Positions 1 to 37,243 of a DNA stretch of 37,243 nucleotides are shown piece by piece. A program made the translations under genes and the position numbers. The stretch comes from Quinella sp. 1Q7 (GTDB taxonomy: Bacteria > Bacillota > Negativicutes > Selenomonadales > Selenomonadaceae). The notes below the pieces were generated by a model that searched no databases, was not told the DNA's origin, and saw only the letters and a program-made list of their open reading frames with translations. The stretch lies in the NCBI GenBank assembly GCA_015206805.1, contig JADEZP010000012.1, positions 1-37,243 on the forward strand, in the 5' to 3' direction. Numbering within the stretch: the stretch's first letter is position 1; every line of letters begins with the position of its first letter.

Positions 1-221
1 GTGACTATCTTGCCGGTCATGGCGCGATTGTTTGCATCCCCGACAAAAGTAATGCTGTCATAAAACATGATTTCGATGCTCAACTTTACAAACAACGTAA
101 CGTTGTCGAACGCTTTTTCCAACGCATTAAAGAATTTCGTCACATCGCAATCAGATTCGACAAGCTCGATATTTGTTTCTTGAATTTCATTTTTCTTGCC
201 GCTTTTATTCGCCATCTTTAA
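1..221 (+). CDS. IS5-family-like transposase, C-terminal part (cut by window edge)
   Basis: Reading from base 3, the frame is open for 72 codons to a TAA at 219-221. It contains the pattern Y-K-Q-R-N-V-V-E-R-F-F-Q-R-I-K, typical of the C-terminal end of DDE transposases of the IS5 group, where the Glu of VVERFF is the last catalytic acid. The protein ends soon after, as in complete family members, so this is probably the true C-terminus. The N-terminal catalytic Asp residues lie outside the window, so intactness cannot be judged. The right terminal inverted repeat should lie just after 221 but cannot be recognised without the other end. Confidence 0.8.
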   Translation, partial: DYLAGHGAIVCIPDKSNAVIKHDFDAQLYKQRNVVERFFQRIKEFRHIAIRFDKLDICFLNFIFLAAFIRHL

Positions 222-311
222 TTTACCAACACACCCTAAAGATTAATGCGGCGGATGTCGACGTTGCGGAATTGGAACGCTATAATCTCTAATCAAGAGG
301 ACGTAACGGAG

Positions 312-695
312 ATGATTAACTTGACACTTGCCGAATTTGAAGACAAGTATTATCTTCACGACAGCAGCATTGATAAAATCGACTTTGACGCCGACAAAAA
401 AATTCTCACGCTGACGATTGATTTTTGTTTCTGGATGCAGAATTGGTACGACGCGACACTCCCGAAAAACGGCTTGATAGCCGTGACGTTTGAAAATGTT
501 TCCCTCTACTCCTACGAAGATTACGACCCGACAAAATTTTTCGGCGACCGCACGCCCGAAATTTTGCATACGGAAATTTCCGATGACGGCACGCTGATTC
601 TTTGTACGTTTGAATTCGTGCGCTATGAGCCCGGCGAAGACTTGTATCCAGTAATGAAAATCAAAGCCGATAACGTTACCGTCAAAAATCTATAA
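312..695 (+). CDS. Hypothetical 127-aa protein (small acidic, immunity-like in style)
   Basis: The frame opens at 246, but the ATG at 312 is preferred because AGAGG at 296-300 lies 11 bases upstream. The protein is acidic. It begins with a motif Y-L-H-D-S-S-I-D-K-I near residue 12, followed by alternating beta-type segments (LTLTIDFCFWMQ, LIAVTFENVSLYSYEDYD). A short HDS-x-I opening followed by beta strands is seen in several small DUF and immunity-like families, but I cannot assign a family. It sits between the transposase end and flhA, and its stop codon overlaps the flhA ribosome-binding site. It may be cargo next to the insertion sequence or a resident gene; function unknown. Confidence 0.65.
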   Translation: MINLTLAEFEDKYYLHDSSIDKIDFDADKKILTLTIDFCFWMQNWYDATLPKNGLIAVTFENVSLYSYEDYDPTKFFGDRTPEILHTEISDDGTLILCTFEFVRYEPGEDLYPVMKIKADNVTVKNL

Positions 696-707
696 GGAGA
701 CAATCAC

Positions 708-2792
708 ATGCCCGCACCCGACGAAGTATTGGGCGAACCCCGAACACTCGGCTCGCTCATCCAAAAGTACAGCGACGTTATAATCGCGGTGACGCTCGTC
801 ATGATCGTTATCATGATGATTATCCCGCTGCCGACGCCACTTTTGGACTTGCTAATCTGTTTAAACATCACAATCGCCCTTGTCGTCATAATGAGCGCGA
901 TTTACAACGAGGAGGCACTCGACCTGTCGGTCTTCCCGTCGCTGTTGCTCGTGACGACGCTGTTCCGATTGGCGTTGAATATTTCGTCGACGCGGCTGAT
1001 TTTGGTTGACGCTTATGCCGGCGAAGTCATTACGGCTTTCGGACAATTCGTCGTCGGCGGCAATCCCGTCGTCGGCTTCATCATGTTTATAATTTTGGTC
1101 ATCATAAACTTTATCGTCATTACGAAAGGCTCGGAGCGCGTCGCGGAAGTTTCGGCACGTTTCACGCTCGACGCAATGCCCGGTAAGCAGATGGCTATCG
1201 ACGCGGACTTGAATCAGGGCGCAATCAGCGACGAAGAGGCTAAAATTCGCCGCACGAAAATTCAGCGCGAGGCTGACTTCTTCGGCGCAATGGACGGTGC
1301 TTCAAAGTTCGTCAAGGGCGACGCCATTGCCGCGATTATCATCATGCTGATTAACATCGGCGGCGGATTCGTCATCGGTATGGCGCAACGCGATATGGCG
1401 GCTGTCGAAGCACTGCAAACTTACACGCTGTTGACAGTCGGCGAAGGTCTCGTAAGCCAAATTCCCGCACTGCTCATTTCCACGGCGACAGGTATCATCG
1501 TCACGCGCGCCGCGTCCGAAGGCAACCTCGGTGCCGATATCGTCAAGCAACTGTTCAAAAATGACCGTGTATTTTTCATCAATGCGGGCGTCCTGTTCAT
1601 GCTGTCAATCGTCCCCGGACTGCCCGGCATACCGTTCGCATCGCTGGCGATTATCTGCGCGTTTATCGGCTACAGCCTGTACCGCAAGACGTCCGTCACC
1701 GAAGAAGTCAAAGTCGAACAGGAGCAGGCTAAGGAAAAGCACGAGGCGACGCGTCCCGAAAATATCATTTCGCTGTTGCAGGTTGACCCGATGGAACTTG
1801 AAATCGGTTACTCGCTGATACCGCTCGTCGACACGGGACAGGGCGGCGACTTGCTCGACCGTATCGTCATGATTCGACGACAATGCGCGCTGGAACTCGG
1901 CTTAGTCGTCCCGACAATCCGTATCCGCGATAACATTCAAATCAAGCCGAACGCGTATATCATCAAGCTCAAGGGCATGGAAATTGCACGCGGCGAACTG
2001 ATGCTTGACCACTTCCTCGCAATGAATTCGGGCACGGTTTTTGAAGAAATTCCAGGCATTGAAACAGTTGAGCCCGCCTTCGGACTGCCCGCGCTGTGGA
2101 TTCCGGAAAGTCAGCGCGAACAGGCGGAACTCAACGGTTATACGGTCGTCGATGCGGTATCGGTGCTCGCAACTCACTTGACGGAAATTATCAAGCAACA
2201 CGCCGCAGAAATTCTCGGTCGGCAGGAAGCGCAGAATCTCGTCGACAACCTCGCCAAAACGCATCAAAGCCTTGTCGACGAAGTTGTCCCCGAACTTTTG
2301 GGCGTCGGCGAAATTCAAAAGGTCTTGGCGAATTTGCTCAACGAACGCATTTCAATCCGCGACATGGCGACGATTATGGAAGTGCTCGCCGATTACGCTC
2401 GCGCCACGAAAGATCCCGAAATTTTGACGGAATACGTTCGCCACGCAATGAGCCGACAAATCACGCAACAAGTCGTGCAGGGGAATATGTTGCCGTGCGT
2501 CACGCTCGACCCCGCGCTGGAAAATCGAATCGTCGGCGGAATTCAGCGCACCGACCACGGCTCTTACGTCAGCCTTGACCCAGAATCAATGCGCCGTATG
2601 ATTGCTTCGTTGACGCGCGAAATTGAAAAGCTCGCAAACCAAGGTTACCCCGCCGTCGTACTTACAAGTCCCGCCGTGCGCCTGTATTTCCGCAAACTCG
2701 TCGAACGCTCGGTGCAAGGTCTCATCATCGTATCGCACGCCGAAATTGATCAGTCCGTCGAAATTCAAATCCTCGGCGTCATAAAAATCTAA
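708..2792 (+). CDS. flhA: Flagellar type III export apparatus protein FlhA
   Basis: This 694-residue protein has the normal length for FlhA, the largest membrane component of the flagellar export gate. About eight hydrophobic segments fill residues 22-340. The FHIPEP signature is at about 151-170 (RFTLDAMPGKQMAIDAD), followed by EEAKIRRTKIQREADFFGAMDGASKFVKGD. The C-terminal cytoplasmic half (from about 370) docks chaperone-substrate complexes. The ATG at 708 follows AAGGAG at 694-699, which overlaps the stop of the preceding small gene. No other flagellar gene is in the window, so the rest of the export cluster is outside it or elsewhere. A strong hairpin terminator follows. Flagellar FlhA is preferred over virulence-type paralogues because of the N-terminal signature, but without neighbours this rests on sequence alone. 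Confidence 0.95.
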   Translation: MPAPDEVLGEPRTLGSLIQKYSDVIIAVTLVMIVIMMIIPLPTPLLDLLICLNITIALVVIMSAIYNEEALDLSVFPSLLLVTTLFRLALNISSTRLILVDAYAGEVITAFGQFVVGGNPVVGFIMFIILVIINFIVITKGSERVAEVSARFTLDAMPGKQMAIDADLNQGAISDEEAKIRRTKIQREADFFGAMDGASKFVKGDAIAAIIIMLINIGGGFVIGMAQRDMAAVEALQTYTLLTVGEGLVSQIPALLISTATGIIVTRAASEGNLGADIVKQLFKNDRVFFINAGVLFMLSIVPGLPGIPFASLAIICAFIGYSLYRKTSVTEEVKVEQEQAKEKHEATRPENIISLLQVDPMELEIGYSLIPLVDTGQGGDLLDRIVMIRRQCALELGLVVPTIRIRDNIQIKPNAYIIKLKGMEIARGELMLDHFLAMNSGTVFEEIPGIETVEPAFGLPALWIPESQREQAELNGYTVVDAVSVLATHLTEIIKQHAAEILGRQEAQNLVDNLAKTHQSLVDEVVPELLGVGEIQKVLANLLNERISIRDMATIMEVLADYARATKDPEILTEYVRHAMSRQITQQVVQGNMLPCVTLDPALENRIVGGIQRTDHGSYVSLDPESMRRMIASLTREIEKLANQGYPAVVLTSPAVRLYFRKLVERSVQGLIIVSHAEIDQSVEIQILGVIKI

Positions 2793-3143
2793 TCGAACAA
2801 AAAAATTTCCCCCGTCAACAATCGGCTGGGGATTTTTTTGTGGCAACGGCGTCAATCAGAATGCGCCCGTCTTTATGTGCGGCACGTAGGGGGCTTCAAG
2901 CCGTTTAATCGTCGCGAAAAAATTTTTCCCCGTCAACAATCGGCTGGGGATTTTTTTGTGGCAACGGCGTCAATCAGAATGCGCCCGTCTTTATGTGCGG
3001 CACGCAGGGGGCTTCAAGCCGTTTAATCGTCGCGAAAAAAATTTCCCCCGTCAACAATCGGCTGGGGATTTTTTTGTGGTGGCGACAATCAGAATGCGCC
3101 CGTCTTTATGTGCGGCACGCAGGGTGCTTCAAGCCGTTTAATC
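2793..3143. repeat. 118-bp tandem repeat, about three copies, each holding a terminator plus a gene tail
   Basis: The same block recurs with an exact 118-base period between copies 1, 2 and 3 (reference G of CCCCG at 2814, 2932 and 3050). Each unit has the terminator hairpin followed by the last roughly 19 codons of the aldo/keto reductase read on the minus strand (RLEAP[CY]VPHIKTGAF then stop). Copies 1 and 2 are nearly identical. Copy 3, which joins the remaining gene tail, is 3 bases shorter just after the T-run. This is a recent tandem amplification of a gene 3' end with its terminator. Confidence 0.9.
2799..2839. terminator. Bidirectional hairpin terminator after flhA (first of three copies)
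   Basis: A run of A and T is followed by CCCC(C)G, loop TCAACAAT, CGGCTGGGG, then ATTTTTTT. It can stop flhA transcripts on the plus strand. The A-rich left arm gives a T-run on the minus strand for the aldo/keto reductase remnant. Two near-identical copies follow at about 2917-2957 and 3035-3076 as part of a tandem repeat. Confidence 0.8.
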
Positions 3144-3274
3144 GTTGCGTCGTCAAGTTTGATGTCGAGCGCGGAAACTGCCTCCTCAATGTGGCGGACG
3201 TTCGTTGTGCCGACAATCGGCGCGGTAATGAACGGTTTGCTCAACATCCACGCCAAAGCCGTTTGCTCAATCAA
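3089..3274 (-). pseudogene. Aldo/keto reductase, C-terminal remnant
   Basis: On the minus strand this reads IEQTALAWMLSKPFI, then PIVGTTNVRHIEEAV, and ends LEAPCVPHIKTGAF. That is the usual C-terminal end of aldo/keto reductases (A-LAW-L, P-I-V-G-x-[TS], cofactor-site helix, x-Y/C-V-P-H tail). Homology starts right where the adjoining HNH endonuclease frame stops. The matching N-terminus is at 3998-4075. About 240 central codons, including the catalytic Tyr/Lys/His region, are missing, so no enzyme can be made. Confidence 0.85.
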
Positions 3275-3857
3275 CGTCCTTATAAGTTTTACCTTTAAGC
3301 AAAAGATATATAGCCGAACTGCTTACGCCTAATTTTCTTGCCAAAGTGTTTGTTCCAAATTCTCTGTCGCCGGAAATATGAACTCTTCGGCACCAAGCAA
3401 CCTGTTCGTTAGTCAGCTTAGCGTCGAGACAATCTTCACCGGACTTCATTAATCCCATTGTGACAGCGTGACGATTATTTTCGATTGGCGTGCACCACTC
3501 AAGATTGCTGACATGATTGTTCATTTTGTTGCCGTCAAGGTGATTGATTTGCGGATTGCCGTCGGGATTCGGGATGAAAGTTAGCGCAACAATGCGATGG
3601 ACTTTAAATTTCTTGCCTCTGCCAAATGTAAGTTGCAAATATCCGTCTTTATCGACGAAAGGTTTGAGAATTCTCGCTTTGCCTCTAAAAAAACTTTTTA
3701 CTCTGCCGAACGTGCTGATTTGATAACGGCTCACGTAGCCTTCGATATCCGCCCAAAGTTCGCCGTCAAGGTCGTCAAGTGTTAACGGATAAACTTTCAT
3801 CAATTCCGCGTGCGTGCGCTTTGCGTCCTCGTAACGGGCGCGCTCTTTGTCTGTCAT
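3267..3857 (-). CDS. NUMOD4/HNH homing-type endonuclease
   Basis: This 196-residue protein has three parts. An N-terminal NUMOD4-like segment (about 33-66) contains ELWADIEGYVSRYQIS and FGRVKS. A central HNH_3-type nuclease (about 85-130) shows VHRIVALTFIPNP, INHLDGNKMNN and NLEWCTPIENNRHA. A C-terminal helix-turn-helix-like part carries LARKLGVSSSAIYLLLKGK. The layout matches free-standing HNH endonucleases common in phages and mobile introns. An AAAGGA site lies 9 bases before the ATG. The gene sits between the N- and C-terminal remnants of an aldo/keto reductase and points the same way, so the cassette (roughly 3268-3997) appears to have replaced the middle of that gene. I see no clear group I intron core around it, but I cannot exclude one. 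Confidence 0.85.
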   Translation of the reverse strand: MTDKERARYEDAKRTHAELMKVYPLTLDDLDGELWADIEGYVSRYQISTFGRVKSFFRGKARILKPFVDKDGYLQLTFGRGKKFKVHRIVALTFIPNPDGNPQINHLDGNKMNNHVSNLEWCTPIENNRHAVTMGLMKSGEDCLDAKLTNEQVAWCRRVHISGDREFGTNTLARKLGVSSSAIYLLLKGKTYKDVD

Positions 3858-3997
3858 GGCAATCGTTCCTTTGTGTTTGACAAAACACGCCGAAACGATT
3901 AAGATTGACTGACTAAAGAGTTTGGCTCGCCGTCTCGACGTGTCGGTTTACTGACAAGCAAACTGTAACACAAACGAGGTTGCGGGTCAAATTTTTT

Positions 3998-4075
3998 TTA
4001 TTTGCCGAAACTTATCATGCCCAAGCAAATACGCGAAACGTCCATGCCCGTGTTGCCGAATTTAACGTACTGCAT
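3998..4075 (-). pseudogene. Aldo/keto reductase, N-terminal remnant (25 codons)
   Basis: The minus strand has AAGGAG 9 bases before an ATG at 4075. The 25 codons begin MQYVKFGNTGMDVSRICLG and end SFGK before a stop. This is the classic aldo/keto reductase opening (K-F-G-x-T-G-x-x-V-S-x-[IL]-x-L-G). The reading ends where the HNH cassette begins. With the C-terminal remnant at 3089-3274 it marks both ends of one broken gene. The translation signals still look intact, so a short peptide could be made. Confidence 0.85.
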
Positions 4076-4184
4076 AAGCCGTCACTCCTTGCGAAAAATT
4101 TTTCTGCCGTAAAAAAATTTTAAACCTTCGCGCGGACTTCAAGTCAAGAAAATTTTTTGCGCCGACAGCCGTATCACGCCGCGT

Positions 4185-4213
4185 TTGACACGAATTTTTT
4201 TTAAACATATAAT
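4185..4213 (+). promoter_or_regulatory. Perfect-consensus sigma-70 promoter for typA
   Basis: TTGACA at 4185-4190 and TATAAT at 4208-4213 are separated by exactly 17 bases. Both hexamers match the consensus fully. It lies 40 bases before the typA start, giving a short leader. Confidence 0.9.
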
Positions 4214-4253
4214 AGCCGCTGTTCAATTCAGAAATCGGGAATGAGGAATCAAT

Positions 4254-6071
4254 ATGGGAGTCAACTCGGAACGCAGAAACATCGCAATTATCGCGCACGT
4301 CGACCACGGCAAAACCACGCTCGTCGACGCAATGCTCAAGCAAAGCCACATCTTCCGCAAGAACGAACAGGTTGCCGAACGCGTCATGGATTCGGGCGAC
4401 CTTGAGCGCGAACGCGGCATTACAATCCTGTCGAAGAACACGGCGATTTTGTACAAGGGCATAAAAATTAACATCGTCGACACGCCCGGTCACGCGGATT
4501 TCGGCGGCGAAGTCGAACGCGTGCTGAACATGGTCGACGGAGTTTTATTGCTTGTCGACGCCTTCGAGGGACCGATGCCGCAAACGAAATACGTCCTGCG
4601 CAAAGCCTTCGAGCACAAGCTCAAGCCGATTGTCGTCATAAATAAAATTGACCGCCCAGATGCCCGCGTCGACGAGGTTTACGACGAGGTGCTTGAACTT
4701 TTCATGGAGCTTGACGCCGACGACGAACAGCTTGATTTCCCCGTGATATACACCGCCGCCAAAAAAGGTATCGCCAAAAAAACTATGGACGACGACAGCC
4801 GCGACCTTCAGCCGCTGATGGACACGATACTTAAAGAAATTCCGCCGCCCGAAGGTGAACTCGACGCGCCGTTGCAAATGGTCGTCACGACGCTTGAGGC
4901 TGATGATTACGTCGGGAAAATCGCTATCGGTCGTATTCAGCGCGGCAAAATTCGTTCGGGCGAGACAATCGCGCTAATGAGCGAAGGCGGCATTAAACGC
5001 GCCAAGGTCGGCAAAGTTTTCACTTACGACGGTTTGAATCGCGTCGAAACGCCCGAAGCCGAAATGGGCGAAATTGTTGCGCTGACGGGCTTGAGCGACG
5101 TTTCAATCGGAGACACCGTTGCCGACGCCGAAAATCCCGAAGCACTGCCCGCCATTCGCGTTGACGAGCCGACGTTAAGCGTGACTTTCGGCGTGAATAC
5201 AAGCCCGTTCGCCGGCAAGGAAGGTCAATTCGTCACGAGCCGCCACATTCGCGACAGACTGTTCAAGGAGGCGCAAACGAACGTTGCCTTGCGCGTGGAG
5301 GAGACGAATTCTGCGGACGTGTTCAAAGTCAGCGGTCGCGGCGAATTGCACCTGTCGATTCTGATTGAGACGATGCGCCGCGAAGGCTACGAAATGCAAA
5401 TCGGCAAGCCCGAAGTCGTCTACAAACTCATTGACGGCAAACGCTACGAGCCGATTGAAAATTTGACGGTCGAAGTTTCGCAGGATTACATGGGCACCGT
5501 CATGGAAAGTCTCGGTCGCCGCAAAGCCGAACTCAAGAACATGCAAAATATCGCGGGCTACATGCGGCTGAATTTCCTGATACCTGCGCGGGGATTAATC
5601 GGTTTTCGTTCGGAGCTGTTGACGTCGACGCGAGGCAACGGAATAATGAATCACGTTTTCCACGGTTACGAGCCGTACAAGGGCGACATCCCCGGTCGCA
5701 GTCGCGGGAGTTTGGTTGCCTTCGAGCAGGGCGAAACGACGGGCTACGGGATTTTCAATCTGCAAGATCGCGGCGTCATGTTCATTGAGCCCGGTCAAAA
5801 AGTCTACGAGGGCATGATTGTCGGCGAAAACTCCCGCGAAATGGACATCGACATCAACCCTTGCAAACAGAAACATCAAACGAACATTCGGGCGAGCAAT
5901 TCCGACGAGGCGATTCGGCTTGTCCCGCCGAGGATTATGAGCCTTGAACAGGCGATGGAATACATCAACGACGATGAACTTGTCGAAGTCACGCCGCAAA
6001 GCATTCGCCTGCGCAAAGCCGTCCTTGACCGTGTGACGCGCGGTCGTGCCGCCAAAAACGCCCGTAAATAA
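4254..6071 (+). CDS. typA: Ribosome-associated GTPase TypA/BipA
   Basis: This 605-residue translational GTPase binds the ribosome and affects 50S assembly and stress or cold growth. G1 (HVDHGKTT, residues 15-22), the switch region with [22 protein letters not shown] (G3) and NKIDRPDAR (G4) are all present. The EF-G-like domains II, III and V follow, and then the TypA-specific C-terminus ([18 protein letters not shown], ending in basic residues). Length is typical for the family. The start is chosen from the ATG with GAGG upstream and the N-terminal [13 protein letters not shown]. It is driven by the consensus promoter at 4185-4213 and stands apart from the wrecked locus upstream. The next gene begins about 80 bases later. 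Confidence 0.97.
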
Positions 6072-6148
6072 TTCAATCGCGCTTGAAGGAATTAACCGCC
6101 GCCGTATCGAAACTTGCCAAAAATTTTCTGATAAAGGCGGTGTTTTTT

Positions 6149-6871
6149 ATGGCGACCAACGAATTTTCGGAGGACGTGGAAATTTACTTGGAGGAAGTGC
6201 GGCGAATCCCGCTCCTAAGCGCGCAGGAGTTTCATACGCTGTTGCTGCGGGCGGCGGACGGCGACGAGGCGGCTCAACAGGAGCTTGTCAACGCGAATTT
6301 GCGGCTGGTCGTCAACATTGCGCGAAAATACATCGGTCGCGGCGCATCGTTCCCCGACTTGATTCAAGAAGGCAATATCGGTCTCATGAAGGCTGTCAAA
6401 AAATTCAGCACGAAAGGTTCGGCGACGTTCATTGACTACGCCGAGCGGTGCATTGAAAAAGCTATCGTTCGCGGACTGCGCCAAACCAAACGTGCCGCGC
6501 AGGTCTCACTGGACACGCCGATTGACGAACGCGCTTATGTCGACAGGGACACTTTCGCCGTCGAGGGCGACTTTATCGAGGGTATGACGCTTGCCGACTT
6601 CGTGGAGGACAGCAAGTTGCCAACGCACTTCGACCGCGTGAATCGCCTGCAAATGTGCGAACTCCTGCGCGAAGTTCTGAACACGCTCACGCCGCGCGAA
6701 AAGAAAATTCTGTCGTTGCGCTTCGGGCTTGAGGACGGCAGGTCACGGACGCTTGACGAAGTCGCGGAAATTTTCAACGTCAGCGGCGGCGCAGTACAAA
6801 GCGTCGAATCGGCGGCACTGCTCAAGCTCCGGCAACCGACACATTCCGCAAAGCTCAAAGATTTTTATTGA
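6149..6871 (+). CDS. SigA-like sigma factor lacking domain 3
   Basis: This 240-residue protein aligns with primary sigma factors but is much shorter. Region 1.2 (YLEEVRRIPLLSAQEF, about 13-28), region 2 (LRLVVNIARKY, DLIQEGNIGLMKAVKKF, about 51-86) and region 4 (LTPREKKILSLRFGLEDGRSRTLDEVAEIF, ending LKDFY, about 180-240) are clear. After region 2.4 the sequence goes almost directly to VSLDTPI and LADFVED, the end of region 3 and the finger, so about 60-70 residues of regions 3.0-3.1 are missing. The usual -35-contacting helix (R-E-R-I-R-Q type) is replaced by GGAVQS, and region 2.3-2.4 is diverged (GSATFIDYAERCIEKAI). The ATG at 6149 with AAAGGCGG upstream is preferred over an upstream TTG at 6083. 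It probably has altered promoter specificity; targets unknown. Confidence 0.85.
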   Translation: MATNEFSEDVEIYLEEVRRIPLLSAQEFHTLLLRAADGDEAAQQELVNANLRLVVNIARKYIGRGASFPDLIQEGNIGLMKAVKKFSTKGSATFIDYAERCIEKAIVRGLRQTKRAAQVSLDTPIDERAYVDRDTFAVEGDFIEGMTLADFVEDSKLPTHFDRVNRLQMCELLREVLNTLTPREKKILSLRFGLEDGRSRTLDEVAEIFNVSGGAVQSVESAALLKLRQPTHSAKLKDFY

Positions 6872-7025
6872 CGGCGCACACAGCCGCGAAATATGGACCG
6901 CGCATGGACGCGCCGAAATTCTAATTCCCTAATAACCTAATTTTGAATTCAAACGTTCAATCGGCGCACCGCGACGCCCGCTAATCGACACGAAACGTAA
7001 CGCCGCAGATATGTACCTGAAAAAA
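6872..7025. repeat. Remnant of the interspersed hairpin element (single hairpin copy)
   Basis: This intergenic stretch has no gene. A hairpin at about 6897-6914 has the loop ATGGAC (6904-6909) between GCGC arms, the loop seen in the larger intergenic elements of this window. It is followed by short AATTCC/CCTAAT runs and by a TTCAAACGTTCAATC tract like the flank of those elements. The other two hairpins of the element are absent. Confidence 0.5.
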
Positions 7026-7039
7026 TTTTGAAAAACCCT

Positions 7040-7068
7040 TTGCAAATTGCTACGGCGTATGCTAGAAT
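7040..7068 (+). promoter_or_regulatory. Sigma-70 promoter for sepF
   Basis: TTGCAA at 7040-7045 and TAGAAT at 7063-7068 are separated by 17 bases, one mismatch from consensus in the -10 box and one in the -35 box. It lies 48 bases before the chosen sepF start. Confidence 0.75.
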
Positions 7069-7115
7069 GAACGCGCTTGGAATAGCAAACAACTTTATCG
7101 GAAGGGCGATTGTTT

Positions 7116-7739
7116 ATGATACTGATGGACTGGGTAAAAAAACTTACGGACATAATCATGCCGCTTGAGCCCGTTGAGGAGGACGACGCCAAAAAATCCG
7201 ACGCCAAACCTGCCGAAGCACAGGCGCAACCTCAACCGACTCAACAGGAGGCGCAACCTGCCCCTGCACCACAGCCCGCACAGGCTGATAAACGCACGGC
7301 AACGGGCGGATTCGCGCAAGGTTTTGGCAGCGGCACAATGAGTTTCACGCGCAACGGCGGCATGGTCAGCACGGCAGATAACGGCGTCACGTCAATGGGT
7401 GGCGTGCGCTACGAGGCTTACACTTCAGAAGCATCGGTGCGTCCAAGTCTTGCCGTGGTCAAAACTCCCCAGCTCACAATGAAAATCTACGCGCCAACCA
7501 AATTCGACGAGCAAGTCAAACAAATTGCCGACGACCTTATCAAGCGCAACGCGGTCATCGTGAATTTCGAGAGCGTCAGCGAAATTGATCAGCAACGTAT
7601 CGGCGACTTCGTTGTCGGTTCGGTTTACATGATTAACGGTAGCGCGGAGCAAATCTCAAACAAAATCGTGCTTTATGTGCCGAGCGGCATTGAATACGAA
7701 CATGCCGCCGTGTTACCTTCCATGCGACGTTACAATTGA
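7116..7739 (+). CDS. sepF: Cell division protein SepF
   Basis: SepF anchors and bundles FtsZ at the septal membrane in Gram-positive lineages and cyanobacteria. The 207-residue product has a short amphipathic N-terminus (MILMDWVKKLTDIIMPLE), a Pro/Gln/Ala-rich linker (about 20-60), and a C-terminal SepF fold (about 125-205) with KIYAPTKFDEQVKQIADDL, NAVIVNFE and RIGDFVVGSVYMINGSAEQIS. The ATG at 7116 lies 9 bases after GGAAGGG; an in-frame TTG at 7110 lies only 3 bases after it and is less likely. The linker is longer than in many SepF proteins. It has its own promoter and a bidirectional terminator. ftsZ is about 20 kb away. Confidence 0.93.
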   Translation: MILMDWVKKLTDIIMPLEPVEEDDAKKSDAKPAEAQAQPQPTQQEAQPAPAPQPAQADKRTATGGFAQGFGSGTMSFTRNGGMVSTADNGVTSMGGVRYEAYTSEASVRPSLAVVKTPQLTMKIYAPTKFDEQVKQIADDLIKRNAVIVNFESVSEIDQQRIGDFVVGSVYMINGSAEQISNKIVLYVPSGIEYEHAAVLPSMRRYN

Positions 7740-7770
7740 GGGGCGAGGGTTATCGATTCGATTCTACACT

Positions 7771-7805
7771 AAAAAACGGGTACTCCTGCGAGTGCCCGTT
7801 TTTTG
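7771..7805. terminator. Bidirectional terminator between sepF and hlyD
   Basis: AAAAAACGGGTACTC, loop CTGC, then GAGTGCCCGTTTTTT forms a stem with one mismatch and has a T-run on both strands. It serves sepF (plus) and the tatA-tolC-hlyD transcript (minus). Confidence 0.85.
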
Positions 7806-7809
7806 ATTG

Positions 7810-8028
7810 CCCGTTACGTTTTAGAAGTGCGGCGGTCTCATGCGATTATTTTTCTGCGCGGAAGATGTTTTATCGGCGGCTTCGTAGGTCGTGGAAATGT
7901 CGTCGCCGGGCTGAAGGTCTCCGCCCGTGACTTCAACGAACTCTTCGCCGTAAAGCCCGACGCTGATGTAAACTTTTTAGGCGGCTTCGTAAGTCATCAA
8001 TCGGCACACACAACGCGTCGCGAATTTG
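7810..8028 (-). pseudogene. Decayed duplicate of the hlyD 3' end
   Basis: This segment repeats the end of the adjoining adaptor gene at a 219-base offset (CCCGTTACG at 7810 and again at 8029). It keeps the antisense of the C-terminal codons and a stop, then loses about 100 bases and resumes with a piece matching about 8276-8305. Point differences and the deletion show it is decaying. It lies between the true hlyD stop and its terminator, so it is transcribed as a long 3' tail. Confidence 0.85.
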
Positions 8029-8039
8029 CCCGTTACGAT

Positions 8040-9179
8040 TTAAAAGCGCGGCGGCGGACCCATGCGATTATTTTTCTGCGCGGAAGATTTTTTCTCGGCA
8101 GCTTCGTAAGTCGTGGAAATGTCGTCGCCGGGCTGAAGGTCTCCGCCCGTGACTTCAACGAATTCTTCGCCGTAAAGCCCGACGCTGATGTAAACTTTTT
8201 CGGCGGACTGTTTGCCCCGCGCGTCCGTGATGATTCGTTCGACGTATGAGCCCTGCGAATCGGTCTTGAGCGCGTCAATCGGCACGCACAGCGCGTCGCG
8301 AACTTGCCCGACGACAATATCAAGCCGCGCAGTCATTGCGGGGAGCAAAAGATTTTCATCGTCGGGCGCACTGAACGTCACGTAGTAGTAAATGACGGAA
8401 TTGGAGTTTGAGCTTGACGAACTCGACGAACTCGACGAATTGCCGCCCGTGTCCCATGAGTTTGAAACGTCCGTCTGCGAAATTTTCATGACCTCCGCGC
8501 GAAAAATTTTGTCTGGGTAAGCGTCGACGGTGAATGTCGCGTGCTCGCCGATTTTGACGCTGCCGATGTCCGTTTCGTCGACTTTCGCCTTAACAAGCTT
8601 TTCACTAAGGTCAGCAATGCGCATGATGACGGTCGGATTCGTTGAGCCTTGGACAGCCATTGTGCCGGGAGTTTTCGGCTCGCCGACGACAACGCCGTCC
8701 ATGGGCGCGGTTATGACGGTCTGATTAACGTCGTCCTGCGCAAGCTCGACTTCGGACTTCGCGCGGTCGTATTGATATTGCGCGTCCTGCAGTTCCTCCT
8801 GCGACTTCGCGCCGATGTCGTAAAGCCGTTGCGTCCGCTCAAGCTTCTGTCGCGCATTTGTGAGCGTGAAATTCGCTTGGTCAAGTTTCGCTTGGAAGTC
8901 CTTGCCGTCCAAAATGGCGACGACTTGTCCCGCCGTGACGCGATCGTTTTCCTCAACGAGTATATCTTGTATGCGCGCGGTGACTTTGCCGCTGACTTCG
9001 ACGCTTTCACGCGGCTGAACGGTACCCGTCGCGGAAACGGTTTTGGTCAAGTCGGTGCGCATGACTTTCGCCGTGGTGTAGGTTTTGACGGTCTCGGCGA
9101 CGACTTTGTCGGTGTAGAACTTGTAGCCGAACGCCGCGCCGATTACGAGAGCCGCGACGATTAAAATTTTCCACTTCAT
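8040..9179 (-). CDS. HlyD/MacA-type periplasmic adaptor (membrane fusion protein)
   Basis: The 379-residue adaptor would bridge an inner-membrane pump to TolC. Residues 4-20 form a signal anchor. The lipoyl half-motifs (TGTVQPRESVEVSGKV and ITAPMDGVVVGEP) flank a coiled coil (about 95-150), followed by beta-barrel and membrane-proximal domains. Residues 247-261 form a nearly pure Ser run with a few Asn inside the barrel region, which is unusual. The gene starts 12 bases after tolC, with AAGGAG overlapping the tolC stop, so the two are coupled. No MacB-type ABC transporter or RND pump lies next to it in this window. The C-terminus ends in GPPPRF. Its 3' end is partly duplicated downstream. Confidence 0.92.
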   Translation of the reverse strand: MKWKILIVAALVIGAAFGYKFYTDKVVAETVKTYTTAKVMRTDLTKTVSATGTVQPRESVEVSGKVTARIQDILVEENDRVTAGQVVAILDGKDFQAKLDQANFTLTNARQKLERTQRLYDIGAKSQEELQDAQYQYDRAKSEVELAQDDVNQTVITAPMDGVVVGEPKTPGTMAVQGSTNPTVIMRIADLSEKLVKAKVDETDIGSVKIGEHATFTVDAYPDKIFRAEVMKISQTDVSNSWDTGGNSSSSSSSSSSNSNSVIYYYVTFSAPDDENLLLPAMTARLDIVVGQVRDALCVPIDALKTDSQGSYVERIITDARGKQSAEKVYISVGLYGEEFVEVTGGDLQPGDDISTTYEAAEKKSSAQKNNRMGPPPRF

Positions 9180-9191
9180 GCTGAAAACTCC

Positions 9192-10457
9192 TTAAGCGTT
9201 GCGCAAAGCGTTGAGCGTGTCGCCCGTGGCGTGAGCAAGGTCGAAGCTGTAACGAATGACGTCGTAGCGCGCGCTGACGTTATTTTTTTTGGCGGTGGAC
9301 AGCGCAAGTTCGGCGTCCAAAATGTCCAGCAGAATGCCTTCGCCGGCGTTGTAGCGTTCCGTGGCGATGTAGCGTTCTTCCTCGGCAAGCTCGACGGAAC
9401 GTTGCGTTGTCGTGAGCCGCAGGAGCGCGATACGCAAATTTTTGTGTGCGGTAACGACGGATTCGTTCACGCTGTCAACGTCGGAGTCCATTGCAAGCTT
9501 GAGCCGCTCGACCTCGACTTTAGCCGAATCGACTTCCGCACGCGTGACGCCGCTGTCAAAAATATTCCACGACGCGGAAACTCCCGCGGAGGCGTCGGGC
9601 GTCGGGTGCCAACGTTTCGACGACGTGCTGTTTGCGTTAAGGTCAGTGCCGACGCTTGCGGTGATGCTCGGCAACCAGCCCGACTTCGCGCTTGTAACGT
9701 GGAGTTCGCCCTGTTCAATCTTGAGCGCGTCGGATTTAAGATTATAGCGATTTTCGACAGCCGCCGTCAAATATTGTTCGACGTCGCCAAGCGTCATGTG
9801 CGTATCGAATTCCTCGACGGTCAAGTTCGCGATTGAGTCCGTCGACATAAGCGCGGCAAGATTGGTCAGCGCGACTTCGTAGGCGGCTTGTGAGCGGGCG
9901 GCGTCCTGTAGCGCGTTGCTCGTCTCAACCTGCGCGCGGAGCAAGTCGATTTTAGCTTTGGCACCTGCGGCGAATTGCGCGGCGATCATCCGTTCGTGTT
10001 CGGCAAGATTTTTTTCGTGCTCAAGGTCGACACGCGACGTCGCCAAATTTTCCAGCGCATTGACGTAAGCCGTGACAACCTGATAAATCAAATCGTCCTG
10101 CGCCTGCGAAAAGTCAAGCTTCGCGACTTCGATACCGAGTTCAGCGGATTTTATCGCCGCCTCAAGTCGTCCGCCCGTGTACAGCGGAAGTGACGCACTC
10201 AAGCCCGCCGACGCCCGTTGAGAGCCGTCAACAGCTTCGGTCTTCGAGGCGTTCACGCCGCCCGACGCGCTGATTGAAATGCCTTTCTGCCCGCGTGCGG
10301 AGCGCAATGACTCTTCGGCGACGCGGATTGATTGTTCCGTGCGTTGCAGGCTCGGATTATTTGTCAGTGCCGTTTGTACCGCGTCCTGCACCGGCAAGGC
10401 TTGCGCGGGCGTCGTCAGCAGGAGCGTCGTTAGGATTGCCGTTAAAAATTTTTTCAT
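9192..10457 (-). CDS. TolC-family outer membrane efflux protein
   Basis: This 421-residue protein has a signal peptide (MKKFLTAILTTLLLTTPAQA) and two repeats of the outer membrane efflux domain, with long heptad-like helices (about 35-215 and 235-410) that would form the trimeric periplasmic tunnel. Motifs such as LPLYTGGRLEAAIKSAELG and ASWNIFDSGVTRAEVDSA mark the equatorial beta segments. The start at 10457 is set by AAGGAG 7 bases upstream; an earlier TTG lies before that site and is rejected. The first 101 bases overlap the end of tatA in another frame. With the adaptor gene downstream it forms an export pair lacking its inner-membrane pump here. Confidence 0.92.
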   Translation of the reverse strand: MKKFLTAILTTLLLTTPAQALPVQDAVQTALTNNPSLQRTEQSIRVAEESLRSARGQKGISISASGGVNASKTEAVDGSQRASAGLSASLPLYTGGRLEAAIKSAELGIEVAKLDFSQAQDDLIYQVVTAYVNALENLATSRVDLEHEKNLAEHERMIAAQFAAGAKAKIDLLRAQVETSNALQDAARSQAAYEVALTNLAALMSTDSIANLTVEEFDTHMTLGDVEQYLTAAVENRYNLKSDALKIEQGELHVTSAKSGWLPSITASVGTDLNANSTSSKRWHPTPDASAGVSASWNIFDSGVTRAEVDSAKVEVERLKLAMDSDVDSVNESVVTAHKNLRIALLRLTTTQRSVELAEEERYIATERYNAGEGILLDILDAELALSTAKKNNVSARYDVIRYSFDLAHATGDTLNALRNA

Positions 10458-10872
10458 TGCTGCTCTCCTTGACAATGGGGTTGGTTTTAGCCAAGTTTAT
10501 GACATCATCGGCAGTCACAATCGATTGTGCCGCCGAAGGTTTTGCGACTTGTGCGGCGTCGTTGACGGTCGATTGTGCCGCCGAAGGTTTTGCGATTTGT
10601 GCGGGAGGTGGAGTTTGCGCGTCGTCGTTGACGGTCGATTGCGCTGTCGAAGGTTTTGCGATTTGTGCGGACATTGGAGCTTGTGCGGGGGAAGATTTTT
10701 TCGGCTCGTCAAGCGGCTCGTTGAGCGTGGCGGAAAGTGCGGCTTGAGCTTTGCGGAATTCGCGCAACGCCTTGCCGATTGCCCGACCGACTTCCGGCAA
10801 CTTGCCCGGTCCGAAAACAATCAGCCCGACGACCAAAATTATTATGAACTCTCCCGCGCTTATACCGAACAT
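10357..10872 (-). CDS. tatA: Twin-arginine translocase subunit TatA/TatB-like with repeat-rich tail
   Basis: The N-terminus MFGISAGEFIIILVVGLIVFG, then GPGKLPEVGRAIGKALREFRKAQ, is the standard TatA/B membrane helix, hinge and amphipathic helix. The ATG at 10872 follows GGGAG by 8 bases. After about residue 60 comes an extended Ala/Pro/Ser-rich tail of about 110 residues with three copies of a unit like AQIAKPSAAQSTVND. The last 34 codons overlap the start of tolC in a different frame. TatA proteins are usually 60-100 residues, so this one (171) is long. The length of the tail may have been set by repeat expansion that carried the frame into tolC. No tatC is visible. Confidence 0.88.
   Translation of the reverse strand: MFGISAGEFIIILVVGLIVFGPGKLPEVGRAIGKALREFRKAQAALSATLNEPLDEPKKSSPAQAPMSAQIAKPSTAQSTVNDDAQTPPPAQIAKPSAAQSTVNDAAQVAKPSAAQSIVTADDVINLAKTNPIVKESSNEKIFNGNPNDAPADDARASLAGAGRGTNGTDK
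10515..10690 (-). repeat. Three imperfect coding repeats in the tatA tail
   Basis: TCGATTG followed by TG(C)CGCCGAAGGTTTTGCGA recurs at about 10521, 10569 and 10635 (offsets 48 and 66). The larger spacing holds an 18-base in-frame insertion. All copies keep one frame and encode AKPS[AT]AQS(T/I)V units. Confidence 0.8.
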
Positions 10873-10901
10873 GTGAATCACTCCCAAAAATTTTCAGCCG
10901 A

Positions 10902-10931
10902 ATTATATCACACGCGGCGGCGGCTATTCAA
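10902..10931 (-). promoter_or_regulatory. Promoter for tatA-tolC-hlyD
   Basis: On the minus strand, TTGAAT (10931-10926), an 18-base spacer and TATAAT (10907-10902) are seen, with an extended -10 TGATATAAT. It is 30 bases before the tatA start. Confidence 0.75.
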
Positions 10932-10959
10932 ATATTTTTCAGGGAAAATTTTTCCGGTG

Positions 10960-10989
10960 TTGCGAATCGTCCGCCGTCCGTGCTAAGAT
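10960..10989 (+). promoter_or_regulatory. Possible promoter for the siroheme/hem operon
   Basis: TTGCGA (10960-10965), an 18-base spacer and TAAGAT (10984-10989) form a modest match. The intergenic hairpin element then lies in the 5' leader before the siroheme gene, if this promoter is the one used. Confidence 0.4.
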
Positions 10990-11000
10990 AATTTTCGCGG

Positions 11001-11160
11001 GCGGCGCGTCCTCCAAACGTTTGAACTTAATTTAAGTTTTTGTGGTCTACTTTCTTTTGCTTGTCCAAAAGAAAAGTAGCAAAAGAAAAGACAGCCGCCT
11101 ACGAAAACGTCACGTTTTCTAACGGCGGCGTCGCGGACCGCGCGTCCATGCGCGGTCCTT
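11001..11160. repeat. Interspersed hairpin element, copy A
   Basis: Three hairpins in a row. H3 at 11047-11079 is CTACTTTCTTTTG, loop CTTGTC, then its complement. H2 at 11094-11129 has GCCGCC/GGCGGC outer arms around GAAAACGT/ACGTTTTC. H1 at 11135-11158 is GGACCGCGC, loop GTCCAT, GCGCGGTCC. The flank TCCAAACGTTTGAACTTAATTTAAG at 11010-11036 also recurs beside other copies. This copy fills most of the gap between divergent tatA and the siroheme gene and ends 26 bases before the latter's start. Confidence 0.85.
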
Positions 11161-11186
11161 AAATCGCTTCACAGGCAGGTGATTAG

Positions 11187-11843
11187 ATGAAACTGTATCC
11201 GATAAATCTTGATGTCGGCGGCAAACGTTGCGCAGTCGTCGGCGGCGGCAATGTCGCGCTTAGAAAAATTCGCACGCTGTCGGAGGCGGGAGCTTGTGTC
11301 GAAGTCATCGCGCCCGAAATTTGCGCACAGGTTGCGGAGCTTGTCGAACGCGGAGAAATTTCTTTGCGGCGTGAAAAATTTTCGGCGGACATGCTCGGAG
11401 ACGAACTGTTGATAATCGCGGCGACGGACAATCCCGAAGTCAATCGGCACGTCGCGCAAGTCGCACGGTCGAAAAAAATTTTGGTCAACGTCGTCAACGG
11501 GTCGGGCGGCGATTTTTTTGTGCCATCGAGTATTCGGCGCGGAGAACTGCTTTTGACGGTGTCGACGGGCGCGAATTCCCCGGCGTTCGCGAAATTTTTA
11601 CGGCTCATGCTGGAGGCGGAACTCGACGAAAATTTCGGCGCGGGACTTGAACTTGTCGCGCGGTATCGGCAGGAAGTCAAACGCCGCTTGCCGAATTCAC
11701 AGGCACGACAAATTTTTTGGCAACGAATTTTGACGCAAGAGACTTGGCAACTGTTACGGTCGGGACAACTCGGCGCGTTGGAGGAACGAATCAATCATGC
11801 ACTTGAAAATTTTGGGGCTCAATCACACGACGGCACCGATTGA
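11187..11843 (+). CDS. Precorrin-2 dehydrogenase/sirohydrochlorin ferrochelatase (CysG N-terminal/Met8 type)
   Basis: The 218-residue protein oxidises precorrin-2 with NAD and may insert iron to form siroheme. It shows MKLYPINLDVGGKRCAVVGGGNVALRK (Rossmann loop GGGNVA, about residues 19-24), ATDNPEVNRHVAQ and VNVVNGSGGDFFVPSSIRRGELLLTVSTGANSPAFAK, all typical of the family. The C-terminal third is a helical dimerisation region. No uroporphyrinogen methyltransferase domain is fused. Its last 47 bases overlap hemA. The cluster links the branch enzyme with the first steps of tetrapyrrole synthesis. Confidence 0.93.
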   Translation: MKLYPINLDVGGKRCAVVGGGNVALRKIRTLSEAGACVEVIAPEICAQVAELVERGEISLRREKFSADMLGDELLIIAATDNPEVNRHVAQVARSKKILVNVVNGSGGDFFVPSSIRRGELLLTVSTGANSPAFAKFLRLMLEAELDENFGAGLELVARYRQEVKRRLPNSQARQIFWQRILTQETWQLLRSGQLGALEERINHALENFGAQSHDGTD

Positions 11844-13071
11844 AGTCCGCGAACGGTTTAGCGTCGGCAAGGAGGCATTGCGGCGCGGGCTTGAAAACCT
11901 TGACGATTACGACGGCTTGAGCGAGGCGGTCGTCCTTAACACGTGCAACCGACTGGAACTTTACGCCGTGACGGTCGACGACTGCGAACAAAGCGTCCGG
12001 CAATTTTTGAGCGATTTAATCGGCGCGGCTGTCGACGAAAAATTTTTGTACGCATTCGACGACGAATCCTGCGCGGCGCACCTGTTCGAGGTCGCGGCGG
12101 GACTTGATTCGCTGATTTTGGGCGAAGGGCAAATTTTGTCGCAGGTCAAGGAAGCTTACACAATCGCGAAGTCGGCGCAGGCGACGGGCACAATCTTGAA
12201 CACGCTGTTCAATCGTGCGATAGCGGCGGGCAAGCGCGTGCGGACGGAAACGCGAATCGCTTACAACACGGTGTCGGTCAGTTCGGCGGCAGTGGAGTTG
12301 GCGGCGCGAAAACTCAACGGACTCGACGGTCGGAGCGCGTTAATCTTCGGCGCGGGCAAAATGGCTCGACTCACGGCGCAACATCTGCTGTCGCACGGAG
12401 TGCGGAAAATTTTCGTCGCGAATCACCATTTGGAGCGGGCGGTCGATATGGCGTCGCGAATCGGCGGACAAGCGGTCGCGTGGGAAGATGCGTTCGTCGA
12501 GGCGGCTCACGTCGACATAATCATCACGTCGACGGGCGCACCGCATTACGTCGTTAAACCGTGGCAAACTCAACAGCTCATGACGCGGCGCGGAGGACGC
12601 GGAATATTTTTCATCGACATTGCGGTTCCGCGCGACGTTGACCCCGAAGTCGGCAAGATAAAGGGCGTCACGCTGTACAACATCGACGACCTTGAATCGG
12701 TGGTTGAGCAAAATTTACAGGCGCGGCGGCACGAGGCGGTGCTTGCAAAAAAAATCGTCGCGGAGGACGCGGCGGCAGTCATGGAGCGTTTCAAGTACTT
12801 GAAGTTTCAGCCGTTGATGGCGAATTTGTCGACGCGTGCGGAAAAAATTCGGGTGCGAGAAATTCGACGCGTGGCGGGCAAACTCCCCGACTTGACCGAC
12901 GACGAACGCAAAATCCTTGACCGTATGACGCGCCGAATCGTCCGCAAGCTGTTGCGCCTGCCGATGATGAATCTCAACGCCTCTGTCGGCACCGACGACG
13001 AAAATTTTTACGCGCAGGCAATGCGGGCACTTTTCAGCGACGAGGAGGCGACGACCGTTGCGCAAAATTAA
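11797..13071 (+). CDS. hemA: Glutamyl-tRNA reductase
   Basis: This 424-residue enzyme reduces glutamyl-tRNA to glutamate-1-semialdehyde, the first step of the C5 pathway. It begins with MHLKILGLNHTTAPIEVRE. The catalytic Cys50 is in VVLNTCNRLELYA, and GEGQILSQVKEAY follows. The NADPH domain has ALIFGAGKMARL, and the C-terminal helical dimerisation domain follows. The ATG at 11797 lies inside the preceding gene with GGAGG 12 bases upstream, so translation is probably coupled. The stop overlaps the TTG start of hemC. Confidence 0.97.
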   Translation: MHLKILGLNHTTAPIEVRERFSVGKEALRRGLENLDDYDGLSEAVVLNTCNRLELYAVTVDDCEQSVRQFLSDLIGAAVDEKFLYAFDDESCAAHLFEVAAGLDSLILGEGQILSQVKEAYTIAKSAQATGTILNTLFNRAIAAGKRVRTETRIAYNTVSVSSAAVELAARKLNGLDGRSALIFGAGKMARLTAQHLLSHGVRKIFVANHHLERAVDMASRIGGQAVAWEDAFVEAAHVDIIITSTGAPHYVVKPWQTQQLMTRRGGRGIFFIDIAVPRDVDPEVGKIKGVTLYNIDDLESVVEQNLQARRHEAVLAKKIVAEDAAAVMERFKYLKFQPLMANLSTRAEKIRVREIRRVAGKLPDLTDDERKILDRMTRRIVRKLLRLPMMNLNASVGTDDENFYAQAMRALFSDEEATTVAQN

Positions 13072-13969
13072 AATCGGCACGCGCGGCAGTCGGTTGGCAC
13101 TGTGGCAAGCGCAATTCGTCGCGGCGGAGCTGAAAAAATTTTTCCCCGCGCTCGACGTCGAACTTGTCACGGTGCACACGACGGGCGACAAAATTTTGGA
13201 CGCACCGCTTGCGAAAATCGGCGGCAAAGGTCTGTTCACCAAGGAGCTCGAACTTCAGCTGGCACGCGGCGAAATTGACGCGGCAGTTCACAGCCTGAAG
13301 GACGTGCCGACGGAACTGCCCGACGGTTTCCGAATCGCGGCGATAACTCGGCGGGCGCAACCGTTCGATGCGTTCGTGAGCAACAAATTTCCGACGTTTG
13401 ACGCATTGCCGACGGGCGCGGTTATCGGCACGTCAAGCTTGCGGAGGGCGGCTCAAGTATCGGCATTGCGTCCGGACGTGGCAATAAAAAATCTGCGCGG
13501 CAACGTTGAAACACGGCTCGGCAAGCTGGACGCGGGCGACTTCGACGCGATAATTTTGGCGGCGGCGGGCTTGGAGCGGCTCGGACACGCGGCGCGAATT
13601 CGTGAGCTGTTGACGGCGATAATTCCTGCGGCGGGACAGGGCGCGTTGGCTATTGAAACTCGCGGCGACGACGAATCGACCTTGCGACTTGTGCGACAGC
13701 TCAACGACGCGGAGACATTTGCGGCGGCTGAAGTGGAGCGGGAATTTTTGCGTGAAGTCGGCGGCAGTTGTCAAGTTCCCGTCGGAGTTTTCGCGCAGGT
13801 CGTCAACGAACAATTAACCGTCCGCGCAGTTATCGCCTCGCCCGACGGAAAACGGCTTGTTACGGATTCGGAGACTGCACCGCTCGACAGCCCGCATATC
13901 GGCTTGAAGTTGGCGCGTCGACTGCTTGAGCTCGGCGGACGAAAAATTTTGGACACGCTGACAAATTAA
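13058..13969 (+). CDS. hemC: Porphobilinogen deaminase (hydroxymethylbilane synthase)
   Basis: This 303-residue enzyme joins four porphobilinogen units using a dipyrromethane cofactor. Visible motifs are KIGTRGSRLALWQAQ (6-20), GKGLFTKELE, AVHSLKDVPT, GTSSLRRAAQ and NLRGNVETRLGKLD. The cofactor Cys238 is in REVGGSCQVPVG. The start is TTG at 13058, 9 bases after GGAGG and 14 bases inside hemA, a tightly coupled arrangement. hemB does not follow; a strong terminator does, so later enzymes lie elsewhere. Confidence 0.97.
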   Translation: MRKIKIGTRGSRLALWQAQFVAAELKKFFPALDVELVTVHTTGDKILDAPLAKIGGKGLFTKELELQLARGEIDAAVHSLKDVPTELPDGFRIAAITRRAQPFDAFVSNKFPTFDALPTGAVIGTSSLRRAAQVSALRPDVAIKNLRGNVETRLGKLDAGDFDAIILAAAGLERLGHAARIRELLTAIIPAAGQGALAIETRGDDESTLRLVRQLNDAETFAAAEVEREFLREVGGSCQVPVGVFAQVVNEQLTVRAVIASPDGKRLVTDSETAPLDSPHIGLKLARRLLELGGRKILDTLTN

Positions 13970-13970
13970 A

Positions 13971-14007
13971 AATCCCCGTGACCGAATCGGTTGCGGGGAA
14001 TTTTTTT
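13971..14007 (+). terminator. Terminator after hemC
   Basis: AATCCCCG-TG-ACCG, loop AAT, CGGT-TG-CGGGGA followed by ATTTTTTT: a long stem directly after the hemC stop, ending the siroheme-hemA-hemC unit. Confidence 0.9.
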
Positions 14008-14021
14008 ATTGCGGAATGTGA

Positions 14022-14235
14022 GGCCGCCCATGGACGGGCGGCCCCGCCGCACTGAAACAGGATGTTTCATGCGGCGCAAACGCAAATCATCACAACGTGG
14101 CGGGTGGTTCATTAGCAGACCTTCGCCCCCGCGCGTAGCGGGCGAGTTTCTTTGCTACTTTCTTTGCTCGGTCAAAGAAAGTAGATTAACAACACAAAAT
14201 TAATTTCAACGCTTCGGACGACGCGCCGCACCGTC
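14022..14235. repeat. Interspersed hairpin element, copy C (long variant)
   Basis: H1 at 14022-14043 is GGCCGCCC, loop ATGGAC, GGGCGGCC. H2 at 14046-14075 is GCCGC, then GAAACA/TGTTTC, GCGGC. An extra hairpin of CGCCC-CGC/GCG-GGCG type is at about 14123-14145. H3 at 14155-14184 is CTACTTTCTTTG, loop CTCGGT, exact complement. A flank with GACGCGCCGC near 14219-14231 matches the outer flank of copy A in inverse order. It occupies the gap between convergent hemC and the SGNH hydrolase gene; no gene is seen in it. Confidence 0.85.
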
Positions 14236-14250
14236 AAACCGCCGCGCACG

Positions 14251-15867
14251 TCATTGGAACAAATTTTTATGCTTGCTGATTAGCTCGCCGATTAACATCT
14301 TGCCGCGCAGGTCGGGGTGAATTCCGTCGACTGACAGCGCAACATTCATTGTGCCGTTCGCGTCGTAAAAATACGGCTCAATGTCAATGACGAACTCCTG
14401 CCGCCGAATGTATTCGTTAATCTGTTGCAACTTGCTGTGCCAATCGGGGTCGGTATCGGTGCGGAAGGCGTTGCGTATGTTGTCGGGATTAATCGGCATG
14501 AGCGTCAAGAACACGGGACGAATATTATTTTGCAGGCAAAGTTTGTTGATGCCCGCAAGGTCGCTGATAACGTCTTCGGCGGTGATTCGGGCGTCGCGCA
14601 GACAATTCGCGCCCGTCGAAATTATCAAGTTGCGCGGCTTGAGCGGCAAGACATCGTGATCGAAACGTTCAAGCGTCGTGCGGGAAGTGTCGCCGCTTTT
14701 CGAGACGTTGATAACGGGGAAGTCGATATACGTTTCGTAACTGTACTGCAGGGCTCGCGGTGAGTAGCTGACTGCGCCGCCGCCGTGGCTTATGCTGTCG
14801 CCCAAAATGACGACATCGACGCCGCCCGTGTAATCGTCGACGATAAATTTTTCCGTGTCGGACCACGTGCCGATTGTGCGATTGTTTTCGTCGAGCGCAC
14901 GCACGCGCCAATAATACGCGCCGGCATAAGGTCGCCCGTATTCGTCGTAGCAGCTGGCGACATCCTCGCTGACCATGTGCCAAACGCTGTCGTGACTGGG
15001 CTCGGTATCGTGTTCCTTTTCGGGCGGGTGAACGAGCATTTCAACTTCATACTTCGCGGCGTCGTTGAGCGGTATCCAATCGAACACGTGATAAATCGGT
15101 TGCGGCAGGTAGTCCATGAAGTCGAAGTTGTTAATCAGCGGGCAATCGGGCATCGGCTTCGACGGATCGACGGGAATTTTTTCAGCCTTGCAGAATTCGC
15201 CAATCGGCTCGTGACGCAAACCCAAAGCCCTCGCCCGCCACCAGACCTCCCGCCGATTGTACGGGCGCAAATCGGCTTGGTAACCGTTTGTGTAAATTTT
15301 GCGCGTGTTGAAGAGACTGTGGCTCGTCGAAAGCGCAATGCCGCCTTCAACTTCGGGCGGGGCGTCCAAAAGCTCAAGTTCGTAGCAAACGGCGTTGGGT
15401 ACGGTATGCCACACGAGGAACGGCATTTGACTGGCGGGATTGTCCGCGCCGTAATGATAGATGCTGACGGGGTGCGGCGGCGTCGGGAAATTCGGGTTTG
15501 CGTAAAGTTTTTCACTGCGGTAGACTTCGCCGAACAATCCCCGCGCCGTGATGAAATAGTACGTCGGTATCGGCGCGCGCGGCACAATGTAGCTTGCGGA
15601 GCGCGACTCGTCCTCCTTGAAGATGTGGAACGGCGGCGAATCCTCGACAAGCCCCGTCGTGCGGCTGACGGTCGTTATCTTGTAAATGCACGGGTACGGC
15701 AACGGTTGCCACGTCATAAGCGTATCGTCGCCTTCCTGCGCGAAAGTCACGTTCAGGGCGCGACCTTTGAGCCGGAGTACGTCGGTCTTTTCGGCGGCGA
15801 ACAAACTCAACATCGCGAAAGACATCATCAGCGCGGCAAGTATCGTGAACGTCAAAAAATTTTTCAT
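14251..15867 (-). CDS. Secreted SGNH/GDSL hydrolase with N-terminal beta-sandwich-like region
   Basis: The 538-residue protein has a signal peptide (MKNFLTFTILAALMMSFAML, cut near AA-E). A long N-terminal part (about 30-345) has repeated fibronectin-like W/Y-rich strands such as YYFITARGLFGE, VWWRARALGL and YYWRVRALDENN, each followed by a linker. The C-terminal SGNH hydrolase shows GDSIS with nucleophile Ser358 (356-360), SGDTS, STGANCLRD (block III Asn421) and DGIHPD (Asp/His pair). Such enzymes deacylate esters, often on cell-wall or LPS sugars; the substrate is unknown. Start 15867 is set by GAGGAG 9 bases upstream and by a 4-base ATGA overlap with the preceding gene. A much longer open frame upstream is antisense noise over that gene. 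Confidence 0.88.
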   Translation of the reverse strand: MKNFLTFTILAALMMSFAMLSLFAAEKTDVLRLKGRALNVTFAQEGDDTLMTWQPLPYPCIYKITTVSRTTGLVEDSPPFHIFKEDESRSASYIVPRAPIPTYYFITARGLFGEVYRSEKLYANPNFPTPPHPVSIYHYGADNPASQMPFLVWHTVPNAVCYELELLDAPPEVEGGIALSTSHSLFNTRKIYTNGYQADLRPYNRREVWWRARALGLRHEPIGEFCKAEKIPVDPSKPMPDCPLINNFDFMDYLPQPIYHVFDWIPLNDAAKYEVEMLVHPPEKEHDTEPSHDSVWHMVSEDVASCYDEYGRPYAGAYYWRVRALDENNRTIGTWSDTEKFIVDDYTGGVDVVILGDSISHGGGAVSYSPRALQYSYETYIDFPVINVSKSGDTSRTTLERFDHDVLPLKPRNLIISTGANCLRDARITAEDVISDLAGINKLCLQNNIRPVFLTLMPINPDNIRNAFRTDTDPDWHSKLQQINEYIRRQEFVIDIEPYFYDANGTMNVALSVDGIHPDLRGKMLIGELISKHKNLFQ

Positions 15868-16343
15868 GGGAAGTAGCTCCTCAACAGCGCGACATCTCCG
15901 AATCGAATCAGCAGGCAGATTAAAATTATCAGCGCGACAAAAAAATATTCCCGCCACGTGCCGACCTTGAACAGCTTGAGCCCGTGTTTGCCGTGCGGCG
16001 TGAATATCGGGACTTTGCCGCAAAATGCGTCCTCGGCAATGTGCAACAGTGCCCCGACCAGCGCGTAGGTCACAACGTTCAGCGCGACTGCAAGCGTCGG
16101 ATTCGGGTAGTAGTCTTTGGCGAACTGCGCGGCACAAATCAGCGCGACGTAAATCAGCGGGTAATGCGACCACGTGCGGTGACGTTTGCGCCACTTCCAA
16201 TAAGCGGCACTGTCACGCGGCGGGGAGCCTTCGACTCTGTCGGGCAATACCGCGCCGACAATGCTCGACGCCGTAAACAACGCATCGTTCGTCGCCGTGC
16301 ACACGATAAAGCCCGTAACAATCTGATGATTAATCCACTTCAA
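15864..16343 (-). CDS. YdjM-type membrane-bound metal-dependent hydrolase (DUF457-like)
   Basis: This 159-residue protein starts MKWINHQIVTGFIVCTAT and has about four hydrophobic segments. HRTWSHYPLIYV (about 54-65) and LLHIAEDAFCGKVPIFTPHGKHG (about 98-120) carry the conserved His/Asp residues of the YdjM family, whose biochemical role is poorly known. The start codon is TTG at 16343 with AAGGGG 7 bases upstream. It overlaps the SGNH hydrolase gene by ATGA, so the two form an operon at the membrane or envelope. Confidence 0.85.
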   Translation of the reverse strand: MKWINHQIVTGFIVCTATNDALFTASSIVGAVLPDRVEGSPPRDSAAYWKWRKRHRTWSHYPLIYVALICAAQFAKDYYPNPTLAVALNVVTYALVGALLHIAEDAFCGKVPIFTPHGKHGLKLFKVGTWREYFFVALIILICLLIRFGDVALLRSYFP

Positions 16344-16430
16344 AGCGATTGCCCCTTAAATTCTAATGTCGCCACATTATAAGATACACGGGCGGCAAAC
16401 TTCAACGGGAATTTTTGAGGAGGTACGCTT

Positions 16431-18173
16431 ATGAAAAACATTCAGACGGAAACGCGCACGATTAAAGAAATTTTCGCCGACAGGAAGACGGATTTTTTGA
16501 TACCCGATTATCAGCGACCGTATTCGTGGACGGAGGACGAGTGTCAAACGCTGTGGAACGATTTTTGCGATTTTGCCTTCCCGAACGGTAACGCCGACGC
16601 CTTCGACAAGGAGCGGGACGAATATTTTCTCGGAGTGATTGTCACGTTCGGCAACGACCGCGAGCTTGACGAAATTATTGACGGGCAACAACGGCTCACG
16701 ACGTTATTGCTGTTCATGCGGGCGTTTTATAAGGCACTCGGCGGCGACGACGGCACTTACTCCAAGATAATCGAAAATCTCGGCGAATGCATTTGGAAGA
16801 CCGACGAACTCGGCGAACTCAACAAATCGTCGCTGAAAATCGTTTCGGAGGTCATTCGCGAAGACGCCAAGGACGAACTGCAACGGATTCTGTCGACGGG
16901 CGCGGTCACTAAAGCCGACACGAGCAACTATGCCGCCGCTTACGGTTTCTTTCAAGCCGCGATTCACGACCTCAAAAAAGTCATCGGCGAAAAGACGTTG
17001 CAATATCTGCCGGCGCGGATTATGGACAAATGCTTTCTGACCCGAATTCGCGCCGAGTCGCAGGATTTTGCTTTGCAGATGTTTTCGACGCTCAACGACC
17101 GCGGCTTGCCGCTTTCCGACACCGACATTTTCAAGGCGATAATGTACAAATTTTTCACTGCGGCGGGCAAATGCTTCGGCGAAGATTTTATTCGGCAGTG
17201 GCGGGAACTTGAACGTCGCGCAGAAAAAACTTTCGGCAAACATCACGGGCTCAACGTCAATCCGCTTGAATTTCTGTTTACGTGCTATTCGTACAGGGAA
17301 TTTTCGACGGCAAGCAAGAAACTGCGCCGCGCCTACGAACGGGACAATTACGCCGTGTTGCGCCGAAAAGAAATGCCCGCCGAGTTGTTTGGCTTGATGG
17401 ATTTTTTCGACGACCTGCTTGAGCAAAATTTGTTGCGCTTCCCGATTAAAGCCGTGCGATATGCCCACATCTTATTTCGCGCAAAAAATTCGTTCATTTG
17501 GCTGATTATGGCGCACTACTACCTTTGCGAACGCGACGACCGCAATCACCTTGACGGGGAAATTTTCGCGGAATTTTTGGAACGACTGTTGGCATTTCTG
17601 TTGGCGCACGCCATAACCTGCACGTCAACGAATGCGCTAAGGGGATACGCCTTCCGCACGTTGAGCCAATTAAAAAAGCCCGTCCCGAAAGGTCTCAAGC
17701 CGTACACGTTTTCGGCGGAGGTAATTCGCACGGAAATGAACATGTTCGGCGTCAAGCGGCAGAAAAAGCTTATGATGTTCCTCGTCTTGAATTGGTGGAC
17801 TTTCCGCGACGAAAATCAAAAGCTCCCGCCGATTGAGCGGAAGTTTGACATTGAGCACATCTTCCCGAAAAGTTTGGCGGACAGCTTTGAAAATTTCCAC
17901 AACAAAAACAGCGTGAACTTGCTCGGAAATTTGGCGTTGTTGGAGCACGGCAAGAACAATAACGCCGCAAGTCACCACTTCGCCGACAAACGCAAAGTTT
18001 ATCTCGGCTTTGAGCGCAACGGAAAATTTCAGGCGGGCACGCTGAATCGTGAACTTCAACAGTTGGCGCAGACTTTGAGCAATTTCGGCGAAACGGAAAT
18101 TATCAAACGCAACTCGCAGATGATTGCGGAGGTTTTGAGTTTCGTCGACAAGCACAACTTCCTGCAAAATTAA
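16431..18173 (+). CDS. GmrSD-like DUF262/DUF1524 protein (candidate defence nuclease)
   Basis: The 580-residue protein carries an N-terminal DUF262 domain with [17 protein letters not shown] (about 22-38) and [13 protein letters not shown] (81-93), the DGQQR nucleotide-binding signature. The C-terminal DUF1524 HNH-like domain has [11 protein letters not shown] (about 472-482) and [17 protein letters not shown]. The family includes type IV restriction enzyme GmrSD, which cuts glucosylated DNA, and many uncharacterised single proteins. AGGAGG precedes the ATG at 16431. It stands alone: no methylase or second defence gene is adjacent, and it converges with hisF, overlapping it by 4 bases. Composition resembles its neighbours, so recent acquisition is not obvious. 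Confidence 0.88.
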
Positions 18174-18925
18174 AATCGGACTTCGACGCCGCGCCGCGAA
18201 AGATATTCCTTGACCGCGCGGATTGTGTACTTGCCGTAATGGAAGACCGACGCCGCAAGCACCGCGTCCGCCTTGCCGTCGACAAGCACGTCGTAGAAAT
18301 GCTCAAGCTCGCCCGCGCCGCCCGAAGCAATGACGGGGACGTTGACCGCCTCGCTGACTGCGCGCGTAAGTTCAATGTCGTAGCCGCCCTTCGTACCGTC
18401 GGCATCCATGCTCGTAAGCAAAATTTCGCCCGCGCCGAGTTCGACGCCGCGTTTGACCCATTGCAGACAGTCAAGCCCCGTCGGAGTTCTGCCGCCGTTT
18501 ACGTAAATTTCCCAGCCCGAATCGGAGCGTTTGGCATCGACCGCAAGCACGACGCATTGACTGCCGAAACGTCGCGCACCTTCGGCAATGAGTTCGGGAT
18601 TTTTGACCGCCGCGCTGTTGACGGAAATTTTGTCCGCGCCCGCCGCCAACATCACGCGCATATCTTCAGCCGTGCGAATGCCGCCGCCGACCGTAAACGG
18701 AATGAACACCTGCGCGGCGCAACTGCGTGCGACTTCGACCATGGTGCCGCGCCCTTCGTGTGAAGCGGTGATGTCCAGAAAAACAAGTTCGTCGGCGCGT
18801 TCGGTATCGTAGCGTTTGGCAAGTTCGACGGGATCGCCGGCGTCGCGCAATCCGACAAAATTGGTGCCTTTGACGACGCGTCCCGACTTCACGTCGAGGC
18901 ACGGAATAATTCTCTTGGTAAGCAT
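18170..18925 (-). CDS. hisF: Imidazole glycerol phosphate synthase subunit HisF
   Basis: The 251-residue TIM barrel makes IGP and AICAR using ammonia from HisH. It has [19 protein letters not shown] with catalytic Asp11, [32 protein letters not shown] (second catalytic Asp), [10 protein letters not shown] and [10 protein letters not shown]. The start at 18925 is set by GGAGG 7 bases upstream. The open frame continues further upstream only because it runs through an intergenic repeat. HisA is the preceding gene in the same direction, with that repeat between them. hisH and the other his genes are not in view. Confidence 0.97.
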
Positions 18926-18956
18926 GTTAATTCCTCCGTCAGGCGACAACGTATGA

Positions 18957-19115
18957 GGGCCGCGCATGGACGCGCGCCCTGCGTCGCCGCCGTTAGAAAA
19001 CGTGACGTTTTCGTAGGCGGCTGTCTTTTCTTTTGCTACTTTTCTTTTGGACAAGCAAAAGAAAAGTAGTTCACACATACAAAATTATTAAACACTTGAA
19101 TCAGCGCGTCGCCCG
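18957..19115. repeat. Interspersed hairpin element, copy B
   Basis: H1 at 18957-18979 is GGGC-CGCGC, loop ATGGAC, GCGCG-CCC. H2 at 18986-19021 is GCCGCC...GAAAACGT/ACGTTTTC...GGCGGC. H3 at 19036-19069 is CTACTTTTCTTTTG, loop GACAAG, exact complement. It sits between hisA and hisF in the 191-base gap, opposite in orientation to copy A relative to the plus strand, and would be transcribed within the his message. Confidence 0.85.
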
Positions 19116-19116
19116 C

Positions 19117-19842
19117 TCAAGCCTCCGCAAGCGCAATCGCCGCCGACAAGTCAAACGTGCCCGTGTAAATCGCCTTGCCGACAATGACGCCGACCACGCC
19201 CGCCGATTCGACAGCCTTCAACGCGCGAATGTCCTCAATCGACCGCACGCCGCCCGACGCGACAATTTGCGCACCCGACGACTTCGCAAGCCGCGCGAAA
19301 ACTCCGGCGTCGACGCCGCTCAACATGCCGTCGCGGGAAATGTCGGTGTAAATTATCGTCTTGACGCCCGCCGTGACAATCCGCCGCGCAAGGTCGTCTG
19401 CAGTGACGGTGCTTGAACGTTCCCAGCCGTGAACCGCGACAAGTCCGCCGCGAGCGTCAATCCCGACGACAATCCGACTTCCGAAACGTGCGACAGCCTC
19501 CGCGACGAGCGACGGATTTTCGACCGCGACACTGCCCAAAATCACGCGGCGAACTCCCAACGTCAACAGCCGCTCAATATCGTCAAGCGACCTCACGCCG
19601 CCGCCGACTTCAATCGGAATGGTCACGGCGTCGAGGATTTTTTTTATGGCGTCGAGATTTTTCGGCGAGCCCGCCCGCGCACCGTCAAGGTCAACGACGT
19701 GCAGGAACTTCGCGCCCGAATTCTGCCACTTGAGAGCCGTCGCCGCCACGTCGTCGGAATAAACCGTTTCGCGCCCGAAGTCGCCTTGCACAAGCCGCAC
19801 GCACTTGCCGCCGAGCAAATCAATCGCAGGAAAAATTATCAT
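19117..19842 (-). CDS. hisA: Phosphoribosylformimino-5-aminoimidazole carboxamide ribotide isomerase
   Basis: This 241-residue TIM barrel isomerises ProFAR to PRFAR in histidine synthesis. It starts MIIFPAIDLLGGKCVRLVQG (catalytic Asp8) and shows PIEVGGGVRS, VILGSVAVENP, IIYTDISRDGMLSG (second Asp) and IVASGGVRS. The GAGG within a short ATTAGGA-type repeat 8 bases before the ATG at 19842 acts as ribosome site. It follows the hydrogenase protease gene by 23 bases on the same strand and is separated from hisF by the hairpin element. Confidence 0.97.
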   Translation of the reverse strand: MIIFPAIDLLGGKCVRLVQGDFGRETVYSDDVAATALKWQNSGAKFLHVVDLDGARAGSPKNLDAIKKILDAVTIPIEVGGGVRSLDDIERLLTLGVRRVILGSVAVENPSLVAEAVARFGSRIVVGIDARGGLVAVHGWERSSTVTADDLARRIVTAGVKTIIYTDISRDGMLSGVDAGVFARLAKSSGAQIVASGGVRSIEDIRALKAVESAGVVGVIVGKAIYTGTFDLSAAIALAEA

Positions 19843-19873
19843 TCCTAATTCCTCATTCCTAATTCCTAATTGA
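19843..19873. repeat. Short ATTAGGA/TCCTAAT direct repeats upstream of hisA
   Basis: The plus strand reads ATTCCTAATTCCTCATTCC and continues with TAATTCCTAATT. On the minus strand these are GGAATTAGGAAT units that supply the hisA ribosome-binding site and overlap the end of the preceding gene. The same unit makes a larger inverted array at 22025-22101. Confidence 0.7.
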
Positions 19874-20351
19874 CTTCCAATCCCCAGCCGCGCAAAATTT
19901 CAACCGCACGCTCCGCGAAAGGTGCAACGAGTTTTCGCATCGGCTCCGTCAATTCGACGCCCGCCTCCAAGCTGAACGGTTGCGCGCCGATTAATTCAAC
20001 GTGCGGCATTTTGCCCGTCAGCTCAAGCATCGTCAGCACGTCTTGAATCCCGACTTCGTGCGCCGAAATTTTTTGCGCGAAATGTGCCCGCAACTCTCCG
20101 CCGCGCAGGTGAAACGTCGTGCCGGGTATCGTGCCGCCGTCAATCGAATCGACAATCAAAAGTCGCCGCGTGCCCGTGATGAAATGCGTCAGCTCCACGC
20201 CGAGCGTCCCGCCGTCGACAAGCGCGACATTTTCGGGGAACGTGAAATTTTTTTGCAAATACTCAACGACGCGCACGCCGAAGCCTTCGTCAGACAGAAT
20301 CGTATTGCCGACGCCGAGCACCGTATTTTCAGCCGCGAACAAGCCGTTCAT
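19866..20351 (-). CDS. Hydrogenase maturation protease (HyaD/HybD family)
   Basis: This 161-residue endopeptidase trims the C-terminal extension of a [NiFe]-hydrogenase large subunit after nickel insertion. It shows TVLGVGNTILSDEGFGVRVVEYL (the G-x-GN-x-L-x-D-[ED]-G motif), ALVDGGTLGVEL and ISAHEVGIQDVL. The acidic residues of the first two motifs and the His of AHE are the expected nickel ligands. The ATG at 20351 overlaps the hypB stop by ATGA. With hypA and hypB upstream it forms a maturation cluster; the hydrogenase subunits are outside the window. Confidence 0.93.
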   Translation of the reverse strand: MNGLFAAENTVLGVGNTILSDEGFGVRVVEYLQKNFTFPENVALVDGGTLGVELTHFITGTRRLLIVDSIDGGTIPGTTFHLRGGELRAHFAQKISAHEVGIQDVLTMLELTGKMPHVELIGAQPFSLEAGVELTEPMRKLVAPFAERAVEILRGWGLEVN

Positions 20352-21007
20352 GAGCGCACCGCCTTTTCGAGTAGCCAAGCCGTCCAATCGTCGAGCCCCG
20401 TGCCGCGCGTGCAGGATGTCTCAAAAATTTTTATCGTCGGGTGCAGTGTCGACAAGTCCGCCCGCGCAGATTGCACGTTAAAGTTCGTGAACGGCAACAG
20501 GTCGATTTTGTTCAGCACCGCCGCCGCCGACTCCTTGAAAATCAGCGGGTACTTTAGCGGCTTGTCGTCGCCCTCCGTTATCGACAGCACCACGACTTTG
20601 AAATTTTCGCCGATGTCGAATTCGGCGGGGCATACCAAGTTGCCGACGTTTTCGACAATCAGCAGGTCGAGCGCGTCAAGGTCGAGCGTGGCGCACGCCT
20701 TTTGAATCATTGCCGCGTCCAAGTGACAGCCGCCCGCCGTATTGATTTGAATCACGTCGACGCCCAATCGGTCAATTCGTTCGGCGTCCTTTGCCGTGAA
20801 TAAATCGCCCTCAATCACCGCGACGCGCAGTTTGCCGACGAGCTGCGCCAACGTCTGTTCAAGGAGCGTCGTTTTGCCGGAGCCGGGCGAGCCCATCAAA
20901 TTCATCACGACGACGCCGCATTTGGCAAAGTGTTCGCGATTGTGCGCGGCAATTTCGTCGTTGGCACCCAAAATATTTTTCATCAGCTTAATTTCCAGCT
21001 CAATCAC
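20348..21007 (-). CDS. hypB: Hydrogenase nickel incorporation GTPase HypB
   Basis: This 219-residue SIMIBI GTPase delivers nickel with HypA. The P-loop NLMGSPGSGKTTLLE, GDLFTAKDAERI, the metal-site motif NTAGGCHLDA, VENVGNLVCPAEFD and NKIDLL are present. It lacks the N-terminal His-rich or CxxCGC metal-storage stretch of some HypB proteins. The start is taken as GTG at 21007, directly after the hypA stop, giving the usual K-N-I-L-x-A-N-D opening near residue 10. Confidence 0.96.
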   Translation of the reverse strand: MIELEIKLMKNILGANDEIAAHNREHFAKCGVVVMNLMGSPGSGKTTLLEQTLAQLVGKLRVAVIEGDLFTAKDAERIDRLGVDVIQINTAGGCHLDAAMIQKACATLDLDALDLLIVENVGNLVCPAEFDIGENFKVVVLSITEGDDKPLKYPLIFKESAAAVLNKIDLLPFTNFNVQSARADLSTLHPTIKIFETSCTRGTGLDDWTAWLLEKAVRS

Positions 21008-21346
21008 CTACTCACAGTCGACATAATCAACCCGAAGTTCGCGCCCGCTTTGCAGAATCAAGACGCCGTCGCAATCTGGGCAAAGAAAATTGTATCGCTC
21101 AAGTTGAAAAGTTTTGCCGCACTTGTTGCACGTGGCACGGCACGGCACGCGCTCAATCGTAAGCACGGCTTCGGCGGCGGCAGTGTTGCGCTTGAGCACG
21201 TCGAACGACAAATTCAACGCCTCGACCTCCACGCCCGCCATTTGACCGAGTGTCAAGCCGACCTTGAAAATTTTCGCCGCGTGATTTTGCCGAGCCGCCT
21301 CCAGCGCAATGTTCAAGATATTTTCGGCAAGCGTCGCCTCATGCAT
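21008..21346 (-). CDS. hypA: Hydrogenase nickel chaperone HypA
   Basis: The 112-residue protein starts MHEATLAENILNIALE. Its nickel-binding His2 requires the ATG at 21346 rather than a GTG two codons earlier. The zinc domain has CNKCGKTF and CPDC (two CxxC pairs, with a further Cys just before). It lies two bases after the gmhA stop and directly before hypB, matching the HypA-HypB nickel relay. Confidence 0.95.
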   Translation of the reverse strand: MHEATLAENILNIALEAARQNHAAKIFKVGLTLGQMAGVEVEALNLSFDVLKRNTAAAEAVLTIERVPCRATCNKCGKTFQLERYNFLCPDCDGVLILQSGRELRVDYVDCE

Positions 21347-21348
21347 GG

Positions 21349-22005
21349 TCACTCACCGAAAAATTCGTTTTCCGCCGCCAAGCACAGCATGTGATAAATC
21401 GGCAGGTGGAATTCCTGAATCGTGTGCGACATATCAGCCGGCACGCAAACCGCCACGTCCGACAGGTGCCGCAACCGTCCGCCGCGCCGACCCGTCATTG
21501 CCACGACCTTGAGCCCGATAATTTTGGCGACTTCCACGGCGAAAAGCACGTTGTCCGAATTGCCCGACGTCGATATTGCAAGCAACACGTCTCCGTGCCG
21601 ACCGAGCCCGAAAATTTGTTGCGCGAATACAAGCGTCGGCGTCACGTCGTTTGCGAAGGCGGTCAGCAGTGAAGTTTCGCCGACCAAGCTCACGGCGGGC
21701 AATGCGCCTTGAAGATTCGCCTTGAAGTATTCGACATCGGCAGGGAAAAGTTCTTGTGCGCGCTTGATGAATTCGGGGCGGCACGCGTCGATTTTGCGCG
21801 GCAATCGAAAACTTTTCATCAGCTCACCGACAATGTGCATTGCGTCCGCCGCCGAGCCGCCATTTCCGCAGGTGATGAGTTTGCCGCCGCCGCGAAAGCC
21901 TTCGCAAATCACGTCGACCATGTCAAACAGACTTGCGCGACAAATTTTCAGCGCGGGGTAACGTTTAATCAAGTCGTCAATTATGTTTGCAGTGGTTGCT
22001 TTAAT
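21349..22005 (-). CDS. gmhA: Phosphoheptose isomerase-like SIS protein, probable ATT start
   Basis: SIS-domain protein with CGNGGSAADAMH, SLLTAFANDV, LAISTSGNSDNV and the active-site pair in HTIQEFHLPIYHML. GmhA converts sedoheptulose-7-phosphate to heptose phosphate for LPS core. The first ordinary start in frame is TTG at 21972, which has no ribosome site. An ideal AAAGGAG at 22014-22020 lies 8 bases before an in-frame ATT at 22005 (ATC at 22008 is the other option). Extending to ATT adds IIDDLIKRYPALK, a usual GmhA N-terminus (218 aa). No ATG, GTG or TTG is present between. It heads the hyp genes on the minus strand. Function as GmhA is likely but other SIS isomerases are possible. Confidence 0.8.
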   Translation of the reverse strand: MKATTANIIDDLIKRYPALKICRASLFDMVDVICEGFRGGGKLITCGNGGSAADAMHIVGELMKSFRLPRKIDACRPEFIKRAQELFPADVEYFKANLQGALPAVSLVGETSLLTAFANDVTPTLVFAQQIFGLGRHGDVLLAISTSGNSDNVLFAVEVAKIIGLKVVAMTGRRGGRLRHLSDVAVCVPADMSHTIQEFHLPIYHMLCLAAENEFFGE

Positions 22006-22024
22006 GATAATCGCTCCTTTTTAA

Positions 22025-22105
22025 CAATTAGGAATTAGGAATGATGAATTAGGAATGGTGACGCGATTTTAATTCCTAATTCCTAATTTCACATTCCTAA
22101 TTACA
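22025..22105. repeat. Inverted array of ATTAGGA/TCCTAAT units
   Basis: AATTAGGAATTAGGAATGATG and a further AATTAGGAAT are followed after about 15 bases by AATTCCTAATTCCTAATTTC and ATTCCTAATT. The two halves are inverted copies and can fold into a long AT-rich cruciform. It lies between gmhA and the PTS-like gene on the minus strand. Confidence 0.75.
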
Positions 22106-22111
22106 CGAAAA

Positions 22112-22140
22112 GACTGCCGATCCGCTTGAGACCGACAGTC
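22112..22140 (-). terminator. Terminator of the PTS EIIA-like gene
   Basis: GACTGTCGG...CGGCAGTC with a run of four T on the minus strand, directly downstream of the gene ending at 22163. The T-run is short, so strength is uncertain. Confidence 0.6.
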
Positions 22141-22162
22141 CGAGGTTTATGCCCGTGAAATT

Positions 22163-22678
22163 TCAGTTAATCTTGACCACAATGTCTGCGTCTTCGTCGT
22201 CGACGATTCTGGCACCGTTGTCTTTGAGAATCAGCGCGACCGCCGCGCAGGTAGTCTTGTCTTCGCCGATAACGATGGCGGATTTGCCGACGAGTGCTTC
22301 GGAGCTGCCCTCGAAGATTGAAATTTCGTCGCCGATGCGGAATTTGGGAATGGGTTTGTCCTCAACGTGAATGCTGCCTTCAAGCAGGTCGTCGCGGTCG
22401 TCGTTGAATTTGATGACGATGTGACCGAGGCTTTTGATGTTGTTGTTGACTTCGTTGCCGACGCGCAGGATTTTGAATTCGGCGTCCGCGATTTTGAGTA
22501 TGTCGCCGGGTTTAATTACGTCGGTGAGTTTGTTGCCGCTGTGCAGGACGGAAAAATCGCGCAACTCCGGCAGAACCATGGAGTCATCGAAAATGACGAG
22601 CATCTTGACGAGTGTTTTGAACTTGTCGACTTCGCCGCCGATACCGACGATTTTGGTGCTGTAATACTTTTTAGCCAT
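22163..22678 (-). CDS. Orphan PTS glucitol/sorbitol-type EIIA-like protein with C-terminal extension
   Basis: The first about 120 of 171 residues follow the EIIA-Gut (SrlB) pattern: YYSTKIVGIG, MLVIFDDSMVLPELRDFSVLH (candidate phospho-His46), a G-D-I-L segment, VGNEVNNNIKSLGHIVIKF and a final I-G-D-E-x-S-x-F strand. About 50 further residues (GKSAIVIGEDKTTCAAVALIL...ADIVVKIN) are not part of normal EIIA-Gut. No EIIB, EIIC or sorbitol dehydrogenase gene lies nearby. The ATG at 22678 is preceded by GGGAGG. It may act as a phospho-regulated sensor rather than in sugar uptake; that is inference. Confidence 0.7.
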   Translation of the reverse strand: MAKKYYSTKIVGIGGEVDKFKTLVKMLVIFDDSMVLPELRDFSVLHSGNKLTDVIKPGDILKIADAEFKILRVGNEVNNNIKSLGHIVIKFNDDRDDLLEGSIHVEDKPIPKFRIGDEISIFEGSSEALVGKSAIVIGEDKTTCAAVALILKDNGARIVDDEDADIVVKIN

Positions 22679-22791
22679 TGAAAGCCCTCCCGTGCTTCAA
22701 GTGAACTCTTCAACAATTTTACGCATGAATTCTGCAAGCGGGCGATTAATCCTGCCGCTTATTCAGAAAATTTTTGCCGCCGTAAATCGCC

Positions 22792-22967
22792 GACGCCGCG
22801 CTAAAAAATTCGTTGCATGTCGCGCCGAATTTGCCGCCGCTAAAAATTTCCAGCCGAGCTTGCGCAGAGTTCGACGCCGCTAAAAATTTCCAGCCGAGCT
22901 TGCGCAGAATTCGTCGCCGCATGATGTCGACGCCGCGCTAAAAAATTCGTTGCACGTCGCGCCGAAT

Positions 22968-22974
<7 letters not shown>
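22792..22974. repeat. Nested direct repeats upstream of gyrB
   Basis: An outer 46-base repeat (22792-22837 and 22929-22974, offset 137) begins GACGCCGCGCTAAAAAATTC. Between its copies lies a 40-base repeat in tandem (22836-22875 and 22876-22915) with GCCGCTAAAAATTTCCAGCC. This fills most of the 345-base gap between the PTS-like gene and gyrB; I see no gene in it. Confidence 0.85.
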
Positions 22975-25075
<2,101 letters not shown>

Positions 25076-25090
25076 AGTCGCGTTGCAATC

Positions 25091-25132
25091 AAAAACTCCC
25101 GCAAGGAAATTTCCCTGCAGGAGTTTTTTTTT
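25091..25132 (+). terminator. Terminator after gyrB
   Basis: AAAAACTCC-CGCA-GG, loop, CC-TGC-GGAGT followed by nine T. Its A-rich left arm could also stop the minus-strand ftsZ operon, whose last gene ends at 25146. Confidence 0.85.
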
Positions 25133-25145
25133 CGGCAAGTTGAGC

Positions 25146-25463
25146 TTAATCGGCTTCAAACGGCATTAAAGCCTTGCGCTGATATTTCGTGTGGTAGTGG
25201 ACGACGTAAAGCCCTTTGCCCGTGATGTGGCGGATGTCGTCGAGATAGCAGAATTGGCGCGTCTTCGGATAAACAAGGATGTCGCCTTCCAAAATGTCTT
25301 GCGTGTCGGACATAATAAGCGTCGACGGCTCGGTTTCGCTGAAGAACGCGTCAACGAGCGGCTCAATGACGCGGTTGTCGCGAACGGGCACGAAGACATT
25401 CGGCTTGAGTTTGGCGGCTCCCTCAAAATATTGGTCGAGCACGATTTTCAAATTGGCGTCCAT
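25146..25463 (-). CDS. Hypothetical 105-aa protein downstream of the ftsZ paralogue
   Basis: The ATG at 25463 follows GGGAGG by 7 bases. The soluble protein begins MDANLKIVLDQYFEGAAKL and has segments NVFVPVRDN, STLIMSDTQDILEGD and ITGKGLYVVHYHTKYQRKAL. No domain is recognised and no membrane segment is present. It starts 23 bases after the ftsZ-like gene on the same strand, so it is probably the third gene of an ftsZ operon; a link to division is only suggested by position. Confidence 0.75.
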   Translation of the reverse strand: MDANLKIVLDQYFEGAAKLKPNVFVPVRDNRVIEPLVDAFFSETEPSTLIMSDTQDILEGDILVYPKTRQFCYLDDIRHITGKGLYVVHYHTKYQRKALMPFEAD

Positions 25464-25486
25464 AAAAATTCCTCCCGTAAAATTTT

Positions 25487-26305
25487 TTATTGCACGGCCG
25501 CGACAAGCAGGAACTTCACCTTGTCGACAAGCCAATCGTCGATTGCGAATCCGAATAAAATTTCTGCACGGGGCGCGTGACGTTTGAGCAAGTTTGAAAG
25601 TTTTTGCGCCTCCTCCAGCGACAAGTTGCCCTTAGCGGCAGTGACGTTGAACAAAATTTTCGTCGCGGACTTGAAGTTGTCGGCGGAAGTCTCGGCGTGT
25701 TCGATTGCGGCTTTGGCGGCTTTGACGACGGCATTTTTCCCGTCGCGCTCGCCGTAGCCGATAATCGCCGAACATTCGCGCACAAGGTCGGTAAAGCTTT
25801 TCACGTCGAGTTTCGGCTGACCGTCAAGCGTCACGACCTCGATGCAGTTTTGGACGATTTTGGCGGCGTCGGCACCGAAATTTTTGCTCGGCAATTTAAT
25901 CAGCGCGTCGAAGATAATTTCGTCCTCGGCGTCGTCGAAATTCCCGCCGGCAATGAAAATCACGGGCACGCCGATTTTTTTCGCGCAATGAGCCGTCAAC
26001 GCGACGACCTTGATATTTTCCCAGACAGAATCCGCCGCGACGAAGATTAAATCCGCGCCGCTCAAGTTGTCCGTAAGATTTTGTTCGTCGGCGGTATCGA
26101 GCAGTCGGAATTTGTGCGTTGCGTTGCAGGCGGCAAGGTTTGCGGTGTCGTGTCTGTCGACCGCAAGGCAATTCACGCCCGACAAATTTTTTTCCAGAAT
26201 ATAATTAAGGGCGGAGAGTCCGCCCGAAATTTCAGCGTCGTTGCCCGTGTGGACGCCGACGACTTTAACTTTCACGAATCGGTTTTCAAAAGTGTTGCCC
26301 AACAC
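25487..26305 (-). CDS. Degenerate FtsZ paralogue lacking the GTPase signature
   Basis: The 272-residue protein aligns with the adjacent FtsZ over most of its length. FVKVKVVGVHTGND matches [27 protein letters not shown] matches [25 protein letters not shown], followed by TAHCAKKIGVPVIFIAGGNFD, matches [10 protein letters not shown] and the H5 helix; ATKILFNVTAAKGNLSLEEAQ matches [38 protein letters not shown] matches [17 protein letters not shown]. The T4 loop GGGTGTG is replaced by DSVWENIK and the T7 loop NLDFAD by KLDVKS, so GTP hydrolysis is not expected. The central region is about 60 residues shorter, and the Gln-rich tail is absent. Start GTG 26305 lies 10 bases after GGAGG (a TTG at 26314 is too close). 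Confidence 0.85.
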   Translation of the reverse strand: MLGNTFENRFVKVKVVGVHTGNDAEISGGLSALNYILEKNLSGVNCLAVDRHDTANLAACNATHKFRLLDTADEQNLTDNLSGADLIFVAADSVWENIKVVALTAHCAKKIGVPVIFIAGGNFDDAEDEIIFDALIKLPSKNFGADAAKIVQNCIEVVTLDGQPKLDVKSFTDLVRECSAIIGYGERDGKNAVVKAAKAAIEHAETSADNFKSATKILFNVTAAKGNLSLEEAQKLSNLLKRHAPRAEILFGFAIDDWLVDKVKFLLVAAVQ

Positions 26306-26329
26306 GTCGATCAAGCCTCCGTAAAAAAT

Positions 26330-27550
26330 TTATCTCCTGTTGCGCCTGTTGCTGATGAAGTCGGGGATTATGTTCGCGAAGGGATTTCGGGATTTCTGCT
26401 GATTGTCGTCCTGCTGCGGTTGCGCGGAGCGATTGTAAGGCGGCGGCTCCTGTTGCTGCGGTTGAGTGTATTGCGGTTGCTGACGTTGCGGTTGCGGCTG
26501 TTGACGTTGCGATTGCGGTTGACGTTGTTGAGTTTGCGGCGGCGGATAAAATTTTGTCGCGGGAACTTCGGGTTCGGCGGGAGCGTCGTCCTCTTCGCCG
26601 AAGCGCGTGGCAATGATTGTGACGACGATTGTATCGCCAAGTGAGTCGTCGACACTGACGCCCCAAATAATTTCTGCGTCGGGGTGAGCCGCCTCCTGAA
26701 CGGTTGTTGACGCCTCGTTGACTTGAATCATTGACAGCGAATCGGTTGCGCCCATAAAGTTGAGCAGAATTCCGCGTGCACTGTCGACGCCCGTTTCAAG
26801 CAGTGGGGACGCGATAGCCTTCTTGACCGCCTCGACAGCGGCGTTGTCGCCCGAAGCCTCGCCGACGCCCATAAGCGCGGAGCCGGCGTTGCTCATAATC
26901 GACTGCACGTCCGCGAAGTCCAGATTGATGACGCCGGGCACCGCAATTAAATCCGAAATGCCCTTGACGCCTTGACGGAGGATGTCGTCGGCAATGACGA
27001 AAGCTTTTGTCATGGGAGTTTTTTTGTCGACGACCTGCAACAATCTGTCGTTGGGGATTGTGATGATTGCGTCGACTTGTTGACGGAGCTTTTCGATGCC
27101 CATGTCGGCGTTGCGCTTACGTTTCGGACCTTCGAAGGTAAACGGGCGCGTGACGACTGCAACTGTCAGCGCGTTGACTTCGCGGGCGCATTCTGCCACG
27201 ACGGGTGCCGCACCGGTGCCGGTACCGCCGCCCATGCCCGCCGTTATGAAAACCATATCCGAGCCGCGCAGTGCCTCCAAAATATCGTTGCGACTTTCTT
27301 GCGCGGCACGTTCGCCGATTTCGGGTCGAGCACCCGCGCCCAGTCCGCGAGTAAGTTTTTCGCCGATTTGCATACGTTTGGGCGACTTGCTCATCAAAAG
27401 TGCTTGCGAATCGGTGTTGACCGCAATGAACTCCACGCCCTCCAAGCCCGATTCAATCATTCTGTTGACGGCGTTCGAGCCGCCGCCGCCGATGCCGATT
27501 ACTTTTATCTTCGCGAATTGATCTAACGTGTTTTCGTCGAATTCAAACAT
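26330..27550 (-). CDS. ftsZ: Cell division protein FtsZ
   Basis: The 406-residue tubulin homologue forms the Z ring. [14 protein letters not shown] (T1), [31 protein letters not shown] (T4 signature), [16 protein letters not shown] (T7) and [12 protein letters not shown] are intact. A Gln/Pro-rich linker of about 60 residues precedes the conserved C-terminal peptide [16 protein letters not shown] that binds SepF and other partners. The ATG at 27550 with GGAGGG 8 bases upstream is chosen over an earlier in-frame start at 27601. ftsA is not adjacent. It is followed 24 bases later by its degenerate paralogue. Confidence 0.98.
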
Positions 27551-27580
27551 CTGTTTTCCCTCCGTGAAAAAGTTTCTACG

Positions 27581-27624
27581 TAAGCTTTGAAAGCTTAGCA
27601 TATCTTAATGAAAAATTTTTGTAA
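27581..27624 (-). promoter_or_regulatory. ftsZ promoter region with a 17-bp palindrome
   Basis: On the minus strand TTACAA (27624-27619), 16 bases and TATGCT (27602-27597) make a modest promoter. Directly after the -10 lies the palindrome TAAGCTTTGAAAGCTTA (27581-27597), which is perfect around its central base and covers the likely transcription start. It could be an operator or a 5' hairpin in the ftsZ message. Confidence 0.5.
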
Positions 27625-27639
27625 CGCGCGGAAAATTTA

Positions 27640-27851
27640 TTGGGCGTCGTGCCGTATCAAGCGTTGAACTTCGATTGAGTTTGTAGCATCTACTTTCTTT
27701 TGCTTGCCCAAAAGAAAGTAGCAAAGAAAAGGGCACCTCGCAGGGGCGTTAGTCCCGAATATTCCAACGTTGCGACCACCCGCGACCGACTGTTGCCCGC
27801 GGACTTCGCATCACGCTCAGTGCGCGGGCAGGGCGCACGTCCATGTGCGCC
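27640..27851. repeat. Interspersed hairpin element, copy D (long variant)
   Basis: H3 at 27690-27721 is CTACTTTCTTTTG, loop CTTGCC, exact complement. Instead of the usual H2 there is a longer insert ending in a hairpin TGCCCGCG/CGCGGGCA (about 27793-27830). H1 at 27832-27851 is GGCGCAC, loop GTCCAT, GTGCGCC. The left flank GCGTTGAACTTCGATTGAGT matches the flank of other copies. It separates ftsZ from the amidohydrolase gene and ends 16 bases from the latter's stop. Confidence 0.85.
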
Positions 27852-27866
27852 TCAAATTTCGCGACT

Positions 27867-28715
27867 TCAAATGTTCAGCAGACGTTTGGCATTGAGTCCG
27901 AGAATTTTGTTTTTGTCGGCGACGGCAAGCGGCAGGGCACGTATGAACTCCAGCGACGTATCTTGCTCCGTCCACGGGCTGTCCGTGCCGAATAAAATTC
28001 TGTCCGCGCCGAAGACTTCGACAAACTTCATGAACTGCGCGGCGTTCAAAAGTTTCAGCTCGTCGACACTCCACGCGAAATCACTGCGCGGAATGATGTT
28101 GCCCGTCGAAAACGAGCTGTCGATGAAAATTTTCGTGTCGCCCAAAATTTCCGGAACGTCGCGCCAATTTTTCCAGCCGCCCATGTGAGCAAGCACGAAC
28201 TTAAAATTCCCGACGGTGTCGACGACGCGACGCGCCATTTGCGGCGAACATCTGACGACGCCGGGGAAGCCGATATCAAGTCCCGCGTGCGTGACAACGA
28301 TTAAATCAAACTCGGCGGCGCGGTCGAGAATACGCAGATATTTCACGTCGTCGAGGTCTGTCGCTTGATAAACGGGATGAATTTTGATACCCTTTAGCCC
28401 GAAATTTTTCACGCGGCTCAATTCCGCACGCCAATTCAAAAATTCGGGGTGGATGCTGCCGAGTGAAAAGACGCCTTTGCCCGCGAAAGTTTCGTTGAGC
28501 GCGGCGGCTGATGAATTAATTTTTTCGACTTGGCTCGTGTTCGTGGCGACGGGCAAAATCACCGACAAATCAATCTGCGCGGCGTCCATTGAGCGTTGCA
28601 GTCCGCCGACGGTGCCGTCCGTGAATGCGGGCGTGCGACTGACGCGGCTCAACTTTTCGACGGCGGCGTCGGCAATTTTGTCGGGGAAAACGTGCGTGTG
28701 CATATCGATAATCAT
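27867..28715 (-). CDS. Amidohydrolase (amidohydrolase_2 family, metal-dependent)
   Basis: This 282-residue TIM-barrel hydrolase opens MIIDMHTHVFPD (metal His6 and His8). Further motifs are GIKIHPVYQ, VVTHAGLDIGFPG, LAHMGGWKNW and FGTDSPWTEQD, the His and Asp metal ligands of the family. Members act as decarboxylases or hydrolases on carboxylated or amide substrates; the substrate here is unknown. AAGGAG lies 10 bases before the ATG. It is divergent from the symporter gene with only 42 bases between, so the two may share control and substrate. Confidence 0.87.
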   Translation of the reverse strand: MIIDMHTHVFPDKIADAAVEKLSRVSRTPAFTDGTVGGLQRSMDAAQIDLSVILPVATNTSQVEKINSSAAALNETFAGKGVFSLGSIHPEFLNWRAELSRVKNFGLKGIKIHPVYQATDLDDVKYLRILDRAAEFDLIVVTHAGLDIGFPGVVRCSPQMARRVVDTVGNFKFVLAHMGGWKNWRDVPEILGDTKIFIDSSFSTGNIIPRSDFAWSVDELKLLNAAQFMKFVEVFGADRILFGTDSPWTEQDTSLEFIRALPLAVADKNKILGLNAKRLLNI

Positions 28716-28757
28716 GGGCGGTCAACTCCTTAAGTTTCGCATGGAGGTTTTGTTTTA

Positions 28758-30296
28758 ATGAAGGTTGCATTGTTGGTTTTATATTTCGCCGTGCTGATTG
28801 GTATCGGACTTTACTGCCGCAAGCACGCCACGGACGTTGACGGATTCGTTCTGGGCGGACGCAGTGTCGGACCGTGGCTGACGGCTTTTGCTTACGGCAC
28901 AAGCTATTTTTCCGCAGTCGTATTCGTCGGCTACGCGGGGCAATTCGGTTGGAAATACGGCATTGCGGCGACGTGGGCGGGTATCGGCAACGCGCTAATC
29001 GGCTCGCTTATGGCGTGGTTTATTCTCGGACGCAGGACGCGAATCATGACGCGCCACCTTGACACCGCGACAATGCCGCAATTCTTCGAGAAACGTTTCG
29101 GCTCCCCGTCGCTGAAAATCGGCGCGGCAATAATAATTTTCATCTTCATGATACCTTACACCGCGTCGCTTTACAACGGGCTGTCGCGGCTGTTCGGTAT
29201 GGCGTTCGACATCGATTATTCCGTTTGTATCCTGCTTATGGCGGTGCTGACGGCGGTTTACGTCATTGCGGGCGGTTACATGGCGACGGCAATTAACGAC
29301 TTCATTCAAGGCATCGTTATGCTCGCGGGAATTTCGGCGGTCATTTACGCGGTCATCGAGTCGAAGGGCGGCTTCACGACTGCGCTCGACGGACTTGCAC
29401 GAATCACCGACGACGCAGTTTCGACTACGCCGGGAATATTCGCGTCGTTCTTCGGACCCGATCCGCTGAATTTGCTGTTCGTCGTGATTTTAACGTCGCT
29501 GGGCACGTGGGGCTTGCCGCAAATGGTTCAGAAATTCTACGCCATCAAAAACGAGCAGGCAATTCAAAAAGGCACCGTCATATCGACGCTGTTTGCATTC
29601 GTCGTCGCGGGCGGCTGTTACTTTTTGGGCGGCTTCGGACGACTGTTCTCCGACCAAATCGACATTGCGGCGAACGGCTACGACTCCATAATCCCGACAA
29701 TGTTAAGCGGACTTTCGGCGGGAATGATTGCGCTCGTCGTGATTCTGGTCTTATCGGCGTCAATGTCGACGTTATCATCGCTGGTAATTGTTTCGGCGTC
29801 GACGCTCACGCTTGACCTAATCCGCGACAACTTCGCCCGCGACATGAAAGAGCCGCGTCAAGTCCTGCTGATTCGGGCATTGGTCGTCGTGTTCATTGCG
29901 ATATCGGCGGTGCTCGCGCTGGTGCAGTACAAAAGCTCCGTGAACTTCATCGCGCAACTTATGGGCGTCAGTTGGGGCGCAATGGCGGGCGCATTCCTCG
30001 CTCCGTTCATGTACGCGCTTTACGCCAAGTGGGTCACGAAGTCGGCTTGTTGGGCGTGCTTTATATTCGGCTCGGTGCTCATGACGGCGAACATGTTGAT
30101 ACGTCCCGCCTTCCCCGCGATAATGCAGTCGCCGATTAACGCGGGCGCAATCGCAATGCTCGCGGGCTTGTTAATCGTGCCGATTGTCAGCGCGATAACT
30201 CCCAAGCCCGACAAAAAACTTGTCGACGACGCCTTCACCTGCTACGACGAAAAAATTGTCGTGCCGCTGTCCACCGCGCTTAGCAGCGAAAAATAA
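28758..30296 (+). CDS. Sodium:solute symporter (SSS family)
   Basis: The 512-residue protein has about 13 membrane segments. Family motifs are DVDGFVLGGRSVGPWLTAFAYGTSYFSAVVFVG near the N-terminus, VYVIAGGYMATAINDFIQGIVML (the G-G-[LY]-x-A-x-x-x-D-x-x-Q signature) and LVVILVLSASMSTLSSLVIVSAST (the Na2-site Ser region). Such carriers move proline, pantothenate, acetate or other solutes with sodium; which one cannot be told. GGAGG lies 10 bases before the ATG. Divergent amidohydrolase suggests a shared substrate pathway. Confidence 0.93.
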   Translation: MKVALLVLYFAVLIGIGLYCRKHATDVDGFVLGGRSVGPWLTAFAYGTSYFSAVVFVGYAGQFGWKYGIAATWAGIGNALIGSLMAWFILGRRTRIMTRHLDTATMPQFFEKRFGSPSLKIGAAIIIFIFMIPYTASLYNGLSRLFGMAFDIDYSVCILLMAVLTAVYVIAGGYMATAINDFIQGIVMLAGISAVIYAVIESKGGFTTALDGLARITDDAVSTTPGIFASFFGPDPLNLLFVVILTSLGTWGLPQMVQKFYAIKNEQAIQKGTVISTLFAFVVAGGCYFLGGFGRLFSDQIDIAANGYDSIIPTMLSGLSAGMIALVVILVLSASMSTLSSLVIVSASTLTLDLIRDNFARDMKEPRQVLLIRALVVVFIAISAVLALVQYKSSVNFIAQLMGVSWGAMAGAFLAPFMYALYAKWVTKSACWACFIFGSVLMTANMLIRPAFPAIMQSPINAGAIAMLAGLLIVPIVSAITPKPDKKLVDDAFTCYDEKIVVPLSTALSSEK

Positions 30297-30307
30297 TTCC
30301 GGCTACA

Positions 30308-30482
30308 AAAGAAAAACTCCCGCCGATTTGTTGCGGGAGAATTTTTTTGATGTAAGTCGTCGCGTTGCTGACATGCTTCAAGAAATAAAGCACAAAGTAA
30401 GCCGCGCAATTCGGCGGCAGGTAAACCCATATTCTGAAGGAGTCGACGCACCAAAGTCGACTGTCCACAATTTCTTGCTTAC
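30308..30482 (-). ncRNA. Candidate structured small RNA (about 175 nt)
   Basis: The minus strand has a near-consensus promoter (30489-30516) and, about 175 bases on, a rho-independent terminator. In between, ATTTCTTG (30470-30477) pairs with CAAGAAAT (30379-30386) to close a domain. Inside it are a GTCGAC/GTCGAC hairpin (30442-30461) and a GCCGC/GCGGC hairpin (about 30401-30418). No ribosome site and convincing frame are present on either strand. Length and a solitary sigma-70 unit would suit a 6S-like or other housekeeping RNA, but the fold is branched rather than rod-like, so I do not assign a family. Confidence 0.5.
30312..30348. terminator. Bidirectional terminator after the symporter gene
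   Basis: AAAAACTCCCG, loop region, CGGGAGA then ATTTTTTT on the plus strand. On the minus strand the same hairpin is followed by GTTTTTCTTTT and would end the small transcript described at 30308-30482. Confidence 0.85.
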
Positions 30483-30512
30483 GCGTTGATTATAAGCGCG
30501 TGAGCTTTTTTT
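30477..30512 (+). terminator. Plus-strand terminator overlapping the small-RNA promoter
   Basis: GCTTACGCG (30477-30485), loop, CGCGTGAGC (30497-30505), then seven T. It would stop plus-strand transcripts before folD. It also overlaps the -10 and -35 of the minus-strand promoter, so the two functions share the same bases. Confidence 0.75.
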
Positions 30513-30516
30513 GCAA
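30489..30516 (-). promoter_or_regulatory. Promoter of the candidate small RNA
   Basis: On the minus strand TTGCAA (30516-30511), 16 bases and a perfect TATAAT (30494-30489). Transcription would start near 30482. Confidence 0.65.
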
Positions 30517-30605
30517 GCACGAGATTTCCGCGCCGTAAGCTTACCGCTTGCCCGCCGCCGCCGATTGTTGTAGACTTAACGAAAATTTTTCGGGAGGTCG
30601 ATAGC

Positions 30606-31469
30606 ATGTCGGCTAGAATTTTGTACGGCAAGGAGTTCGCGGCGAAAATCAAAGAATCTGCGCGGGCGGAGGTTGAGCGGCTCAAAGCGACGTTCGGCGT
30701 GACACCCGGGCTTGCAGTCATAATCGTCGGCGAAAATCCCGCGTCGCAAGTTTACGTCCGCAACAAACATAAAACCTGCGAGGAGCTCGGAATTTTGTCG
30801 GAGGTCATCGCCTTGCCCGAAGACACGACCAAAGACGCGTTGCTTGCCCGAATCGACGCGCTCAACGCCGACAAAAATATTCACGGCATTTTAGTACAAC
30901 TGCCGTTGCCCGCCGCGATTAAGGCGCACTCGGAGGAAATTTTGAATCGAATCGACCCGCGCAAAGATGTCGACGGCTTCCACCCCGTCAACGTCGGCAA
31001 ACTCGTTATCGGAAGTCCCGCGCTCGTCCCGTGCACGCCTGCGGGCTGTATCGAAATGCTCGACCTTGCGGGCATCGAAATTGACGGCAAACGCGCAGTC
31101 ATTATCGGGCGCAGTAACATCGTCGGCAAGCCGCTGTTGCACCTGCTTATGGCGCGACATGCAACAGTGACCGTCTGCCACACTCACACGAAAAATCTTG
31201 CGGACGTCGCGCGCGAAGGTGAAATTTTAGTTGCGGCGTCGGGCAAAGCGGGACTCGTGACGGCGGACATGATTCGCCCCGGCGCAACGGTTATCGACGT
31301 CGGAATCAATCGCATTGCCCCGAAAAAACTTGTCGGCGACGTGGACTTTGCAGCGGCGGTCGAAGTCGCGGGCGCGATAACTCCCGTACCCGGCGGCGTC
31401 GGATTGTTGACGGTCGCAATGCTCATGAAAAACGTCGTCAAAGCCGCGCGTCTGCAGCTTGAGGCTTAA
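30606..31469 (+). CDS. folD: Methylenetetrahydrofolate dehydrogenase/cyclohydrolase FolD
   Basis: This 287-residue bifunctional enzyme interconverts methylene-, methenyl- and formyl-THF. The catalytic Y-x-x-x-K site is in SQVYVRNKHKTCEELGI (Tyr50, Lys54). GILVQLPLP, DPRKDVDGFHPVN, PCTPAGCIEML, VIIGRSNIVGKPL (NADP loop) and TPVPGGVGLLTVAML are all present. GGGAGG lies 8 bases before the ATG at 30606. Metallophosphoesterase, rluB and the flavoprotein follow in the same direction. Confidence 0.97.
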   Translation: MSARILYGKEFAAKIKESARAEVERLKATFGVTPGLAVIIVGENPASQVYVRNKHKTCEELGILSEVIALPEDTTKDALLARIDALNADKNIHGILVQLPLPAAIKAHSEEILNRIDPRKDVDGFHPVNVGKLVIGSPALVPCTPAGCIEMLDLAGIEIDGKRAVIIGRSNIVGKPLLHLLMARHATVTVCHTHTKNLADVAREGEILVAASGKAGLVTADMIRPGATVIDVGINRIAPKKLVGDVDFAAAVEVAGAITPVPGGVGLLTVAMLMKNVVKAARLQLEA

Positions 31470-31472
31470 GCA

Positions 31473-32642
31473 ATGTTCATTTTGATAACGTCGGCGATTT
31501 TGGGAACGGTCGTCGCCGTCGCGCTGGTGTCGATAAAATTTTTGTTCAGTGAGCGGCTCGCGCGCAAGTTCTACAAAATTTTCGCGCTGGCGGATTTGGC
31601 GGTCATTGCCGTGATAATCGGCGGCTGGTGGATTCGCGGGCTCGTGCCGGATTTTTTTATCGCGGTCTTCGGAAATTGCGCGACGATATTTTTAATGGCG
31701 CAACTTATCTGCGGCGCACTGGTAATCGTCGCAGTCGTGGCGCGGTGGATTTATCGCAAGTTCGCCAAGCCGAAACCGTTTGACCCTGCGCGGCGGCGGG
31801 CACTGGCTCACGCAATGTTGTATCCGCTGTTCAGCGCGGCAATCGCACTTTACGGCAACCGCGTCGAAAAAAATTCCGACGTGGAAAATTTCTTCGACGT
31901 GCCGATAAAAAATCTGCCGCCCGATCTCGACGGCTTCAGACTCGCGCAAATCTCGGACATTCATCTCGGCGCGTATTATTCGCTTGAACGGCTGGAGGCA
32001 CTCCTGCAACGAATCGCCGACGCTAAGCCCGACATGCTCGCGATAACGGGCGACATCTTCGACGACGTGACGATGAATCCCGCCGCCGTAAAGATTGTCG
32101 ACGCCTTCACCGACAAATTCAAATTCGGCGTCTGGTACATTCACGGCAACCACGAACATTTTCGCGGCATTCGGGCGATTGAAAATTTGCTCGCGCAGAC
32201 GAAAATTCATTGGCTCGTGAATCACGCGGAGCATGTCACGTCGAAACTGTACATCCTCGGCGTCGACTACCCGCCGCGTGCGCCCGTCACCAGCTCAAAC
32301 GACGCGGAGCACGTGAAACTTTTCGCGCAGGCTCGGAAAAATTTCGTCGACCTTGCGGCTGAAGGTGTTCCCGCCGACGCCGTGAAAATTTTGCTCGCGC
32401 ACCACCCCGAATTCATTGACGACGGCGCGGAACGAAATTTCCCGCTCACGCTGACTGGGCACACTCACGGCGGGCAAATCGGCATCTTCGGCGTCCCGAT
32501 ATTCCCTGTGTTCAAGTACACGCGCGGCGTCGTCAAGCGCGGAGATAGCTTCGGTTACGTCCACGTCGGCAACGGCAGTTGGTTCCCGTTCAGATTCGGT
32601 TGCCCGCCCGAAATCGCTTACTTCACGTTGCGAGGTGCTTGA
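31473..32642 (+). CDS. Membrane-anchored calcineurin-like metallophosphoesterase (YkuE-like)
   Basis: The 389-residue protein has three to four N-terminal membrane segments (about 2-105). A phosphoesterase domain follows with the metal motifs ISDIHLG, ITGDIFDD, IHGNHEHF, LLAHHPE and LTGHTHGGQIGIF. It resembles YkuE-type enzymes, proposed to act at the membrane or cell wall; substrate unknown. The start is 3 bases after the folD stop. Its stop codon lies 1 base before the original TTG start of the rluB copy at 32644, whose ribosome site GAGG is inside this gene. Confidence 0.9.
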   Translation: MFILITSAILGTVVAVALVSIKFLFSERLARKFYKIFALADLAVIAVIIGGWWIRGLVPDFFIAVFGNCATIFLMAQLICGALVIVAVVARWIYRKFAKPKPFDPARRRALAHAMLYPLFSAAIALYGNRVEKNSDVENFFDVPIKNLPPDLDGFRLAQISDIHLGAYYSLERLEALLQRIADAKPDMLAITGDIFDDVTMNPAAVKIVDAFTDKFKFGVWYIHGNHEHFRGIRAIENLLAQTKIHWLVNHAEHVTSKLYILGVDYPPRAPVTSSNDAEHVKLFAQARKNFVDLAAEGVPADAVKILLAHHPEFIDDGAERNFPLTLTGHTHGGQIGIFGVPIFPVFKYTRGVVKRGDSFGYVHVGNGSWFPFRFGCPPEIAYFTLRGA

Positions 32643-32643
32643 C

Positions 32644-32797
32644 TTGGAACGACTGCAGAAACTTATCGCCCGCGCAGGAATTTGTTCACGGCGGGCGGCT
32701 TAAGAACTCATTGCGGCAGGTCGCGTTACCGTTGACGGCAAAATCGTCACGGAGCTCGGCGCGAAGGCTGATACCAATCAAAAAATCCGCGTCGACG
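32644..32797 (+). pseudogene. rluB, N-terminal duplicate with nonsense codon
   Basis: This is a near-exact copy of the first about 50 codons of the intact rluB that begins at 32836. Codon 20 is TAA (32701-32703) instead of GAA, one 3-base insertion is present, and the copy ends abruptly after GCGTCGAC. It sits exactly where an operon-coupled rluB should start, right after the phosphoesterase stop, so it is probably the ancestral 5' end. Confidence 0.9.
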
Positions 32798-32800
32798 TGT

Positions 32801-32808
32801 GATATAAT
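32801..32808 (+). promoter_or_regulatory. Extended -10 promoter for intact rluB
   Basis: TGATATAAT spans 32800-32808 (TG-A-TATAAT), the same extended -10 as before tatA; no -35 box is seen at 17 bases. It lies exactly between the N-terminal fragment and the intact gene, 28 bases from the TTG start. Confidence 0.55.
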
Positions 32809-32835
32809 CGCCTAAAAATTTTTGGGGCTGATAAC

Positions 32836-33555
32836 TTGGAACGACTGCAGAAACTTATCGCCCGCGCAGGAATTTGTTCGCGGCGGGCGGCTGAAGAACT
32901 CATTGCGGCAGGTCGCGTCACCGTTGACGGCAAAATTGCGGAGCTCGGCGCGAAGGCTGACACCAATCAAAAAATCCGCGTCGACGGCAAACTGTTACGC
33001 CTCGGCGCGGAAAAAATTTATCTGTTGCTCAACAAGCCGCGCGGTTACGTTTCGACGGCGCATGACGATCGCGGTCGCAAAACCGTTTTGGACTTGCTCG
33101 GCGAAAATTTTTCGGAGCGCGTGTATCCCGTCGGCAGACTCGATTTGAATTCGGAAGGGCTCATCCTGCTCACCAACGACGGCGAACTTACCAACGCGCT
33201 GATTCACCCGCGATACGGAGTCGCCAAAACTTATCGCGCCAAAATTTCGGGCACCGTCACGGAGGAAAAACTCGACCGCTTGCGCACGGGCGTTGAGCTC
33301 GACGACGGACTTACTGCGCCCGCCGAAGTTTACATGCTTGCCGCAGACACCGTTGAAATCACGATTCGCGAGGGGCGCAATCGGCAGGTGCGGCGGATGT
33401 TCGCGGCAATCGGTTGCGACGTTAAGCGACTGCGCCGAATTCGATTCGCGGGCTTGACATTGGACGGCGTGCCCGTCGGGAAATTTCGCAGACTGACGTC
33501 AGCGGAGGTTGCGGCACTAAAAAATTTTTCACAACGCGACGACTTACGGTCATGA
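32836..33555 (+). CDS. rluB: Pseudouridine synthase RluB/RsuA family
   Basis: The 239-residue enzyme makes pseudouridine in rRNA. An S4 domain (1-47: ERLQKLIARAGICSRRAAEELI) precedes the catalytic domain with LLNKPRGYVST, VYPVGRLDLNSEGLILLTNDG (catalytic Asp103) and REGRNRQVRRMFAAIG. The start is TTG with GGGG 8 bases upstream. Both ends exist a second time: the 5' end just upstream and the 3' end just downstream. The last 12 residues (KNFSQRDDLRS region) differ from the duplicate tail. Confidence 0.93.
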   Translation: MERLQKLIARAGICSRRAAEELIAAGRVTVDGKIAELGAKADTNQKIRVDGKLLRLGAEKIYLLLNKPRGYVSTAHDDRGRKTVLDLLGENFSERVYPVGRLDLNSEGLILLTNDGELTNALIHPRYGVAKTYRAKISGTVTEEKLDRLRTGVELDDGLTAPAEVYMLAADTVEITIREGRNRQVRRMFAAIGCDVKRLRRIRFAGLTLDGVPVGKFRRLTSAEVAALKNFSQRDDLRS

Positions 33556-33596
33556 ATGCTTGCGGTGAACATAAGCAGGATGCAACGTCACGTTGC

Positions 33597-33727
33597 CAAT
33601 CGGTTGCGACGTTAAGCGACTGCGCCGAATTCGATTCGCGGGCTTGACATTGGACGGCGTGCCCGTCGGGAAATTTCGCAATCTGACGGCGGCGGAGGTT
33701 GCGACACTTAAAGGAGTATTGACGTGA
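33597..33727 (+). pseudogene. rluB, C-terminal duplicate
   Basis: From 33597 the sequence repeats 33407-33522 at an offset of 190 with a few changes and keeps an open frame (AIGCDVKRLRR, then VPVGKFRNLTAAEVATLKGVLT, stop). Its TGA at 33725-33727 overlaps the GTG start of the next gene, and AAAGGAG inside it is that gene's ribosome site. This is probably the ancestral 3' end of rluB, still coupled to the flavoprotein. Confidence 0.9.
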
Positions 33728-34956
33728 AAAAAATTTTTGTTATCGGCGGCGGACCTGCGGGTATGATGGCGGCAATTCGTGCGGCGGAGGGCGGCGCGTC
33801 GGTTACGCTGTTCGAGAAGATGAGCCGCGTCGGACGCAAGCTCGGCATTACGGGCAAAGGGCGTTGCAACTTGACGAACACCGCCGACGTCGCCGAAGTC
33901 GTCCGCAATTTGCCCGGCAACGGAAAATTTCTTTACAGCGCGTTGAAAAAATTTTCGTCCGCCGACACCGTGAGTTTCTTTGAGGATTTGGGCGTGGTCA
34001 CGAAAGTTGAGCGCGGCGGCAGAATTTTTCCGGCAAGCGACGACGCTTCCGAAGTCATTGACGCGCTTTTGAGGCGGCTGACGATTTTGGGCGTCGATGT
34101 GCGGACGAACTCAACCGTCACGAAAATTTTGGCGGAGTCGCACAAAGTTACGGGCGTGCTCGTCAACGGGAAAATTCTTGCGTGCGACGCGGTGATTTTG
34201 GCGACGGGCGGCGCGTCGTATCCTGCTACGGGCTCGACGGGCGACGGCTTCCGCATGGCGCGACAACTCGGTCACAACGTTACGCCGATACTTCCCGCAC
34301 TTGTCCCGCTCGAAACGGAGGAAGACTTTGTTCGCGACGTACAAGGGGTATCGCTCAAAAATGTGCGCGTGAAACTTTTGGCGGACGGAAAATCTGTCGC
34401 GGAGCAATTCGGCGAAATGCTGTTCACGCACTTCGGAGTGAGCGGACCGATAATCTTGACGTTGAGTCGGCAAGCCGCGCAACTTTTGGCGGACGGGCGA
34501 TTCGTGGAACTGGAACTCAACCTTAAGCCCGCACTCAAGCCCGAACAACTCGACGCAAGGATTTTGCGCGACTTTGACAAATTCAAACGTAAATCGCTCA
34601 AAAATGCGCTTGTCGAATTGTTGCCCGCGAAACTGATACCAATCGTGCTCGACCTGTCGTATCTGGCGGAAGGCAAGCGCGTCGACGAAGTCACGCAGTC
34701 GGAACGGCGTCGGCTCGCGGAAATTTTGCAGAGCTTGCCGCTGACGATAACGCGCACGCGACCGATTGACGAGGCGATTGTTACGGCGGGCGGCGTCGAC
34801 GTGAAAGAACTCGACCCGCGAACGATGCGTTCCAAACTCGTGGAGGGCTTGTTCGTCGTCGGGGAGGTTGCGGACGTTGACGGCTTCACGGGCGGATTCA
34901 ATTTGCAGGCGGCGTGGTCAATGGGCAACGTCGCGGGAATTTCCGCCGCACTGTGA
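33724..34956 (+). CDS. HI0933/YhiN-family FAD-dependent oxidoreductase
   Basis: The 410-residue flavoprotein opens KKIFVIGGGPAGMMAAIRAAEGG (FAD loop, residues 6-17), then LFEKMSRVGRKLGITGKGRCNLTN, the family's GKGRCN motif. LATGGASYPATGSTGDG lies in the middle, and VGEVADVDGFTGGFNLQAAWSMG at the C-terminus completes the FAD site. Family members are often of unknown substrate (BaiN acts on bile acids). The GTG at 33724 lies 7 bases after AAAGGAG and overlaps the old rluB stop. Confidence 0.93.
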   Translation: MKKIFVIGGGPAGMMAAIRAAEGGASVTLFEKMSRVGRKLGITGKGRCNLTNTADVAEVVRNLPGNGKFLYSALKKFSSADTVSFFEDLGVVTKVERGGRIFPASDDASEVIDALLRRLTILGVDVRTNSTVTKILAESHKVTGVLVNGKILACDAVILATGGASYPATGSTGDGFRMARQLGHNVTPILPALVPLETEEDFVRDVQGVSLKNVRVKLLADGKSVAEQFGEMLFTHFGVSGPIILTLSRQAAQLLADGRFVELELNLKPALKPEQLDARILRDFDKFKRKSLKNALVELLPAKLIPIVLDLSYLAEGKRVDEVTQSERRRLAEILQSLPLTITRTRPIDEAIVTAGGVDVKELDPRTMRSKLVEGLFVVGEVADVDGFTGGFNLQAAWSMGNVAGISAAL

Positions 34957-35196
34957 CGGAGACTGACGCGATTGTCGCTCAAGCATTCGTCGGCGAATTT
35001 GATACGTCGCGAAAAAATTTTCGTCTGCGCCGTGACGGAGACTGACGCGATTATCGCTCAAGCATTCGTCGGCGAATTTGATACGTCGCGAAAAATTTCT
35101 GCCGCACTGTTGACGGAGACTGTCGCGATTGTCGCTCAAGCATTCGTCGGCGGATTTGCACCGTCGCAAAAAAATTTCCGCCGCGCTTTGATGGAG
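34946..35196 (+). repeat. 78-79-bp tandem repeats leading into the secretin gene
   Basis: TGACGGAGACTG...GATT.TCGCTCAAG units start at 34954, 35033 and 35111, and a fourth, diverged one at 35189 (TGATGGAGGTTGATTCGATTG) is the start region of the secretin gene itself. The first unit includes the stop codon of the flavoprotein gene. Each unit also has GCGAATTTGATACGTCGCGAAAA and ends with CCGC. Each therefore carries a ribosome-site-like GGAG. Confidence 0.88.
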
Positions 35197-35206
35197 GTTG
35201 ATTCGA

Positions 35207-36601
35207 TTGAAACTCAAGGGACTTGCGCCGATTGTTGCTTCGGCGATTTTTTTTATGACGACGCCGACGCTTGCCGCACCAATGACGCTCAACGTGCACG
35301 ACGCCGATTTGCGCGCAACGATAATGCTCGTCGCCAAAACCGGCGGGCTCAACGTCGTGGCGGACGATTCGGTTAAAGGCAACGTCTCAATATCGGTGAC
35401 GGACGTCGACCCCGTGCGCGTCCTTGAAATCATCGCCAACATAAAAAATCTGCGGCTGTTGCACGAGGCGGACGTTTACATTTTGACGGCGGAATTGCGC
35501 CCTGCCGAGCCCATGCAAAGTTACGTCCTGCCGATAAAATTCGGAGACGCGGCGATACTTCGCAAGGCGGTCTTCAAGTCGTTGGATATGGAGCCCGACA
35601 AGCCGCTGTCCGAGAGCACCAAGTTCAAGGACGCCGACGGCATCGAACGCACTTACACTTACAGATACCGTGAACGCTCTTCAAACGACTGGAAGACCGA
35701 TACCGAAGACGAAAAAGATCCGCGCGCCAAAAGAGTTTATGTCAATCCCGAAGTCAACGCGCTTGTCCTGTACGGCACGCCCGCCGAATATGAACGCGTC
35801 AAAAATCTTTTGGCGACGCTCGACGTTGAGCTCAAGCAAGTTTCCGTTGAGGCGCGAATCATCGCCATTGACAAGAACGCGACTAAAAATCTCGGCGTGG
35901 AGTGGATGTGGTCGACCGTCCCGCAATATCCCGACCGCGACGTAGAATACACTCCGCCAACTTATAATTCCAATGGCACTCTGCGCACTTCCGGTTTTTA
36001 TAAAGAAACTTACACGCGCGAAGCTAATGCGTCCACAGGTTACGGAATTATTCAATTTGGACGCGGACCGACAGGCACTCCGTTTGAATTTTATTACGGC
36101 GCGAAGATTAACGCGCTTGTCACCGACGGCAAGGCGAAAATTCTTTCACGCCCGAATGTCACGACGATTCAAGGGCGCGAAGCTGTGATTAACGTCGGAA
36201 GTTCCGTGCCCGTGCCGAAAATTTCTTCAAACAACACCGCCACCACAACTGAATTTGAATATCGCGACGCGGGAATTATTTTGCGCTACACGCCGCGCAT
36301 AAACGCCGACGGCACAATCACCGCGACAATTCACACGGAGGTAAGCACGCCGCAATACGTTGAGGATATGGGTGCTTACCGATTCAACACGCGCTCGGCT
36401 GATACGACCGTTACCGTGCGCGACGGCGAACCGATGATTATCGGCGGGCTAATCGGCGCGGAAGAGGCGAAGTCCGTCAGCAAGATACCGTTTCTGGGCG
36501 ACTTGCCGATACTCGGCGCACTGTTCCGCAATCATCGCAAAAGCAAATCCGAATCCGAACTTATAATTTTTTTGACGGCGCACGTTCTCGGCAACAAATA
36601 A
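35207..36601 (+). CDS. Secretin-family outer membrane pore protein (PilQ/GspD-like)
   Basis: The 464-residue protein has a signal peptide (MKLKGLAPIVASAIFFMTTPTLA). An N0/STN-type domain (about 27-85: MTLNVHDADLRATIMLVAKTG, GNVSISVTDVDPVRVLEII) is followed by an N1-like domain with RVYVNPEVNALVLYGTPAEYERV. The secretin domain has SVEARIIAID, AKILSRPNVTTIQGREA, ILRYTPRINADGTI and IPFLGDLPILGALFR. TTG at 35207, 9 bases after GGAGG, is preferred to a TTG that touches the site. No pilus or type II secretion partner is in view, so whether it serves pili or secretion is open. The stop is 318 bases from RNase J. Confidence 0.92.
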   Translation: MKLKGLAPIVASAIFFMTTPTLAAPMTLNVHDADLRATIMLVAKTGGLNVVADDSVKGNVSISVTDVDPVRVLEIIANIKNLRLLHEADVYILTAELRPAEPMQSYVLPIKFGDAAILRKAVFKSLDMEPDKPLSESTKFKDADGIERTYTYRYRERSSNDWKTDTEDEKDPRAKRVYVNPEVNALVLYGTPAEYERVKNLLATLDVELKQVSVEARIIAIDKNATKNLGVEWMWSTVPQYPDRDVEYTPPTYNSNGTLRTSGFYKETYTREANASTGYGIIQFGRGPTGTPFEFYYGAKINALVTDGKAKILSRPNVTTIQGREAVINVGSSVPVPKISSNNTATTTEFEYRDAGIILRYTPRINADGTITATIHTEVSTPQYVEDMGAYRFNTRSADTTVTVRDGEPMIIGGLIGAEEAKSVSKIPFLGDLPILGALFRNHRKSKSESELIIFLTAHVLGNK

Positions 36602-36664
36602 ACTTACACGCCACGAAATTCTGCGTTGCAACCGACGACGAGTTGAATCAGTTGAGCGATTGGA

Positions 36665-36830
36665 GGCCGCCCAAGGATGGGCGGCCCTGACCGCCGCCGT
36701 TAGAAAACGTGACGTTTTCGTAGGCGGCGCGGCTTTCTTTGCCTACTTTCTTTCGCCGCCGAAAGAAAGTAGGTTCATCAAACTTAAATCGAAGTTCAAA
36801 CGTTCGAATCAGCGAATCACACGCCCGCAA
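36665..36830. repeat. Interspersed hairpin element, copy E
   Basis: H1 at 36665-36686 is GGCCGCCC, loop AAGGAT, GGGCGGCC. H2 at 36693-36728 is GCCGCC...GAAAACGT/ACGTTTTC...GGCGGC. H3 at 36742-36773 is CCTACTTTCTTTC, loop GCCGCC, exact complement. The flank CTTAAATCGAAGTTCAAACG follows. It fills the gap between the secretin and RNase J genes; no gene is seen. Confidence 0.85.
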
Positions 36831-36837
36831 ATTAAAA

Positions 36838-36866
36838 TTGCAATGCCCCCGCCGATTTGATACAAT
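36838..36866 (+). promoter_or_regulatory. Sigma-70 promoter for RNase J
   Basis: TTGCAA (36838-36843), 17 bases, TACAAT (36861-36866) with a TG one base before the -10. It lies just after hairpin element E and 54 bases before the start codon. Confidence 0.75.
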
Positions 36867-36919
36867 GCCTCAAGCGTTGAGAGTTCGGAAATTTTTTTTG
36901 CACGAGGAGGAGATTCTAT

Positions 36920-37243
36920 TTGAGAAGTGACCAACGAAGTGACACCAAGCTAAAAATTATTCCGCTGGGCGGGCTCGGCGAAATCGGCAAGAACATGACG
37001 ATAATCCGCTACGGCGACGAAATGATTATGATTGACGCGGGGCTGATGTTCCCCGAAAACGATATGCTCGGCATCGACCTGGTTATACCCGATATTTCAT
37101 ACGTCATCGAAAACAAACAGTGCTTGAAGGCAATTATCCTAACGCATGGACACGAAGACCACATCGGAGCGTTGCCTTACATCCTGAAAAAATTGACCGT
37201 GCCCGTTTACGGCACAAAGCTCACGCTCGGAATTTTGACGGGT
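36920..37243 (+). CDS. rnjA: Ribonuclease J, N-terminal part (cut by window edge)
   Basis: The first 108 codons run to the window edge in frame. The beta-CASP/metallo-beta-lactamase start is clear: [41 protein letters not shown] and [14 protein letters not shown] with the zinc-binding H-x-H-x-D-H (His76, His78, Asp80, His81). RNase J degrades and processes RNA in Firmicutes. The TTG at 36920 lies 9 bases after GAGGAGG. Whether it is J1 or J2 cannot be told from this part. Confidence 0.93.

Follow-up and report, generated by a model that had tools for sequence, protein, structure and literature searches.

A dispersed intergenic element of Quinella with a covarying pseudoknot and a predicted triple helix

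The genome of Quinella sp. 1Q7 carries about 100 copies of a short non-coding element, and we put at roughly even odds (about 0.5) that this is a dispersed, mobile unit whose conserved property is the fold of one strand and which is recognised as folded single-stranded DNA. Five copies and a remnant, all located by sequence at the positions given in the initial annotation, are found in the window (the whole stretch of 37,243 nucleotides that was analysed; Table 1) and are a sample of these. The main feature of the element, overlooked at that stage, is a mirror-image leader with the pseudoknot and the triple helix that it is predicted to form.

Results

Screening the 2.58 Mb genome with the pattern CTACTTTN{6,30}AAAGTAG gave 98 H3-type hairpins and none with the reversed-pattern control; a 171-bp query returned 49 matching pieces, 40 of them with E < 1e-22. 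In the proposed arrangement, read 5' to 3', the hairpin H1 (loop ANGGAY) would be followed by H2 or another middle segment, a prefix of 3–6 nt, a pyrimidine leader of 7–10 nt, a short G-N(1-2) linker and H3, a hairpin whose 5' arm consists of pyrimidines and whose 3' arm consists of purines. The fold of the copy at 18950–19072 has a z-score of -6.5 (DNA) or -6.2 (RNA) against dinucleotide shuffles, and an Rfam search of the window returned no family at gathering score. Around the remnant, from 6860 to 7110, neither leader nor H3 was found.

Table 1. Copies of the element in the window, with their parts and neighbouring genes
Feature	Positions	Strand	Details
Remnant	6886–6913	+	word ATGGAC twice
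Copy 1, complete element	11001–11160	-	gene 10279–10986 (+, without Pfam match); sirohaem synthase-like gene 11187–11843 (+)
Copy 1 pseudoknot region	11047–11093	-	prefix TGTC 11090–11093; leader TTTTCTTTT 11081–11089; H3 11047–11079, R arm lacking one A
Copy 1 H1 loop	11144–11149	-	ATGGAC
Copy 2, longer middle	14022–14235	+	hemC 13058–13969 (+); GDSL lipase-like gene 14251–16200 (-)
Copy 2 H1	14022–14043	+	loop ATGGAC 14030–14035
Copy 2 H2	14046–14075	+	pentaloop AGGAT 14059–14063; stem TGAAAC/GTTTCA
Copy 2 pseudoknot	14143–14184	+	prefix CGAG 14143–14146; leader TTTCTTT 14147–14153; H3 14155–14184, loop holds CTCG
Copy 3	18957–19115	+	between hisF 18170–18925 (-) and hisA 19117–19842 (-)
Copy 3 H1	18957–18979	+	loop ATGGAC 18966–18971; single bulged base in stem
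Copy 3 H2	18986–19021	+	two-step stem, GCCGCC/GGCGGC and GAAAACG/CGTTTTC
Copy 3 pseudoknot	19022–19069	+	prefix TGTC 19022–19025, pairs with loop GACA; H3 19036–19069
Copy 3 leader	19026–19034	+	TTTTCTTTT; proposed third strand
Copy 4, different middle	27640–27851	-	ftsZ 26330–27601 (-); amidohydrolase gene 27867–28715 (-)
Copy 4 pseudoknot	27690–27736	-	prefix GTGCCC 27731–27736; leader TTTTCTTT 27723–27730; H3 27690–27721, loop GGGCAAG
Copy 4 H1 loop	27839–27844	-	ATGGAC
Copy 5	36665–36830	+	downstream of secretin gene 35198–36601 (+)
Copy 5 H1 loop	36673–36678	+	AAGGAT (N = A in ANGGAY)
Copy 5 pseudoknot	36729–36772	+	prefix GCGG 36729–36732; leader CTTTCTTT 36733–36740; H3 36743–36772, loop holds CCGC

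On the 5' side of H3 lies a pyrimidine leader that mirrors the pyrimidine arm of this hairpin. Among 93 distinct prefix-leader-arm-loop combinations with asymmetric arms, taken from all sets merged, 77 are perfect mirrors and none is a direct copy; by set, the perfect mirrors number 21/21 in the own genome (where 14 of 41 sequences came from a leader-containing query), 19/20 in further genomes and 43/58 in named contigs, which were gathered with a hairpin-only pattern that does not include the leader, again with no direct copy. The bases 5' of the leader are complementary to the H3 loop, as in an H-type triplex pseudoknot: a helix of at least 4 bp can be formed in 86 of 131 distinct prefix/loop pairs, compared with a mean of 17.7 and a maximum of 30 in 1000 shuffles. 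Pairing of the prefix with the loop would thereby close an H-type pseudoknot. The leader is also compatible with the purine arm as the third strand of an intrastrand triplex motif (class IV/II); it would run parallel to that arm and bind it by Hoogsteen pairing (T·A-T and C+·G-C, thus of the T(U)·A-T(U) type). Covariation establishes the pairing and mirror rules, and from the two together we infer the triplex itself. The mirror-leader pseudoknot is present in several phyla, and the strands change in concert across copies and distant bacteria, suggesting that it is the knot itself that has been conserved.

The two upstream hairpins covary as well. Between genomes, 94.4% of the positions in 36 distinct H1 stems and 98.7% of those in 26 H2 stems are Watson-Crick pairs, values that are high partly by construction since stems were selected for at least 5/7 (H1) or 5/6 (H2) such pairs; exchanging 3' arms between copies lowers them to a mean of 47.0% (maximum 57.9%) and 41.7% (maximum 62.2%), respectively, and this contrast indicates that different stems are really in use despite the selection. 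The own genome alone offers only 8 H1 and 4 H2 stems, for which arm swaps reach the observed pairing, so that covariation within the window alone could not decide the matter. The original view of a conserved folded form is borne out more strongly than it was claimed. As for the near-constant ATGGAC loop of that account, it holds for four of the five window copies once these are read in one orientation, but AAGGAT in copy 5 departs from it and the consensus is ANGGAY, all four bases occurring at N; the alternation between ATGGAC and GTCCAT arises because three copies lie on the plus and two on the minus strand, the mixed orientation having been noted correctly. Of 50 distinct forms of stem plus loop, 49 have C-G as the closing pair. 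The 450 nt on the 5' side of H3 contain an ANGGAN hairpin in 37/41 own, 50/60 further-genome and 24/134 named-contig copies, against 0, 2 and 0 copies for the 300 nt on its 3' side; most named-contig copies are therefore without H1, which is no universal end of the element. Among 235 copies, hairpin loops within 150 nt 5' of H3, on the strand of the pyrimidine leader, show GGA in 96 and never TCC, and a loop ATCCAT occurs within 450 nt of H3 in 4/60 further-genome and 3/134 named-contig copies. The loop of H2 is often GTGAY rather than GGA.

Insertion takes place between genes and in both orientations, and presence, absence and independent insertion can be seen at one conserved junction. HisA was matched in 57 of 60 genomes and 30 hisA-hisF loci were examined: the gap is 8 nt or less in 22, four are filled, 25 are without element and in one no hisF was found. 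The four filled sites (genomes G000, G021, G056 and G057) differ in the element that they hold, one of the four being oriented opposite to the rest, and copy 3 itself lies between hisF and hisA as first described. Within the genus the pattern count is zero in 4 of 24 relatives, 102 in the own genome (control 2) and 237 in G021 (control 1), the pattern being loose enough for the reversed control to reach 38 matches per genome, so that small counts may reflect chance. These counts together with the filled and empty orthologous sites lead us to regard the element as mobile and support its initial description as a non-autonomous mobile unit. In G021, H3 starts about 8 nt past the hisA stop, which places it near an element end. 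No target-site duplication was seen by eye at hisA-hisF.

Discussion

We regard the following as the most likely way in which such copies spread. A DNA strand exposed, for example, at a replication fork may fold while single-stranded; the two ends of the element could then be marked for a mobilising enzyme acting in trans, one by H1 and the other by the H3 triplex pseudoknot. Hairpin ends serve in this way as marks for the enzyme of IS200/IS605-type elements, although the enzyme here is probably of another type. A REP/REPIN element moved by a RAYT (Y1/HUH) transposase, close to the REP-like site suggested earlier, would share with IS200/IS605-type elements and with ours the hairpins near the ends, the intergenic position, the many short copies and the use of either orientation; GTAG at the base of H3, inverted pairs of H3 units 427–506 nt apart in Burkholderia-type genomes and the presence of Y1_Tnp (PF01797) in 9 of 12 carrier genomes reached via named contigs all fit it. 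Nevertheless, the REP-associated transposase that the initial annotation proposed to look for is absent from the own genome (95% complete), and PF01797 was detected in only one of 15 other genus genomes searched, being absent from the high-copy G021, G010 and G015. Moreover, to our knowledge leader, triplex and pseudoknot are not among the features of REP elements as usually defined, so that movement by a RAYT is disfavoured in the genus and highly improbable overall. IS200/IS605-type elements likewise differ from ours, which would carry the triplex pseudoknot at one of its ends. RVT_1 did not track copy number either, and no mobilising enzyme emerged from the searches for Y1_Tnp and RVT_1. 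A structure-prone repeat without mobility of its own, whose triplex stalls forks and whose spread and loss are due to replication slippage and recombination, a model put forward for BoxC/TM elements, is better placed and still distinctly unlikely. In E. coli, local instability has been linked to BoxC triplex motifs, whose number differs widely from strain to strain (PMC4666352), and the count within the genus of Quinella is equally variable; however, slippage accounts neither for different complete H1-middle-H3 elements at one junction in four genomes nor for mirror and Watson-Crick covariation across several phyla. Chance mirror repeats in low-complexity pyrimidine tracts carry a negligible probability: T-rich arms do match partly with ease and distinct arm/leader pairs number only 22, but ten of these, with ten different arms, are perfect mirrors, eleven are one base off and none is direct, and these counts together with a prefix/loop helix far above shuffles exclude such an origin.

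The main rival, which we consider possible if rather doubtful, is an RNA element: the strand from H1 to H3 would appear in read-through transcripts or form a small RNA of its own, H1 (together with any H2 that reads AGGAY) would bind CsrA as in CsrB/RsmZ, the 3' triplex pseudoknot would stabilise the RNA, and the many copies would act as a CsrA decoy or as CsrA sites in messages. The published high-affinity CsrA/RsmE site is a hexaloop ANGGAX atop a stem, AGGAX pentaloops being bound too (PMC4005645), and H1 resembles the hairpins of CsrB/RsmZ-type RNAs in both its loop and its C-G-closed stem; RsmZ has eight GGA motifs (PMC4005645), whereas the Quinella element has one, at times two. The loop consensus with its free N, the position of the hairpin almost always 5' of H3 and the bias to GGA on the pyrimidine-leader strand all favour RNA, as does the leader strand itself, a pyrimidine third strand giving the triplex type that RNA can form (PMC4666352). 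CsrA is encoded in the own genome and in 11/11 genomes whose sampled copies include H1, against 11/38 without H1, an association that spans few clades and for which descent is therefore a confounder; CsrA is also present in G003, G004 and G008, genus genomes whose pattern count is zero. In H1 stems G-T outnumbers A-C by 6 to 0, yet G-U pairs look few (6/246 in H1, 3/180 in H2 and 12/412 in the pseudoknot). Against RNA also count the GTGAY loops of H2, the occasional ATCCAT loops and, in the three of five window copies scanned, the absence of promoter-like sites inside the element and the small number of terminator-like ones. Orientation to the neighbouring genes is mixed, both in named contigs (n=127; ++24, --21, +-28, -+16) and in the own genome (n=36; ++12, -+8, +-6, --5), and for this reason a DNA-level role is favoured over RNA. 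The earlier suggestion of an RNA element thus stands in so far as H1 fits the CsrA/RsmE consensus hairpin and is weakened by this orientation; a role in DNA only, for its part, leaves the close match of the loop to the consensus of an RNA-binding protein unexplained. In CsrA-bearing bacteria a sense transcript of a copy would display this hairpin too. Both sides would be joined in a selfish intergenic mobile repeat active as RNA, whose transcribed copies show the CsrA hairpin with the triple-helix pseudoknot as stability element and whose amplification (to 237 in one genus genome) may rewire or titrate the CsrA regulon, a reading of the sequences that we consider unlikely. The Rfam family TwoAYGGAY is presumably related to CsrA/RsmA-binding hairpins.

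Among known repeats, BoxC / PIT / TM-ECO are reportedly intrastrand triplex repeats according to Hoyne and Maher. Like the present element they are dispersed, combine a hairpin with a third strand and vary in copy number (Holder et al. 2015, PMC4666352), and the nomenclature of that source places H3 in class IV when one strand is read and in class II when the opposite one is. BoxC is G+C-rich, whereas the Quinella element has an A+T-rich core, a mostly exact mirror and in addition a mostly G+C-rich pseudoknot helix. When three E. coli copies of BoxC were inspected by eye with 60 nt on each side, the third strand proved an inexact mirror (GGGTGAGGG vs. GGGAGAGGG), the bases beside it did not pair with the hairpin loop, and no ANGGA hexaloop hairpin was apparent, the word ACGGAC occurring in one copy. 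The BoxC / TM-ECO consensus CCCTCNCCC-N3-6-GGGNGAGGG-N3-GGGNGAGGG (PMC4666352) does not match H3, whose arms are of the TTTCTTT type, and membership was rejected.

H-type pseudoknots with a major-groove triplex are found in telomerase RNA, SAM-II and preQ1-II; those of the SAM-V and telomerase RNA type are unique RNA genes or riboswitches, while the Quinella element is a dispersed repeat in mixed orientation and without known ligand. Such pseudoknots, among them that of the SAM-V riboswitch (PMC6061858), share with our element the order of parts: a prefix, then a leader that occupies the deep groove, the first stem strand, a loop pairing with the prefix and the second stem strand. Intergenic palindromes are also formed by the intergenic dyad sequences (IDS) of Haemophilus, a possible counterpart of the element, thought important for gene-locus mobility in H. 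influenzae (PMC4144887), and H. aegyptius carries the H3 fold. Searches of an open literature library brought up no previous account of a dispersed repeat whose triple-helix pseudoknot covaries.

The case for natural triple helices has often been made on few sequences. In the present element the mirror rule is followed by ten different asymmetric arms and the Watson-Crick rule by dozens of prefix/loop helices. This is evidence from evolution in favour of an intramolecular triplex pseudoknot, and the natural variants of the element constitute a ready panel. The CsrA-type loop offers a concrete candidate partner for assay, and the old question of whether triplex repeats work in cells becomes testable in carriers such as Methylomonas and Lysobacter.

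Distribution of the element in the window and in the genome

The five copies and the remnant described in the initial annotation were all recovered at their positions (see the table). Searching the host's own genome, a 2.58-Mb draft assembly (95% complete, 5.7% contamination), with a 171-bp query yielded 49 matching pieces, 40 of them with E < 1e-22, and a pattern restricted to the hairpin gave 98 matches per strand, versus 0 for the control pattern read backwards. A promoter and terminator scan of window copies 2, 3 and 5 revealed no site inside copy 3 or copy 5. The stretch of copy 2 contains three terminator-like sites, one ahead of the element and two that overlap each other in its middle, against a mean of 0.7 in shuffled sequences.

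Table. Positions in the window of the element copies and of other repeats and sites
Feature	Position	Remark
Copy 1	11001-11160	
Copy 2	14022-14235	
Copy 3	18957-19115	
Copy 4	27640-27851	
Copy 5	36665-36830	
Remnant	6886-6913	
Promoter-like site	36838-36866	downstream of copy 5
Second short repeat	19822-19872, 22021-22102	AATTAGGAATTAGGAATG, both orientations
Tandem or close direct repeats	2799-3149, 7829-8206, 32642-32936, 33407-33712, 34938-35218	about 46-156 bp

Mirror-image leader and predicted pseudoknot

In a set of 58 oriented copies, a pyrimidine leader lies directly 5' of hairpin H3. The leader survey covered the window and the collected loci, except for three E. coli loci, and retained hairpins with a perfect stem built on a TAC-pyrimidine arm. 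Of the 503 strand entries, 235 show the pyrimidine leader on the 5' side and 12 lack a leader on both sides; the remaining 256 have a purine run on the 3' side alone, which is what the opposite strand should show. The leader reads as the reversal of the pyrimidine arm of H3: arm and leader are mirrors in 8/8 pairs of the own genome, for example leader TTTCTTTTT with arm TTTTTCTTT and leader CTTTCTTT with arm TTTCTTTC. Sequences identical across the hairpin and the 30 nt upstream were then collapsed to one, and distinct combinations of prefix, leader, arm and loop with an asymmetric arm were counted. Perfect mirrors account for 21/21 of these in the own genome (14 of its 41 sequences stem from a similarity query that included the leader), for 19/20 in further genomes, most of them from the genus, and for 43/58 among the named-contig matches listed, a sample of taxa in which the search pattern already dictates arm bases one to seven and the mirror is tested by arm extensions only. 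The named contigs and most further genomes were gathered with the hairpin-only pattern, the leader being no part of the query. Merging the three sets, named-contig matches listed included, gives 77 perfect mirrors in 93 distinct combinations and 0/93 direct copies, which rules out the leader as a direct duplicate of the arm. Reduced to 22 distinct arm/leader pairs from the same sources, ten, each with an arm of its own, are perfect mirrors; 11 differ by a single base, in most cases near the leader's outer end, one is worse and none is direct. Such mirror symmetry is the requirement of a parallel Hoogsteen third strand, and a plain hairpin repeat devoid of a third strand is ruled out by the mirror leaders.

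The prefix, the bases immediately 5' of the leader, is in turn complementary to the first bases of the H3 loop. The own genome has the pairs TGTC/GACA, GCCC/GGGC, GCGG/CCGC and CGAG/CTCG; Caballeronia has GCTGC/GCAGC, betaproteobacteria have TCGCC/GGCGA, and Lysobacter and Stenotrophobium have GGTGC/GCACC. Counting leaders with at most one mismatch, and including the named-contig matches listed, a helix of at least 4 bp is found in 86 of 131 distinct prefix/loop pairs (1000 shuffles: mean 17.7, maximum 30) and one of at least 3 bp in 109 (shuffles: mean 55.2, maximum 73); the misses, with less than 3 bp, comprise 19 of 88 named-contig matches listed and 3 of 37 pairs from further genomes. This pairing, together with the leader and the stem, predicts an H-type pseudoknot whose leader occupies the deep groove of the stem, a structure that we consider highly probable. 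Its topology can be likened to that of telomerase RNA, SAM-II and preQ1-II, and also to that of the SAM-V riboswitch (PMC6061858). By eye, a number of proteobacterial copies (loci L101, L120, L151 and similar ones) bear a small hairpin, such as TCGCT..AGCGA, immediately 3' of H3, possibly a further module.

H1 and H2 hairpins and their possible relation to CsrA

The covariation claimed for the H1 and H2 stems is borne out between genomes: 36 distinct H1 stems are 94.4% Watson-Crick paired (arm swaps at most 57.9%) and 26 H2 stems 98.7% (at most 62.2%), values of which, given the preselection of stems with at least five Watson-Crick pairs, only the contrast with the swaps is informative. In the own genome alone (8 H1 and 4 H2 stems) the swaps match the observed value. 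The H1 loop had been described as a near-constant ATGGAC; the hexaloop stands, but its sequence is rather ANGGAY, with any of the four bases at N, closed by a C-G pair in 49/50 cases. The H2 pentaloop is GTGAY or [AC]GGAY, with a C-G closing pair in 28/29. On the 5' side of H3, a hairpin with an ANGGAN hexaloop occurs within 450 nt in 37/41 copies of the own genome, 50/60 of further genomes and 24/134 of the named-contig matches listed, versus 0, 2 and 0 within the shorter span of 300 nt on the 3' side; some of the further-genome hairpins, among them that of genome G057, are of the H2 type (stem TAAAAAC, loop AGGGAT). The complementary loop ATCCAT is present within 450 nt of four further-genome copies and of three named-contig copies among the matches listed. 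Within 150 nt on the 5' side of H3, hairpin loops contain GGA in 96/235 copies and TCC in none (named-contig matches listed included).

According to PMC4005645, the high-affinity CsrA/RsmE site is an ANGGAX hexaloop directly atop a stem, with a CG closing pair named, and binding to AGGAX pentaloops is also reported. By that description H1 matches the site, and H2 does so only where its loop is AGGAY. CsrA is present in the own genome and in 53/60 genus genomes. Among 49 genomes from the named-contig matches listed, it was found in 11/11 with H1 and 11/38 without (hypergeometric 2.4e-5), H1 status resting on one to few copies per genome. Among the matches listed, the 11 genomes with both comprise five of Selenomonadales type, five Methylococcales and one Lysobacter; identical CsrA or pattern positions assign at least three of the first five to the window's own genus. 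Many betaproteobacteria and Bacteroidota are found among the genomes lacking CsrA, so that descent alone could yield the association. One Acidiferrobacterales genome (G118, locus L161) has 12 CsrA-family matches, two of them under the family cut-off.

Mobility and candidate enzymes

The pattern is matched between 0 and 237 times in 24 genus relatives and 102 times in the own genome, the zero counts coming from four genomes of which one is rated 100% complete; since the reversed control gives 0-38 per genus genome (1-5 in G021, G010, G015 and the own genome), only high counts are clear. HisA was matched in 57/60 genus genomes, and the hisA-hisF junction was read in the best 30 of the 57. In 22 of these 30, hisF follows within 8 nt of the end of the HisA match, three have a gap of 41-58 nt without element, one has no hisF found and four (G000, G021, G056, G057) contain an element. 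These elements differ in sequence, and the one in G057 points the opposite way from the rest. In G021 the hisA stop and H3 lie about 8 nt apart, which makes the AT-rich tail of the own genome dispensable. These different insertions at 4/30 junctions, along with the uneven counts in the genus, uphold the mobility implied by the earlier proposal of a non-autonomous mobile unit. In G072, G015 and G045 the hisA-hisF gap is filled by short repeats resembling the AATTAGGAATTAGGAATG type, of other sequence.

The REP-associated transposase that had been envisaged was not found: the own genome, 95% complete, yielded no Y1_Tnp domain (PF01797), which makes a RAYT/REPIN system in this host very unlikely. 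Y1_Tnp occurs in 1/15 other genus genomes and in 9/12 carriers reached via the named-contig matches listed, so that RAYTs may play a role outside the genus. Reverse transcriptase domains (RVT_1) were found in 6/25 genus genomes, the own genome having one partial match, but not in the high-copy G021, G010 and G015, and they peak at 14 matches in G017, where the pattern count is 2; as RVT_1 does not track copy number in these 25 genomes, spread by reverse transcription was rejected. A scan of IMG/VR recovered 23 viral-contig stretches (L315-L337), 18 with leader, at least two pairs being near-identical and several having a plausible loop-prefix helix by eye; the element is thus present but rare there, and a viral origin was rejected. 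In five Burkholderia/Paraburkholderia loci (L092, L114, L117, L137, L152) H3 units are paired in inverted orientation at a distance of 427-506 nt, the leaders facing inwards and an outer GTGCCGCCCCGCACAGGGG being common to all five, an arrangement that resembles the ends of a larger element.

Comparison with known families

Intrastrand triplex repeats were surveyed in 5246 genomes and plasmids by Holder et al. 2015 (PMC4666352), with a focus on the G+C-rich BoxC; in the part of that paper available, class IV is the rarest triplex class and no pseudoknot is described. Compared with the BoxC definition given there and with three E. coli copies, the element does not belong to BoxC: by eye, these copies have neither a loop-prefix helix nor an exact mirror, unlike the element. 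Rfam returned no family at gathering threshold in the window; the matches in 16 other loci were two tRNAs and, at about 520 nt from H3, one Bp1_684. At relaxed threshold, 12 loci gave 15 sub-threshold matches, the best being Bacillaceae-1 (E 0.02), on the minus strand of locus L303 (337-401); the consensus loops of this family, GUCCUG and AUCCUG, read CAGGAC and CAGGAU on the opposite strand, whence the family may be strand-ambiguous and related to the element. Searching the open-access literature by sequence words and topic, a scope that leaves out most subscription journals, retrieved no description of the element.

DNA-level or RNA-level role

The GGA loops and the pyrimidine-motif triplex suggest that folding takes place on the H1-to-H3 strand. 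Both features would also suit an RNA of CsrA type, the pyrimidine motif being, according to PMC4666352, one that RNA can form, unlike the purine motif. Counting G-T versus A-C pairs (H1 6:0, H2 3:3, pseudoknot 12:9, the last from leaders with at most one mismatch and loops of 5 nt or more) was not decisive as a test of the folding strand. A CsrA-type RNA nevertheless appears rather unlikely to us, given that G-U pairs look few, by raw count, in the element helices and that flanking genes are oriented in all ways. In the own genome (n=36) the orientations are ++ 12, -+ 8, +- 6, -- 5 and one-sided five, approximate counts from simple gene calling, with at least one element (L001) misassigned and 6/36 overlapping a called ORF. 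Among the named-contig matches listed (n=127) they are +- 28, ++ 24, -- 21 and -+ 16, the remainder being one-sided or within a called ORF; convergent pairs thus exceed divergent ones, and same-strand and opposite-strand pairs are even. Viral contigs (n=19) show ++ 5, -- 5, +- 4 and -+ 1. Mixed gene orientation and the apparent scarcity of G-U pairs lean towards a role at the DNA level, and we give a probability of about one half to the element being a mobile element that acts as folded single-stranded DNA.
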